Program-made: the position numbers and the translations under genes
Shown: positions 1 to 48,186 of the stretch, piece by piece
Layout of the letters: every line of letters starts with the position of its first letter
Position numbering within the stretch: the stretch's first letter is position 1
Virus record (IMG/VR): IMGVR_UViG_3300048591_000671
Span: 1 to 48,186 of that record
Length of the DNA: 48,186 bases
Reading direction: 5' to 3' (one strand)
DNA from: a virus
The notes under the pieces: generated by a model
The model's input: the letters and a program-made list of their open reading frames with translations, nothing else
The model's database searches: none
Told to the model about the DNA's origin: nothing

Positions 1-127
1 AATAAAAACGGCGCGGTGCATCGCGCCGGATGCGCGGGAGGTTTGCGCGCATCAAGCATATAGTATACGAGAAGAGTACAGGGGGTAAAGATGGCCAGAG
101 TAATCACTTTCGGGAACCACAAGGGCG
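1..127. repeat. Left copy of 127-bp terminal direct repeat
   Basis: The first 127 bases are identical to 48060-48186. The repeat ends inside the parA Walker A codons and starts inside the stop region of the preceding gene, so it does not respect gene borders. The simplest reading is an assembly overlap of a circular molecule of 48,059 bp. A true packaging terminal repeat is possible but less likely, because 127 is a usual maximum assembler k-mer. Confidence 0.95.
9..53 (+). promoter_or_regulatory. Tandem hairpins in the parA leader
   Basis: Two adjacent inverted repeats precede parA. CGGCGCG (9-15) pairs with CGCGCCG (22-28). GATGCGC (29-35) pairs with GCGCATC (47-53). They sit between the stop of the upstream gene (position 5 on the circle) and the parA start at 91, and neither is followed by a T tract. 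They could be an operator, a transcript structure or part of a partition site. A clear -35/-10 pair is not visible, although an A/T-rich CATATAGTATAC follows at 57-68. Confidence 0.5.
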
Positions 128-891
128 GCGTTGGGAAAACGACGATGACCGTGACGGTGGGGGCAGGATTGGCGATCCTTGGTAAGCGTGTGTTGATCAT
201 CGACACTGACGCCCAAGGGAACGCGGCACTTGCCTTCGGTATGGAGCGCGAGTATGGCCTGTATGATCTGCTGGTGCGAAAAGCGCCTTGGGTCGATGTG
301 CTGCGTAATGTCCCCTATACCGCGTGGGCAGAACCCGGCGGCGTCGACGATGGAAAAGGCAAGCTGATGCTACTGCCTTCGAACCACGAGACGCGCCATA
401 TCCCGGGAACGATCAGCGATCCATTTGCGCTGCTGCGCCGGGTGGCGGAGATCTCACCGCATTTCGACTTTATTCTGGTTGACACCGCGCCAACGCCGAG
501 CATGCTCCACAGCGCTGTGTACGCAGCGACACAGGATTTCGTTTACGTGACTCTGCCGGAAATGTGGAGCCTGTCGGGGTTGGCAGACACGCTGGAGATC
601 GTCAAGGAGTACAACCCGTTTCGCGAGAGTAAGAAAATGCCTCCGATTCGGTTGGCTGCGATCCAGCCGGTGCGCGTCCGGCTACGGACAATCGAGCATG
701 AAGAAAATATCGCTGAGATTCGACACCACTTTGGGACAGACGTGGTTGCGCCGCCGATGCGTGATTTGATCGCGTGGTCAGAAAGCGCGAGCCGCAGGAA
801 GTCAATCTTTGCTTACGCTCCGGACAGCGAAGCTGCTGCGGATGCCTGGGCCGCGATCGAAAACATTCAGGGGGTGCTATATGCCAAGTAA
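91..891 (+). CDS. parA: ParA-family partition ATPase
   Basis: This 266-residue protein starts with a deviant Walker A motif, KGGVGKTT (residues 11-18). It continues with the switch-region string DTDAQGN (about 39-45) and a Walker B strand FILVDTAP near residue 132. This is the classic ParA/MinD/Soj pattern, close to the usual ParA length and without an N-terminal HTH extension, so it is a type Ib/Soj-like size class. Such ATPases bind DNA non-specifically and pull partner-bound plasmid copies apart. AGGGGG lies just upstream of the ATG. The gene overlaps the next one, which encodes a DNA-binding protein, by 11 bp, the usual parA-parB arrangement. The role in stable inheritance of a plasmid prophage is inferred from this context and from the lack of an integrase. 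Confidence 0.92.
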   Translation: MARVITFGNHKGGVGKTTMTVTVGAGLAILGKRVLIIDTDAQGNAALAFGMEREYGLYDLLVRKAPWVDVLRNVPYTAWAEPGGVDDGKGKLMLLPSNHETRHIPGTISDPFALLRRVAEISPHFDFILVDTAPTPSMLHSAVYAATQDFVYVTLPEMWSLSGLADTLEIVKEYNPFRESKKMPPIRLAAIQPVRVRLRTIEHEENIAEIRHHFGTDVVAPPMRDLIAWSESASRRKSIFAYAPDSEAAADAWAAIENIQGVLYAK

Positions 892-1726
892 GAAGCGCGA
901 GGCACGGGGCACGGTTCTAAATGGGATCTTCATCCCAAACAGTGATGAAACATCACTGAGCGAGCACGACCGGGCGCTGTTCGGAGGCATTCATCCCTCG
1001 CATGGTATCGAGGTGGACGCGGACGGCAGCATCGTGATCGGGGCTTACCGGCTGCGCAAGACCGGGATCGAGATGGAGCATGCGGCGGACTTCGAGGACT
1101 GGGAGCGCGTGGGCATGCTGCTGCGCCAGATGGAGGGCGCGCTGCAGTGGATGATCGGGGACTGGTATGTGCACGGTGAGCACATGTGGGGCAGCATGTA
1201 CTCATCGAAGGCTCAGTCGCTGGGGTTCGAGCAAAAGACGCTGCGCGAATATGCTTACGTTGCCCGAAACGTGCAATTGTCCATTCGAATGGACAATTTG
1301 ACGTTTGCCCACCATCAGGTCGTCGCGTCCGAGGAGGAGCAGATGCAGCTGCTGTATCTGCGCTATGCGGAGACCACGGGCGTCACGGTGGCGAACCTGC
1401 GCAGTGATCGCCGGGTGCTCCAAGAGTACGACGACACGATGGAAGTCGACCTGCTCAACATGGCGATCAAGAAGCGCTGCCGGGTCATCGATCTCGAACG
1501 GGTGCAGGAGGATCTGGCCGGGCGTGAGCTGACGCACATCCTGCCGCTGGGCGACCAGAACGCGCTCAAGCGCCTGCTGAACTTCAAGGTCGAATACCTG
1601 CAAGGGTACGACAGGGAGCAGCTGCGGGATACGCTCAAGATGATCAACAAGGCGCGCGACGCGATCAACCGGCTTGAGGAGGCGATCCAGACGACGCTGG
1701 ATACCGGAGAGCCGCCGAAGCTATGA
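881..1726 (+). CDS. LmbU-like DNA-binding protein, candidate ParB-type partner of ParA
   Basis: A 281-residue protein beginning at ATG 881 behind AGGGGG, overlapping parA. It is not a canonical ParB: I see no GERR-type box or ParB/Srx nuclease-like fold motif. The middle (about residues 80-160) carries strings I associate with the LmbU family of actinobacterial regulators. These are a WMIGDWYVHGE segment, then LGFEQKTLREYAYVARNV, then S-R--NL-F-HH-VVA. The last 120 residues are charged and probably helical. LmbU proteins are dimeric DNA-binding regulators, and as I recall LmbU targets the palindrome CGCCGGCG, which is strongly over-represented in this genome. Position after parA makes a centromere-binding role attractive. 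This is inference; a transcription regulator is the alternative. A long perfect palindrome lies inside the gene (1275-1298). Confidence 0.7.
   Translation: MPSKKREARGTVLNGIFIPNSDETSLSEHDRALFGGIHPSHGIEVDADGSIVIGAYRLRKTGIEMEHAADFEDWERVGMLLRQMEGALQWMIGDWYVHGEHMWGSMYSSKAQSLGFEQKTLREYAYVARNVQLSIRMDNLTFAHHQVVASEEEQMQLLYLRYAETTGVTVANLRSDRRVLQEYDDTMEVDLLNMAIKKRCRVIDLERVQEDLAGRELTHILPLGDQNALKRLLNFKVEYLQGYDREQLRDTLKMINKARDAINRLEEAIQTTLDTGEPPKL
1275..1298. repeat. 24-bp perfect palindrome inside the LmbU-like gene
   Basis: The 12 bases AATTGTCCATTC (1275-1286) are followed with no spacer by their exact reverse complement (1287-1298). It is AT-richer than its surroundings and lies in codons for the conserved region around residues 132-140. 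A perfect palindrome this long inside a coding region is very unlikely by chance. Possible roles are an autoregulatory operator, a partition nucleation site or an element of replication. Confidence 0.75.
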
Positions 1727-2427
1727 TGCGCTGCACGGTGTGCGACTGCCACCTCGACGTTCCGCGGGATCGTCGGGGGCGGTTCAAAAAGGTCAAGAAA
1801 CGCGAGACGGTTTGTCCATTTTGCAGAGAGGAACTGTACATGCAGAACTACCGGAGTGAGGCGCGCGATCTGGCGGTGAAGTGGGCGCAGGAGCTGCTGC
1901 GCGGTGACTTTCTGGTGCTAGACACCGAGACGACCGGGTTGGATACGAACCGGTCGGAGATCGTCGAGCTTTCGATTATCGACAGCGCCGGCGAGGTGCT
2001 GCTGAACACGCGCGTGAAGCCCACGCCGGCGGGCATGCAGCAGCTTGTGACGCCGTCCGGGCGCGGGCTGTGCGCGCGGGATATACACGGGATTGGGCCG
2101 GAGCAGCTACAGGACGAGCCGGAGTTCGCGGACGTGTATCCGGCGCTGAGCGAGCTGGTGCGCGACCGGCTGGTGATCATTTACAACGCCAGCTATGACT
2201 GGCAGCTCCTGCAGTCGCTGTGCATGCGCAACGACCTGCCCACGCTGATGAGCCGCAACGTCGAGTGTGCGATGATGCGCTACGCGGAGTGGTTCGGCGA
2301 CTGGAACGATTATCACCAGTCGTTCCGCTGGCAGAAGCTCGAAGGCGGCGATCACAGCGCGCTCGGCGACTGCGTGGCGACGCTCAAGGTGATCAAGCGG
2401 ATCGCCGGAGAGGTAGAGCGGGCATGA
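1723..2427 (+). CDS. DnaQ-like 3'-5' exonuclease with N-terminal zinc knuckle
   Basis: A 234-residue protein with the three exonuclease motifs of the DEDDh family. Exo I is LDTETTGLD (D67, E69), Exo II is YNASYDWQLL (D159) and Exo III is HSALGDC (H211, D216). These residues bind two metal ions and cleave nucleotides from DNA 3' ends, as in the DNA polymerase III epsilon subunit. The N-terminus adds a four-cysteine knuckle (CTVC about 4-7, CPFC about 31-34), probably for zinc and nucleic acid contact. The start overlaps the preceding stop. No polymerase III alpha or other replicative polymerase is visible, so it may proofread for the host enzyme, process recombination ends or degrade host DNA. 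Confidence 0.85.
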   Translation: MMRCTVCDCHLDVPRDRRGRFKKVKKRETVCPFCREELYMQNYRSEARDLAVKWAQELLRGDFLVLDTETTGLDTNRSEIVELSIIDSAGEVLLNTRVKPTPAGMQQLVTPSGRGLCARDIHGIGPEQLQDEPEFADVYPALSELVRDRLVIIYNASYDWQLLQSLCMRNDLPTLMSRNVECAMMRYAEWFGDWNDYHQSFRWQKLEGGDHSALGDCVATLKVIKRIAGEVERA

Positions 2428-2828
2428 TTGAGGCGAGTCATCCGCACCGCTTTGCCGGGGATAATGTGTATGTGGCGATTGATGGCCAGCAGGTTGGGGC
2501 GCAGAAAGCGGTCGTTGAAATCCTAGCATCAAGAAAGATCTCGCGTTGGGATGATCTGATCGATTACGCCATCCAGATCTGGCTTGAAATCTGGTTGGAT
2601 ACGCCAAGCTTTCACAGGGTGATGGCGCTGAAAAAAAACGAGGGCTATCACGTGACGATCGGGCCGGAGGGCAACGCGTCGGGGATGCCCAAGCACGCGC
2701 AAAAATGCATCCTGACGAATCAACCGACGGTTGAAGATGCGCGAAAAGGGCGCGCGTTAATCTGCCTCAATCTGATACAGTCGGAGGGGCCGGAAGTCAA
2801 CGTGTTTTTCGGAGGCGTGTTCGAATGA
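2424..2828 (+). CDS. Hypothetical protein, 134 aa
   Basis: The start is ATG 2424, overlapping the stop of the exonuclease gene, which points to translational coupling. I do not recognise the family. The sequence is mixed alpha/beta with a tryptophan-rich segment (SRWDDLIDYAIQIWLEIWLD, about residues 41-60) and no cysteine cluster, signal peptide or membrane segment. It ends in a hydrophobic strand and overlaps the next gene by 4 bp. The context is the replication/partition operon. Confidence 0.75.
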   Translation: MIEASHPHRFAGDNVYVAIDGQQVGAQKAVVEILASRKISRWDDLIDYAIQIWLEIWLDTPSFHRVMALKKNEGYHVTIGPEGNASGMPKHAQKCILTNQPTVEDARKGRALICLNLIQSEGPEVNVFFGGVFE

Positions 2829-3022
2829 ACACTGACTGGTGGGATCTTCAGAAGAAGCGGTGCGCGTGCGGATGCGGGCGCATGTTGAACCCGCCTGCAA
2901 CCGGGGATAACTTCGCGACCGAGGCCTGCATACTGCGGGCGCTGAAGCAGGCCGGAATGATCACCGGCGAGGAGTTCGATACCGCTATCCGGGAGATGGA
3001 GCGGCGAGAAGGTGACGCATGA
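2825..3022 (+). CDS. Small cysteine-rich protein, 65 aa
   Basis: A 65-residue protein with CACGCGRML near residues 13-21, a CxCxC knuckle typical of small phage zinc proteins with the 'CACGCG' signature. The rest is helical and charged. It overlaps neighbours on both sides by 4 bp (ATGA), so it is translated as part of the operon. Function is unknown; nucleic acid or protein binding through a single zinc knuckle is plausible. Confidence 0.75.
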   Translation: MNTDWWDLQKKRCACGCGRMLNPPATGDNFATEACILRALKQAGMITGEEFDTAIREMERREGDA

Positions 3023-3231
3023 AATGTGAGCGCTGCGGGAAAGAACAGAAGCGGCTGCTCTTTACGCTGGCGGTGCTGGTCGATGCAGACCGCGCCGGCG
3101 AAAAGATCGAGGTCTGCTACGAGTGCAGCGAAGCGATTGACCCCACCAGCCTGGGCGCGCTGCAACGGCTGCGGGAATCGCTCGTCCGGCTGTGGGATGC
3201 CATCGTGGCTGCGGTGCGAGGTGCGGCGTGA
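3019..3231 (+). CDS. Small zinc-ribbon protein, 70 aa
   Basis: The 70-residue product has CERCG at residues 3-7 and CYEC at about 34-37, two CxxC pairs about 30 residues apart, as in zinc ribbons. A helical C-terminus ends in an amphipathic Ala/Val stretch. Its stop overlaps the next start (TGATG). No function can be assigned beyond probable metal-stabilised binding. Confidence 0.75.
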   Translation: MKCERCGKEQKRLLFTLAVLVDADRAGEKIEVCYECSEAIDPTSLGALQRLRESLVRLWDAIVAAVRGAA

Positions 3232-3551
3232 TGAGCGAACAGGCAACGGAGCAGCGGGACGTCGAGGCGTTCTCTGGGTTTGGGGTAACGGTCGAGCAGG
3301 CCGCACAAGCCTTTTACGACATCATCCAATATGAGATCGACGAGATCTTCGCCGGCGATGTGGAGGCGTGGCAGCACTTCAACGCCAGCATCATCACCTT
3401 AGGTGAACTGATCGCGCGGAACGTAAAGCGCCAGCAGCGGGCCGCTGCGCTGAGGCGGCACGTCGAGGTGTTCGCGCTGTGCGTACTGTGGGCGCTGCTG
3501 GTAAGCGTGCCGCTGACTCTGGGGCTGCTGCTGATCGCGGGGCAATTGTAA
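3231..3551 (+). CDS. Membrane-anchored small protein, 106 aa
   Basis: The start is ATG 3231, overlapping the preceding stop. The first 80 residues are acidic and helical. The C-terminus (about 83-103) is a strong transmembrane segment of Val, Leu and Ala, so this is probably a C-terminally anchored protein with a cytoplasmic domain. I do not recognise it. A perfect copy of the dispersed 16-bp palindrome overlaps its stop codon at 3547-3562. Confidence 0.7.
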   Translation: MSEQATEQRDVEAFSGFGVTVEQAAQAFYDIIQYEIDEIFAGDVEAWQHFNASIITLGELIARNVKRQQRAAALRRHVEVFALCVLWALLVSVPLTLGLLLIAGQL

Positions 3552-3562
3552 ACGCGTTTACA
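3547..3562. promoter_or_regulatory. Dispersed palindrome TGTAAACGCGTTTACA, perfect copy
   Basis: Perfect 16-bp palindrome over the stop of the 3231 gene and about 24 bp before the next start. The same element is perfect at 10543 and 45375 and near-perfect at 13893, 17874 and 36961. It is probably a binding site for a phage repressor. Confidence 0.8.
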
Positions 3563-3585
3563 TTACTGATGATAAGGAGATGCTG

Positions 3586-3990
3586 GTGAGCGACGATAAC
3601 GAGTTCAAGTTCGAGTACGACATGGACGCGCTGATCAAGGCGGCGTCCAGCGGTGAGACGAGTGCGCCGCTGGTGACACATACGATGACTATGCAGTTCG
3701 AACCGTCCCGGCGGCTGCCGATCGCTGAGGCGGCGGAGATGCTGGCTGACGCGGTGGCAGATCTGGGTGCGGCAGTCGAGGTCACGCCGGGGATGGTGGT
3801 CGATGCTGAGGACAAACTGAAGCCGGGCTATCACATCCTGTTCACCGGCGAATTCGGTGAGTTCGAGACGGCCTTTTTCACCGACGAGCCCTTTATGACT
3901 AATGGTGAGTACGAGATGACCGTACAAGCAGCGCGCGGCGCGATTGGTTGGCTGATCAAGATGACCGGCGGTGCAGATGGACACGAATGA
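3586..3990 (+). CDS. Hypothetical acidic protein, 134 aa
   Basis: The start is chosen as GTG 3586 because AAGGAG (3574-3579) abuts the alternative ATG at 3580 but is ideally spaced for the GTG. The acidic protein (MSDDNEFKFEYD start) has no cysteine cluster or membrane segment and a probable alpha/beta fold. I do not recognise a family. A perfect dispersed palindrome lies directly upstream, so transcription entering the gene may be controlled there. Confidence 0.7.
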   Translation: MSDDNEFKFEYDMDALIKAASSGETSAPLVTHTMTMQFEPSRRLPIAEAAEMLADAVADLGAAVEVTPGMVVDAEDKLKPGYHILFTGEFGEFETAFFTDEPFMTNGEYEMTVQAARGAIGWLIKMTGGADGHE

Positions 3991-4237
3991 GATGCGTGCG
4001 GTCACGAGGTTCGAGCAGACGCTGCGCGAGGCTGAGACGCGCGACTTCCTGCGCGATCTGACCGGCGCTGAGCTGCGGGCCGAGCTGGTGCGGGTGTCGT
4101 GGCGGTTCGTGCGGGTCTGGGCGGCGGCGTACCTCCGGCTGTTCGGCTATCCCGACCGGGTGCAGATGCTGGTGCGTCCGCTGGGCATGGTGACGCTGGC
4201 GCTGCTGATCGAGGCGGCGATCCGTTTTATTTCGTGA
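3977..4237 (+). CDS. Small protein with C-terminal hydrophobic segment, 86 aa
   Basis: The start is ATG 3977, with in-frame GTG 3971 as alternative; it overlaps the preceding gene by 14 bp. The N-terminal 55 residues are charged and helical. The C-terminus (about 63-84) is hydrophobic and could be a membrane helix. Function is unknown. Confidence 0.6.
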   Translation: MDTNEMRAVTRFEQTLREAETRDFLRDLTGAELRAELVRVSWRFVRVWAAAYLRLFGYPDRVQMLVRPLGMVTLALLIEAAIRFIS

Positions 4238-4268
4238 TAACCGCCATTATCATGAGGAAAAAGAAGGG

Positions 4269-4493
4269 ATGTATGGCGACTCAACACACGAGCTGAAGCC
4301 GGCAGCCGTGCACGTGCTGACGGTGATGGCGATGCTCACGCGCGGGCTGCCGGCTCGCACCGTGGTCATCGCGGACGCTTGCGGCTGGCCTCCGCGCACC
4401 GTCCGCTACTATCTGGCGGCGGCGGAGAGCGCCGGGCTGGTGCATCGCCCCTACGGGCCAAAGAGTGGATGGAAATTGGCGCGAGTCTCATGA
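4269..4493 (+). CDS. Small winged-helix DNA-binding protein, 74 aa
   Basis: The 74-residue product is almost entirely a winged helix-turn-helix. The recognition part reads RTVVIADACGWPPRTVRYYL (about residues 29-48), followed by AAAESAGLVHRPYG and a short wing. This is the MarR/GntR-like pattern in which a helix pair binds DNA. GAGGAAAAAGAAGGG precedes ATG 4269. It is the last gene of the plus-strand replication/partition block before the ncRNA, so it could regulate that boundary or one of the operator families described here. No effector domain is present. Confidence 0.75.
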   Translation: MYGDSTHELKPAAVHVLTVMAMLTRGLPARTVVIADACGWPPRTVRYYLAAAESAGLVHRPYGPKSGWKLARVS

Positions 4494-4499
4494 GGTGCT

Positions 4500-4525
4500 T
4501 GCAATTCGAAAAAATGTGCTATAAT
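4500..4525 (+). promoter_or_regulatory. Extended -10 promoter for the ncRNA
   Basis: TGTGCTATAAT carries a consensus -10 (4520-4525) with an extended TG element. Upstream is TTGCAA (4500-4505) with a short 14-15 bp spacer, acceptable for an extended -10 promoter. The same TGTGCTATA(A/G)T string recurs at 4820-4830. Confidence 0.75.
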
Positions 4526-4530
4526 CCTAT

Positions 4531-4790
4531 ATGACTCGCTTCAAGGGGATGGGCGGCTCCCCGCGTTGACTCCGTGGCGCAAAGCCGCCCGCTGGTCTCA
4601 ATACGTGAATCGTCGCGGGTAAATGCTGGTGACCCGGGTGCAGCCTCAGTGAGGTGCCGCGGCGTACAATCGGGGGCAGGGTTTCTGCCCCCACTAACCT
4701 TACCAACACCTTTTGATGTGGCAGTTCGCTGTCTGCCCGGAACAAAACAGCATCTAGCTAGTGGGCGCTCTCGACGGGGAGCGCCCTTTT
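4531..4790 (+). ncRNA. Candidate structured non-coding RNA, about 260 nt
   Basis: A strong promoter at 4520 and an intrinsic terminator at 4763-4790 enclose about 260 nt with no credible gene; the only open frame runs into the terminator. The sequence is rich in local pairing. GGGCGGCT (4551-4558) pairs with AGCCGCCC (4583-4590), and GGGGGCAG (4672-4679) pairs with CTGCCCCC (4685-4692). Short hairpins such as CCTC-AGT-GAGG lie between. I cannot assign it to a known class: it does not look like tmRNA, RNase P, a tRNA or a group I intron. It lies near the packaging module, so a regulatory, decoy or packaging RNA is possible. Confidence 0.6.
4763..4790 (+). terminator. Intrinsic terminator of the ncRNA
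   Basis: GGGCGCTC (4763-4770) pairs with GAGCGCCC (4779-4786), an 8-bp stem with an 8-nt loop, followed by TTTT. It is a textbook intrinsic terminator. Confidence 0.9.
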
Positions 4791-4798
4791 GATTCCCC

Positions 4799-4830
4799 TT
4801 GCCCATCTTATAGAACCCGTGTGCTATAGT
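4799..4830 (+). promoter_or_regulatory. Promoter for the 4862 gene
   Basis: TGTGCTATAGT gives an extended -10 (TATAGT, 4825-4830), nearly the same as the ncRNA promoter. The best -35 candidate, TTGCCC (4799-4804), is 20 bp away, so recognition probably depends on the extended -10. Confidence 0.6.
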
Positions 4831-4861
4831 TGCCGAAGGGATGGCATGTTAAGGGTTAGGC

Positions 4862-5245
4862 ATGGATGCGGCAACGCTAGATGCATGGAGAAATTCTCCT
4901 TTCGGGCGCTGCTTACAGCAGGCTGAGGAGAAGGAAGCCAAGCGGCGCGAGCAGGTCTCGACGTGGTGGCAGGACGCCTATTTCTGGCGCGACGAGGGGC
5001 AGCGCGATATGACGACTGCCGGCGCGATGGAGTCCATTATCGAGCAGTGCCCGAACGCTGATGTCTGGCTTGCGGTCGACGCCTATCGCGACATCCGCCA
5101 AAGCTGGCGCGGTGTCGACTGGACGCACCTGCGCGAGAAGCCGCATCAGATCCCCGAAGCGCTCGAAAAGCACGAGCGCTGGGTGCGCCGCACGCGGCGG
5201 CGGAATGCAGTATCCCCAATGCAAATGCGCCTTCCCGGATTCTAA
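4862..5245 (+). CDS. Hypothetical protein, 127 aa
   Basis: A 127-residue charged protein with many tryptophans and arginines; the C-terminal part is basic and ends in MRLPGF. I do not recognise the family and see no membrane or zinc motif. It has its own promoter and overlaps the end of the convergent HNH gene by 4 bp, which suggests the HNH gene was inserted immediately downstream. The position before the terminase genes suggests a packaging-related or late-control role, but nothing in the sequence proves it. Confidence 0.65.
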   Translation: MDAATLDAWRNSPFGRCLQQAEEKEAKRREQVSTWWQDAYFWRDEGQRDMTTAGAMESIIEQCPNADVWLAVDAYRDIRQSWRGVDWTHLREKPHQIPEALEKHERWVRRTRRRNAVSPMQMRLPGF

Positions 5246-6138
5246 AACATTTTGCGCTGCACAGGTATTTCACCTCTCTCGGCTTTCTTATGGCAGGGTA
5301 TGCACAGGGTGATGAGATTTGTTAATTTGTTCGCGCTTTCATAGTCTCCATTGAATGTATATGCGGGCTGGATATGGTGAACGTGAAGTTGATACGAATG
5401 CAGTGGTTGCTTCCCGCAGTTCTGGCAGGTTTGTGCGTCCCTTCGCAGTGCCAACGTTCTCTGGCTGCGCCAATTTGCTCCATAATGCGCCCTGCGGCCG
5501 CGCCCGGATCGATAGGAAGGATTGTTTTTGCCGGTGATATTTTTATTTCGGCATTCCCAACTACAGTAGACCCGCTTGTTTTTTATGAGTTTGGACGGAT
5601 GGACATTTATTGGCTTGCCGCATCTGGCGCAAGTAGCAGAAGCTCGATTCGACAGGCGTCGAGAAATGAACTGTGCTTGGCATTCGGTGCTGCAAATTAC
5701 ATGCCTGTTAAACAGCGAACGCTTTCGCGTGACAGGCGTACCGCATATGTCACAGGGTCTAGTTTCACGTCTCTCCCGGGCCTTTTGCGAGCATGTTTGG
5801 GAGCAGTATACATTCTTGAAACGATCCTGACGCGTTTTATGCAAACGAAAGCTTTTCCCGCACCAACCACAAACAGAACTTACGAAGTGAGGTTGATCAA
5901 CCCGGGAACCGTGCCCTCTTTTGTAGATGCGATTCGGCGCACGGAGTGGTTTTAGAAAAGTTTCGCCGCATCCACAAGCGCAGACAGTTACGTGTCCGGT
6001 TGGATGGCGTCGCTCGTGTTTCCGCCTATATTTGTTTGCGCACTCACGGGAACAGCAAGGTGGTGACTTTATTTTTCGAAGGTGCGCGTTAAAAACGTGG
6101 AAGGGACGATGACAAATGGGGCAATGTACATAAGGCAT
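5242..6138 (-). CDS. HNH homing-type endonuclease with zinc-finger array
   Basis: The 298-residue protein begins with four or five Cys-knuckle repeats (CPICHRPF, CGWCGKSF, CDICGTPV, CARCGKPI, each followed by a later C--EC or C--TC pair). These are usual DNA-binding zinc modules in free-standing phage HNH enzymes. The C-terminus carries the nuclease: CQNCGKQP, then LHVHHIQP (the H-H pair), then LCIPCHKKAE (the second cysteine pair and final H). AGGAG lies 8 bp before the ATG. The gene is clearly AT-richer than its neighbours, lies opposite to the late genes and has its own promoter, all signs of recent insertion. It probably nicks or cuts an allele lacking the insertion to promote its own spread. 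I see no intron around it. Confidence 0.9.
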   Translation of the reverse strand: MPYVHCPICHRPFHVFNAHLRKIKSPPCCSRECANKYRRKHERRHPTGHVTVCACGCGETFLKPLRAPNRIYKRGHGSRVDQPHFVSSVCGWCGKSFRLHKTRQDRFKNVYCSQTCSQKARERRETRPCDICGTPVTRKRSLFNRHVICSTECQAQFISRRLSNRASATCARCGKPINVHPSKLIKNKRVYCSWECRNKNITGKNNPSYRSGRGRRAHYGANWRSQRTLALRRDAQTCQNCGKQPLHSYQLHVHHIQPAYTFNGDYESANKLTNLITLCIPCHKKAERGEIPVQRKMF

Positions 6139-6177
6139 ATCTCGCTCTCCTGTCAGCGATCCTGAATTATTGTGGGC

Positions 6178-6196
6178 GGTTCATCAGGAATGAACC
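6178..6196 (-). promoter_or_regulatory. Hairpin in the leader of the HNH gene
   Basis: GGTTCAT and ATGAACC flank a 5-nt loop in the untranslated leader, between the promoter at 6234 and the start at 6138. Leader hairpins that delay translation are known for some phage homing endonuclease genes. A regulatory role here is inference. Confidence 0.4.
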
Positions 6197-6233
6197 TTGT
6201 CAGCGGGTAGCTAATCCGCTCAAGCCCAAAGTC

Positions 6234-6262
6234 ATTATACCACATTCACCTGAGCCGGTTGA
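6234..6262 (-). promoter_or_regulatory. Promoter of the HNH gene
   Basis: On the minus strand TCAACC (6262-6257), a 17-bp spacer and TGGTATAAT (TATAAT at 6239-6234) form an extended -10 promoter pointing into the HNH gene. Confidence 0.6.
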
Positions 6263-6310
6263 CGAGGGCGTTACAGTGATGGTGATGCAACAGATAGAGA
6301 TGCAACAGCG

Positions 6311-6745
6311 ATGCCGAAATCGACAGCAGATCAGAGCCTAATTGACTATCGCCGGGAGATGGTGGCGAAATACCTCCTGCGCAAGTACTCGCTGCGCCGG
6401 ATTGCAAAGGCGCTTGCAGATGAGGGGAGCATCAACCCGGACACCGGCGGCGTATGGGACGCGACCACGATCATGCGCGATGTGCGCGCGCTGCGCACCG
6501 CATGGCAGCGCGAGGCAGGCGTGAAGGTCGAGCGGCATCAGGCGCAGTTGATGGCAGAGCTGGACGAGGTCAAGCGCGAGGCGTGGGGGGCCGGTGATTA
6601 CGACGCGGTGCGGCGGGCCATCGAGAGCCAGTGGAAGATCATCGCGCCGGCGGGCAAGCTGCCGGAGAGCTTCAAGCCTATCACGTTCACGATCACCGGT
6701 GTCATTGAGGATGACGGGGACGGCGAGACGGATGCGGCTGAATGA
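6311..6745 (+). CDS. terS: Terminase small subunit
   Basis: The 144-residue protein starts with a helix-turn-helix-like region (RREMVAKYLLRKYSLRRIAK-AL). It continues with DATTIMRDVRALRTAWQREA and a helical oligomerisation region, and ends in an acidic tail. Size, fold pattern and a 4-bp overlap with the large terminase gene identify it. It should bind the packaging start site and deliver DNA to the motor. It starts at ATG 6311, and the 170-bp gap upstream holds the divergent HNH promoter but no clear plus-strand promoter. Confidence 0.75.
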   Translation: MPKSTADQSLIDYRREMVAKYLLRKYSLRRIAKALADEGSINPDTGGVWDATTIMRDVRALRTAWQREAGVKVERHQAQLMAELDEVKREAWGAGDYDAVRRAIESQWKIIAPAGKLPESFKPITFTITGVIEDDGDGETDAAE

Positions 6746-7977
6746 ATTACAACCTCTACCCGAAGCAAGGGCGGTTCGTGGGCTCACAGTCGCACGTGCT
6801 GGCGTTCGTGGCCGGCATTGGGTCGGGCAAGTCGCTGTGTGGCTGCCTGCGCGGCCTGATGGCGTCGTATGGGTACGTCGGGCAGCGGCAGATCGTGCCG
6901 ACGCCCAACCTCGGGATTATCACTGCGCCTACCTACCAGATGCTGCGCGACGCGACGCTGAGGACGTTCAAGGAGGCTGCCGGCGATTTGCTGGTGGACT
7001 TCAACAAGACGGAGATGCGCGCCACGCTCACAAACGGGTCGGAGGTGCTGTTCCGGTCGACGGACAACCCGGAGGTGCTGCGCGGGCCTTCGGTGACCTG
7101 GGCGATGATGGACGAGGCGGCGCTGAGCACGAAGCTCTCGTTCAACATCCTGTTCGGGCGCTTGCGGCAGTTCGGGCGCTTCGGTCACCTGTGGCTGACG
7201 ACCACGCCAAAGGGGCGCGACTGGATCTACGAGATGTTTGTCCAGCATCCCTCGAAGGGCTGGAAGCTCTTCCGGATGACGACGGAGGAGAACCTGTCGC
7301 TGGCGCGCGAGATCGTCGATGCATGGGGCGAGGCGTACAGCGGCGACTTCTATCAGCAGGAACTGATGGGCGAGTTTGTGGCGTTCGCGGGGTTGATCTA
7401 CCCGGAGTTCAGCCGGGATTACCACGTGCGCAGTCAGCAGCCGGCGGAGTACAAGGCGTTTTACGCCGGCGTGGACTGGGGATTTACCAACCCGGGGGTG
7501 ATCCTCGTGGCCGGCGAGGACTACGATGGCCGGCTGTGGGTGGTGCACGAGGAGTACCAGCGCCAGCGGCATATCGACGACTGGACGCTGATTGCCAAAG
7601 ACCTGCACGAGACGTATCAGCTCTCCGCGCTGTGGTGCGACCCCTCGAAGCCGGACTACATCGCGCAGTTCCGGGACGCGGGGCTGCCGGCGGCCAAAGC
7701 CAACAACACGGTTTCGACCGGGCTGCAGGCCGTGCGGCGGCGGCTGACGCGCCGGGCGGATGGCGAGCCGCGCTTGCTCATGCTGCCGTCGATCGCGGCC
7801 ACATCCAAGGAATTGGAGCAGTACTCGTGGCGAAAGGGGAAGGGTGATGACGCTTACCTCGAAGAACCAGTGAAGGCTAACGACCACGGGGCCGACGCCC
7901 TGCGCTATCTGGTGATGGGCGTCGACGACGATGACAACGCGGTAAATCTGACGAGCGAAACGAGGAAATACGCATGA
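6742..7977 (+). CDS. terL: Terminase large subunit
   Basis: The 411-residue protein contains the packaging ATPase and nuclease. Walker A is AGIGSGKS (24-31) and Walker B is MMDEAA (D124, E125). A coupling string TTPKGRDWIYEMF follows near residue 155. The C-terminal RNase H-like nuclease has AGVDWGF (D245), LWCDPSKP (D300) and NDHGADALRY (D385), the three acidic metal ligands. Length is typical for Terminase_6/phage large subunits. It pumps DNA into the procapsid and cuts it. It overlaps the portal gene by 4 bp. Confidence 0.95.
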   Translation: MNYNLYPKQGRFVGSQSHVLAFVAGIGSGKSLCGCLRGLMASYGYVGQRQIVPTPNLGIITAPTYQMLRDATLRTFKEAAGDLLVDFNKTEMRATLTNGSEVLFRSTDNPEVLRGPSVTWAMMDEAALSTKLSFNILFGRLRQFGRFGHLWLTTTPKGRDWIYEMFVQHPSKGWKLFRMTTEENLSLAREIVDAWGEAYSGDFYQQELMGEFVAFAGLIYPEFSRDYHVRSQQPAEYKAFYAGVDWGFTNPGVILVAGEDYDGRLWVVHEEYQRQRHIDDWTLIAKDLHETYQLSALWCDPSKPDYIAQFRDAGLPAAKANNTVSTGLQAVRRRLTRRADGEPRLLMLPSIAATSKELEQYSWRKGKGDDAYLEEPVKANDHGADALRYLVMGVDDDDNAVNLTSETRKYA

Positions 7978-9530
7978 CCATCATCGATAAAATCGCAAAG
8001 TTGATCAACGATGGCAGTGGACGAGTGCTGGCGCAGACACGCTGGACTACCGAGAACAAAGCGCTGGCCGCGCGCGTGGCGATGTATCGCCAGTACATGG
8101 ATGGCGATCAGGACAGCGGTCTGAACGAGCAAATGCGCCAGCTGCTCAACCTGAAAGAGGGGCAGGACTTCAACTACAACAAGTGCTCCGACGCGGTCGA
8201 GACGATCACCAACCGGCTGCAGGTACTGAGCATGAGCGCGGATGGTGTGGTAGGCGAGGCCGGCGCAGAGCGTGCCAACAAGTGGGCCTCGGATCTGCTC
8301 GACTGGAACTACTTTGACAGCCTCCAGATCGAGGTTTACGACGACGCCTACCGGGATGGGGACGGCTACTTGATGGTGTCGTGGGACAACGAGGCGCGCA
8401 AGCCGGTATTCACGCGCGAACCGGCGTTCGATGGCGAGAGCGGCATGCTCGTACTGCACAACCGGGCCGATCCGGCGGTGATCGAGGTAGCGATCAAGGT
8501 CTGGAACGAGACGCTCGACGAAAACAAGGACGTGACGCGAGTGAACCTGTACTACGCCGACCGGGTCGAGAAGTACATCGTCCGGGAGGGCCAGTCGGAG
8601 CGGTACATCGACCCGGACGAGCCGGAGGTGTGGCCGCTGCCCTGGGTGAACCCGCGCACACGCGCGCCGATTGGCGTGCCGGTGGTGCAGTTCCCGGCGC
8701 GCGGGCAGGGCCAGCAGAAGGACGCGCACGGCATGAGCAAGCTCAAAAATATCGTGCCGCTGCAGCACGGCCTCAACGTGACGATGCACTCGATGGTAGG
8801 CACGGCGCTGCTGGGGGCCTTCCCTGTCAACGTGATCATCGGCTATCCCGCGCCGGCGAAGGTGCTGCCGGGGATGTTTTACGAGATCGTGCCCACGGAC
8901 GCCAGCGGCAAGACGATGCGCCCCGGCGAGGAGGTCGCCAACTGGCTCAAATCGATCCGGCTGGATCAGATCAAGGGCGCGGCGCTGACTCCGTTTATCG
9001 ACACGATCATGTGGTTCGATAACGCCATCAGCAAGACGGCGCATATTCCCGATCCGGAAGGCGCGAACATCTCGGGCGAGGCGCTCAAGCAGCGCGAGAC
9101 CAACCTGCTCGGCGAGATCCGGCGGGCGCATATCGTGCTGGGCAACGCGTGGGAGCGGGTGCTCCGGCTGGCGGCGGCGGTGCAGGACGCCTATGGCAGC
9201 GAGGCCGCCCCGGTGGTGCAGCGCTGGCGGGCGGTCTGGAAGGACGCACAGACGCGCAGCGAGACCGAGAGGGCGCAGATCATCAACCTCGTGTCGAAGC
9301 ACCTCGAAGGCTCCGATGAGATCATCAATCAGGTGGGGGCGCTGCTGGGGCTGAGCGAGGAGCGCATAGCGGAGATCAAGGATCAGATCGAGGGGACGCG
9401 CGATGCGCAGATCAACGCGCTGATCAACCAGATGCCGGGGTTTGGCTCGCCGGCGGCGGTGCGCGACGCTCCCGGTGCGAACAGCGTCCCGCGGGCGCTC
9501 GTTAACGGGGCGGTGGAGCCTGCCCTATGA
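7974..9530 (+). CDS. Portal protein (SPP1 gp6-like)
   Basis: The 518-residue protein has the length and pattern of SPP1-type portals. The N-terminal alpha/beta wing includes a MYRQYMDGDQ-type start and NYNKCSDAVETITNRL near 66-81. A strand-rich middle follows, then a helical region ending in acidic and Ala/Pro-rich sequence. It forms the dodecameric channel at the capsid vertex and docks the terminase. It is translationally coupled to the genes on both sides. Confidence 0.88.
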   Translation: MTIIDKIAKLINDGSGRVLAQTRWTTENKALAARVAMYRQYMDGDQDSGLNEQMRQLLNLKEGQDFNYNKCSDAVETITNRLQVLSMSADGVVGEAGAERANKWASDLLDWNYFDSLQIEVYDDAYRDGDGYLMVSWDNEARKPVFTREPAFDGESGMLVLHNRADPAVIEVAIKVWNETLDENKDVTRVNLYYADRVEKYIVREGQSERYIDPDEPEVWPLPWVNPRTRAPIGVPVVQFPARGQGQQKDAHGMSKLKNIVPLQHGLNVTMHSMVGTALLGAFPVNVIIGYPAPAKVLPGMFYEIVPTDASGKTMRPGEEVANWLKSIRLDQIKGAALTPFIDTIMWFDNAISKTAHIPDPEGANISGEALKQRETNLLGEIRRAHIVLGNAWERVLRLAAAVQDAYGSEAAPVVQRWRAVWKDAQTRSETERAQIINLVSKHLEGSDEIINQVGALLGLSEERIAEIKDQIEGTRDAQINALINQMPGFGSPAAVRDAPGANSVPRALVNGAVEPAL

Positions 9531-10540
9531 TGCCCAGCAGGCAGTGGGAAGGGGCGCAGTCCCTGCTCACCCGCCTGATCGACGGCGGGTACACGCAGGC
9601 GGTGACGCCGGTGGCGCGAGCGCTGGCCGATGGCCGGGCGTCCATTGAGCCGCGCTTGCAGGAGCTGCAGCGGGAGGCAGAGCGATTGACGGCAGCCGGC
9701 GAGCGTCTGACGCCCAACAACGCGGTGGTTGTGGCGCTGCAGTCAGATCTACAGGCGGTGCTCGACCGGACGCGGCGGGTGATCGATGACAGCGCCACGG
9801 ATCTGGTGACCAGCGCGTCTAACACGGCGCACGAGGTGGCTCGCCAGCTTCCGCTGTCGTTCGTGGCTCCCCAGTGGGAGCTACAGGCCGCGCGCAGCCT
9901 CGTGGCCTGGAACAGGCCTAGCGCCGAGGCGATCAACCGGATTGCGACGCTCACCACCGGGCCGGCGTGGGATAAGGCACTGGCGAAATATGGGGAGCAG
10001 GTGCAGGTTCCGATCAAAAACACACTCCTGCGGGGCTTCGTGTTTGGGAAAAATCCGCTGACCGTGGCGCGTGAACTGCGCCGGGCCGCCGAGGTGCTGC
10101 CGGCGTCGTATGCGCAGGCGCTCACGCGGACGACGTACCTGACGAGCTACCGGCAGGCGACGGCGGCCAGTCAGGCGGCCAACGCGGACATCGCCGAATA
10201 TGCGATCCGGGTCGCGGCGCTGGACGCGCGGGTGTGCCTCGCCTGCATCCTGCTGCATGGGACGCGCCTCGAAATCGGGGAGGCGGTGGCCGATCACTGG
10301 AACGGGCGGTGCACGTCGGTGACAAAGCTGCGCGGGATACCGCTGAACATGCAGACCGGCGAGGAGTGGTTCACGGCGCAACCGGGGGACATTCAGCAGC
10401 GGGTGATGGGGCCGGGGGCCTACGAGGCATGGCAGCGGGGCGTCGTGCAGCTTCCGCAGTTCGTGCGCTACCACACAGACGAGTTGTTCGGGCCACAGGT
10501 CAACGTCGCGAGTCTGTCGAGTTTGCTGCCGCGCGAGTGA
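9527..10540 (+). CDS. MuF-like minor head protein
   Basis: The 337-residue protein has a helical N-terminal 180 residues. The C-terminal domain is of the phage Mu F/SPP1 gp7 class: LTRTTYLTSYRQA, then AALDARVCLACILLHG with two cysteines, then DHWNGRCTSVT. Proteins of this family sit next to the portal gene, join the procapsid in a few copies and may be ejected with DNA. It overlaps the portal gene by 4 bp and ends just before a perfect dispersed palindrome. Confidence 0.85.
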   Translation: MMPSRQWEGAQSLLTRLIDGGYTQAVTPVARALADGRASIEPRLQELQREAERLTAAGERLTPNNAVVVALQSDLQAVLDRTRRVIDDSATDLVTSASNTAHEVARQLPLSFVAPQWELQAARSLVAWNRPSAEAINRIATLTTGPAWDKALAKYGEQVQVPIKNTLLRGFVFGKNPLTVARELRRAAEVLPASYAQALTRTTYLTSYRQATAASQAANADIAEYAIRVAALDARVCLACILLHGTRLEIGEAVADHWNGRCTSVTKLRGIPLNMQTGEEWFTAQPGDIQQRVMGPGAYEAWQRGVVQLPQFVRYHTDELFGPQVNVASLSSLLPRE

Positions 10541-10542
10541 TT

Positions 10543-10558
10543 TGTAAACGCGTTTACA
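10543..10558. promoter_or_regulatory. Dispersed palindrome TGTAAACGCGTTTACA, perfect copy
   Basis: Perfect copy 3 bp after the MuF-like stop and upstream of an intrinsic terminator and a TTGACA box. Its place between transcription units fits a repressor-bound block to transcription. Confidence 0.8.
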
Positions 10559-10574
10559 TAAACGTGAATTCAGG

Positions 10575-10594
10575 CGCGCCTCCGGGCGCGTTTT
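10575..10594 (+). terminator. Intrinsic terminator after the portal operon
   Basis: CGCGCC (10575-10580), loop TCCG, GGCGCG (10585-10590), then TTTT. It separates the packaging genes from the capsid genes. Confidence 0.75.
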
Positions 10595-10597
10595 GAT

Positions 10598-10625
10598 TTG
10601 ACAGCCTGCATACGCTTTATCTGAC
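10598..10625 (+). promoter_or_regulatory. Candidate late promoter (TTGACAGC repeat 1)
   Basis: TTGACAGCCTGCATAC (10598-10613) is one of three related boxes; the others are at 11066 and 16355. The -35 is consensus but no good -10 lies at the normal distance (best is TATCTG after 14 bp), so an activator may be needed. Confidence 0.5.
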
Positions 10626-10655
10626 GTATCGAAAGTCTGAAAAGGATGATGGAAC

Positions 10656-11063
10656 ATGGTAGACGTCACGATTACAGCGGCAAGCGTGAAGCCGGATTCC
10701 GATGCCGTGACAGGCACGGGCACGGCGGGCGTCGCGATCACGGCGGGGCAGGTGGTTTACCTGAACCGCACGACCGGCAAGCTCGAGCTGGCGGACGCGG
10801 ACGTGCTGGTGTCGAGCAAGGCGGCGGGCATTGCGCTCAACAACGCGGCGCTCGACCAGCCGGTCACGTACCAGACCGGCGGGACGATCAACATCGGCGG
10901 CACGGTGGTTGTGGGCACGGTGTACGTGGTCAGCCCGACGGCTGGCGGCGTGGCTCCGTGGGCCGACCTGCTGACTGCCGACTTTGTGTCGATCCTCGGG
11001 GTCGCGTCGACGGCTGGCAAAATCAAGCTGTCGTTGTTCAACACCGAGATCGGCAAGGCGTAG
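10656..11063 (+). CDS. Head decoration-like protein 1 (DUF2190-like)
   Basis: The 135-residue beta-rich protein is full of Gly, Thr, Val and Ala. Its pattern TAGVAITAGQVVYLN...GKLELADADV...GIALNNAALDQPVTYQTGG resembles DUF2190-type capsid accessory proteins, a family I recognise by the alternating 'G..I..G..V' turns. Its location before the scaffold and major capsid genes fits a capsid-stabilising protein. It shares the pattern with the gene at 11775, so the two may be old duplicates. It lies downstream of a terminator and a candidate promoter. Confidence 0.7.
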   Translation: MVDVTITAASVKPDSDAVTGTGTAGVAITAGQVVYLNRTTGKLELADADVLVSSKAAGIALNNAALDQPVTYQTGGTINIGGTVVVGTVYVVSPTAGGVAPWADLLTADFVSILGVASTAGKIKLSLFNTEIGKA

Positions 11064-11065
11064 GT

Positions 11066-11093
11066 TTGACAGCCTACGTACAGTAACTGCAAT
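11066..11093 (+). promoter_or_regulatory. Candidate late promoter (TTGACAGC repeat 2)
   Basis: TTGACA (11066-11071) begins right after the preceding stop. TGCAAT follows after 16 bp and matches four of six -10 bases. It shares TTGACAGC-T-C-TAC with 10598 and 16355. A transcript from here starts near 11100, which supports the gene start at 11139 over 11097. Confidence 0.5.
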
Positions 11094-11138
11094 CGCATGG
11101 CTGATATCGTCGCGGAGACGTTAAACCCGGAGAGGCAC

Positions 11139-11762
11139 ATGCACACGTACCAACTGCTGCGCGCTGCGCAGCGCAACACAGGTGAGGGACTATCGCTGCT
11201 GCGGCGGCGGACGTGGTATGCCGAGGAGCAGGAGAGCGAATCGGCGGGCACGGCTGCGCAGCAGTCGACCGAGACCGGCACGGGTGGCTCGTCCGCGGGG
11301 ACGAAAAACACCGACACACCCGCCACGGTTCCATACGAGCGGTTCACTGAGGTGAACCAGCGGCGCAAGGAGCTCGAAAAAGAGCTTGAGGCATTCCGGA
11401 CGGCGCAGGCCGAGGCGCAGGCCGCCGAGGAAAAGCGCAAGAAGGAAGAAGCCGAGAAGCGCGGCGAGTTCGAGGCGCTGTACACGACCGAGAGGGAGAA
11501 GGCAGAGAAGCTGGCTGCTGAGATCGATGAGCTCAAGCGCTACAAGGCGCTGTACGAAGAGCAGCTCAAGGCTCAGCGCGAGGGGCTGCCGGATCACATA
11601 CAGGAACTGCTCAGCACGATGACGCCTCTGCAGCAGGCGGAGTACCTCACCAAGCACGGCGACAAGCTGCGCCAGACGCGCGCACCCGGCCTCGACGGCG
11701 GCACGCGTGGGAACGGCAAGCAGCCCAAGCCGGTGAAGCCGAATCCGATTGTCAAATTCTGA
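11139..11762 (+). CDS. Scaffold protein
   Basis: The start is taken as ATG 11139 because GGAGAGG lies about 5 bp upstream; the in-frame ATG at 11097 has no ribosome site. The 207-residue product has a low-complexity Ser/Thr/Gly linker (about 30-55) and a long charged coiled coil rich in Glu, Lys and Ala (about 65-140). It ends in a basic tail, KQPKPVKPNPIVKF. This is the usual make-up of tailed-phage scaffold proteins that template the procapsid and leave or are cleaved. It is located before the major capsid gene, as expected. Confidence 0.8.
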   Translation: MHTYQLLRAAQRNTGEGLSLLRRRTWYAEEQESESAGTAAQQSTETGTGGSSAGTKNTDTPATVPYERFTEVNQRRKELEKELEAFRTAQAEAQAAEEKRKKEEAEKRGEFEALYTTEREKAEKLAAEIDELKRYKALYEEQLKAQREGLPDHIQELLSTMTPLQQAEYLTKHGDKLRQTRAPGLDGGTRGNGKQPKPVKPNPIVKF

Positions 11763-11774
11763 GTGAGGTGAAGC

Positions 11775-12182
11775 ATGACGGTTATTGCTGTATCGAACCC
11801 GGGTGTGCTGTATCGGACTGCTGAGCAGTTCGATGCCATCCCGGCGGCGGGTTACACGCCGGCGGTCGGCGATGTGGTGTATTTCGACAGCACGGGCAAG
11901 GTCGTCGCGTCGAATGCGGGCGCGGCTGGCACTGCCAAGTGCGCGGGCATCATCACGTCGATTCAGGGCCGGGGTGTGAGCATCATGAAGCGCGGCCACA
12001 TCGGCGGTTTCGATGTGAGCGGGCTGGCCTACGCTGCGAAGGTCTACCTGAGCAACACGGCGGGCAAGCTCGACACCGCAGCCGGCACGGTCAGTGTGGT
12101 TGCGGGGGTCGTCGTTCCGGTGAGCGACGAGACGCGCACTAAAGTCCTGTACTTCGAAGCCAATTGGCTGAGCACGCTGTAG
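11775..12182 (+). CDS. Head decoration-like protein 2 (DUF2190-like)
   Basis: Another 135-residue Gly/Ala/Val-rich beta protein, with repeated turns such as PAVGDVVYFDSTGKVV and AAKVYLSNTAGKLDTAAGTV. It resembles the 10656 product in length, composition and the phrase 'vYLsNTaGKL'. It is probably a capsid decoration or stabilising protein that binds the major capsid lattice. GAGGTG precedes the ATG. Confidence 0.7.
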   Translation: MTVIAVSNPGVLYRTAEQFDAIPAAGYTPAVGDVVYFDSTGKVVASNAGAAGTAKCAGIITSIQGRGVSIMKRGHIGGFDVSGLAYAAKVYLSNTAGKLDTAAGTVSVVAGVVVPVSDETRTKVLYFEANWLSTL

Positions 12183-12199
12183 GAGGCTGAGAACATATC

Positions 12200-13288
12200 A
12201 TGGGTGCACTACTTGGCCTTCTGGGCGTCAACGAAACCGATCACGAGTTTCTGTCGCGTCTCGGTCAGCAGGTGATTTACGACGGGATCGCCGAGTACTT
12301 CCAGATGCACAACGCCGAAGTTGCGCAGATGGAATCGATGCTCGTGGGATCGACGACCAGCGAGCACACGTTCAAGTACAAGCTGCCGGCGGGCGGTTTC
12401 CTGCAGCGCCGTGGTTCGCAGGCGCAGGCTGCCGCTGTGAAGCGCACGGGTGAGTGGACTGTCAGCGCGCCGCTGGAGGACTACGGCGCTGCGCTGCTCA
12501 AGGACGACATCACGTTCGCGCGGATGACGCCGGTCGAGCTGGAGTCGCATGTCGACACGATCCGCACGCAGGACGTGAACACCCGCCGGCTGGAAATGCT
12601 GCGTCTGGTGTTCAACAGCGGTTCGTGGGTTTTCGACGACGACACCGGCGGCCTGCTGACGATCCGCCCGCTCGCCAATCAGGACGGGACGATCTACCCG
12701 CCCACGATCGGCGGCGGCAGCGAGGCGCAGCAGAATCACTACATCGTGACCAACTACCTCGTGTCGGCCATCAGCAGCACGAACAACCCGCTGGTCACGG
12801 CTCGCCGCAAGCTGGAGAGCTATTTCGGTCGGCGCGCCGGCTTCGCCAACCATGCGATGCTGGTCAACCCGGACGATCTGCCCAAGTACGAGGCGCTGCC
12901 GGATTTCCGTCCGGTGGAGGACATCAACATCCGGAGCGGGCAGGACACGGACGTCCCGATCAACCTGCCGAACATCCCGGGCCGGCTTGCGGGCCGCTCG
13001 AACGGCGTGTGGGTGTCGGAGTGGGATTACATCCCCGCGAACTATGCGCTGGCGTTTGATCCGGATGCGCCCAAGCCGCTGTTCAAGCGCCTTGATCCGC
13101 CGAACGTGCGCGCGGCGCTGGGGCTGAGCGAGGGCATTACGCTCGTGGCTCAGGACAACACCTACCCGCTGATGAGCGCCCAGTACCGTAACCGTTTCGG
13201 ATACGGCGTCGGGAACCGCCTCAACGGGATCGTGTACCACTTCAAGGCTTCGGGCAGCTACGACATCCCGTCGGGCTACGCCTACTAA
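12200..13288 (+). CDS. Major capsid protein
   Basis: The 362-residue protein lies directly after scaffold and decoration genes behind a strong AGGAGG. It has features of HK97-fold capsids. A helical N-terminal arm is followed by E-loop-like strands (TFKYKLPAGGFLQRRGSQAQ). A spine/P-domain region (NPLVTARRKLESYFGRRAGF-NHAMLVNPDDL) comes next, then a C-terminal A-domain. No N-terminal protease domain is fused and no separate prohead protease gene is seen. Assignment is by position, size and pattern rather than by a named family. Confidence 0.8.
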   Translation: MGALLGLLGVNETDHEFLSRLGQQVIYDGIAEYFQMHNAEVAQMESMLVGSTTSEHTFKYKLPAGGFLQRRGSQAQAAAVKRTGEWTVSAPLEDYGAALLKDDITFARMTPVELESHVDTIRTQDVNTRRLEMLRLVFNSGSWVFDDDTGGLLTIRPLANQDGTIYPPTIGGGSEAQQNHYIVTNYLVSAISSTNNPLVTARRKLESYFGRRAGFANHAMLVNPDDLPKYEALPDFRPVEDINIRSGQDTDVPINLPNIPGRLAGRSNGVWVSEWDYIPANYALAFDPDAPKPLFKRLDPPNVRAALGLSEGITLVAQDNTYPLMSAQYRNRFGYGVGNRLNGIVYHFKASGSYDIPSGYAY

Positions 13289-13306
13289 GCCTGTCATCGT
13301 GAGTGA

Positions 13307-13327
13307 AGGGGCGCGCAGTGCGCCCCT
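13307..13327 (+). terminator. GC hairpin after the major capsid gene
   Basis: AGGGGCGC (13307-13314) pairs with GCGCCCCT (13320-13327). No T run follows, so it may be a weak terminator or a transcript-end stabiliser that lets some transcription pass into the connector genes. Confidence 0.5.
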
Positions 13328-13348
13328 CTGAGACTGAGGAGCGTAACC

Positions 13349-13522
13349 ATGGCAACACGTGACGCACTGGCTCGCAGACAGGAGGAGTCGCTGGAGGAGA
13401 TCCGCGATTACCTGCGCTCGATCGATGAGCGTCTGGCGAGCCTCGAAAACGCGGTCGAGCAGCTATTGGCGAAAGCGCAGGCCGAGGCTGAGCCGCAGGC
13501 GAAAGCGGCGAAGGCGAAGTAG
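13349..13522 (+). CDS. Small coiled-coil protein, 57 aa
   Basis: A short gene behind GAGGAGCG with ATG 13349. The product is one charged coiled coil (EESLEEIRDYLRSIDERLAS and SLENAVEQLLAKAQ) with a Lys/Ala-rich tail. Many phages have such a small helical gene between capsid and connector genes. Function is unknown. It stops one base before the next start. Confidence 0.7.
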   Translation: MATRDALARRQEESLEEIRDYLRSIDERLASLENAVEQLLAKAQAEAEPQAKAAKAK

Positions 13523-13523
13523 C

Positions 13524-13877
13524 ATGACGTTCACGTTCGATCTCTCCGGCGGGTTTGACGACCTAGCGCGCGTGCGGTTTGCGATCGGGGACACCGATGC
13601 GAACGCGCCGATCTTTGACGACGAGACCATTAACGCGGTGATCGCCGACAAGGACGGGGCGTGGGCTGAGGCGGCTGTGGCGCTGATCGATAACATCGTG
13701 GCGCAGCTGGCGGCGACGCCCAGCTTCACCGCGGACTGGCTCAAGCTCGATCCTGCGGCAGCGACGCGCTACTACAGCGCGATCCGGGCGCGGATCGTCG
13801 CCAGCGAGGGGCTGGACGATGACGGCATGACGCTGAGCGGGTCGGTGATCGCGCCGACGCGGGGGGATCGCGAATGA
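13524..13877 (+). CDS. Head-tail connector protein (adaptor, gp6/gp15-like)
   Basis: The 117-residue protein begins with FDDLARVRFAIGDTD. This 'R-xIGDTD...FDDETI-A-I' pattern is frequent in head-tail adaptor proteins, followed by helices with AVALIDNIVAQLA. Such proteins bind the portal's lower side in 12 copies. Start ATG 13524 overlaps neither neighbour, and its stop overlaps the next gene by 4 bp. Confidence 0.75.
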   Translation: MTFTFDLSGGFDDLARVRFAIGDTDANAPIFDDETINAVIADKDGAWAEAAVALIDNIVAQLAATPSFTADWLKLDPAAATRYYSAIRARIVASEGLDDDGMTLSGSVIAPTRGDRE

Positions 13878-14242
13878 GCATGCCGGGCTGGATGCAAACG
13901 CGTTTACAGCGTGCCGGCCAGCGGTATCTGGTGGATCGGTGTGACATCCTGCGCGAGACAGAGACGGTCTCGGCGGCGGGCTACATCACGCTGGAGACGG
14001 CGGTGATCGCGGCAGAGGTTCCCTGCCGGGTGCTGCCGGACAACACGAAAGACACCGATATGGCCTCGGGCATGCAGGAAGTTCGCAGGGGAACGTTCGA
14101 GATTGTCCTGCCGGTTGGAACCGATCTGCAGGCTAAAGACCTTGTCCGCATCGCTATGGTCGAGCATGAGGTATTCGAGATCAAAAGACCGATCAGCGAC
14201 GCGGTGTTTTTGCAGGCGCGGATCGTGCGGGTGCAGGCATGA
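13874..14242 (+). CDS. Head-tail stopper/joining protein
   Basis: The 122-residue beta-rich protein (VPCRVLPDNTKDTD...RRGTFEIVLPVGTDLQAKDLVRI) has the size and strand pattern of SPP1 gp16/HK97 gp10-class stoppers that close the capsid until the tail joins. It lies in the conserved order adaptor, stopper, tail-completion, terminator. Codons 7-12 contain the near-perfect dispersed palindrome at 13893. Confidence 0.7.
   Translation: MSMPGWMQTRLQRAGQRYLVDRCDILRETETVSAAGYITLETAVIAAEVPCRVLPDNTKDTDMASGMQEVRRGTFEIVLPVGTDLQAKDLVRIAMVEHEVFEIKRPISDAVFLQARIVRVQA
13893..13908. promoter_or_regulatory. Dispersed palindrome, one mismatch
   Basis: TGCAAACGCGTTTACA, 15 of 16 matches to the consensus, inside the start of the stopper gene. 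A site inside coding sequence fits a roadblock or silencing site better than a promoter operator. Confidence 0.65.
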
Positions 14243-14664
14243 GCGAAGATTTCAAGGTCGAGATCGAGTGGAACGATCTGCCGCAAGGGGAAGCGACAAG
14301 CCGCGAGGACACAGACGCCGCTATCCGGGCGCTGGCCCAGCACGGGCGCAACCTTGCCGTGCAGAAGATCCAGACGCCCAGCCCCGGCACGCCGCAGGTG
14401 CGCTACAACCCGAAACGCACGGTGACCGCGGCTGCTCCGGGCCAACCGCCAAACACGGATACGGGCAATCTAGCCGGGTCGATCCAGGTGGAGGACGGCG
14501 GGGAGCTTGAGCAGATTATCGCGGTGGGCGCGGAATATGGCGAGTACCTCGAACTGGGTACGGAAAAGATGCCGGCGCGCCCCTTCATGACGCCGACGAT
14601 CGACGAGCTGCAAAAGGAAGTGACGCAGTTTTTCCAGAACTTTCTGGCGGGGCTGGGACGATGA
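14239..14664 (+). CDS. Tail completion protein (HK97 gp10-like)
   Basis: A 141-residue protein with the HK97 gp10-like signature: a helical start, a TPSPGTPQVRYNPKRTV-type loop, GNLAGSI, a central strand block, then YGEYLELGTEKMPARPFM, which is a hallmark of the family. It probably forms part of the head-tail interface or neck. It overlaps genes on both sides by 4 bp. Confidence 0.8.
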   Translation: MSEDFKVEIEWNDLPQGEATSREDTDAAIRALAQHGRNLAVQKIQTPSPGTPQVRYNPKRTVTAAAPGQPPNTDTGNLAGSIQVEDGGELEQIIAVGAEYGEYLELGTEKMPARPFMTPTIDELQKEVTQFFQNFLAGLGR

Positions 14665-15074
14665 TTGAGGCGTTTGACACCGGCGTGCGGCAGCAGTTGA
14701 TCAACGACCCGGCGCTTGTGGCGCTGGTCGGGGAGAAGGTGTATCAGGATCTCGCTCCGGGCGACGCAGCTATGCCCTATGTCGTCATCTCGTTCATGTC
14801 ATCGCTCGACCCGGAGAACACACCGACCGACGAGGTCGAGATCAGCTACAACGTCAAGGCGGTCACGGATGACGCGAGCGGCGGGCTGCAGCAGTGCGCG
14901 CGGGTCGCGGCGGCTGTGCGTAACGCGCTCAACGACACTAACCCGGCGATACAGGGATGGGGCGTTTACTGGTGCAAGGAGACGTCCGGGTTCAGGTTTA
15001 TGGAGCAGCGCGACGGGCGGCGGATCTGGTACGCCGGCGGGATCTATCGTATAGGTGCAATCAAATCTGAGTAA
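14661..15074 (+). CDS. Tail terminator protein (DUF3168/gpU-like)
   Basis: The 137-residue alpha/beta protein is in the position and size of tail terminators. The run GVRQQLINDPALVALVGEKVYQ begins it, then MPYVVISFM, then SYNVKAVTDDASGGLQQCAR. This resembles DUF3168 and gpU-like proteins, which cap the tail tube as a hexamer and bind the connector. Confidence 0.7.
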   Translation: MIEAFDTGVRQQLINDPALVALVGEKVYQDLAPGDAAMPYVVISFMSSLDPENTPTDEVEISYNVKAVTDDASGGLQQCARVAAAVRNALNDTNPAIQGWGVYWCKETSGFRFMEQRDGRRIWYAGGIYRIGAIKSE

Positions 15075-15088
15075 GGGAAAGGTGCAGC

Positions 15089-15535
15089 ATGGTCGATACC
15101 ATTACCGATCTGACAGGCGCAAGCGCATTCATCTCGTGGAAAAAGGACGGGGATGTCAGCGCGCTGCAGATCCACACGATGTACAAGACTTTCGATCCCG
15201 GCTTTGATGCCAGCTACGAGAACAACACGGCTGGCGCGAACAAGCTGGAGACGCAGCAGAAGATCCGCGAGGTCATCGCGCCCAAGCTGAAAATGGCCTA
15301 TCGCATCAGCGCCGACGGGCAGGCGGTGCGCGCCAAGATGCATCAGGGCGCACGCGGCGAGCTGGTGTGGGGGCCGGAAGGCAACGCGGCGGGTAAGCCG
15401 AAGTGGGGCTGGCTGCTTGAGGTGAAGAAGCTCAACAGCCCGCAGGACTCCGGCAAGCTGGTCGAGATCGAAGTCGAGTTCGTCAATGTGGGCGTTGACT
15501 ACCTGTTCAACGCGACGCTGGGCGATACGTTCTAA
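15089..15535 (+). CDS. Major tail tube protein
   Basis: A 148-residue protein between the tail terminator and the tail chaperone genes, the usual place of the tube protein. It is beta-rich with a central helix, and GEL-WGPEGNAAGKPKWG followed by KLVEIEVEFVNVGVDYLF fits the gpV/Hcp-like barrel. An efficient AAGGTG ribosome site and a terminator directly behind suit a highly expressed structural gene. Confidence 0.75.
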   Translation: MVDTITDLTGASAFISWKKDGDVSALQIHTMYKTFDPGFDASYENNTAGANKLETQQKIREVIAPKLKMAYRISADGQAVRAKMHQGARGELVWGPEGNAAGKPKWGWLLEVKKLNSPQDSGKLVEIEVEFVNVGVDYLFNATLGDTF

Positions 15536-15540
15536 CAGCC

Positions 15541-15562
15541 GGGGCTGCTTGGCAGCCCCTTT
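15541..15562 (+). terminator. Intrinsic terminator after the tail tube gene
   Basis: GGGGCTGC (15541-15548), a 3-nt loop, GCAGCCCC (15552-15559) and TTT. A half copy of the dispersed palindrome (TGTAAACGCG, 15568-15577) follows within 10 bp. Confidence 0.75.
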
Positions 15563-15587
15563 CGTCTTGTAAACGCGAAGGACACCT

Positions 15588-16160
15588 ATGACTACCTCGA
15601 AAGCCAAGCGCGCGCAGATCATCAAGCACAGCGCAGCCCGCGTGGAGGAGACTCCCGTCAGGCTCGACCTGACGAAGATCACGGCGGCAGAGTTCCCGGT
15701 GGTGCGGCGCATTCCCGACATGACGGCGATTTTCCCGCGCGTTGTGGTCGAGTGCCCGGCGTCTTGGGGAGACCCGGCAGACGTCAAAACGTGGCGGCTG
15801 ATGCCGGTGCGCCAGATGCTCAAGGTGCTGCGACTGATCAACGAGGCGCAGCAGGAGATCAGCACGCCGCTGGACGCTTACGCGTTTGATCTGAGCAGCA
15901 TGAACTCCGAGCAGCTGCAGACGATCCTCGATGCCGAGGGTACGTCGGTCAACCCGCGGCGGATGGCGGAGCTTATGGCGACGTTCATGATCGGCAGCCC
16001 GGACGGGAAGCACGGCGATCCGGAGCACCTGCTGAAGCTGCCCTACTACACGCTGTTCCGCCCACTTATGCAGAAGATGCTGCGGGAGGCGACCGAGGAG
16101 GTCTCGTACTTTCTCACTGAGGATCTATCTGCACCTGAAGTACGAGAGCCCGCTGAATGA
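15588..16160 (+). CDS. Tail assembly chaperone, short form (gpG-like)
   Basis: A 190-residue protein between tube and tape measure genes, where tail chaperones lie. It opens with Lys/Arg/Ser-rich sequence and then a helical domain containing RQMLKVLRLINEAQQEI and HLLKLPYYTLFRPLMQ. The zero-frame product ends TEDLSAPEVREPAE. An open downstream frame without a start codon overlaps its end, so a minor frameshifted form is expected (see 16114). Chaperones of this kind coat the tape measure protein before tube assembly. Confidence 0.8.
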   Translation: MTTSKAKRAQIIKHSAARVEETPVRLDLTKITAAEFPVVRRIPDMTAIFPRVVVECPASWGDPADVKTWRLMPVRQMLKVLRLINEAQQEISTPLDAYAFDLSSMNSEQLQTILDAEGTSVNPRRMAELMATFMIGSPDGKHGDPEHLLKLPYYTLFRPLMQKMLREATEEVSYFLTEDLSAPEVREPAE

Positions 16161-16326
16161 CGAGGACACGTGGCGATACACGCGTGTCCGGCTGGCGCAG
16201 CTTTTCAAATGGCCGCTCGACTACATCGACCGGCTGAAGCAGGAAAACCCGCAGGATGTGATTGACATCCTGCAGGTGATACAGGCTCAAAACGAGTTCA
16301 AGCCCGAGCACAACTGGTTCGGATGA
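16114..16326 (+). CDS. Tail chaperone extension reached by predicted +1 frameshift (gpGT-like)
   Basis: The frame is open from 16036 and has no usable ATG, GTG or TTG until GTG 16258. It encodes a convincing helical tail, with segments IYLHLKYESPLNDEDTWRYT and LFKWPLDYIDRLKQEN and the end EFKPEHNWFG. Relative to the 15588 gene it is one base forward. The likeliest slip is on TTT-C at 16110-16113, where the Phe tRNA can move onto TTC, giving a fusion of about 245 residues. Most known phage chaperones shift -1; +1 is rarer. The exact slip site is inferred. Confidence 0.65.
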   Translation, partial: SLRIYLHLKYESPLNDEDTWRYTRVRLAQLFKWPLDYIDRLKQENPQDVIDILQVIQAQNEFKPEHNWFG

Positions 16327-16350
16327 CGCGCGGCGGAGGCCGCGCGTTTT
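16327..16350 (+). terminator. Intrinsic terminator before the tape measure gene
   Basis: CGCGCGGC (16327-16334), loop GGAG, GCCGCGCG (16339-16346), TTTT. It directly precedes a TTGACA box, the same terminator-promoter order as at 10575-10603. Confidence 0.85.
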
Positions 16351-16354
16351 GCGT

Positions 16355-16384
16355 TTGACAGCGTGCGTACTCTGGTCTTAGTAC
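16355..16384 (+). promoter_or_regulatory. Candidate late promoter (TTGACAGC repeat 3)
   Basis: TTGACAGCGTGCGTAC (16355-16370) has a consensus -35 and weak -10 options (TTAGTA after 17 bp). It shares its first 8 bases and a TAC 7-8 bp on with 10598 and 11066. It drives the tape measure gene. Confidence 0.5.
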
Positions 16385-16398
16385 ACGAGGAGCGCACG

Positions 16399-19311
16399 AT
16401 GTCTGTAGTAGCGCGCCTGTCGGTGGTCATCGGGGCCAACATCACCGGGCTGACGGCGGGCATCAACGAGGCCAATAACAAGGTCGGCAATTTCAAGAGC
16501 GGGTTCGAGAATAAGCTCGACTCGCTTGGCGGCAGCATGACCCGACTCGGCACGAACCTCTCACTGGCGCTTGCGCCGCTGACCGGGTTTGGGCTAGCCG
16601 GAATCAATACCGCGATGGATTTCGAGTCGGCGCTGGCTGAGATACAGGTGCGTGCCGGGCTTACCAGCGACGAGCTGGATATGGTATCTAACAAGGCCAA
16701 GCAGCTTGGAGCAGATACCGTGTTCAGTGCGCAGGACGCGGCAAATGCATTCCTTGAACTTCTCGCGAGCGGTCAGAACATTGATGAGGCGATGGTTACA
16801 ATCGACTCGGTGATGGTGGCTGCTGCAGCCAGCGGGGAGGGGCTTGGCAAGACCGCCGACACGCTTACCGATATCATGGCCGCATTCAATATTCAGCTTA
16901 CGACCGTGCCGACGAACTTTGCGGCACTTCGCTCCGAGATTGGCGTTACTGATCAGATGTTTACTGATTTCGGTAACGGTATTGATGTACTCGAAACCGA
17001 TCCCATCTATCAGTTGGCTGAGGCACTGGACGTCAGCGTTGGTGAAGTCTACGAGATCTGGAATGCCAGCAAGGTGCTGACGCCCGAGATCCAGACGCTT
17101 GCGGACACATTGGAAATCAGCAGCGATCAGTGGAAAGAATACAATCGCTGGTTGATGTCTGGCGGGGAGCAGGGTGGGGTATCCGATGGCATTCGCGAAC
17201 TTATCGATGCCACCGGTTTGAGCGGAACCCGCATCACGGAGATGATGACCGGGTACAACCAAGCAGCAATGGTCACGGAATCGCTTGCTTTGGCCGCGGG
17301 AGCTTCCAGCGCTGACATTGCCAGCCTTGGTCAAGGCTTCGCGAACGTTGGTGGTATTGCCCACCTATTTGGTCTGAGCGTCGATGAGACCGCCGCGATC
17401 CTCGCGATTTTTAGCGAAAACGGTATCAAGGGCGCAGAGGCCGGAACGCAGCTTAAAAGCATGCTGCTCAACATGGCTCGTGACACCGATAAAGTTCAAG
17501 GCGCGTGGGCCAAGCTCGGCGTTTCGATGTACGACAGCGCTGGTAACATGCGCGATCTTGACACAGTAATGACTGAGCTCGGTGTGAAATTCGATAACAT
17601 GCCGCTCCAAGAACAGCATCAGTACATGCAGACGCTTGCGGGTAGCTATGGCATTCTCGGTCAAAATGCTCTGCTCAACAGCATGTCCATCGATGAGATG
17701 AAAGACCGCATGTATGAGCAAGCCTCGGCCACCGATGTGGCAACCGCAAAGAACGAGACGCTTGAAGGCAAAGTGAACGCCCTCAAAGGTTCGATTGAAA
17801 CCGCAATGATTGAGGTATTCACCCCGTTCAATGACGACGTTCTCAAGCCAATGGTGAAAAACATCACTGAGATTGTAAACAAGTTTACAGATTGGGCGGA
17901 AGAGAACCCTGAGTTGACACAGCAGATTATTCTGCTCGTGGGTGGGGCTGCGGCACTTAGTGCAGCACTGTTGATTGGGGGCACGATTGTGAGCGGGTTT
18001 GCTGCCGCTATAACTGGGTTGAGAGTTGCGGCGCTGTTCCTGTCCGGGCCGATTGGACTGCTGGTACTGGCTGTGGGCGGGCTGATCGCGCTCATCAGTG
18101 ACACGGGCGTCCAGCAGGGGCTGGCGGCGTGGGGCGAGGCATTCAACACGCTCGGCGTGATCATCGGCAGGCTGAGCGACCGGGTCGGGCGCTGGTTCAA
18201 CAATATGGTGCGCGACGTCCAGATTGCGGTGCTGGAGATGGTCGGGGGCCTGCGGGATGCGATCTACGAGATGAGCGGCGGCACGATCGATATTGCGCCG
18301 AACGTCAACGCGCAGATCGCCGATATCAAGGCGCTCAAACTCACGAGCACGTTCGTCGACAGCTTCACGCAGCTTCTCGGGCATCACCTGGGCAGCGAGG
18401 ACATGGATCTGAGCGGCATGTCGTTCGGAGTGGACTTTGGCGACGGCAACATGAGCACGGTGCTGATGTCGAGCGTGCTGCCCAGCGACTCGGCCATGGT
18501 GAAGCAGTGGGCCAACGACATGGGCTTCGAGGCGCGCAACGCGCTCACGGAGTCACTTGCCAAGCTCGCCGGCGAGGGTGATATCACGGGCCTCAAGATG
18601 CTGGCTCCGCTGGCGCTGGAGCTGGGGATTGCGACGCCATCGGACGAGATGCGGACGGCGGTGAGCGAGAAGCTGGGCGACATCCTCGCATCCGGCAATA
18701 TGGACGACTTCGCGTACTTCCTGCAACTGGCGGTGCAGGCTGACATTGGCATGGACACGCCCAAACTGGCAGGTATGTTCCGGCAGATGGTGATGGGCAC
18801 GCTTGAAGAAGATCCCAACTTCGACGTTTCGATTTACGCCATGGTGGCCGCGATGCTGGGCGTCGACATGGATGATATCGAGGGGCAGGTGACCGGGGCC
18901 ATCGAGGGCGGGAATTACGACACCTCGGTGAACGTGAATGTAAACCCGATTATCAAACTAATCGGGGATGTTGTCGGGGCGATCACGTCGCAGATCCCCA
19001 GCACGGTAACGAAGGCGGTCAATGTGGCAGCCAGCGTGGGCGGGAGCATTCTGGGCGCGATGGGCGTGCCGTTTTTCGACGTAGGGACGCCGAAGATCAC
19101 GCGCGAGGGCCTCGGCTATCTGCACGAGGGAGAGGCGGTGCTGACGAAGGCGCAGGCGGATGCGTGGCGCGCCGGCGTGAAGGGCCGTCCGCAGGCGGTG
19201 GCGGTTGGTGGTTCGACGACCGTCAACCACTACCACATCAACAGCTACGGGCAGAGTCCGGCGCAGCTGGCGCGGCTGCTCGACAAAGAACTCAAGCTGA
19301 GCGGCAGGTAA
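16399..19311 (+). CDS. Tail tape measure protein
   Basis: A 970-residue protein from ATG 16399 (GAGGAG 7 bp upstream). The N-terminal half has the TP901-type tape measure pattern: DFESALAEIQVRAGL, then KQLGADTVFSAQDAANAF, then GLSVDETAAILAIFSENGIK and GTQLKSMLLNMA. About 100 unfamiliar residues (roughly 160-260) are inserted between the first and second part. A hydrophobic stretch near 520-580 could cross a membrane during DNA entry. The C-terminus holds KITREGLGYLHEGEAVLTKAQ, common at tape measure ends. It sets tail length, about 145 nm at 1.5 A per residue. Up to about 18.0 kb the gene is AT-richer than after, which suggests a recombinant. Confidence 0.9.
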   Translation: MSVVARLSVVIGANITGLTAGINEANNKVGNFKSGFENKLDSLGGSMTRLGTNLSLALAPLTGFGLAGINTAMDFESALAEIQVRAGLTSDELDMVSNKAKQLGADTVFSAQDAANAFLELLASGQNIDEAMVTIDSVMVAAAASGEGLGKTADTLTDIMAAFNIQLTTVPTNFAALRSEIGVTDQMFTDFGNGIDVLETDPIYQLAEALDVSVGEVYEIWNASKVLTPEIQTLADTLEISSDQWKEYNRWLMSGGEQGGVSDGIRELIDATGLSGTRITEMMTGYNQAAMVTESLALAAGASSADIASLGQGFANVGGIAHLFGLSVDETAAILAIFSENGIKGAEAGTQLKSMLLNMARDTDKVQGAWAKLGVSMYDSAGNMRDLDTVMTELGVKFDNMPLQEQHQYMQTLAGSYGILGQNALLNSMSIDEMKDRMYEQASATDVATAKNETLEGKVNALKGSIETAMIEVFTPFNDDVLKPMVKNITEIVNKFTDWAEENPELTQQIILLVGGAAALSAALLIGGTIVSGFAAAITGLRVAALFLSGPIGLLVLAVGGLIALISDTGVQQGLAAWGEAFNTLGVIIGRLSDRVGRWFNNMVRDVQIAVLEMVGGLRDAIYEMSGGTIDIAPNVNAQIADIKALKLTSTFVDSFTQLLGHHLGSEDMDLSGMSFGVDFGDGNMSTVLMSSVLPSDSAMVKQWANDMGFEARNALTESLAKLAGEGDITGLKMLAPLALELGIATPSDEMRTAVSEKLGDILASGNMDDFAYFLQLAVQADIGMDTPKLAGMFRQMVMGTLEEDPNFDVSIYAMVAAMLGVDMDDIEGQVTGAIEGGNYDTSVNVNVNPIIKLIGDVVGAITSQIPSTVTKAVNVAASVGGSILGAMGVPFFDVGTPKITREGLGYLHEGEAVLTKAQADAWRAGVKGRPQAVAVGGSTTVNHYHINSYGQSPAQLARLLDKELKLSGR
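17874..17889. promoter_or_regulatory. Dispersed palindrome variant inside the tape measure gene
   Basis: TGTAAACAAGTTTACA: both arms are perfect and only the central CG is changed to AA. It lies far inside a coding region, so it cannot be an ordinary operator. Confidence 0.6.
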
Positions 19312-19320
19312 GGAGCCTAC

Positions 19321-21273
19321 ATGATCACCTATAAGGTCGTCGTCGACTGGGGCAAGCTGGGTTACTACCACCGGGATGCGATGCCCGGGGATGCGCCGAA
19401 TCTGTTCGGCACGAAGGCAGTCAAAATCGGGGATCTCAAACGGACGGTGGCTGGGACGGTCCTTGATTTTTCGAATAACCCCTCAGCCAAATATGGGAGA
19501 GAGGGGGTGTTGCACACGCTAGGGGCAAGCGGCGGTTCACCAATTACGTTCGGCTACGACGGCTCGACTTACGATATAACGTCTCCGACTGGAGGCACTT
19601 ATACGTTTGTCATCTGGGTCGATGAGAGTAATACCCCGACTCCAACGTTTGCGGTGAATGGCACGCCTGCGATCGTCACGGTAGATGTGTGGGGCAAGAA
19701 ACAGATCAAAACGACAACGACTGTGGCTCCGGGCGCTGGACTCGCAATCACTATCACGAATACCGGAGCAGCAAGCGCCAGTTGTATGTTCTCGGGCGCG
19801 ATGATTGTCGAGGGGGATACCGCGCCGGCGGGATACAACAGCGGCCTGATCAGCACCTATGACAATCTGACGCCGCACCTGCGCAGCGCCGAGTGGCAGC
19901 TTGGCTTTGATGAGCCTTGGCAGGCGCTGGCGGCTGCCGAGCGTGGGCGACTGGTGCTCAACAACGCCGACCGGATATTCAGCCCCGAGAACAGCGCCTC
20001 GGTACTGTATGACTATCTGATCACCGGCAGGCTGCTGCGGATCTATGCCGACGCTAGCAGTTTTGTAGACCAGTTGATGTTCACGGGGTTGATTACTCGA
20101 ATAGCGCCGAGCGCCGGGCCAAACTCGACCGCCTGCACGCTGGAAATCACCGGAATGCGCAGCTTCCTGAATGAGGCGAAGTTGAGCTTGCCTGTGCAGC
20201 TCAACAAAACGGCGCAGCAGGTGGCGCACGCGATCATCAATACAGTGACGTTTCCCGACGAGATCAACCCGAACCCGGGCAGTGAGCCAGCGGCAGGTAC
20301 GTGGGAGGTGTTCCCGTACCTCCTCGACAACATCCAGAACGAGAGCGAGGCTGACGCACTGTCAGCGCTTGAGGATCTGGCGAAGGCGATGCAAGCCAAA
20401 ATCTGGTTTGACCGTCAAGGTCTCTATAACTGGAAACATTTAAGTGAGTTTGGCCTGAATGCCTGGCGAACCTACGACAATAGTTTTGTCGAGGCCGAGT
20501 ACAGGTACGGTGAGACGATCATCAATTCCAGCACCGTGAAGTACCGGAAGCGCAAGGTGGGGGCAACCAATACAGAGACGCTGTACGAGACGACCGACAC
20601 GATCACGCTGGGGGCGGGTGAGAGCGAAAAGGTTCGGGGCTACTACAAAGACCCGAGCCAGCCCAACACGAAGATCGGCGCGACGGAGGTCAGCGTGGTT
20701 GTAACGGCTGACGCCGGCGTGACACACACGTTCGACGCGGATGCACAGAGCTGCGAGGTGACACTCTCGAACAACACCAACGAGTCGAAAAACGTCACGC
20801 TGGTACGCGTGCGCGGGCGCAAGCTCACGGCGTATGACGAGGCATCGTGGCCGGTGATCGACTATGCCAGTGTCGCCAAGTACGGTCTGCGGTCTGAGAT
20901 TGTTGACCACTCTGCGATTAGCCGACGCGGCTTTGCACGAAAGTTCGCAGAATGGCGGGTGAATAATTTCAGTGTCGCCCGGGGCGAGATGCTAACAATC
21001 ACACTCAAGGCCAGCTCGGCATTATTGAGTGACGAAATCGTGAATGTAGGGATTGGCTGGATCATCAGGGTAGTTGATCACAACACCGCGCATGACGGGT
21101 ACTACAGGATCGTGGGCGAGCGGCATGTCGCTGACGAGGGATTGGCGAAGGTCAGCGCCACGTGGGTGCTTGAGCGAGCCTATCAGCAAGCGGTTGTGTC
21201 GACGACCCCGCCGGCCTATTTCGGGATATCCAACCAGCTCGGTCGAATGCAGCTCCTATCAGAGATTTTCTAG
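19321..21273 (+). CDS. Tail tip/baseplate hub protein with N-terminal jelly-roll-like insert
   Basis: The 650-residue protein follows the tape measure gene, where distal tail and hub proteins lie. After a short start, residues about 40-170 are rich in Thr, Gly, Ser and Ala strands ending SASCMFSGAMIVEGDTAPAG, resembling a carbohydrate-binding jelly roll. Then come hub-like segments (LTPHLRSAEWQLGF, NNADRIFSPENSAS, LRIYADASSFVDQLMFTGLI) of the kind found in gp27/prophage tail proteins, and a C-terminal beta domain. The insert region is AT-richer. It probably closes the tail tube and helps contact the cell surface. Family assignment is tentative. Confidence 0.65.
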   Translation: MITYKVVVDWGKLGYYHRDAMPGDAPNLFGTKAVKIGDLKRTVAGTVLDFSNNPSAKYGREGVLHTLGASGGSPITFGYDGSTYDITSPTGGTYTFVIWVDESNTPTPTFAVNGTPAIVTVDVWGKKQIKTTTTVAPGAGLAITITNTGAASASCMFSGAMIVEGDTAPAGYNSGLISTYDNLTPHLRSAEWQLGFDEPWQALAAAERGRLVLNNADRIFSPENSASVLYDYLITGRLLRIYADASSFVDQLMFTGLITRIAPSAGPNSTACTLEITGMRSFLNEAKLSLPVQLNKTAQQVAHAIINTVTFPDEINPNPGSEPAAGTWEVFPYLLDNIQNESEADALSALEDLAKAMQAKIWFDRQGLYNWKHLSEFGLNAWRTYDNSFVEAEYRYGETIINSSTVKYRKRKVGATNTETLYETTDTITLGAGESEKVRGYYKDPSQPNTKIGATEVSVVVTADAGVTHTFDADAQSCEVTLSNNTNESKNVTLVRVRGRKLTAYDEASWPVIDYASVAKYGLRSEIVDHSAISRRGFARKFAEWRVNNFSVARGEMLTITLKASSALLSDEIVNVGIGWIIRVVDHNTAHDGYYRIVGERHVADEGLAKVSATWVLERAYQQAVVSTTPPAYFGISNQLGRMQLLSEIF

Positions 21274-21282
21274 GGGGATAAG

Positions 21283-21807
21283 ATGCCATACATTGTCAAA
21301 ACCTACGGCGAAGGCGAGTTTCTCACACCGTCAGGAATGAACACGAATGTCCGTGATAATTTTCAGGCTCTCAAAGCGCCGCCTACGGATGTCGTGAACG
21401 GCGCGAGCGCGTTCAACCTCGACCTGACGAGTACAAGTTGGGCGGACGTCTCGGCGACGCTGTTCTCGGCGACCGTGACGGCGATGAATGCATCGCTGGC
21501 GTCGGCGCTGTTCGTGATCGCGACGTTCAGCGTGCGCTGCAGTGCGGACGCCACTCCGCGCTCGATCGCGTTCGATTTGACGCTGAATGGGACGTCGGTC
21601 AGCGGCGGCGGTGGCATCCTGATCGCGCGCGGGAATCTGGATCAGATCTACCCGGTGTCGCTGTTTTACCACATCCCGACCGCCACCGGCGGGTCGTACA
21701 ACGCGCGGCTGCGCTACAAGGTGGAGAGCGGGACGTCGCGCATCTTCATGCAGTCGGGCGGTATCAACAACATGATTCCGCAGTTCGCACTGCGCGAGAT
21801 GAGCTAA
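21283..21807 (+). CDS. Minor tail protein, 174 aa
   Basis: Starts MPYIVKTYGEGEFLTPSGMN and continues with NVRDNFQALK, a short N-terminal helix motif I have seen in tail-tip proteins of related phages, where it anchors the protein. The remaining 130 residues are beta-rich and Ser/Gly/Thr-rich, like a small fibre head. AGGGGG precedes the ATG. It is probably a surface-binding or structural tail-tip component. Confidence 0.6.
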   Translation: MPYIVKTYGEGEFLTPSGMNTNVRDNFQALKAPPTDVVNGASAFNLDLTSTSWADVSATLFSATVTAMNASLASALFVIATFSVRCSADATPRSIAFDLTLNGTSVSGGGGILIARGNLDQIYPVSLFYHIPTATGGSYNARLRYKVESGTSRIFMQSGGINNMIPQFALREMS

Positions 21808-21818
21808 GGGGGAATCTG

Positions 21819-22622
21819 TTGGAAGAGATGGTGTCGGAGGCGCTGCGTGCGCCTATTTCGCAATTAATCGCGGTGATCGTGATGCTGGGCGTGCTGGGCG
21901 CGATCTTCGCGGTGGTCAGTGGCTCCCGGCGGGACTCGCGGGAGATCGGCGCGCGAATGCAGATGCAGCGCGAGAACGCCACGATCCACGAGCGCCAGCT
22001 CAAGATCATCGAGAATCAGCAGCTTGTGGTTGAGACAGCGCAGAAAAACTTCGTAGCCGAGTCGAGCGCGTGGCGCAAGGCCGTCGAGCAGTTCGGCATG
22101 CAGATCGCCCAGCACGCGGCAGCTACGCGGGAAATGATGGCAGCCAGTGAGCGCATGCAGAAGCAGGCGTCGGACGATATGGCGCACGTGGCCTCGGCGA
22201 TCACCGCGATGACGGTTGCGGTCGAGATGATCCAAAAACAGATCGCGCTCGACTTTGAGCAGCAGCGTCACCATTTCGCGGAGATTCAGGATGCGATGGG
22301 CGTCAACGCCGGGCACGTGGTCGGGATCGTGTCGACCGTGGCGGCGCTACGCCTAGGGATCGAAAAGATCATGACGACGCTGTCGACCATGGGGGCATCG
22401 CTGAGCAATGACGGGATCGCGCGGCTTGAGCGGCTGGAGCGGCTGCTTGACAGACTGGTGATCATGGTAGAGGTAACGAATCACCGTATCCAATACCAAG
22501 AAGGAGAAGGGAAGAACCATGTCACACCGCCATTTTTGGCCGACCTTACTGGTCATCGTGCTGCTGCTGCTGACGCCGGTGCTGATGCTGGCACAGGAGC
22601 CGACAGCGCCGACGGTGGATGA
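21819..22622 (+). CDS. Membrane-anchored coiled-coil protein
   Basis: The start is chosen as TTG 21819 (AAGGGGGAA is ideally spaced); ATG 21828 is the alternative. The product of about 267 residues has an N-terminal membrane helix (LIAVIVMLGVLGAIFAVVSG, about 16-35), then about 190 residues of heptad-rich coiled coil. It ends in a short Ala/Asp/Gly-rich tail. The layout resembles an i-spanin or a tail-associated membrane protein. The last 104 bp overlap the next gene in another frame. That overlap is like Rz/Rz1 pairs, but the overlapping product has no lipobox, so a spanin call is not secure. Confidence 0.6.
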   Translation: MEEMVSEALRAPISQLIAVIVMLGVLGAIFAVVSGSRRDSREIGARMQMQRENATIHERQLKIIENQQLVVETAQKNFVAESSAWRKAVEQFGMQIAQHAAATREMMAASERMQKQASDDMAHVASAITAMTVAVEMIQKQIALDFEQQRHHFAEIQDAMGVNAGHVVGIVSTVAALRLGIEKIMTTLSTMGASLSNDGIARLERLERLLDRLVIMVEVTNHRIQYQEGEGKNHVTPPFLADLTGHRAAAADAGADAGTGADSADGG

Positions 22623-22998
22623 GGCTCCGGGGAGCGTGCTCGACACGCTGCCGCCTGAGCTAGTCGAGTCTTTTCTGTCCAACTACACGTCTGCGCAGTG
22701 GCTGATCATTGGGGTGCTGCTGCTGGCACTGGTGGCTTTCGGTGCGCAGGGGATGATCTTGGCCTACAAAGGCGCATCGCCTTTTGTACAGCGGTTGATG
22801 GCCGAGGCGCACAAGGAGTCGATTAACTTCATCATCGGCTTTTTGCAGCAAAAGCGAGACGAGGCCGCGTTAAACGACGTTGACTGGGACGATCCGATGT
22901 GGGAGCGCTTATATGAGGCCGGTGTGAACCACCGGGAACAGCTGAACCAGTTCCTCGAGACACTGAAGCAAGACCCACCGCCGCCGGCGCAGGGCTAA
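22519..22998 (+). CDS. Two-helix membrane protein, candidate holin
   Basis: The 159-residue protein starts with a hydrophobic leader (FWPTLLVIVLLLLTPVLMLA, about 6-25), a possible cleaved signal ending at Ala-Gln. It has an acidic Pro-rich linker and a second membrane helix (WLIIGVLLLALVAFGAQGMI, about 61-80). The C-terminal 75 residues are charged and end in Pro-rich KQDPPPPAQG. The position just before a peptidase and an endolysin fits a holin or its partner. It overlaps the preceding gene by 104 bp. There is no Cys lipobox. Confidence 0.6.
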   Translation: MSHRHFWPTLLVIVLLLLTPVLMLAQEPTAPTVDEAPGSVLDTLPPELVESFLSNYTSAQWLIIGVLLLALVAFGAQGMILAYKGASPFVQRLMAEAHKESINFIIGFLQQKRDEAALNDVDWDDPMWERLYEAGVNHREQLNQFLETLKQDPPPPAQG

Positions 22999-23063
22999 TT
23001 TCGTAAGCAACCCACCGCCAGCCTGCGGGTTGGCGGGCGGATGTTTACGAGGGGAGCAGGGCT

Positions 23064-23654
23064 ATGGATGTGACGCTGGAGCATATTCCGTACATTTCGC
23101 AGCGGGGCGTCAACGCGCCGCTGCCGAACGACTGCGGGATTGCGGTCGTCGTCAGCTTCATTCACGCGTTCACGCCGCATCGCCCAACGGTGATCGAGGC
23201 GGCGCGCCGGGCGGGACTCGCCCACGGGGACACGACCAGCGCGGACGATCTGATCATGCTGGCCGGGCTGTACGGGCTGGAGCTGGTGGCAGAGCCAGAC
23301 GCGGACGTTAATTTTTATCTGGCGCAGCTGGCGTTGGGGCTGCCCAGCGTCGCGCTGGTGAATTACTGGCCGATCGGGCGAGAGCTGTTCGCTCACTGGT
23401 TGGGCGTGGTCGGCGGCAGCGAAGCGATTATGCGTGTCCATGATCCTTACAACCTTCAGATGACGGGCTTCACGCCGGTAGGGCGGGCGCAGTTTGTCGA
23501 GGCCATCGAGACGATCAAGCCGGGCTTTAACTGGCGGCGCATGGGGCTGCGGGTGCGGACGCCGGGCACGCTGCTGGACGCGCTGGCGCATCTGGGCACG
23601 GCTGGCGATGCGCTGGCGCAGGTACGGCAGAGGATGGCGAGGGGGCAGTCATGA
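23064..23654 (+). CDS. C39-like papain-fold peptidase
   Basis: The 196-residue protein has the catalytic pattern of the C39_2 family: PNDCGIA (Cys24), FAHWLGVVGG (His111) and VHDPYN (Asp127). Residues 1-20 (HIPYISQRG) also match the family's usual opening 'vPy.sQ'. These thiol peptidases cut peptides, here probably cell-wall cross-links or a leader. No signal peptide is visible. Placed between the holin candidate and the glycosidase, it may be a second lysis enzyme. AGGGGAG precedes the ATG, and the gene overlaps the next by 4 bp. Confidence 0.8.
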   Translation: MDVTLEHIPYISQRGVNAPLPNDCGIAVVVSFIHAFTPHRPTVIEAARRAGLAHGDTTSADDLIMLAGLYGLELVAEPDADVNFYLAQLALGLPSVALVNYWPIGRELFAHWLGVVGGSEAIMRVHDPYNLQMTGFTPVGRAQFVEAIETIKPGFNWRRMGLRVRTPGTLLDALAHLGTAGDALAQVRQRMARGQS

Positions 23655-24967
23655 CAGGGTTAGGGCACAATATCGATCCATTTGCCGACGTCGAGCTGCT
23701 CGTGCAGACGCTGCGGAAAAATCCCGCGCCGCTCTGCGTCGTACAAAACAACCTGCAAATCGCCGAGCGGCTGCGGCGTGAGTTCCCCTCGATGATGGTG
23801 ATCTACCGGATCACGACAGCGGACAACCCGGACGACAACGCGCAGGACATTTTTACGCCAGAGAGTTACCTCAACCGGTCGATTGGCATGGGGTCATTTG
23901 CCGAGGCTGCGCGCCTCGGATGCTGGATTTACGTCAATAATGAGCCTCGCTGGAGCGATTCGCTTGAATGGTGCCGGCAGGTGGGCTTGTTGATCGTCAA
24001 GCGTGGCTGGAAGGGCGCGCTTGGCAACTGGAGCGTGGGCGTGCCGGAGCCGGAGCAAATTGGCGAAGCGGCTGAACTGATGCGCATCCTGCATCTATAC
24101 AGGGAATCCCTAATCGCGACGTTTCACGCCTACTTCCCGTTTGGGCTCCCGACCTATGATGCGCTGGGAACTCAGCTAATCCCGTATCAGGAATGGCCGG
24201 GTGTTGCTCCCGAGGATTCGCATTTGCTGGGGCGAGATCGTCGGTTCGTAAAATTTGCGCGCGCGCTGGGCTACGACATCCGGGTCGGGCTGTCGGAGTT
24301 CGGCAGCGACACGGTACACGCGGCAGAGGACATGCGAGTGGTTGCGTGGGCAAAGTCAACCGACCGGTTCGGGTGGCAACTCGCGAAGGTTCGGTATCCC
24401 GCATGGCACAATCTGGGGCTGCCGGACAGTGAGACATTGTACGCCAAAGGTCTCTCGTGGGCGTGGAGGGTATTCTATCAGCCCTATCGCGAGTACGTCG
24501 GGGCAGCACACTTCTGCTTCGGCAGAACGGGAGACTGGCGATACTACGACATCAGCGACAACCCATACCTGCTAGATCTGATTGCACAGGAGGATTTTAA
24601 AGTGAGCAGCGGCAACACACACAGAATCGAGGCAGAGGGCGGCGCGCTGGTCAAGGCGCGCGTGGTGATGGCCGATACCCGGACGACGCTGAACGTGCGG
24701 ACGCTGCCGCACACGGGCGCGCCGGTCGTAGACACGTTGAAGCATGGCGATGTGATCGAGTATTTCGAGGACAGCCTTGCGCGCAATATGAGCGGGCAGG
24801 TCTACGAGTGGCGGCGGATCAAAAACAATCGCTGGATCGCGATGATCCCGGGCATGAAGCTGCCCAAAGTCAATCCAGATCTGGAGGAGGCGGTGACGCA
24901 GCTGGCAGTCGCGGAAGTGGCGATTGCGGAGGCGAAGCGCATCATCGCGGCGCAGGTGGAGAATTAA
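23651..24967 (+). CDS. Endolysin: glycosidase-like TIM barrel plus SH3 domain
   Basis: A 438-residue protein. Residues about 15-310 look like a glycosidase TIM barrel with acid/base Glu in YVNNEP (E98) and nucleophile Glu in VGLSEFG (E216). These sit at the ends of strands 4 and 7, as in clan GH-A. Residues about 330-410 form a bacterial SH3 (SH3_3) domain with TTLNVRTLPHTGAPVVDTL, used to bind cell walls. A short Ala/Glu coiled coil ends the protein. Together these suggest a wall-degrading lysin that hydrolyses glycan strands. The exact bond cut is unknown. The middle of the gene (about 24.0-24.6 kb) is AT-richer. Confidence 0.75.
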   Translation: MTGLGHNIDPFADVELLVQTLRKNPAPLCVVQNNLQIAERLRREFPSMMVIYRITTADNPDDNAQDIFTPESYLNRSIGMGSFAEAARLGCWIYVNNEPRWSDSLEWCRQVGLLIVKRGWKGALGNWSVGVPEPEQIGEAAELMRILHLYRESLIATFHAYFPFGLPTYDALGTQLIPYQEWPGVAPEDSHLLGRDRRFVKFARALGYDIRVGLSEFGSDTVHAAEDMRVVAWAKSTDRFGWQLAKVRYPAWHNLGLPDSETLYAKGLSWAWRVFYQPYREYVGAAHFCFGRTGDWRYYDISDNPYLLDLIAQEDFKVSSGNTHRIEAEGGALVKARVVMADTRTTLNVRTLPHTGAPVVDTLKHGDVIEYFEDSLARNMSGQVYEWRRIKNNRWIAMIPGMKLPKVNPDLEEAVTQLAVAEVAIAEAKRIIAAQVEN

Positions 24968-24968
24968 G

Positions 24969-25460
24969 GTGCGCCGGCACTGGAAGTACATCCTGTACGT
25001 GCTGCGCCACAAATGGCACGTGTTCTGGGCGGGGATCTGGCTGGGCGTTGATCCTGTCAGCCTGCTGCTGCACGACTGGGACAAGTTCCTGCCGGGCATG
25101 TGGCGGGCCTACGCCTCGACGTTTTACGCGCCGGATGGCACGAAACAGTACAAGCCGGGCGCGGCGTTCGAACGCGGCTGGAACGCCCATGAGAAGCGGA
25201 ACAAGCACCACTGGCAATATTGGCTGCTGACGTGGGACAGCGGCAAGACGACCGCGCTTGATATGCCGCTGCGTCACCGGCGCGAGATGCTGGCCGATTG
25301 GATCGGGGCCGGGCGGGCACTTGGAAAGCCGTTTACATGGGAATGGTACGCGGCCAATAAGGACAAGCTGCACCTGCACCCGGACACACGCGCATGGATC
25401 GAGCAACGGCTCGACGACATGTGGCAGGAGCATCGTATTAGCACAATCGCAGGGGGCTGA
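24969..25460 (+). CDS. DUF5662-like protein
   Basis: The start is GTG 24969, with AGGTGGAG 7 bp upstream, directly after the endolysin stop. The 163-residue product shows the pattern of the DUF5662 family: HK--VFW-G, then LLHDWDKFLPGMW, then GWNAHEKRNKHHWQYW, then ADWIGAGRALG. The repeated His/Asp residues suggest a metal-binding HD-like helical fold. The family occurs in phages and bacteria, often near lysis or tail genes. I know no established reaction. Confidence 0.7.
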   Translation: MRRHWKYILYVLRHKWHVFWAGIWLGVDPVSLLLHDWDKFLPGMWRAYASTFYAPDGTKQYKPGAAFERGWNAHEKRNKHHWQYWLLTWDSGKTTALDMPLRHRREMLADWIGAGRALGKPFTWEWYAANKDKLHLHPDTRAWIEQRLDDMWQEHRISTIAGG

Positions 25461-25465
25461 ACGTA

Positions 25466-25621
25466 ATGGCGCTAACAGAGATGGTGTTGGGGGTTTTCGG
25501 AGTACTGCTCTGCGTGTTGGCTCGTAGAATCGTTCTGATCGATGAAAAACTGGATAAGGAGAGAATGATCTTTATGGGAACTCAAATGAACACGGAGGCG
25601 CGAGATGAGCAGGATCTTTAA
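25466..25621 (+). CDS. Small membrane protein, 51 aa
   Basis: A short gene with ATG 25466 behind AGGGGG and the stop at 25619, overlapping the next start by 17 bp. The product has one N-terminal membrane helix (MVLGVFGVLLCVLA, about 6-19) and a charged helical tail. Small proteins of this shape near lysins are often holin partners or antiholins, but this is inference. Confidence 0.6.
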   Translation: MALTEMVLGVFGVLLCVLARRIVLIDEKLDKERMIFMGTQMNTEARDEQDL

Positions 25622-26060
25622 CCGGACGAAGACGGTGCGTGTGCCGCTGACCGTGAGCACGAGCGCCTACACGGCCAACGACGTCGTCGGCGGGCTGATC
25701 ACTGTGGACGTGGGCAGCGCCGGCGGCGGTGGCATCCTGCGCAAGGTGGTCGTGACGGATTCGGACAACAAGAAGGCGGCGTTCACGCTGCACTGTTTCG
25801 ACAGTGCGCCGGCGACGATTGCCGACGCGGACGCGTTCGCGCCGACGGAGGCGTCGCTGATCGCGCGGCACGACGTGGTGACGATCGCCGCGGACGATTA
25901 CGTGACGATCAACAGCATGGCGCAGGCGGTGGTGAGAGATCTGGCGGTGGACTTCGAGGTGTACAACGGGTACGCCTACTATTATCTGGTGGCGACCGCG
26001 ACGCCGGACTACGATACCGCCGACGCGCTGACGCTGACGCTCGTGTACTGGATGAACTGA
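25605..26060 (+). CDS. Minor tail/fibre-associated protein, 151 aa
   Basis: The beta-rich protein has the pattern VPLTVSTSAYTANDVVGG-IT, then GGGGILRKVVVTDSDNKKA, ending DALTLTLVYWMN. I associate this with small virion proteins found near receptor-binding genes in many phages. GGAGGCG lies upstream. It is the first gene of the block that includes the variable receptor-binding protein and the reverse transcriptase. Confidence 0.6.
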   Translation: MSRIFNRTKTVRVPLTVSTSAYTANDVVGGLITVDVGSAGGGGILRKVVVTDSDNKKAAFTLHCFDSAPATIADADAFAPTEASLIARHDVVTIAADDYVTINSMAQAVVRDLAVDFEVYNGYAYYYLVATATPDYDTADALTLTLVYWMN

Positions 26061-26062
26061 TC

Positions 26063-27490
26063 ATGGGACGGGGTCGGGCGCGGAATTGGCTGGTCGGCGG
26101 GAGCCGGCGGGGAGGCGGCGCGCCGGCGCTGATCTACGGTGTGTCGTGGGATAAATCCAGCAACCCGGTGCTGACGCGCACGGACGACGCGGTGGGCATG
26201 GTGGCTAACGCGGGCGTAGACATGACGCCGGTCACCAATGATTTCGACACTGCGCAGATTTACAGCGAGATCACCGAAGTCACCGATGGCTACGGGAATG
26301 TGTTTGTGCGCATCCCCGCGTTTTACATCCGCAAAACGTCGGGCGCGACGGTGACGTGGCAGATCAGCAAACAGAGTCATGGCGCGGACTGGTATCTACC
26401 CGCGTGCTTCTGGGACTTCACAAATTCGGTTGCCCTGCCTTATGTCGATATTGGCAAGTACACGGCAGGCTTTGATGGCACGCGGATGACCAGCAAGAGC
26501 GGCGAATACCCGATGGTCAGTCAAAACATCGTGACCATGCGGACGCGCGCGCAGGCCAATGGGTCTGCCTACCAGCAGTTAGACATCCATGTGATGGACG
26601 TCCTCACAGTCCTGTTTTACGTGGAGTTTGCGACGCTGCACAGTCAGAGCGTGATGGCCGGGTTTACTGCTGGCGCATACAACGCGAGCCACACCGCGCA
26701 GGCAACTGAGGCGGGGGCTAACCGGGTGGTGGTCACTAACGCGGTGGCGGCGCTGTTTGAGGTGGGACAGAGCATCGGGTTGGGTACGTCGTTGGGTGGC
26801 AACCAGATTTTCGCATACCGGACGATCACATCAAAAGCAGTGGTCGACGCCTCAAACGCTGCGCTCAATTTCGATGGTGCGGCGGTCAATGTGACGACGG
26901 GCAACATCGTCTATTCGGTTGGCTGGCGTTCGGGGTTTAGCTCAGGGATCGCGGCCAGCAGCGGCAGCGTGGGGAGTAATTCGAGCGGTCGGTTCCCAAT
27001 GGCATACAGGGGCGTCGAAAATGTTTGGGGATCGGTCTGGCAGTTTGTGGACGGTCTCAACGTGTTCGAGTCGGGCAGCGTGCATAAAGGTTGGGTGTGC
27101 CGGGACGCGGCCAGTTACGCCAGTAACCTGTTCGCCGCACCCTATGAGGAGCTGTCATATGCCAACAGCCCGACGAATGGTTATACAGTCGAGATGGGGC
27201 TAGACCCTGACCGGCCGTTTGCCAACCTCCCGACTAACATCACGGGAGGCGGGACAACTACGTACTACAGCGATTATTACTGGCGCAGCACTGGCGCGAG
27301 AATTGCCCTTGCCGGCGGGAACTGGGTCAACGGCTCGAATGCGGGCCTGTCGGGTTGGTACCTGAATAACTCGTCGGGGAACGCGAACGCGAACATCGGG
27401 GCGCGCCTTCTTGTTGGCTGCAACACCACGAACTGCGCCCCATATTCCTCACCCCTTGGTGGAAATTCGGCCGAAAAGAGCAGGGGCTAG
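26063..27490 (+). CDS. Diversity-generating retroelement target: C-type-lectin-like receptor-binding protein
   Basis: A 475-residue protein with a Gly/Arg-rich start, a beta-rich domain, and a C-terminal domain of the FGE/C-type-lectin class found in retroelement targets. YRGVENVWGSVWQFVDG lies near residue 315. The end carries GARIALAGGNWVNGSNAGLS, then WYLNNSSGNANANIGARLL (about 411-450), the typical Asn-rich variable region. In known systems this surface binds diverse receptors and is rewritten by an error-prone reverse transcriptase, encoded here 41 bp downstream. The last 25 residues follow the variable region. It is probably displayed at the tail tip. Whether it still diversifies is unclear because no template copy was found. 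Confidence 0.82.
   Translation: MGRGRARNWLVGGSRRGGGAPALIYGVSWDKSSNPVLTRTDDAVGMVANAGVDMTPVTNDFDTAQIYSEITEVTDGYGNVFVRIPAFYIRKTSGATVTWQISKQSHGADWYLPACFWDFTNSVALPYVDIGKYTAGFDGTRMTSKSGEYPMVSQNIVTMRTRAQANGSAYQQLDIHVMDVLTVLFYVEFATLHSQSVMAGFTAGAYNASHTAQATEAGANRVVVTNAVAALFEVGQSIGLGTSLGGNQIFAYRTITSKAVVDASNAALNFDGAAVNVTTGNIVYSVGWRSGFSSGIAASSGSVGSNSSGRFPMAYRGVENVWGSVWQFVDGLNVFESGSVHKGWVCRDAASYASNLFAAPYEELSYANSPTNGYTVEMGLDPDRPFANLPTNITGGGTTTYYSDYYWRSTGARIALAGGNWVNGSNAGLSGWYLNNSSGNANANIGARLLVGCNTTNCAPYSSPLGGNSAEKSRG
27312..27412 (+). other. Probable variable region (VR) of the retroelement target
   Basis: Codons for GGNWVNGSNAGL to NIGARLL are rich in AAC/AAT at alternate positions, typical of adenine-mutagenised VRs. 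Changes such as GTC where AAC is usual would fit past mutagenesis. A GC-rich stretch (GGGGCGCGCC, 27398-27407) follows, as often seen at the initiation end of a VR. No second copy of this sequence was found by eye on either strand. Confidence 0.65.
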
Positions 27491-27531
27491 TAGCTCGATC
27501 GAACACCCTTGAGGCCAACAAGAAAGGTAGT

Positions 27532-28680
27532 ATGAAACGGGTCGGGTATTTGTACGAGAAGATCTGCGATCTGGAGAATATCAGGCTGGCGATCCATAAG
27601 GCATCGCTGGGGAAGCGGCAGAAACTTTTTGTGCGGCAGGTGCTGAGCAATCCGGATCGGTACGCACGTGAAGTTCAGGCGCTGCTCGCGGAAAAGCGGT
27701 ACACGCCCTCGCCCTACACGATCAAGGTGGTGCGCGACGGGCCAAGCCAGAAGGAGCGGGTGATCTACAAGCCGCGATTCTTCCCCGATCAGATCATTCA
27801 CTGGGCGCTGATGCTCCAGCTTCATGATGTGATGTTGAAGGGCATGTACGAATACAACTGCGGGAGTGTTCCGGGCCGCGGCACGGGTTACGGCCAGAAG
27901 ACGCTGCGGCGCTGGCTGGACGCCGATTACAAGGGGACGAAGTACTGCCTCAAACTTGACATTACCAAGTTCTACCCGTCAATTGATCCAGCGCTACTGA
28001 AGGCGATGTTCAGGCGGCGGATCAAAGATGCCGACTGCTTGTGGTTGATCGACACGATCATCGACAGCAGCAGCCCGGGGCTGCCGATCGGCAATTACAC
28101 GAGTCAGTGGTTCAGCAACTTCTTTCTGCAGGGGCTGGATCACTTCATTAAAGAGGAACTCGGCGTGCGGTACTACATCCGCTACGTCGACGATCTGGTG
28201 ATGCTGGGGCCGAACAAGCGGGCGCTGCACAAGGCGCGGATTGCGATCGAGGGTTACCTGAATAACATTCACTTGTCGCTCAAGCCCAACTGGCAGGTGT
28301 TCCTCGTGAACGCGCGGGCGATCGACTTTCTCGGGTTTCGCTTCTATCGCGATAAGACGACGCTGCGCAAGCGCAACGTGCTCCGCATCCGCCGACGGTT
28401 CGCCAAGATCGCGAAAAAGCCGTCGCTCACCTATCAGGACGCCTGCGCGGTTGTTTCGTACTGGGGCTGGATCAGGCGCAGCGACAGCTTCAGGTTCTAT
28501 CACAAGCACGTCAAACCGAAAGTGAGCCTAAGTGCGGCTCGGGAAAGGATAAGCAGACATGTCAAACAGTGTGCCCGACTTCGGGCAAATCGTCGAGTAC
28601 GTGGACAAGGACGGCATTCACCCGGTCAGCCCGGGGCAGCACAGCCTCGACTCGCTGCCAACGCTCGAGGCAGTGCGTGA
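27532..28680 (+). CDS. Reverse transcriptase of diversity-generating retroelement type
   Basis: The product of up to 382 residues has polymerase motifs in order: CLKLDITKFYPSID (motif A, Asp143), GLPIGNYTSQWFSNFFL (183-199) and YIRYVDDLVM (YVDD at 218-221, catalytic Asp220/221). DFLGFRFYRD comes later. The Ser-Gln at 191-192, where group II intron enzymes have a different string, is the mark I associate with retroelement enzymes that copy template RNA with A errors. GAAAGG precedes the ATG. The last 40 codons overlap the next gene and look like non-homologous run-on. No accessory Avd-like gene is seen between target and enzyme. Confidence 0.88.
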   Translation: MKRVGYLYEKICDLENIRLAIHKASLGKRQKLFVRQVLSNPDRYAREVQALLAEKRYTPSPYTIKVVRDGPSQKERVIYKPRFFPDQIIHWALMLQLHDVMLKGMYEYNCGSVPGRGTGYGQKTLRRWLDADYKGTKYCLKLDITKFYPSIDPALLKAMFRRRIKDADCLWLIDTIIDSSSPGLPIGNYTSQWFSNFFLQGLDHFIKEELGVRYYIRYVDDLVMLGPNKRALHKARIAIEGYLNNIHLSLKPNWQVFLVNARAIDFLGFRFYRDKTTLRKRNVLRIRRRFAKIAKKPSLTYQDACAVVSYWGWIRRSDSFRFYHKHVKPKVSLSAARERISRHVKQCARLRANRRVRGQGRHSPGQPGAAQPRLAANARGSA

Positions 28681-29158
28681 GGATTACGCAAAAGTCACGG
28701 GGCTGGGCCGGCAGCCGACGCTGACGCCGGCGGAACTGGACGTACTGAAGGTACTCGCCGGCGCGGTGTATCACTCGGACGTCGTCGATAACGAGATCAC
28801 GTCGACCGACCCAGCCGAGGTGGTACAGCGCCTGATCTTTGTGCGCTCGCGCCCGGAATGGTATCCCGGGGCGGATGTGGAGGCAGAGCAGGTTTGGTTC
28901 CATGCAGGCAACCTGTACGAGGTTATTTTAGGCCACACGACGCAGGTCGGTTGGGAGCCGGGCGCGCCGGGCACCGATGCGCTGTGGAAACGCTACTACG
29001 AACCGGAGGCCGGGCCGCAGCCGTGGGTACAGCCGCAGGGCGTGCACGACGCATATAAGTTCGACGACACGGTGACTCATAACGGGCAAACGTGGCGCAG
29101 CACGTACGCCGGCGCGAACGTCTGGGAGCCGGGCGTGTTTGGGTGGGGGGTGGTGTAG
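28559..29158 (+). CDS. Fibre-like protein with chitin-binding-type module
   Basis: The 199-residue protein ends in about 100 residues with the aromatic pattern of small carbohydrate-binding modules (CBM5/12-like): AEQVWFHAGNLYEVILGHTT, then GTDALWKRYY, then DDTVTHNGQTWRSTYAGANV and WEPGV. These modules bind polysaccharide with exposed Trp/Tyr. The first 80 residues are helical and may attach to the tail. It overlaps the reverse transcriptase frame by 122 bp and is the last gene of the structural block, in front of strong terminators. Confidence 0.7.
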   Translation: MSNSVPDFGQIVEYVDKDGIHPVSPGQHSLDSLPTLEAVREDYAKVTGLGRQPTLTPAELDVLKVLAGAVYHSDVVDNEITSTDPAEVVQRLIFVRSRPEWYPGADVEAEQVWFHAGNLYEVILGHTTQVGWEPGAPGTDALWKRYYEPEAGPQPWVQPQGVHDAYKFDDTVTHNGQTWRSTYAGANVWEPGVFGWGVV

Positions 29159-29192
29159 GGCTACTGCGGTCGCTCCTCCATTAATAGTAATG

Positions 29193-29218
29193 GCGCTCCG
29201 GAAACGGGGCGCTTTTTT
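29193..29218 (+). terminator. Intrinsic terminator ending the late operon
   Basis: GCGCTCC (29193-29199), loop GGAAAC, GGGGCGC (29206-29212), then six T. Just upstream, CCATTA-ATAG-TAATGG (29177-29192) forms a second short hairpin. The 29160-29437 gap holds only terminators and no credible gene. Confidence 0.92.
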
Positions 29219-29384
29219 GTGCCTGTGCGTTGACGGCCGGTGCGCGGACTACGATAGCCATGACGGTTGCGAAGGTGAATTATTGGAAGTGATCTGTCTC
29301 AATCAATGTCGCTGTGTAAATTATGCGGGAATTTATGCGTTTTGAGTACAAAAAGCGCATAGGTGACCGTTACGATCTGGAAAC

Positions 29385-29412
29385 AAAAAGCCCCGGTTTA
29401 GCGGGGCTTTTT
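29385..29412. terminator. Bidirectional terminator between late and early regions
   Basis: AAAAGCCCCG (29386-29395), loop GTTTAG, CGGGGCTTTT (29402-29411). It is A-rich on one side and T-rich on the other, so it works for both strands where the plus-strand late genes meet the minus-strand early genes. A further hairpin, ACTCGGC-N6-GCCGAGT (29415-29434), lies next to the stop of the minus-strand gene. Confidence 0.9.
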
Positions 29413-29437
29413 CGACTCGGCTGAATTGCCGAGTGGA

Positions 29438-29689
29438 CTAGTTGTCGTCTGGCCGGGTGATGATGTACAGCTCCTCGGTGTCGAGATCCTGAAACTCGAT
29501 CTCGTCATCACTGACGCTGAGGATCACCCAGCGCCGCGGTTTATCCGGCAGCGCGCCGGGGCGCTCGCTGCGCTCCATCTTCCACACCGTGCCGCGTCCG
29601 CCTGTGTTCCAGCGGGTGCGCGGCCTGCCGGAGCCGGGGCGCGGGCCACCAGAACCCGCGCCTTCCCGTTTGCCGCCCCAGTTGGGCAT
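29438..29689 (-). CDS. Small protein with Gly/Arg-rich N-terminus, 83 aa
   Basis: The start ATG 29689 overlaps the preceding stop (TAATG). It begins MPNWGGKREGAGSGGPRPGS, the 'GGKREGAGRP' motif common at the N-terminus of phage DNA-associated proteins and similar to an AT-hook. It ends in an acidic strand-rich tail with ELYIITRPDD. Function is unknown; DNA contact is plausible. Confidence 0.65.
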   Translation of the reverse strand: MPNWGGKREGAGSGGPRPGSGRPRTRWNTGGRGTVWKMERSERPGALPDKPRRWVILSVSDDEIEFQDLDTEELYIITRPDDN

Positions 29690-30018
29690 TATTCGCCCGC
29701 TTCCTTGTTGGTGTACGTCAGCCCCCAAGCTAGCGCTTTTAGGTGGTGAAGCGCCTCGCCGACGCGGCACAGAACCGTGTGCGAGTCCATGTCGAGGTGT
29801 TCAATCGCGCGGTCGACCATCGGCAGCGCGTTGTCGAGGGCGGTGTGAATCCCGGCGAGTTCGCTGTTGGGGGTGGTCGCGGCGACGGCCTCGCGGGCGG
29901 CGTTGAGGCGTTCCGCTGCGCGCGGATACTCGACAGCGACGTTGTGCAGGAAGTGCGTGTGGAGCGTGTTGGCGACGGCCTGCAGGTTATCGATGGCGGT
30001 GTAGATGGTGCTGTTCAT
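29689..30018 (-). CDS. Helical hypothetical protein, 109 aa
   Basis: The start is ATG 30018 behind GGAG. The product is nearly all helix (TIYTAIDNLQAVANTLHTHF; LNAAREAVAATT; IHTALDNALPMVDRAIEHLD) with no Cys or membrane segment. I do not recognise it. It is transcribed from the near-consensus promoter at 30061-30089 together with the 29438 gene. Confidence 0.7.
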   Translation of the reverse strand: MNSTIYTAIDNLQAVANTLHTHFLHNVAVEYPRAAERLNAAREAVAATTPNSELAGIHTALDNALPMVDRAIEHLDMDSHTVLCRVGEALHHLKALAWGLTYTNKEAGE

Positions 30019-30051
30019 GTCTGTTCTCCGTGTGACTTCGTGTTTCCTTAT

Positions 30052-30089
30052 CTTGATTGAATTATATGTAAAATCAATCAAGTTGTCAA
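30052..30089 (-). promoter_or_regulatory. Consensus promoter with CTTGATTGA inverted-repeat operator
   Basis: On the minus strand TTGACA (30089-30084), 17 bp and TATAAT (30066-30061) match the sigma70 consensus at all 12 bases. CTTGATTGA (30052-30060) and TCAATCAAG (30074-30082) form a 9-bp inverted repeat with 13 bp between, bracketing the -10. It is unlike the other operator families here. Confidence 0.85.
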
Positions 30090-30103
30090 GCGGGGAAAAT
30101 AAA

Positions 30104-30124
30104 GCCCCCTACGGGTTAGGGGGC
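30104..30124 (-). terminator. Intrinsic terminator for the 30169 gene
   Basis: GCCCCCTA (30104-30111) pairs with TAGGGGGC (30117-30124). On the minus strand it is followed by TTTATTTT. Confidence 0.85.
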
Positions 30125-30168
30125 CTCTTTGATGTTGGAGCTTAGTAGATGGGGTGATGAAGGGCTGT

Positions 30169-30465
30169 TTACTTCTGCCACTCCTCCTTTGACCAGACGA
30201 TCGTCGGTTGGGTGAGGTGATCGTGCTCTATGCCTAGTATTCTGCGGTCGCTGAGTACGAGGCGCGCGCCGATCGTGCCATAGTAAACAATCGACATGAC
30301 ATCGTTCTCGATTACCATCTCGACGACATCGCCGCGCGCGAAATGTTTCTCGATGGGTTCGGCGACATTGAACTGTGTGCCAAGTTCGTATTCGCTGGCC
30401 GACCAGATCGTCAACGCGATCCCGTTTTCGTCTTGCAGCTTGCGGATTGTCGCTCCCAGAGCCAT
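30169..30465 (-). CDS. Hypothetical protein, 98 aa
   Basis: The start ATG 30465 overlaps the stop of the upstream gene (ATGA). The sequence is strand-rich (ALTIWSASEYELGTQF; GDVVEMVIENDVMSIVYYGT) and suggests a small beta-barrel. I do not recognise the family. The intrinsic terminator at 30104 ends its transcript. Confidence 0.65.
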   Translation of the reverse strand: MALGATIRKLQDENGIALTIWSASEYELGTQFNVAEPIEKHFARGDVVEMVIENDVMSIVYYGTIGARLVLSDRRILGIEHDHLTQPTIVWSKEEWQK

Positions 30466-31001
30466 CAGGACTCGCTCTCCTGCGTGCGATAGCCGTCCCG
30501 GCGGGTCATGGCCTCGACGATCGGGCGAGGGAACAGCCATGTGTTCGACTTCTTCACTGCCCCGGGGACGCTGCCGGCTGCGGCGCGCGTGCGCCAGTTC
30601 ACCGCGCTGTGGCCGCTGATCTCGGCGGCTTCGTCGGCGGTGATCAGATCCGCTTCGGTGTAGATCAAAACGCCCAGCATGTTGAGCAGCAGCCGGCGAT
30701 CCTTGCTACCGACGTGCTCGACAATCCAGTCGACGTCGTCTGTGCTGAGCAGCCCCCAGAGCGCCGGGTCGGCCTGCATGGCGTTGGTGACGGTGAGCAT
30801 GTTCGTGACGGCAGCGTCGGCCTCGCTGGTGCTGCCGCCGATCCGGCCTCCGGACGTGGCGAACAGCTTCTGCCACGCGATGGCGGTCTGGCCGCCGGCG
30901 GCGAGCGGGTGCTTGTTGCGCCACTCCCGGCTGTTCGTGTGGCGCAGCAGCGCGCCGAGCAGCTTGAAAGTGGGTGCGTTGATGATGCCTTGCGAGAGCA
31001 T
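30465..31001 (-). CDS. DNA-binding protein with C-terminal excisionase/MerR-like HTH, 178 aa
   Basis: Residues 1-115 are helical and unfamiliar. Residues about 118-170 resemble the small winged HTH of excisionases and MerR-like regulators: LITADEAAEISGHSAVNWRT, then AAAGSVPGAVKKSNTWLFPR. In these, the helix pair contacts DNA and the 'W.fpr' strand forms the wing. AAGGAG precedes the ATG. There is no integrase to partner with, so a regulator is more likely than an excisionase. It is a candidate for binding one of the operator families in this region. Confidence 0.7.
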   Translation of the reverse strand: MLSQGIINAPTFKLLGALLRHTNSREWRNKHPLAAGGQTAIAWQKLFATSGGRIGGSTSEADAAVTNMLTVTNAMQADPALWGLLSTDDVDWIVEHVGSKDRRLLLNMLGVLIYTEADLITADEAAEISGHSAVNWRTRAAAGSVPGAVKKSNTWLFPRPIVEAMTRRDGYRTQESES

Positions 31002-31016
31002 ATTGGACTCCTTAAA

Positions 31017-31187
31017 TTACTTATCGGACAGTGCTTGCAGTGCCGCGTCCACTTCCAGCGCGGTGGCGGTAGTGATGCGATCACGCGTGTCGTTCAGGCG
31101 CAGCCACTTTCGGGAGCGTCCCTTATATCCGATCTCCTCCCAGACCGCGCCGGGCTGGAGCTGAATAACGTAGGCGTATCTCCCGGA
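31017..31187 (-). pseudogene. In-frame continuation of the 31188 gene beyond an amber codon, 56 aa
   Basis: The frame of the 31188-31793 gene continues past its TAG for 56 codons to TAA (31019-31017). It has protein-like sequence such as RYAYVIQLQPGAVWEEIG and RSRKWLRLNDTRDRITTATA. It contains no ATG, GTG or TTG. Either TAG is read through, or a CAG-to-TAG change recently cut a longer gene, or translation begins at a rare codon (an ATT lies 11 bp after GGAGA). TAG is a normal stop elsewhere in this genome (10656, 11775, 21273 and 29158 genes), so general recoding is unlikely. Confidence 0.6.
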
Positions 31188-31793
31188 CTAGAGACCCATG
31201 GCGACCACCTTCTCGGCGTTGACCATGCGCCCCAGTTCCTTGCTTCCGAAGTACAGGCGGGCATTCGCGTCCGCCTCAAGGCGGATGATCGTTGTGCCGC
31301 GGTCGTCGCGGCGGCGGGCGACCTTGGCCGCATAAAGCGGGTCGGCCAGCGTGACCCGCATCGACGGCTTGCCGATGACGCTGAAGCCCCAGCGCCCGTT
31401 GGTGCTCTTTCCGTCGTGGAGCACTGCGTCAGCCTCGACCGGGGCGGCGACCGGCGTCGCCTGAGGGTAAGCCGGTGTGCAGGACAGGCCGACGCAGCCG
31501 ATGATGCGCCCCTGTTCGTCGCGCACCGCCGGGCCGGGCGCGAACACGTCGGCGCGGTGCGGCACCTGCGCCAGCACGAGCGCGCTGACAACAAAGATCT
31601 TGCCAAGCTGCGGGGCGGGCAAGCCCTCGACTTCGCCGAACTGCGCCAGCGTGACGCCGACGCCCTCGATTGCCGGACGTTCGGCGCGCGTTTCCGCACA
31701 GCGGGCGACCGTGCCGGACGGCGCGACCTCGATCAGCGTGCCGTCGGCGCGCTCAATGTTAATGGTATGCGGTGTCAGGTTAATGATAGTCAT
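31188..31793 (-). CDS. Two-domain phage protein, amber-terminated, 201 aa
   Basis: The first 100 residues (TIINLTPHTINIERADGTLI; GEVEGLPAP; VVSALVLAQVPHRADVFAPG; DEQGRIIGCVGL) match a small protein common in phages of GC-rich hosts, function unknown. The second part (FSVIGKPSMRVTLADPLYAA; TTIIRLEADANARLYFGSKE) seems to be another domain that runs on past the stop into 31017-31187. AGGA precedes ATG 31793. It probably belongs to the transcript from the 32693 promoter. Confidence 0.7.
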   Translation of the reverse strand: MTIINLTPHTINIERADGTLIEVAPSGTVARCAETRAERPAIEGVGVTLAQFGEVEGLPAPQLGKIFVVSALVLAQVPHRADVFAPGPAVRDEQGRIIGCVGLSCTPAYPQATPVAAPVEADAVLHDGKSTNGRWGFSVIGKPSMRVTLADPLYAAKVARRRDDRGTTIIRLEADANARLYFGSKELGRMVNAEKVVAMGL

Positions 31794-31811
31794 TGTTTGT
31801 TCCTCATGTCT

Positions 31812-31832
31812 GGGGGCGCGGTGTGCGCCCCC
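31812..31832 (-). terminator. GC hairpin behind the 31851 gene (copy 1)
   Basis: GGGGGCGC-GGTGT-GCGCCCCC, with no T run on the minus strand. The same 21 bp recurs at 32745-32765, also just behind a minus-strand gene. It may act as a T-less terminator or protect the RNA end. Confidence 0.55.
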
Positions 31833-31850
31833 TGCTGGCGAATGGGTGGG

Positions 31851-32648
31851 TTAGCTGCGCGGCGGCTTCGGCGTGTGCCCTGAGGCGACCGGGTCAGCGC
31901 TGTAGTAGTGGTAGTGGCCGTCGAAGTCGGCCATGGTGTCGACGATTACCAAGTAGCAGGGCACGTTGTTGATTGTGCCGCGTCTGATCGTGTCGAGCGC
32001 GCGGTATCCGCGGTGTGGGACTCTGTGCGTGATCTCAAAGCCGGTTGCGTCGAACCGCTCGACTTCGATGCACGTGTGACTGATTTCGATGTGCGCGGCG
32101 TCAATCGCTTCGATCGCGGCATCAGCCTCAGCCTCAACCGCTGCCCGCTTCGCCTGCTCAGCGGCTTCCTGTGCAGCCTGCTCGGCGCGCACAGCCTCAA
32201 TCCCGCCGCGCTCGATCTCGTACAGCGCGCTTCCCTCGTCTGGCAGCAGGCGACCATCCGGTGCCTCGACCACCCATTCGTATGCGTCATCCTCGTAAAC
32301 AAATACCTTCGTCCACTTGTACCCGTGCGCCTTCAGCGTGTCGTTGGTGCGCTGGCGGGTCGCCTTCGCGGCTTCTTCGGCCTCGCGGGCGTCGCGAGCA
32401 CGGATAACGCTCAGTTCCTGCGCCTTGGCCTTCGCCGCGTCCATGTGCGCTTCAACCGCGCTCACGAACTGCTCGATAGTCTCGTAACCGCCCGCCTTGC
32501 GGACAGCGGCGAGGGCGGTGTTGAGTTCGCGGTACTTGCTGGCCTTGTTCGCCCAAGCCTTCAGCACCGCGATCTTCGGGTGCTGCTTCGTGCGGCTGGT
32601 CGCCGCTTCAAATTCGATCCCGCTTTCCTGACATGTGATCGTAACCAT
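31851..32648 (-). CDS. Coiled-coil protein, 265 aa
   Basis: The start ATG 32648 is behind GGAG; upstream in-frame ATG 32669 lacks a site. The N-terminus (MVTITCQESGIEFEAATSRT) is followed by a helical charged region. The region about 85-190 is Ala/Glu/Lys-rich coiled coil with a short folded insert (YEDDAYEWVVEAPDGRLLPD). The C-terminus is strand-rich and His-containing (DFDGHYHYYSADPVASG). I do not recognise the family. It is the first gene after a promoter with an AGCG-N4-CGCT operator. Confidence 0.7.
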   Translation of the reverse strand: MVTITCQESGIEFEAATSRTKQHPKIAVLKAWANKASKYRELNTALAAVRKAGGYETIEQFVSAVEAHMDAAKAKAQELSVIRARDAREAEEAAKATRQRTNDTLKAHGYKWTKVFVYEDDAYEWVVEAPDGRLLPDEGSALYEIERGGIEAVRAEQAAQEAAEQAKRAAVEAEADAAIEAIDAAHIEISHTCIEVERFDATGFEITHRVPHRGYRALDTIRRGTINNVPCYLVIVDTMADFDGHYHYYSADPVASGHTPKPPRS

Positions 32649-32692
32649 TTTGACTCGCTCCGTTTGCAAATGCGTTTCTGTTCGATGCTTTA

Positions 32693-32721
32693 ATATTATA
32701 GCGTTATCGCTTAAATGTCAA
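32693..32721 (-). promoter_or_regulatory. Minus-strand promoter with AGCG-N4-CGCT operator (1)
   Basis: TTGACA (32721-32716), 17 bp, TAATAT (32698-32693). The operator AGCGTTATCGCT (32700-32711 on the plus strand) fills the spacer, so a bound protein would exclude RNA polymerase. A half-like site (TATAACG) lies at 32724-32730. Confidence 0.85.
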
Positions 32722-32744
32722 GCTATAACGACGCCCAAATTTTA

Positions 32745-32765
32745 GGGGGCGCGGTGTGCGCCCCC
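32745..32765 (-). terminator. GC hairpin behind the 32780 gene (copy 2)
   Basis: Same 21-bp hairpin as 31812-31832; the bases beyond it (CTGTTGACGATTGGGTTAG) also resemble those at copy 1. It suggests duplication of a gene-end cassette. Confidence 0.55.
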
Positions 32766-32779
32766 TGTTGACGATTGGG

Positions 32780-33403
32780 TTAGTCGCGGTCGTAGGGCTC
32801 GACCGGGAAGCGGCGCGACAGATCGTGCTCGTCGAGATCGAGGCGGGCGACGATAGGCTTGCCCCAGCCGGTATACGCCAGCGAGTGCATTTCGCCTACC
32901 ATGAGCGCCAGCGCGACGAGGTTATGGCCGCCGATCCCGGCCAGCAGGGCGCGGGCACGATCCAGCTTGCTCGCAACGCGCTTGAAGTACTGGTACTCGG
33001 AGAAGTTGGTGAACTCCTCGGGCTTGCGACCCAGATCGCTCAGGTGCTGCTCGATCCATGCGCGGTGCGAGGGCATCGCCATGGCGACGTCATCGATAAT
33101 CGACTGCAGGTGCTTGCGCAGCGACTGGACGGCGCTGGTATCGAAGTTCTCGGGGCTGCCGTCGTCGTCCCAGCCGTCCCACGCATACGTGATGCGGTGG
33201 AGGCCGGCTTCGCTGGAGTATCCCAGCCGGTCGAGTTCGCATTCCGGGCCAAGGGCGGGAACCCAGAAGAGATTCCCGTTCCGGTGGTCAATGTGTGCGA
33301 TGCCAACCCTAATTTCAGTAGCCATGGCCGTTTCGACTTCGGGGCGATCCCACACAGAAAGATGCGGGTAGATGTTCCGGGCCTGCTCAAGCGTGACGTT
33401 CAT
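32780..33403 (-). CDS. Hypothetical protein, 207 aa
   Basis: An alpha/beta protein with strands near HIDHRNGNLFWVPALGPECE and helices in the C-terminal half (EFTNFSEYQYFKRVASKLDR). It has no Cys clusters or membrane segments, and I do not recognise a family. AAGGAC lies upstream of ATG 33403. It is a single-gene unit with its own operator-bearing promoter at 33521 and a GC hairpin behind. Confidence 0.7.
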   Translation of the reverse strand: MNVTLEQARNIYPHLSVWDRPEVETAMATEIRVGIAHIDHRNGNLFWVPALGPECELDRLGYSSEAGLHRITYAWDGWDDDGSPENFDTSAVQSLRKHLQSIIDDVAMAMPSHRAWIEQHLSDLGRKPEEFTNFSEYQYFKRVASKLDRARALLAGIGGHNLVALALMVGEMHSLAYTGWGKPIVARLDLDEHDLSRRFPVEPYDRD

Positions 33404-33439
33404 GGGTGAGTCCTTTCGTGATATAATTTGGTCAGGGTT

Positions 33440-33479
33440 GCCCGCCAGCGTGAGGCTTTCCGGTTCCGCGCTGGCGGGC
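33440..33479 (-). promoter_or_regulatory. 11-bp stem hairpin in the 32780 gene leader
   Basis: GCCCGCCAGCG (33440-33450) pairs perfectly with CGCTGGCGGGC (33469-33479). It sits between the promoter at 33521 and the start at 33403. An attenuator or an RNA-stability element is possible. Confidence 0.5.
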
Positions 33480-33520
33480 GCTCTTCATTACTGTACGGTT
33501 TATCTTTTAGTTATGACTTC

Positions 33521-33548
33521 ATTTTAAGCGATAACGCTAACAAGTCAA
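33521..33548 (-). promoter_or_regulatory. Minus-strand promoter with AGCG-N4-CGCT operator (2)
   Basis: TTGACT (33548-33543), 16 bp, TAAAAT (33526-33521). The operator AGCGATAACGCT (33527-33538) fills the spacer. Confidence 0.82.
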
Positions 33549-33577
33549 GCGGTAAAATAGTTTATCCCCAAGAAGTG

Positions 33578-33605
33578 GGGGGCGGTGGCTGCCGCCCCCT
33601 TTTTG
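33578..33605. terminator. GC hairpin between minus-strand genes
   Basis: GGGGGCGG (33578-33585) pairs with CCGCCCCC (33592-33599). The T run (33600-33604) is on the plus strand, so it is a canonical terminator for leftward-opposing transcription. For the minus-strand gene ending at 33607 it is a T-less hairpin. Confidence 0.6.
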
Positions 33606-33606
33606 A

Positions 33607-33852
33607 TTAGACGACACGCCGGCGGATCTCCTCGCCGGGTGCGGCTGCAGCTTGCGCTTGCTCTGGCGTGCGGTACATGCGCTGACCGCTGACGGAGTAC
33701 AGTTCCATCGAAACGGCAGTGTGAACCTCGACTGCATCGTGACCGCCGGCGGCGAGCAGGTTGAGCATGTAATCGAGATCGTGGTGATCCTCGCATGTGG
33801 TGATAAAGCGTCCGCTCGGGATGTGGAAAATGTATCTGGCTGGCTTCTTCAT
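33607..33852 (-). CDS. Hypothetical protein, 81 aa
   Basis: The start ATG 33852 (GGAG 6 bp upstream). Begins MKKPARYIFHIPSGRFITTC and has a basic, Ala-rich C-terminal tail (TPEQAQAAAAPGEEIRRRVV). A small alpha/beta fold is likely. No family recognised. Probably cotranscribed with the two genes upstream from the 34693 promoter. Confidence 0.65.
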   Translation of the reverse strand: MKKPARYIFHIPSGRFITTCEDHHDLDYMLNLLAAGGHDAVEVHTAVSMELYSVSGQRMYRTPEQAQAAAAPGEEIRRRVV

Positions 33853-33899
33853 GAGTGACTCCGTGGTTGGCTTCTGATCGGGCAGGAAGGGGCGCTGGA

Positions 33900-34364
33900 C
33901 TACCATCCCAGCGCTTGGCGGACGTGCGGCAGGAGGCGGCCTGCCCAGCCCGGTGTATCGCCGTCGACGACAGGCGGCAGGGCTTCGAGCGTGCCGTCAG
34001 CGTGCTTCCAGACTAGCTTGTAGCGCGTGGTGCGGATGCGGATGCTGCCGGTGGTAGCGGCGACGAGATAGAGGATCTTGCCACTGGGGACGCGGATGCC
34101 GCCTTCCGGCACGAACACGCCGCGAAACATAAAGCCGCCCTTGGCTTCTTCGTCGATGCCGGTCACCTCCTTGACCCAGTGCTTGTACTCCAAGACATAG
34201 GGCAGGCCGGAGGCGGTGAGCAGCTTGCTGTACAGATAGTCGTACTCGCCGACTTTGTCAGGCTGCTCCTGTGTGTGTTTCGCCATCAGTTCCCGCACGC
34301 GGTGGCGCAGGTCTTGATCTTCGATGGCGCTGGTGACGGTTTCGATTTCCTGACTGGTAAACAT
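33900..34364 (-). CDS. Hypothetical protein, 154 aa
   Basis: The N-terminal 60 residues are helical (EIETVTSAIEDQDLRHRVRE) and the rest strand-rich (ILYLVAATTGSIRIRTTRYK), ending in GWAGRLLPHVRQALGW. There are no Cys or membrane motifs and I do not recognise it. AAGGAGCGAG precedes ATG 34364. It lies in the three-gene unit from the 34693 promoter. Confidence 0.7.
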   Translation of the reverse strand: MFTSQEIETVTSAIEDQDLRHRVRELMAKHTQEQPDKVGEYDYLYSKLLTASGLPYVLEYKHWVKEVTGIDEEAKGGFMFRGVFVPEGGIRVPSGKILYLVAATTGSIRIRTTRYKLVWKHADGTLEALPPVVDGDTPGWAGRLLPHVRQALGW

Positions 34365-34387
34365 TGACTCGCTCCTTGGGTGCTGTG

Positions 34388-34408
34388 GGGGGCGGGTTGG
34401 CCGCCCCC
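34388..34408 (-). terminator. GC hairpin behind the 34420 gene
   Basis: GGGGGCGG (34388-34395) pairs with CCGCCCCC (34401-34408). No T run. It resembles the other gene-end hairpins of this region and may only reduce read-through into the 33900 gene. Confidence 0.5.
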
Positions 34409-34419
34409 GGTTATCGATC

Positions 34420-34659
34420 CTAGCTGTGCGTTTCGAGGCGCTCGCCGGCGCAGATCATCGCCTGCTCATAGGCATCGGCGCGGTATGCGCAGATGTTGAT
34501 GCCGTGGGCGTGGTTGCCCTCCTCGTCCTCGACCTCCACGCGGCAGATCCAGCCGGCCTTGACGGCGCGGTAGGTAACCGTGAGGGCGTAGTAGCCGAAG
34601 CGGTCGATCTCGCGCTGCTGCTGCCGTGCTGCTGCCATTCCTGCGTCTGCCGGGTTCAT
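34420..34659 (-). CDS. Hypothetical protein, 79 aa
   Basis: The start ATG 34659, with GGAGGAC 7 bp upstream. Begins MNPADAGMAAARQQQREIDR, then a strand pair (YYALTVTYRAVKAGWICRVE) and a C-terminal helix (AYEQAMICAGERLETHS). No family recognised. Its promoter holds two operator copies, so its unit is probably the most tightly controlled in the region. Confidence 0.65.
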   Translation of the reverse strand: MNPADAGMAAARQQQREIDRFGYYALTVTYRAVKAGWICRVEVEDEEGNHAHGINICAYRADAYEQAMICAGERLETHS

Positions 34660-34692
34660 TTTTTGTCCTCCGTGGTCGCTTATCTTGATCAC

Positions 34693-34732
34693 ATGATATA
34701 GCGATAACGCTATAAAGTCAAGCGATAACGCT
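34693..34732 (-). promoter_or_regulatory. Minus-strand promoter with two AGCG-N4-CGCT operators (3)
   Basis: TTGACT (34721-34716), 17 bp, TATCAT (34698-34693). One AGCGATAACGCT fills the spacer (34700-34711) and a second lies just upstream of and touching the -35 (34721-34732). They are 21 bp apart, two helical turns, which would suit cooperative binding on one DNA face. Confidence 0.87.
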
Positions 34733-34755
34733 AATCAAAGCGGATTATGATAGGA

Positions 34756-34781
34756 CAAAAAAAGGGCGGTTTCCCGCCCTT
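34756..34781 (-). terminator. Intrinsic terminator for the 34803 gene
   Basis: AAGGGCGG-GAAA-CCGCCCTT on the minus strand (34781-34762), followed by TTTTT and G. Confidence 0.92.
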
Positions 34782-34802
34782 CATAAGCCGCCGGTTCTGA
34801 GG

Positions 34803-35147
34803 CTACCAGCCCCAGAAAGCGAGGGCGCTGGGATGCACCTGCGGCTGGCGCGCGGGCTCATCCTCGCGGATGAATTCCAGCCCCTTGATGGAGTCGACCA
34901 CGATGTAGCGCACCGCCGGATCGGCGTCCAGCCCGTGCGGCTTCAGCAGGAGCTGATTCTTGGTCGTGAAGCCAATCAGCCGGTACAGGCGATCGCCACT
35001 CGCGACCAGCGCGCCGAGCGCGACGATCGTGTAGACCGGCCAGCCCTCGGCATCCTCGCCGGCGATCAGGGAGAGGCTGGTCGCCGGGCTGAGGTTCGCC
35101 TGCCCGCGGAGGAGCGGGTTCTGGAGGGGAGGGGTTACTGGGCGCAT
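34803..35147 (-). CDS. Hypothetical protein, 114 aa
   Basis: A strand-rich protein (WPVYTIVALGALVASGDRLY; RLIGFTTKNQLLLKPHGLDA; RYIVVDSIKGLEFIREDEPA) ending SALAFWGW. It has a Pro-rich N-terminus and no Cys. I do not recognise it. It is a complete single-gene unit with operator-bearing promoter (35206) and intrinsic terminator (34756). Confidence 0.7.
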   Translation of the reverse strand: MRPVTPPLQNPLLRGQANLSPATSLSLIAGEDAEGWPVYTIVALGALVASGDRLYRLIGFTTKNQLLLKPHGLDADPAVRYIVVDSIKGLEFIREDEPARQPQVHPSALAFWGW

Positions 35148-35205
35148 GGTGCGGCCTTTCTGCCCGGGTGGGCTATGTGCGCGGTGTCGCGCTCGAACAC
35201 TTTAC

Positions 35206-35233
35206 ATGATAAGCGATAACGCTAATAAGTCAA
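35206..35233 (-). promoter_or_regulatory. Minus-strand promoter with AGCG-N4-CGCT operator (4)
   Basis: TTGACT (35233-35228), 16 bp, TATCAT (35211-35206). The operator AGCGATAACGCT (35212-35223) fills the spacer. Confidence 0.85.
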
Positions 35234-35257
35234 GCGAATAAGATAATGAAAAAGGTA

Positions 35258-35284
35258 TAAAAGACGCCGGGTTGAACCGGCGTC
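35258..35284 (-). terminator. Intrinsic terminator ending the long early operon
   Basis: On the minus strand GACGCCGG (35284-35277), 6-nt loop, CCGGCGTC (35270-35263), then TTTTATA. It follows the 35299 gene and so closes the operon that starts at 44177. Confidence 0.9.
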
Positions 35285-35298
35285 CTCTGTGAAATGGT

Positions 35299-35595
35299 TT
35301 ACTTGGCGCTGGGGGATGTGTGGGCGGTGATCACGCGGCAGCGGTCGGCGATAGTGCGGAGCTGCTGCCGGATAATGGGGATGATGTCATCCGGCGGCGT
35401 CCCACCCGGCGAGAGGGCGAATTCGAAGTCGAGCAGGGCGCGCCGGGTGGTGTTGATCACCTCCTCGGTGCGGGCAAGCACGTGGGCGGAAGTATCGGCG
35501 AGGCTCTTGAGCGCTTCGATTTCGGCGGCCTGCCGGCGGCAGGTCTCCTCGGCGCGGTTGAGCTGGCGCAGCAACTGCAATCTTTCGTTTTCCAT
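35299..35595 (-). CDS. Helical hypothetical protein, 98 aa
   Basis: The start is ATG 35595, with AGGAG upstream. The first 60 residues are coiled coil (MENERLQLLRQLNRAEETCR, then QAAEIEALKSLADTSA). A short C-terminal helical part follows (DIIPIIRQQLRTIADRCRVI). No family recognised. Last gene of the long minus-strand operon. Confidence 0.7.
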   Translation of the reverse strand: MENERLQLLRQLNRAEETCRRQAAEIEALKSLADTSAHVLARTEEVINTTRRALLDFEFALSPGGTPPDDIIPIIRQQLRTIADRCRVITAHTSPSAK

Positions 35596-35603
35596 GGGTC
35601 TCC

Positions 35604-35756
35604 TCACTTTCCGGTCTGTTTCGGAATACGCTGGATGCCGCGAAATGTGCCCGCGCCCAGGTACTGCCGGCGCACACGGATCATGCGCCGGATGATGCGC
35701 AGAGCTTCGGTGTTTTCCTGCTGCTGCTGGACGTGCTGCTGCTGTAGATCGGTCAT
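35604..35756 (-). CDS. Small Gln/Arg-rich protein, 50 aa
   Basis: A short gene from ATG 35756 (AAGGAG 5 bp upstream) overlapping the stop of the gene before it. The N-terminus is Gln-rich (MTDLQQQHVQQQQENTEALR), then basic (IIRRMIRVRRQYLGAGTFRG). It probably binds nucleic acid or a protein partner; function unknown. Confidence 0.65.
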   Translation of the reverse strand: MTDLQQQHVQQQQENTEALRIIRRMIRVRRQYLGAGTFRGIQRIPKQTGK

Positions 35757-36382
35757 TTCTCCTTGTCCTCATATACGCTATAGAAATCGGCCTCGGTCAG
35801 CCCGTACTCGCGCATGAGGCGCTGCTTTGCCTCCGGGCTGACCGTGACCGGATAACCCTCCTTTTTGGCCATCTCAAGGCCGAAGGCTTGCTGTCCCTGC
35901 TCGACGGCGATCTGATAATCAAGCGGGGATGGACTCTTGGCGACCGTGCGCCATGCTCCCCAGTCTCCCTGCGGCGTCCAGACGCGCACGCGCCAAAAAA
36001 ACAGGCCGGGGTAGACGCCGTTGGTGTCCCAGACTTCGAGCCGGACGCCGCGTTCCTGATGGGTGTAACCGTTTGCATCAGGGTCTTTGGGATCTGCACT
36101 CAAATTGATTTCGGGATCGAGCATGATCGGACGCAGGAGCAACCCGCCCATGGCGACATGGTGACGATAGGCAGGCTTGACTTTGCCCACGGGCTTATAC
36201 CACTCATGGGATGGCAGCAGATCCTGACTGACGCGGTAGGCATGGGATGCCATCGGGCCGGGGCACGCCGGCGAGTGCTGGCAGGCGATCATGAATGGAG
36301 TCGTGCCATCAGCGCGATCAATCGTGATGATGCGCTCACCGCAGCTTTGACAGGTGTATTGATTGATGTCTCCAGTTGCCAT
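35753..36382 (-). CDS. Zinc-finger-containing hypothetical protein, 209 aa
   Basis: Starts with a zinc-knuckle pattern (CQSCGERI at 11-18 and a later C--SPAC near 34-41), followed by an alpha/beta region (HHVAMGGLLLRPIMLDPEIN; GLFFWRVRVWTPQGDWG). A helical tail ends it (EAKQRLMREYGLTEADFYSV). AAAGGA precedes ATG 36382. I do not recognise it; it lies in the long early operon. Confidence 0.7.
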   Translation of the reverse strand: MATGDINQYTCQSCGERIITIDRADGTTPFMIACQHSPACPGPMASHAYRVSQDLLPSHEWYKPVGKVKPAYRHHVAMGGLLLRPIMLDPEINLSADPKDPDANGYTHQERGVRLEVWDTNGVYPGLFFWRVRVWTPQGDWGAWRTVAKSPSPLDYQIAVEQGQQAFGLEMAKKEGYPVTVSPEAKQRLMREYGLTEADFYSVYEDKEK

Positions 36383-36979
36383 TTAAGATCCTTTCTTCTT
36401 GTAGGTTTCCGGGATGCGCATCCAGCGCGCAGCGGCTGAGTAGTGAGTCTGGGTTTGCCCGTAGTCGAATATGTAAATGGGGCGCGACACCCATTCGCAG
36501 CGCGGGCAGAGGGGGCTATGAGATCGCGCCTTGCGCTCGCCATTGAAGTCGAGGCCGCAGCGCCGGCAATTGAAGATGCGACCGTCGCCGGCGGCATAGT
36601 CGACGCCGGCCTGCCAAGCGTAGGGATCTCCCGGCTGCAGGTACGACTCGAACATGTCGATCACTTGCTCGTAGGGAGGACGGCGTTTCTCGATCACGAT
36701 CTCGTCGTTTCTGCTGAAATAGCGACCGTCCTCACAGCGCACGTCGTTGATCCAGCCCTTGGTGACGCCCTGCTCGCTGTCGTAGTCGGTCGAACTGGGC
36801 GGCAGGCCGCCCACCATCGTGAAAACGGGCAACGTGTGGATCGCTAAGCTGTGAAAATCGCCCCACACATACAGCGGGCGCGTGATACCGATCACCTCGT
36901 AGGCCCCTGCCGTATAGCTGGGGAGCATCAAGTCACCCGTTTCGATGCCGAACACGGTTTTATAAACGCGTTTACTCAT
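36383..36979 (-). CDS. Zinc-ribbon-containing hypothetical protein, 198 aa
   Basis: A strand-rich N-terminal half and a zinc ribbon near residues 138-163 (NCRRCGLDF, then LCPRCEWV), followed by an aromatic C-terminus. GGAGG lies 10 bp before ATG 36979. Codons 2-7 contain a near-perfect copy of the TGTAAACGCGTTTACA element. Function unknown. Confidence 0.7.
   Translation of the reverse strand: MSKRVYKTVFGIETGDLMLPSYTAGAYEVIGITRPLYVWGDFHSLAIHTLPVFTMVGGLPPSSTDYDSEQGVTKGWINDVRCEDGRYFSRNDEIVIEKRRPPYEQVIDMFESYLQPGDPYAWQAGVDYAAGDGRIFNCRRCGLDFNGERKARSHSPLCPRCEWVSRPIYIFDYGQTQTHYSAAARWMRIPETYKKKGS
36961..36976. promoter_or_regulatory. Dispersed palindrome, 14 of 16 matches
   Basis: TATAAACGCGTTTACT with the 12-bp core TAAACGCGTTTA intact, within the first codons of the 36383 gene. 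It is the only strong copy inside the minus-strand region. Confidence 0.6.
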
Positions 36980-38186
36980 GGTTGGTCGCGCCTCCCGTCG
37001 TGCGTAGGAGCAGCGGCTGGACGATCAACTGATCACCCAGAGAGCGGATTTGATCAATCTCGACGTCGGCGGTGATCTCGTCGCCTGTCCAGCCGTCGGG
37101 CCACTGATTCAGGGACCACAGTTCGCGAATTCGGGATTCCTCCATGGGGTTGATCAGATCGGTGCCAGAGCGGGTCTGAATATCGAGGACGCGCGCAAGA
37201 GCGTATTCGCGCGCCTCCATTGTGAGAGGCCCCATGCGCTGCACGTTTTTGACGTACTGGCCGTCTTTGCGTCGAGACGGCTCGGTTTTGCGCAACCGCC
37301 AGCGCGGGAGGCGCAGTTCTCGGAAGAGGGGCTTGATTTCGAGGAGAGGGGACAGGTGTGACCACTCCGCCAGCTTGACGACGTTTTCGAGCGCAGTATC
37401 CCGCGAGGCGAGGTTGCATCCAATGCATCCGGTGCGGGCGTCATCGTCACCATACACCGCGGCGATATCGCCCAGCATGTCATAGCCATGGCCGCTTTCG
37501 ACACCGAGGTAGCGTTGGGCATAGGTGTCGCCATTGGCGAAGTAAAGCCAGTCCCAGATGAAGCACAAGCGCCAGTGGAGCAGGGGTGCTAGCGTGTCGT
37601 TGACTGCGTCGGGCGGGTTGACCTGCATCCAGCCCTGGCCACACTCGCCGCTGTCGCGGCTGCAGGAGATGGCTATACGCGCATCGCGCTGGGCGCTCTC
37701 GCCCTGTCGGACGCCGGTGATCATCAAAAATTTCTGGCCGATTTCCTGCCGCCGGGCGCTAAGCGCCTGCGACATAGGATCGATCTTGAGTTTAGGCGTG
37801 CACCAGCGAAAGGTGTTTGTGGGCGGCGGCACACCGCGCCCCAGCATGTACACGTAAAAACGATCATCCAGCGCGGGCAGCACAACGCGGGTGTCGAAGC
37901 CTTCGCCGGCGAGGCGGGTCATGAACTTGTCTGCCAACGACCGGAGCGGCACCAGCTCTTGCCGCGTGTCCGCATAGATGATCGTCAACGACTCCGGCGC
38001 GGTTATGTGCCCGTTCCGGATCGCCCACGTCACGAGCGAGGCGGTTGCGCTGGAGTCTTTGCCACCGCTGTAGCCAATGGCCCAGTGGTGATAGCGCTCC
38101 CCATAGGCGCGCAGGGATGCGAGGCTGGTCTCAACTGCGTCTGCAAACGACATGCGCTCTGATTCGAAGAGGCTGGGTTGTCTCAT
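36972..38186 (-). CDS. PP-loop (PAPS reductase/DndC-like) enzyme
   Basis: A 404-residue protein from ATG 38186. It has the ATP-binding PP-loop YSGGKDSS (39-46), then IIYADTRQELVPL. LGRGVPPPTNTFRWCTPKLK (about 115-134) follows, a string that closely resembles DndC, which activates sulfur for DNA phosphorothioation. A later cluster, ARTGCIGCN, may bind an iron-sulfur centre. PAPS reductases share the fold. No DndB, DndD or DndE partner is visible, so modification by this protein alone, use of host Dnd proteins, or another sulfur or nucleotide transfer are all possible. It is translationally coupled to the Dam-like methylase gene, suggesting a joint role in DNA modification. Confidence 0.8.
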   Translation of the reverse strand: MRQPSLFESERMSFADAVETSLASLRAYGERYHHWAIGYSGGKDSSATASLVTWAIRNGHITAPESLTIIYADTRQELVPLRSLADKFMTRLAGEGFDTRVVLPALDDRFYVYMLGRGVPPPTNTFRWCTPKLKIDPMSQALSARRQEIGQKFLMITGVRQGESAQRDARIAISCSRDSGECGQGWMQVNPPDAVNDTLAPLLHWRLCFIWDWLYFANGDTYAQRYLGVESGHGYDMLGDIAAVYGDDDARTGCIGCNLASRDTALENVVKLAEWSHLSPLLEIKPLFRELRLPRWRLRKTEPSRRKDGQYVKNVQRMGPLTMEAREYALARVLDIQTRSGTDLINPMEESRIRELWSLNQWPDGWTGDEITADVEIDQIRSLGDQLIVQPLLLRTTGGATNHE

Positions 38187-39040
38187 GACTGCACCTCGGA
38201 TTCGCTGGAGCGAAACAGCGGCAGGTTGTCGATGCTGGTGCAGGCCGGGTTGAGCCACAGGTACTCGGTGGCAGTGCCGTTTCCCTGCGTGGTCGTCGTT
38301 TTACTGAGCACCGTCCAGCCGGCGTAAAGCTGCCGGTAGAGCGGACTGTCGTAGCCGGACAGCACCACCATGCCCTGCAGCATGTTCAAATGTGCGGCGA
38401 GGGCGATGTGATCGGCATCCTGCATCTCGTGGACATAGCGAGCGCGTGCGCCCTCTGCGCGTGTTTTGAGCAGGTAGGGCGGGTCGACGTAAAACAGGGC
38501 GTCAGGCGCGTCGTAGTCGTCGATGACTTCCTGCGCCGGCAGGTTTTCGATGTAGGCGTTTTTGAGGGCGTACACGGCATCCGCGAGACCGTCGAGGCGC
38601 ATAAAATCGCGCACAATCTGGGAGCCGCGGGCGGCTGATAGCTCGCGCCTCCAACCGGAGCGGCGGGTTGTCGTCGAGCCGAACGACTGAAACGAGCGGA
38701 CGTAGAACTGGCGCGCCCACTCGACCGGGTCGTCGCTGTACTGCCACGACTCGTAGTACTCATCCCGGGCGAAGGGTGTCAGCTCGATGGCGCGAATCAG
38801 CGCGTCAGGCTGTGCGCGCAGGACGCGAAAGAAGTTGATGACGCTGCCGTCCAGGTCGTTGAGCACCTCGATAGGCGAGGGGTGTTTGCGAAAAAAGACG
38901 GCGGCGCTGCCGGCAAACGGCTCGACGTAGACGCGGTGCGGCGGGAAAGTGCTGGCGATCCAGTCGGCGAGCTGCCACTTCGAGCCAACCCACTTGAGGG
39001 GCGGCGTGGCGAAAAATGACATAGGACGCGGGTCGTTCAT
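38183..39040 (-). CDS. D12-class (Dam-like) DNA adenine N6-methyltransferase
   Basis: The start is ATG 39040 behind GAGGAG. The 285-residue protein has the D12 methylase motifs. PPLKWVGSKWQL (13-24) is the N-terminal AdoMet contact. RVYVEPFAGSAAVFF (about 37-51) is motif I. ALFYVDPPYLL (about 184-194) is the DPPY catalytic motif. It should transfer a methyl group to adenine N6 in a short site, perhaps to resist host restriction or control timing. The recognition site cannot be read from sequence. It overlaps the DndC-like gene by 4 bp. Confidence 0.9.
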   Translation of the reverse strand: MNDPRPMSFFATPPLKWVGSKWQLADWIASTFPPHRVYVEPFAGSAAVFFRKHPSPIEVLNDLDGSVINFFRVLRAQPDALIRAIELTPFARDEYYESWQYSDDPVEWARQFYVRSFQSFGSTTTRRSGWRRELSAARGSQIVRDFMRLDGLADAVYALKNAYIENLPAQEVIDDYDAPDALFYVDPPYLLKTRAEGARARYVHEMQDADHIALAAHLNMLQGMVVLSGYDSPLYRQLYAGWTVLSKTTTTQGNGTATEYLWLNPACTSIDNLPLFRSSESEVQS

Positions 39041-39053
39041 GGGTGATACTCCT

Positions 39054-39764
39054 CTAGTCGGCGGCTTGGCTGCCGGAACGGTTGCGCTGCGACTCCTGCA
39101 TGCGCTGGCGGCGGCGGATGCGGTTGTGGCACGGGCGGCAGCGATCATTGACTTTGGTCTTGGTGACCGAAACCGGACGCTCGCCACAGAGCGGGCACAC
39201 AATTACTTCGCCGGCTTCGATCCGTGCCCGCAGGCGGGCCTGCTGGCGTCTGTAGTGATTCGCGGTGTAGGCGCGACGGCACTCGCTGCAGAGTGTGTAT
39301 TGCCAGCCGCCAGCGCTGATTTTGCGCGGGCGAAGGCCACAGGAAACGCAAGGCTCGTCGGTGTGGTTCTCGAACCTGCGTTGACTGCGCTCCCGCCTGA
39401 CGGCAGCCTCGCAGACGCAGCAGTAATCTGCGAACCTGCCATTGCGCCTTTTAGCGCGCAGGCGTTCCTCACACCGGGGGCACGTTTTGTCCATGCGGCG
39501 GACGGTGGTCTCGTAATGCTCAAGCACGCGCAGGCCCTCGGGCAGGATGCGGTAGGCGGTCGGGCCTCCGAGCGGGTCGCGACTGGCGAAGATCATGGCG
39601 CGGCGCATCATGTACAGCTCTGGAATCCAATGTATTTGCACAGATGTGACCCAGAGTTGGCCGCGCTGGTGCGCGTCACGGAGTTGGTGTAGCGTGTTGA
39701 GCATATGACCGCGCATCATCGGCCAGCCATCATGACGATATTGAGAGCGATGATTGAATCGCAT
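39054..39764 (-). CDS. Multi-zinc-finger protein, 236 aa
   Basis: The first 75 residues (HMLNTLHQLRDAHQRGQLWV...RAMIFASRDPLGGPTAYRIL) look like a winged-helix domain. After it come four Cys-knuckle units: CPRCEERL with CCVCEAAV; CVSCGLRP with CSECRRAY; CPLCGERP with CRPCHNRI. The C-terminus is strongly basic. This suggests a DNA- or RNA-binding protein. AAGGAA precedes the ATG. I do not know the family. Confidence 0.75.
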   Translation of the reverse strand: MRFNHRSQYRHDGWPMMRGHMLNTLHQLRDAHQRGQLWVTSVQIHWIPELYMMRRAMIFASRDPLGGPTAYRILPEGLRVLEHYETTVRRMDKTCPRCEERLRAKRRNGRFADYCCVCEAAVRRERSQRRFENHTDEPCVSCGLRPRKISAGGWQYTLCSECRRAYTANHYRRQQARLRARIEAGEVIVCPLCGERPVSVTKTKVNDRCRPCHNRIRRRQRMQESQRNRSGSQAAD

Positions 39765-39767
39765 CGT

Positions 39768-40418
39768 TCACGTTCCTTGAAGCGTTAATCTGAACCAGTA
39801 ATCAGGCAGGATGCCGCGCTCGAACAGGCCGGGGTGACTGCGATAGATGCGATCCATGATGGACTCGACATCATCATTCCCGAAGATTCCGCGCAGGCGG
39901 TAGAACGACTCCACCGCCTGTTCGTCGTCGCAGCGCTGGCAGTAGGGCATATAGTCGGGCATGCCGGGCTCGTTATAGCGGCGGCTGTGGGGCTGCCCGC
40001 AGCGGTTACACACGGGCAGGCTCAACTGCCGGTGGGCGAGCGACAGGCGCGCCTGACTGTGCCATTTGGCGTACAGATGGACTTTGCTGCGCCGGACTCC
40101 ATTGCGAAGCTGCCGGTAGCTGAGATTGAGCTTGGTGACCGGGCGGTCGTCGCCGGTGGCGCACTTGCGGACGTGCTCCTCGAACCAAACGCGACGTTCG
40201 AGCAGCTCGAAGGGCACATCGGTTCGGATGCGCAGGCCGGTCTCATCCCTGCCGCCCTGCCCGTAGACTTCAACGGGCAGGGGGAATTCGAGAGAGCACT
40301 CGCGGCAGACGCCATACTTGATGATGGGCGAATACTGGCCGACGAGGGGCACTTGGCGCTGACAGACGCAGCACCACGGCCACAGGCACTCCTCGAACGC
40401 AGGCAGGGGGAGCTGCAT
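39768..40418 (-). CDS. Zinc-knuckle protein, 216 aa
   Basis: The start is ATG 40418, which overlaps the stop of the small membrane peptide gene (TGATG); GTG 40421 is a weaker alternative. The protein has CCVCQRQV with CRECSLEF, and CNRCGQPH with CQRCDDEQ, two four-cysteine knuckles about 120 residues apart. A helical basic segment lies between (NLSYRQLRNGVRRSKVHLYA). It is probably DNA-binding; function unknown. Confidence 0.7.
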   Translation of the reverse strand: MQLPLPAFEECLWPWCCVCQRQVPLVGQYSPIIKYGVCRECSLEFPLPVEVYGQGGRDETGLRIRTDVPFELLERRVWFEEHVRKCATGDDRPVTKLNLSYRQLRNGVRRSKVHLYAKWHSQARLSLAHRQLSLPVCNRCGQPHSRRYNEPGMPDYMPYCQRCDDEQAVESFYRLRGIFGNDDVESIMDRIYRSHPGLFERGILPDYWFRLTLQGT

Positions 40419-40498
40419 CACAGCGAGATCTCCCGGATCACATAGATCAGGCAGGCGATCATCACAAGGATTACCGCCAGCAGCAGCAGGGCGGTCAT
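40418..40498 (-). CDS. 26-residue membrane peptide
   Basis: ATG 40498 overlaps the stop of the upstream gene (ATGA), and the stop overlaps the next start (TGATG), so translation is coupled on both sides. The product is a single hydrophobic helix (ALLLLAVILVMIACLIYVI) with a charged end. The tight overlaps are the main evidence that it is real. Function unknown. Confidence 0.6.
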   Translation of the reverse strand: MTALLLLAVILVMIACLIYVIREISL

Positions 40499-40737
40499 GA
40501 CGTCGCTGCCGGCTTGTGCAGCACGAACGTCAGGATGGTGCGGCGCGCTGCTGTCACTGTCTGGCAGGCGAGCATCTGATAGCCGTCGTTCAGCAGGCCG
40601 TCCAGCTCCTGCTCCTGATTCTCTTTCTCCTCCATGCGCTCGGCCTTCAGGTGCTCCAGTTCGCCTTTCGCCTGGGACACGTAAACCTCTTCCTGACTCA
40701 TTTCCCACGCAACGGGAACCATCACAACTTTGATCAC
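40495..40737 (-). CDS. Hypothetical protein, 80 aa
   Basis: The start is GTG 40737, chosen because AAGGAG lies 6 bp upstream. Short strands flank a charged central helix (GELEHLKAERMEEKENQEQE), followed by LNDGYQMLACQTVTA and RRTILTFVLHKP. The 'L..GY.....' and 'TVLT..L.K' pattern is like the DUF4177-type fold of small phage proteins, but this is tentative. Confidence 0.65.
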   Translation of the reverse strand: MIKVVMVPVAWEMSQEEVYVSQAKGELEHLKAERMEEKENQEQELDGLLNDGYQMLACQTVTAARRTILTFVLHKPAATS

Positions 40738-40752
40738 TGCAAACTCCTTTAC

Positions 40753-41046
40753 TTAACGCGGGCTTTGGGGCGGCAGCATGTACCAGCCTGCCGGCTCGAT
40801 CTTGGTGACGATGTCGCTGAGATAGCGCTCGTCGAGTGAACGCCACGGGTTGCAGGCGCTCTCGTAAACCATGGTTGCTCCTACCACCATCTGATACTCG
40901 TCAAGCAGCGCATCCATGCCGACATAGCGACCCAACCGAACCCAGCCGCCGCCGGTATAGGGCGGCTGAAGCTGAAGTGAGAGCAAGCCGCTCGCGCTGC
41001 GCCAGACGCACAGCTTCGAGCGGACAGCGAAGTCCGGGCGGATCAT
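40753..41046 (-). CDS. Hypothetical protein, 97 aa
   Basis: ATG 41046 overlaps the ERF gene's stop. The sequence is a mixed fold with several tryptophans (KLCVWRSASGLLSLQLQPPY; GGGWVRLGRYVGMDALLDEY) and no recognised motif. It follows the single-strand annealing gene and may assist recombination, but only position supports that. Confidence 0.65.
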   Translation of the reverse strand: MIRPDFAVRSKLCVWRSASGLLSLQLQPPYTGGGWVRLGRYVGMDALLDEYQMVVGATMVYESACNPWRSLDERYLSDIVTKIEPAGWYMLPPQSPR

Positions 41047-41771
41047 GAGGGTTCCCCGACGAGCGCCTCGTAGGCGGCGATCATGGCCTCGGCAGACTCG
41101 AAGTCGCTGATCTTGCGCCCCGTGAGCTTGGTGATCTCGTGAGGCTGCTTGCCAGTGGCGTCGATGATCTGCTTGAGGATGCCCGACTGGGTGAACCACG
41201 GGCGGTCGGCGCTGTCGCTGGCTGCAGCCGGCGTCTCCTGCTGGGCGGGCCGCTGGCGCGGCTGCGATTCGGTCTGGCGGGGTGCGCTGCGCTGCTGGCG
41301 CTGGGCGCGATAGCTGTTGCCGGCATCGTAATCGGGGTCGTCGGTCTGATCGCCGCTGCTGATGAGCAACGTCTTGAGCAGCCAGTACTTCATGGCGAGG
41401 GTGGCAGCCTGCGCCGCGCCCTTGTCCTGCTGGTTGTTGGACTCGCCAATCCAGATGCAGTCGCGCGTTTCGCCCATCTCGGTGGCGAGGGTGAAGCGGA
41501 AATGGATCACGGTGTGAAAGAAGGGGCGCTCCCCATCGCGCTCGACAAACTGCTGGTCGATGCGGTCGACGGAGCAAAAAACCGCAATGCCCTCATCCGC
41601 CAGCATGGGGCGAACGTAATCAAAGACCTGCTCATCCGTCACGAACTTGTAACCGTGGTGCTTGTTGAAACCCTCCTTTTCCATACGCTTGATGCGCGTC
41701 ATGATGCGCACCAAGCGGGCGGCGAGGGTTTGGTGGGGCGGGATGGACTCGGGCGAAGGAATTGTCACCAT
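41043..41771 (-). CDS. erf: ERF-family single-strand annealing protein
   Basis: A 242-residue protein with the ERF signature: helical start LAARLVRIMTRIKRMEKEGF, then HGYKFVTDEQVFDYVRPMLA, then strands FHTVIHFRFTLATEMGE, then GAAQAATLAMKYWLLKTLLI. ERF proteins form rings that anneal complementary single strands in phage recombination and genome circularisation. A Gln/Arg/Pro linker leads to a small C-terminal helical domain (GILKQIIDATGKQPHEITKL...DFESAEAMIAAYEALVG), probably for partner binding. AGGAG lies about 10 bp before the ATG. Confidence 0.88.
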   Translation of the reverse strand: MVTIPSPESIPPHQTLAARLVRIMTRIKRMEKEGFNKHHGYKFVTDEQVFDYVRPMLADEGIAVFCSVDRIDQQFVERDGERPFFHTVIHFRFTLATEMGETRDCIWIGESNNQQDKGAAQAATLAMKYWLLKTLLISSGDQTDDPDYDAGNSYRAQRQQRSAPRQTESQPRQRPAQQETPAAASDSADRPWFTQSGILKQIIDATGKQPHEITKLTGRKISDFESAEAMIAAYEALVGEPS

Positions 41772-41855
41772 TTAAGCATGCTCCTATACTGTAAATGGAG
41801 GCGCGGGGCTTTGAACTGCGCGCCTCCGGCTTCTAAGGGGCCGGTGGGCTGACGC

Positions 41856-42299
41856 TCACCGGCTTTTCTGGCGCTTCATGACGATGACCAAGGGCTGATC
41901 GGCAAACACCTTGATCGGGCTGTTGAAGCCGCCGGGCTGCACCGATTCCCAGCGACCACTGACGACCATGCGGTAGGCGGCAGCGTAGCGCGCGCTGGCC
42001 TTGCCGGCGTACTGCATGCGCTTGGCGGCCTCGCTGATGGTGATGACCGGGCGACCAGCGTAAAACTCGTCGCTGAGGCGCTCGACGTTGATGCGCAGGG
42101 GCTTGGGAGCCTCGTACAGCTCCTCGCGCAGGGATTTGGCGTAAGCCTGCAGGTCGGCGTAGCGCTGCTGCATCGTGCCGAGCTGGCGGCGCAGCATTTC
42201 GTTTTCCGCGCGCAGCTCGTCGACAGTCGGCTCGCGTTCCGGATCGTTGACGCGGTCGAGCATCGTCGCCATGGCTTTGGCTGTGCGTTTAGCGGTCAT
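41856..42299 (-). CDS. Coiled-coil protein with C-terminal winged-HTH-like region, 147 aa
   Basis: The start is ATG 42299, overlapping the preceding gene. An N-terminal coiled coil (TVDELRAENEMLRRQLGTMQ...QAYAKSLREELYEAP) precedes PVITISEAAKRMQYAGKASA, a short helix-turn-helix-like region. It may bind DNA or act as an early regulator or recombination partner; not recognised as a family. Confidence 0.65.
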   Translation of the reverse strand: MTAKRTAKAMATMLDRVNDPEREPTVDELRAENEMLRRQLGTMQQRYADLQAYAKSLREELYEAPKPLRINVERLSDEFYAGRPVITISEAAKRMQYAGKASARYAAAYRMVVSGRWESVQPGGFNSPIKVFADQPLVIVMKRQKSR

Positions 42300-42615
42300 C
42301 GTCCAGCTCCTCCATGTGCAGCGTGTCGATGAAGCGCCGGAACGGGTCGAGGCGCTTGCCGTCGGGCTCCTGCGGCTCCGGGTCACTGCTCGTGCCGGTG
42401 TAGAAGGCGAAGAAGACTCCCCGGGACTGCAGCTCGTCGCACAGCACCTCGTGGAAGCGGCGCATGGCCGGCACGAGGTAGGGCGGGAAGCGCTCCGGCA
42501 CGAAGCGCTCGATGATGTCGAGGATCTGGGCAACCAGATCGTTGAGCACTTCGAGCGTGTCGGTGTGCACTGCGCGCAGGTCGAAATCGTTGTTCCGCTT
42601 CTTCTTCTGCGTCAT
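42289..42615 (-). CDS. Hypothetical helical protein, 108 aa
   Basis: Starts with a basic MTQKKKRNN, then helices TLEVLNDLVAQILDIIERFV and PPYLVPAMRRFHEVLCDELQ, and ends acidic (LHMEELDDDR). No recognised motif. It overlaps both neighbours (4 and 11 bp), so it belongs to the coupled early operon. Confidence 0.65.
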   Translation of the reverse strand: MTQKKKRNNDFDLRAVHTDTLEVLNDLVAQILDIIERFVPERFPPYLVPAMRRFHEVLCDELQSRGVFFAFYTGTSSDPEPQEPDGKRLDPFRRFIDTLHMEELDDDR

Positions 42616-43700
42616 GACAGCATCTCGTCGAGCATCTCGTTGGCGGTCTTGAGGATGCGCGCGGCCTCGGTGCCGAACTCGCCGGCGGCGTTTTCGAGGA
42701 TGGCGAGCGCGTCGTCACGGATGGAGCGCAGGCTGAGGACGTGCTCCCAGTTGCTGTCGATGCGGCCAGGCACTGCGGCTGCGTCGACGACGGCGGCGCG
42801 CTGCTGCTTCCCGTTGTGGCGCTCGTACCAGACCTTGGCCTCAAAGCGGCGGAGTTCCTCGCTCATGCGCTCGAAACCGGATGCTTTTGCCGCGGCCTGC
42901 AGGTCGAATGCCTCGGGATTGACTGACCACCAGCGCTTCAGCTCGTCGACGGTCTCAAAAACCGGCGGCGTCGGCTCCTCGATGACGGGCAGGTCGGGTT
43001 CAGCCGGCTCGACCGCGTAATACATGAGGAAGCGCCCGAGATCTGACAGGACACAGTCGTTGTCGACCTCGCCGGGATCGTATGTCAGGCCGTGATGCTC
43101 AAGAAGCAGCCTGTCGCTACCAGAGACTCGCCCGCGCCAACCGCCTTCTTGGAACAGATCCTGAAGCATCGCGCTGAATCGCATGCGATCCTCGGACGTT
43201 CCAATATCGTTGAGGACGGCCAGCTTCTGCTTGGGGCTGAGGCTCATCAACTGCTCGTAGGTCAGCTCGGCGGCGGGTGTGATCGGGTAGCCGGTGTCCT
43301 CGCCGGCGGTCGGCTGCTCCGGTTCGAGGGCGGGGTGCGTTTCCATGTGGGCGCGCCCAGCCGGGGTGATGTGGAGCGACTGGTCGAGCTCGTCGCGCTG
43401 GATGTAGCCCAGCTCGATCATTTTGTTGACGAGCTTGTTGGTGAAGCCGCCGGCGTTAATCGTGCCGGTGGCATCCAGCTCGCGCAGGCGGTCGGCGTGC
43501 CGCTCGGCCATACTCTCGGTGTCTTTACGATTTGGCATAAAATCCTCGCTTCTTTCAATGCGGACGTCGTGCCCGCGCCAACGTAAAAAGTTGATGGTGG
43601 CCGCAGCGCTGTACTCGCTGCGCGCAACGGCGGTGCAGGGCTGCCCGTCTTTGATGTAGTGATAGACGGGCAGATCGTCGGTGATCTCAACCCGGAGCAT
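42612..43700 (-). CDS. Large hypothetical protein, 362 aa
   Basis: ATG 43700, with GGAG 7 bp upstream and a 14-bp overlap with the preceding gene, is the best start; in-frame ATG 43538 (AGGA upstream) is an alternative. Residues 1-55 are a small strand-rich part. The middle has a short winged-helix-like stretch (GGFTNKLVNKMIELGYIQRD). Later parts are helical with Glu/Pro linkers and end NEMLDEMLS. I do not recognise it. Being early in the operon and multi-domain, it may be a replication accessory or host-takeover protein. Confidence 0.65.
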   Translation of the reverse strand: MLRVEITDDLPVYHYIKDGQPCTAVARSEYSAAATINFLRWRGHDVRIERSEDFMPNRKDTESMAERHADRLRELDATGTINAGGFTNKLVNKMIELGYIQRDELDQSLHITPAGRAHMETHPALEPEQPTAGEDTGYPITPAAELTYEQLMSLSPKQKLAVLNDIGTSEDRMRFSAMLQDLFQEGGWRGRVSGSDRLLLEHHGLTYDPGEVDNDCVLSDLGRFLMYYAVEPAEPDLPVIEEPTPPVFETVDELKRWWSVNPEAFDLQAAAKASGFERMSEELRRFEAKVWYERHNGKQQRAAVVDAAAVPGRIDSNWEHVLSLRSIRDDALAILENAAGEFGTEAARILKTANEMLDEMLS

Positions 43701-43941
43701 GAGCGGGCTCCGCCTGCTGCTCGCGCCAGCGCTGCTCGTACAGGCGACTCTCCTTGGGGGCCAACAACCACGGATCGCGGCGGGTGTGCGTGTGGTCACA
43801 GCCCGCGATCTGGCACTTGTAGACCGAGACATGCACGAGATACCAGAAGCCGCGGTCGTCGCGCTCGAGTTCGTAGGTCTTGTCGACGCGCGACATGGTG
43901 TCGGTGGTGCCACAGCGCTCGCAGATCGACCACGGAGGCAT
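43687..43941 (-). CDS. Small zinc-binding protein, 84 aa
   Basis: CERCGTTD at 7-14 and CQIAGCDHTH near 43-52 make a four-cysteine (or Cys/His) zinc site. Strands with YLVHVSVYKC lie between. The tail is Glu/Gln/Ala-rich. It is the second gene of the early operon. Function unknown. Confidence 0.7.
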   Translation of the reverse strand: MPPWSICERCGTTDTMSRVDKTYELERDDRGFWYLVHVSVYKCQIAGCDHTHTRRDPWLLAPKESRLYEQRWREQQAEPAHAPG

Positions 43942-44177
43942 TAGCGCACCTCGCGCGGGCGGCGGTCGATCACCGCGAAACCGGACTGCTGGAGGTCAAT
44001 CACGAAGTCGTTCAGGATCTCGCTGCGGTAGGGCTCCGCAACGCCGGAAACGTCGGCGAGGATGCCGCCTTCGCGATCGCTGACGATCGTCTCGTAGACG
44101 TAGACGATCGCGCTGGACTCGTCGGGGGGCGGTTCGATCGGGAGGGTGTCGTCGTCGTCAAAGTGGGGGATGTGCAT
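43941..44177 (-). CDS. First gene of the early operon, acidic protein, 78 aa
   Basis: Starts MHIPHFDDDDTLPIEPPPDE and continues with a short alpha/beta region (IVYVYETIVSDREGGILADV; ILNDFVIDLQQSGFAVIDRR). AGGAG lies 7 bp before the ATG. It is directly downstream of the strong minus-strand promoter and operators of the immunity region, so it is where Cro, N or an anti-repressor would lie. It has no HTH. Its acidic nature could suit a DNA-mimic or inhibitor, but that is speculation. Confidence 0.65.
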   Translation of the reverse strand: MHIPHFDDDDTLPIEPPPDESSAIVYVYETIVSDREGGILADVSGVAEPYRSEILNDFVIDLQQSGFAVIDRRPREVR

Positions 44178-44206
44178 CGAAAGCTCCTGTTGACTAAATA
44201 AACGAA

Positions 44207-44275
44207 CGCACGTACACTGTTACTAACGTACAAGCGAAGTCTAAACCCGTTTGCTGAAAATGTCAAGTACGTGCG
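44207..44275 (-). promoter_or_regulatory. Early promoter and operator region of the immunity switch
   Basis: On the minus strand TTGACA (44266-44261), 17 bp, TAGACT (44243-44238). Three half-sites of pattern CGCNNGTAC surround it: CGCACGTAC (44207-44215), GTACAAGCG (44228-44236) and GTACGTGCG (44267-44275). A degenerate copy of the dispersed palindrome (TCTAAACCCGTTTGCT, 44240-44255, 12 of 16) covers the -10 and spacer. This is where a repressor should act. Confidence 0.75.
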
Positions 44276-44286
44276 AACGTTTCTTT

Positions 44287-44315
44287 TTGCGAAGTTGACA
44301 AGTGAGGTGTAAATT
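44287..44315 (+). promoter_or_regulatory. Candidate promoter of the XRE regulator gene
   Basis: TTGCGA (44287-44292), 17 bp, TAAATT with an extended TG (44310-44315). A TTGACA at 44295-44300 has no -10 at the right distance. The promoter is divergent from the early promoter, 20-50 bp away, as in lambda-like switches. Confidence 0.6.
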
Positions 44316-44354
44316 ATGAGCATGCATATCGACAGCAGAAGGAACATCGCACCC

Positions 44355-44582
44355 ATGGCCACGCTCAGAATCCGGTTTCGGGAGCTTCTCGAAGCCAAGG
44401 CTGAACAAGAGGGGGAGACGCGCATCACGCTGCAGCAGGTCTCTGCTGACACTAATCTGGCGCACAACACGCTCACGAAGTGGGCCAGAGGACAGGTGGA
44501 TCGCATTGATGTGCCGACGCTGATCACCTTGTGCGAGTACTTTGGGGTGAAGCCCGGCGAGTTGCTCGAACTCACTGACTAA
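44355..44582 (+). CDS. XRE-family Cro/CI-type regulator
   Basis: The start is ATG 44355, with AGAAGGA about 11 bp upstream; upstream in-frame ATGs overlap the promoter. The 75-residue product is a single helix-turn-helix domain. It runs LRIRFRELLEAKAEQEGETR, then ITLQQVSADTNLAHNTLTKW (the HTH), then VPTLITLCEYFGVKPGELLE. It should dimerise and bind the operators just upstream. There is no oligomerisation or protease-sensitive domain, so it resembles Cro or small repressors rather than CI. It is divergent from the early operon, which makes it the likely immunity regulator. Which of the site families it binds is open. Confidence 0.88.
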   Translation: MATLRIRFRELLEAKAEQEGETRITLQQVSADTNLAHNTLTKWARGQVDRIDVPTLITLCEYFGVKPGELLELTD

Positions 44583-44654
44583 GGGCGGCTTAGCGACCAT
44601 GGATGCGTACTCTAAACGTTAATTACGTTGAGTTTACGCACGGAGGCAAGCAAT

Positions 44655-45308
44655 ATGGGCAAGAGGTACAAGGGCGCGACGTTGGCGCTCGCGGGGACGG
44701 CGGCGCTGCTGGTGTGGGTTGAGAGCCTGCGACCAGATCCACAGGTGCAGACGCAGGCCGCGCCGACAGTGGCTGTCAGGACGGCGACGCGGACGCCAGC
44801 CCCTGCCGCGATCAATACAGAGGAGGCGCGTGTGTACAGCAGCGTCAACGAGGCGCTCGCCGGCGAGGTTTCGAAGCTGGAGGGGGTCGAGAGCGTCAAT
44901 CTGGTCTCGACGCTGGGCGGGATCGTGTATCTGGAGCTGTACGTGATCCCGGGGACGATGAGCACGGACACGGCGGACGTGGTGCAGGAGACGATCGAGG
45001 CAAACCTCGGGGGTCTGGAGCCGCTCGAAATCAGCTTTTTGATGGATGATGGCGAGCTGGTGGCGGAGTACCGCTATGATGAAGATCGCCGGCGCTGGGA
45101 CGTTACCGTGCTGATGTCACTCGTCCGCACCCGCCGGGCCGAGGCGGCGCGGGCGACACCGACGGCAGACGCGACCCGGCGCGCCGGCGTGGACTGCCCG
45201 CAGACGTGCGCGACGGCTGTCGCCCTCGGCTGGGGCGCGGCGCGGATCGCGCGGGACTGCCCAGATCTGGATGCCGATAGTGATCAAGTTGCCTGTTACG
45301 GAGATTGA
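44655..45308 (+). CDS. Membrane-anchored protein with excalibur-like C-terminus
   Basis: The start is ATG 44655, with GGAGG 9 bp upstream. The 217-residue product has an N-terminal signal or anchor (GATLALAGTAALLVWVESL) and a Thr/Ala/Pro-rich linker. A domain of about 100 residues follows (SKLEGVESVNLVSTLGGIVY...ETIEANLGGLEPLEISFL). The C-terminus has Cys-Pro-x-Thr-Cys and DADSDQVAC, like excalibur calcium-binding repeats. It is transcribed with, or just after, the regulator, so it may be made in lysogens. Superinfection exclusion or another surface role is plausible. Confidence 0.7.
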   Translation: MGKRYKGATLALAGTAALLVWVESLRPDPQVQTQAAPTVAVRTATRTPAPAAINTEEARVYSSVNEALAGEVSKLEGVESVNLVSTLGGIVYLELYVIPGTMSTDTADVVQETIEANLGGLEPLEISFLMDDGELVAEYRYDEDRRRWDVTVLMSLVRTRRAEAARATPTADATRRAGVDCPQTCATAVALGWGAARIARDCPDLDADSDQVACYGD

Positions 45309-45325
45309 GTGTACTATGTAATGAC

Positions 45326-45355
45326 GCGACCGCGCAGGGCTTCCTGCTGCGGTCG
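45326..45355 (+). terminator. Long hairpin behind the excalibur-like gene
   Basis: GCGACCGC-GCAGG (45326-45338) pairs with CCTGC-T-GCGGTCGT (45343-45356), about 12 bp with one bulge. No T run follows. Terminator or structural role. Confidence 0.55.
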
Positions 45356-45372
45356 TACTGCTAAATAGGCCA

Positions 45373-45392
45373 AATGTAAACGCGTTTACATT
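45373..45392. promoter_or_regulatory. Dispersed palindrome, extended to 20 bp
   Basis: AATGTAAACGCGTTTACATT is a perfect 20-bp palindrome, the longest and best copy of the dispersed element. It lies 158 bp before the replication initiator start. Confidence 0.85.
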
Positions 45393-45530
45393 AAAGGGGC
45401 GGGGCGCTGTTCCCGCCGCGGAAAATAAAAAGACCCGCGTGCCAAGCGAGTCTCCGGTGATCGGGCCGTTGCCAGCGGCGCAATCGCGTAACATCCAAGT
45501 TACGCCCAGTTTAGCACAACTCGGGTGAAT

Positions 45531-45546
45531 TGTAAAAGGGTTTGCA
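45531..45546. promoter_or_regulatory. Dispersed palindrome, degenerate copy at the initiator start
   Basis: TGTAAAAGGGTTTGCA, 13 of 16 matches, overlaps the ribosome site of the initiator gene. Other weak copies are at 25322-25337 (13 of 16) and 48042-48057 (12 of 16). Confidence 0.45.
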
Positions 45547-45549
45547 AAA

Positions 45550-46818
45550 ATGCCTTCGTCAGACTCTGTCCACCAAACCATACAACCGCTGATAGACGCT
45601 CCTAACAGCCGGGTGCTGGTCGTTCTGCGCGACCACTATCTGGAGCTGTGCGGGGGCATGACGTACCCGCAGGCATCGGCAGCGCTGCTCAACTTTTTTG
45701 AGCACTGGACGCGCTGGAAGATGCGTGAGTATCTCGATCAACTGGCGCGCCGGACTCAGGCCCAGCACCGCCGCCGGGCACGGATCGATGCGCGCTTGTG
45801 GATCTACATGAGCCAGCAGCAGCTAGCCGACGAGCTGGCCGGGCTGTTCGGCGTCAAGACGATCCGGGCGGCGCTGCGCGATCTAACTGCTGCCGGCTTC
45901 ATCAAAGTTCGGCTGAATCCCTACAACAAGCTCGACCGCACGCCGCAGTACCTGTTCAACACGCGCAGCATTCACGCAGCGCTGCAGCAGATCCGCGGCG
46001 GGCTGAACGCGGTGTTGAAGGGGCTGGCGCAGTTTTCCGAGGCCATTCGGCAATTATGCCGAGTGGGATCGGCAACCGCGAAGCGTGCAGTCGGCAAGGC
46101 TGCCGAGAGATTCACAAGAGTCTTTACACAAGAATCGCCACAGGAATCACCCACAGGAGAATCTCACGCGCGAGCGCGCGAGGAGAGAGAGATTGACCTG
46201 CCCCTTGCTATCCGGAGCCGGATCAATGGTTATGCTGATTTTGACCACTTCAAGGCCCCGCTGCTCAAAGAGGTGGCTCGACTCGGCGTCGACAAGGCCA
46301 TGGCTCTCCTAGAGGAGCGCTGCTTCGGACGCGCGGAAGTGCGCAGCTGGAAGTACATGCTGACGACGCTGCGCAACGAGCCAGCGCCGGTGCGCATCAA
46401 TTCCCACAGCGCGCCTGCGGCGCAACCGACAGCGCTGGCACAGACGCAGTGCGTCGACGACGTGGTCGACTTCATCGAACAGATCCGCGCGGTGGCGAAA
46501 GCGCCGCGAGGAAGTGTGGATGAATGGCGGATGCCCGAAAAGGACACGCCGGCGTACTACTGGGATGTGACGTACCACCAGCTCAAGCTCCAGCTCGATC
46601 AGGGGACGTTTGACTCGCTGCTGCGCGACGCGCGATTCGTCGAGAGCGACGAGAGCACCTACCGGATTGCTGTGCACAGCAAGTACGCCTGCGAGATGCT
46701 GCAGCACCGCCTGTACCGGAACGTTCACCGGCTGCTGAGCGACGTCGTGAACAGCGCGCGGCGGATGGCCGGGCAGCCTGCGCTCGAACTGAAGCTCGAG
46801 TACGAGGTTCAGTCATGA
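45550..46818 (+). CDS. Replication initiator-like protein with winged helix and DnaA-N-like domain
   Basis: A 422-residue protein. Residues about 75-135 form a winged helix (IYMSQQQLADELAGLFGVKT, then AALRDLTAAGFIKVRLNPYN). Linkers rich in Arg, Glu and Pro follow. The C-terminus (about 340-405) resembles DnaA domain I: WDVTYHQLKLQLDQGTFDSL, then FVESDESTYRIAVHSKYACE, then LQHRLYRNVHRLLSDV. Domain I recruits DnaB or DiaA in DnaA. Winged-helix plus DnaA-N proteins are a known type of plasmid and phage initiator. No helicase is encoded, so it probably loads the host's. It heads the operon leading to parA. Confidence 0.8.
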   Translation: MPSSDSVHQTIQPLIDAPNSRVLVVLRDHYLELCGGMTYPQASAALLNFFEHWTRWKMREYLDQLARRTQAQHRRRARIDARLWIYMSQQQLADELAGLFGVKTIRAALRDLTAAGFIKVRLNPYNKLDRTPQYLFNTRSIHAALQQIRGGLNAVLKGLAQFSEAIRQLCRVGSATAKRAVGKAAERFTRVFTQESPQESPTGESHARAREEREIDLPLAIRSRINGYADFDHFKAPLLKEVARLGVDKAMALLEERCFGRAEVRSWKYMLTTLRNEPAPVRINSHSAPAAQPTALAQTQCVDDVVDFIEQIRAVAKAPRGSVDEWRMPEKDTPAYYWDVTYHQLKLQLDQGTFDSLLRDARFVESDESTYRIAVHSKYACEMLQHRLYRNVHRLLSDVVNSARRMAGQPALELKLEYEVQS

Positions 46819-47231
46819 TCTTCCAGCAGACGCACGGGTTGGTGCTGTCGGGCCGTAAAACACAGACTCGGCGGGTCTACAACCAAGACACCGATCACAT
46901 GGGCGGCAAGATCGTTGGAGCCGGGGCGAACGTCAAGTTCCTGCATGAGCTGTACAGCAAGGGGCGTCTGAAATGGGGTGCATGGTGCGAGTACGCGGTG
47001 CAGCCGGGGCGCGGTAAACCTGCTGTCGGGCGCATCCGGATTACTGGAATGAGCATCGAGCGTCTGCAGAACATCACTGAGGCTGACGCGCGGGCTGAAG
47101 GCGTCGCGAGTATCGAGGAGTTCCAAGCGCTCTGGGAAACGATCCACGGTAAAAAGCCGGGAGAGCGCTGGGCAGATAACCCGCTGGTCGTGGTGATCGA
47201 GTTCGTGTGTGTCGAGGGGATGCAGTCATGA
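46815..47231 (+). CDS. ASCH-domain protein
   Basis: A 138-residue protein with the phage ASCH pattern: HGLVLSGRKTQTRRVYN at the start, GRIRITGMSIERLQNITEAD-ARAEGV in the middle, then FQALWETIHGK and WADNPLVVVIEF at the end. ASCH domains are PUA-like and bind RNA or modified nucleotides; phage members are common but their substrates are unproven. It overlaps both neighbours by 4 bp. Confidence 0.88.
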   Translation: MIFQQTHGLVLSGRKTQTRRVYNQDTDHMGGKIVGAGANVKFLHELYSKGRLKWGAWCEYAVQPGRGKPAVGRIRITGMSIERLQNITEADARAEGVASIEEFQALWETIHGKKPGERWADNPLVVVIEFVCVEGMQS

Positions 47232-48064
47232 CGCACATCACGATGGCGCGGGCCGCGGCGCAGGCGCTGATCGACATGATCTGGGATTACTGCGAGCGGG
47301 CAGAGATGGCCGGCAGCGTGCGGCGCGGCTCGACGGACGTCAAAGATGTCGAGATCGTGCTGATCCCGCGCGAAGGCTGGCTGGAGCATCTCGACATGCT
47401 GGTCGAGGCGGGAGTTATCGACAAGGCGAAGTATGGCGCGAACGGCCAGCACCGCTGGGGATCGAAGTACCGCGGGCTGGTGTATGACGGTGTGCGCATC
47501 GAGCTGTTCGCGGCAGACGCGGACAACTGGGGGTATATCCTGTGGCTCCGGACGGGGCCGGGGGACGCGAACGAGTACGTCATGAAGCAGCTTAAGGCGC
47601 AGGGAAGCAGCCTGAGCGCGCGCGGCGGGTACTGGTGGCGCGGCGACGAGCGGATGGCGACGCCTGACGAGGACGCGGTGTTCGGCCTGCTGGGTATCGA
47701 GCCGATTCCGCCGGCGAGCCGGTCGGTCATCGTTTACCGGGGCGCATTTGCGGCGGCGCAGCGTCGGCAGATCGCGGCGCTGGCCGGGTCACGGTACTCG
47801 ATGCTGCCACAGCATCACGCCCAGCGGGAGGAGTACGAGAGTTCGCCCCCGAACGAGTGGAAACACCGGCTGCTGCCGGGATGGATCGACGAGGTCGAGC
47901 GCGAGATCGAGCAGCTTTACATGGACGGGACGTTCGCAAACCGGATACGGGTCGCAGGACTGCGGAGACTGTCGGCGGCCTACCGGGAGAGATATGCCGA
48001 GGGGCTGGAGCACGGCCTGCCGGATGTGGACAGCAGTGTTTTGCAAAGTGGTTTACAGGAATAA
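47228..48064 (+). CDS. PolX-like nucleotidyltransferase
   Basis: ATG 47228 overlaps the ASCH stop. The 278-residue product has the polymerase-beta catalytic pattern: AEMAGSVRRGSTDVKDVEIV (26-45; GS at 29-30, acidic D40 and E42), then GVRIELFAADADNWGYIL with the third acid, then TGPGDANEYVM and PDEDAVFGLLG. Family X polymerases have these in the palm and thumb. No 8-kDa lyase domain with a hairpin is evident, and the last 90 residues are unfamiliar and helical. It may extend or repair DNA ends. The gene ends inside the terminal repeat. Confidence 0.8.
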   Translation: MTHITMARAAAQALIDMIWDYCERAEMAGSVRRGSTDVKDVEIVLIPREGWLEHLDMLVEAGVIDKAKYGANGQHRWGSKYRGLVYDGVRIELFAADADNWGYILWLRTGPGDANEYVMKQLKAQGSSLSARGGYWWRGDERMATPDEDAVFGLLGIEPIPPASRSVIVYRGAFAAAQRRQIAALAGSRYSMLPQHHAQREEYESSPPNEWKHRLLPGWIDEVEREIEQLYMDGTFANRIRVAGLRRLSAAYRERYAEGLEHGLPDVDSSVLQSGLQE

Positions 48065-48186
48065 AAACGGCGCGGTGCATCGCGCCGGATGCGCGGGAGG
48101 TTTGCGCGCATCAAGCATATAGTATACGAGAAGAGTACAGGGGGTAAAGATGGCCAGAGTAATCACTTTCGGGAACCACAAGGGCG
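48060..48186. repeat. Right copy of 127-bp terminal direct repeat
   Basis: Exact copy of bases 1-127. On the circle the nucleotidyltransferase gene ending at 48064 is followed directly by the parA leader. The replication and partition genes on both sides of the window edge are therefore one plus-strand block. Confidence 0.95.
48150..48186 (+). CDS. parA: Second, partial copy of the parA start
   Basis: Bases 48150-48186 repeat 91-127 and hold the first 12 codons of parA, ending in the Walker A region. It is the same gene seen again because the circle was cut here, not a second gene. Confidence 0.93.
   Translation, partial: MARVITFGNHKG

Follow-up and report, generated by a model that had tools for sequence, protein, structure and literature searches.

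Here we show by computational analysis that two circular phages share a parA gene overlapped at its end by the gene for a partner protein, whose predicted core resembles ParB-type DNA-binding domains and which has no CTPase domain, together with a 16-bp palindrome that is dispersed over both genomes. We rate the chances as even that the pair is a type-I-like partition module keeping the phage as a plasmid-like prophage, in which the partner, an LmbU-family protein, would bind the dispersed palindrome. The first phage is the window (the whole stretch of 48,186 nucleotides that was analysed), a circular virus record with a 127-bp terminal repeat; the second, found in a viral scan, is the circular record IMGVR_UViG_3300049311_000002 (G296/L357; 41,354 bp). 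Since the terminal repeat of G296 is likewise exactly 127 bp, it is probably an assembly k-mer overlap in both. The genes concerned in the window phage are:

91 to 891, plus strand: parA, a ParA-type ATPase of 266 residues (Pfam AAA_31, 7e-26; PHROG 164 ParA-like, 6e-39)
881 to 1726, plus strand: the partner, an LmbU-family protein of 281 residues with a predicted ParB-type helix-turn-helix (HTH) and no CTPase domain (NF038070; AlphaFold; Foldseek)
45550 to 46818, plus strand: a replication-initiator-like (rep-like) gene, with a weak match to PHROG 428 replication initiation (6e-4), upstream of the par genes on the circle

ParA carries the deviant Walker A motif NHKGGVGKTT of type I ParABS systems, and the partner gene, which follows directly with an overlap of 11 nt, fits such a system by position only. 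The original prediction that parA overlaps a gene of the LmbU family is confirmed by a profile search of the 281-residue protein, in which residues 60–186 match the NCBIfam model NF038070 (LmbU_fam_TF) with E=1.2e-25 and 90.4 bits; the G296 partner reaches 96.2 bits. Both scores lie below the curated cut-off of 125 bits, despite which the two partners are, as judged by sequence, clear homologues of this family, while Pfam gives no family match for the window-phage protein. Its HTH, KTLREYAYVARNV, aligns with the actinobacterial TLRNYAWVARRF, and the essential arginine of LmbU, R101, corresponds to R129 here.

The AlphaFold model of the partner has a confident core at residues 65–185, with pLDDT mostly above 90, and low confidence outside it. 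It depicts a disordered N-terminal tip, a helix of 33 residues (71–103), an HTH core (105–184) and C-terminal helices (226–275). A Foldseek search of the PDB places ParB-superfamily DNA-binding domains (Noc, ParB, Spo0J and VirB, several of them DNA complexes) at all ranks from 1 to 17; the best probability is 0.99, yet the best E value is only 0.24, with none below 0.2, and one Noc entry superposes with an rmsd of 2.6 over 101 columns. A comparison of sequence profiles finds no similarity between the partner and ParB. Nor is there a sign of the CTPase domain, as the partner matches no Pfam family and has about 65 residues, partly of low confidence, ahead of the long helix. The modelled fold and the family match thus point to a ParB-type HTH protein without a CTPase domain that belongs to the LmbU family by sequence, and in the model it looks like a cut-down ParB. 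The original description of the protein as LmbU rather than ParB draws a false contrast, since ParB-type domains lead the fold search and the LmbU HTH was itself modelled on Spo0J by its authors.

The arrangement is conserved in G296, where the order rep, parA, partner is the same, parA and the partner gene overlap by 16 nt, ParA is 41% identical to that of the window phage and the partner is 41% identical over 157 residues. The recognition helix is nearly unchanged (KTLRDYAYVARSV in G296). Directly upstream of parA in G296 lie matches of 27–39% to the rep-like gene. The other phage genes of the window phage include those for head, tail and Erf-type recombination; the proteins scanned contain no recognisable integrase, and the first 25 kb have no nucleotide-level relatives among sequenced phages. 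Judged by known phage-plasmids (for example PMC7157519), the succession of rep, parA and a DNA-binding partner, with no recognised integrase, points to a plasmid-like prophage state.

Where might the partner bind? Both phages contain the consensus TGYAA-N6-TTRCA, with eight exact copies in the window phage and six in G296. The copies in the window phage, none of them assigned to a strand, are:

48042 to 48057: palindrome TGCAAAGTGGTTTACA, ending 92 bp ahead of parA when counted around the circle
3547 to 3562: palindrome TGTAAACGCGTTTACA, perfect
6403 to 6418: palindrome TGCAAAGGCGCTTGCA
10543 to 10558: palindrome TGTAAACGCGTTTACA, perfect
13893 to 13908: palindrome TGCAAACGCGTTTACA
17874 to 17889: palindrome TGTAAACAAGTTTACA, within the tape-measure gene
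25322 to 25337: weaker copy TGGAAAGCCGTTTACA
36961 to 36976: weaker copy TATAAACGCGTTTACT
40738 to 40753: weaker copy TGCAAACTCCTTTACT
45375 to 45390: palindrome TGTAAACGCGTTTACA, perfect, upstream of the rep-like gene
45531 to 45546: palindrome TGTAAAAGGGTTTGCA, with its end 3 bp upstream of the ATG of the rep-like gene

Eight copies lie within three mismatches of TGTAAACGCGTTTACA, against 0.02 expected. With a matrix derived from four of the sites, 14 positions score 10 bits or more, compared with 1.75 in third-order simulations (maximum 6). The 16-mer palindrome of G296 is TGCAATAATGATTGCA, and the main difference between the two phages is at position 3 (T or C). An unbiased dyad search of G296 returns TGCAA-N6-TTGCA, with the same architecture, as its top dyad with 5-bp halves. 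All exact copies have a spacer of 6, while the other spacers from 0 to 14 together give two per genome, and the consensus occurs eight times in 2.66 Mb of viral DNA from elsewhere, LmbU-positive and LmbU-negative alike, all of it lacking the pair. The Poisson probabilities of about 4e-12 (window phage) and about 5e-9 (G296) are descriptive, because the consensus was defined on these same two genomes; firmer ground is offered by the spacer control and by the dyad search, which was independent. A seemingly similar case in another genome (G010), TGTAAA-N1-TTTACA, was set aside as a local cluster at 46 kb with a different spacing.

Known parS sites are usually clustered near the par genes and not spread over the genome, which counts against the partition reading. 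Inverted repeats of 16–18 bp are the targets of characterised ParB-type proteins (PMC12260392), and on sequence grounds the dispersed palindrome is a better candidate for the site of the pair than the octamer CGCCGGCG discussed below. The main rival reading, which we consider less likely, is that the palindrome serves a repressor or some other phage regulator as its operator, and that the pair has a different site that escaped detection. The same dyad search recovers an equally dispersed palindrome in phiC31, which is known as the operator of its repressor, and the copies at 3547, 10543 and 45531 stand at gene starts or directly upstream of them. Similar to the phiC31 operators, many short copies are scattered over the phage genome here; unlike them, the palindrome has another sequence, and both of its carriers have the ParA pair as well. 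A repressor-like HTH is missing among the proteins scanned, with one weak HTH_17 match (E=0.07), and the 15 genes common to both phages encode no predicted DNA-binding regulator other than the partner and the rep-like protein, both of which findings argue against a separate operator-binding protein.

LmbU-like proteins are common among viruses. ParA stands next to another LmbU-like gene in none of 80 genomic loci, in none of the first 20 viral loci and in one of 76 further viral loci; the pair is seen only in the window phage and G296, which also counts against the partition reading. In other phages the LmbU-like genes occur without ParA, beside the terminase or fused to a methyltransferase, and the characterised members of the family are transcription regulators. 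The partner could accordingly be a regulator like LmbU, its junction with parA reflecting regulation and not partition. We regard this as improbable, as the overlap and the succession of rep, parA and partner are kept in both phages, whose ParA and partner proteins share about 41% identity. Similar to the LmbU regulators, the partner has the conserved domain, the HTH and the essential arginine (PMC6510168, PMC10763038); unlike them, it lies outside an antibiotic cluster, is paired with ParA and lacks support for the use of CGCCGGCG.

For the partition module we propose a mechanism by analogy with ParATS of the Streptomyces plasmid SCP2, which consists of ParA, the CTPase-less ParB-like ParT and an 18-bp parS (PMC12260392). 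A dimer of the partner would recognise TGYAA-N6-TTRCA and load at the approximately eight strong and few weaker copies per genome, where it may close through its long helix; its flexible N-terminus would contact ParA and stimulate the ATPase, and the phage plasmid would follow the ParA gradient. We infer this binding and loading at the palindrome, the activation of ParA and the stabilisation of the prophage. As in ParATS, the gene after parA overlaps it and encodes a predicted ParB-type HTH protein without a CTPase domain, and a short inverted repeat is present, here as a candidate centromere. The modelled partner also resembles ParT as described (PMC12260392) in its flexible N-terminus, the long helix before the HTH and the C-terminal helices, although the model is of low confidence outside the core. 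In contrast to ParATS, the partner belongs to the LmbU family and has no detectable sequence relationship to ParT (hhalign P=0.44, profile E=0.22), the carrier is a phage and not a conjugative plasmid, and there are many dispersed sites as opposed to one mapped parS. A comparable module exists in the cluster A mycobacteriophages RedRock and Miko, where phage parA and parB, in some cases with repA, maintain a non-integrated prophage (PMC7157519). There, parS takes the form of clustered 8-bp direct repeats close to the par genes (PMC7157519), whereas here 16-bp palindromes lie around the genome and the partner is of the LmbU type.

More tentatively, and with somewhat less than even confidence, we suggest that the two phages represent a new type of phage partition system, in which ParA acts with an LmbU-family, CTPase-less ParB at about 8–13 dispersed palindromes that would form a dispersed centromere, and that the LmbU “regulators” known from antibiotic clusters are related to proteins that bind centromeres. 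Such a relationship would join two groups of proteins so far treated apart, the LmbU antibiotic regulators and the ParB-type centromere proteins, and would provide a second candidate lineage for partition without CTP, one that is carried by phages and shows no sequence relationship to ParT. With their matched pairs of site and protein, the two sister phages are suited to testing binding directly.

The original prediction had placed the partner at an octamer palindrome instead, and its count of about 37 copies in the window is correct:

1986 to 47716, no strand assigned: 37 CGCCGGCG octamers, a real excess that is not conserved with the pair

Dinucleotide shuffles give 5.3 +/- 2.2 copies and Markov models 6.2 (trinucleotide) or 14.3 (tetranucleotide), and none of the other 256 possible octamer palindromes is as over-represented as CGCCGGCG. 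The called genes hold 32 copies, compared with 7.6 +/- 2.5 when synonymous codons are shuffled (maximum in any shuffle 14) and 10.4 +/- 2.9 when the dinucleotides at codon boundaries are kept as well (maximum 18). GCCGGC with both matching flanks occurs 32 times vs 10.1, with one 23 times vs 24.7 and with none 17 times vs 14.2; one-mismatch neighbours stand at 0.87–1.3 of expectation. Given the GCCGGC core, the two flanks are coupled with an odds ratio of 4.9 (p=0.002), and significant positive coupling appears in none of 25 bacterial or viral comparison sets. The surplus is limited to the full octamer, a feature expected of HIP-type iterated palindromes. Because it is octamer-exact with coupled flanks, the earlier observation is sound and even sharper than stated. 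It was also right that sites fall in different codon frames and in genes of both strands, and that the full palindrome is favoured among CGCCGGC heptamers, of which 37 out of 45, and not 44, end in G. The octamer is indeed absent from the HNH gene and from the ncRNA region, but fewer than one copy would be expected in these parts, so that its absence is uninformative.

Is the octamer tied to the pair? As the original prediction stated, LmbU recognises CGCCGGCG, to which it binds in two promoters (PMC6510168), but use of the octamer by the pair, tested indirectly through copy number in G296, finds no support there: G296 has 0 copies in 41 kb, where 7.5–13.5 are expected, and five GCCGGC against 50 expected, a tenfold avoidance. 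The octamer is therefore not a conserved site of the pair, which neither needs nor maintains it, and is rejected in that role. It is very unlikely that the partner occupies the 37 octamers, with ParA acting on complexes that are loaded all around the circle: the LmbU precedent, the conserved helix and arginine and the exactness and flank coupling of the excess speak for it, whereas G296 with its near-identical helix, the LmbU-positive viruses without ParA, which show no excess (pooled counts of 135 vs 154.5 and 82 vs 148.5), and the lack of any octamer in the first 1.9 kb, which holds the par genes, speak against it. Of the original proposal, the LmbU link, the operon and the idea of dispersed sites stand, and the octamer as the site falls. 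One LmbU-positive contig with a raised count (G141:C17, 5 vs 1.0) was discarded, being a fragment of 5 kb in which the key arginine is missing from the helix.

The octamer excess appears to be a feature separate from the pair, most likely imposed by the host. Specifically, we lean slightly towards a genome-wide host signature acquired by the phage, in the manner of HIP1, as an iterated palindrome with a link to methylation or repair. Repeated GC-rich palindromes, among them GCCGGC in one cyanobacterium, accompany matching methyltransferases (PMC4390886), and the opposite treatment of GCCGGC in the two sister phages is as expected if it is host-driven. Two bacterial genomes without LmbU (G267 and G188) equal the density of CGCCGGCG, but the octamer-exact form occurs in none of the 25 sets sampled. 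This want of flank coupling counts against a host signature, as does the tetranucleotide-corrected excess of 0.6–1.4 in sampled bacteria vs 2.6 in the window phage. The phage's own methyltransferase also weighs against it and is ruled out as the cause, because it is a D12 adenine enzyme that cannot act on GCCGGC. Chloroflexota fitted at first as the source of the signature and were dropped, their genomes being without flank coupling and the portal matches there weak. A haloarchaeal virus without LmbU has 19 copies of CGCCGGCG vs 4.9 and 53 of CCTCGAGG vs 4.6, in line with a host origin, and the octamer-exact excess of the window phage is a separate, well-defined puzzle.

Very strong iterated palindromes also occur outside the window, in the tailed haloarchaeal virus HJTV-4 (locus L192), which is without LmbU: CCTCGAGG is present 53 times against 4.6 expected, CGTCGACG 52 times against 13 and CGCCGGCG 19 times against 5. 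The last of these words recurs in a 5.8-kb phage fragment (L302, IMGVR_UViG_3300037883_000074), with 8 copies where 1.6 are expected and with coupled flanks. This fragment, whose terminase is 33% identical to that of the window across 123 aa, is the only window-like one among the 80 octamer-pair contigs.

The ParT gene of plasmid SCP2 (L436) contains a perfect 18-bp inverted repeat, TGTCTCCAATTGGAGACA, at 3566-3583. This repeat probably corresponds to the parS described in the literature, and its TGT...ACA ends are similar to the window's palindrome. LmbU-like domains are found in further settings: in many viruses the domain is fused to an MT-A70-type adenine methyltransferase with a DPPW motif (loci L010, L016, L018 and L024, and 13 of the 76 within L357-L432), and in other viruses it adjoins terminase genes (L005, L010). 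The LmbU-positive virus G010 (L201) has TGTAAA-N1-TTTACA operators, clustered at 45.9-46.6 kb of its contig and distant from its LmbU gene.

Five perfect copies of AGCGATAACGCT in the window (32700, 33527, 34700, 34721 and 35212) are all intergenic between leftward genes and adjoin TTGACT-like promoters; a different regulator probably uses them as operators. GGNNCC-type palindromes are almost missing from the whole window (GGCGCC 0 versus 43 expected, GGATCC 0 versus 18, GGGCCC 0 versus 17), which looks like restriction avoidance, and GGCGCC is also missing in its structural-gene relatives L161-L164. The sister phage G296 (L433-L435), in contrast to the window, is depleted of GCCGGC over its whole length (5 versus 50 expected), probably reflecting a different host restriction system.

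The window also contains a diversity-generating retroelement at 27450-28680, the target of which is likely the tail protein encoded by the gene before the reverse transcriptase:

26063-27490, tail protein gene, preceding the reverse transcriptase gene
27450-27525, RT-18 RNA (Rfam RF03021), directly preceding the reverse transcriptase gene
27532-28680, reverse transcriptase gene (PHROG 1423, 9e-111)
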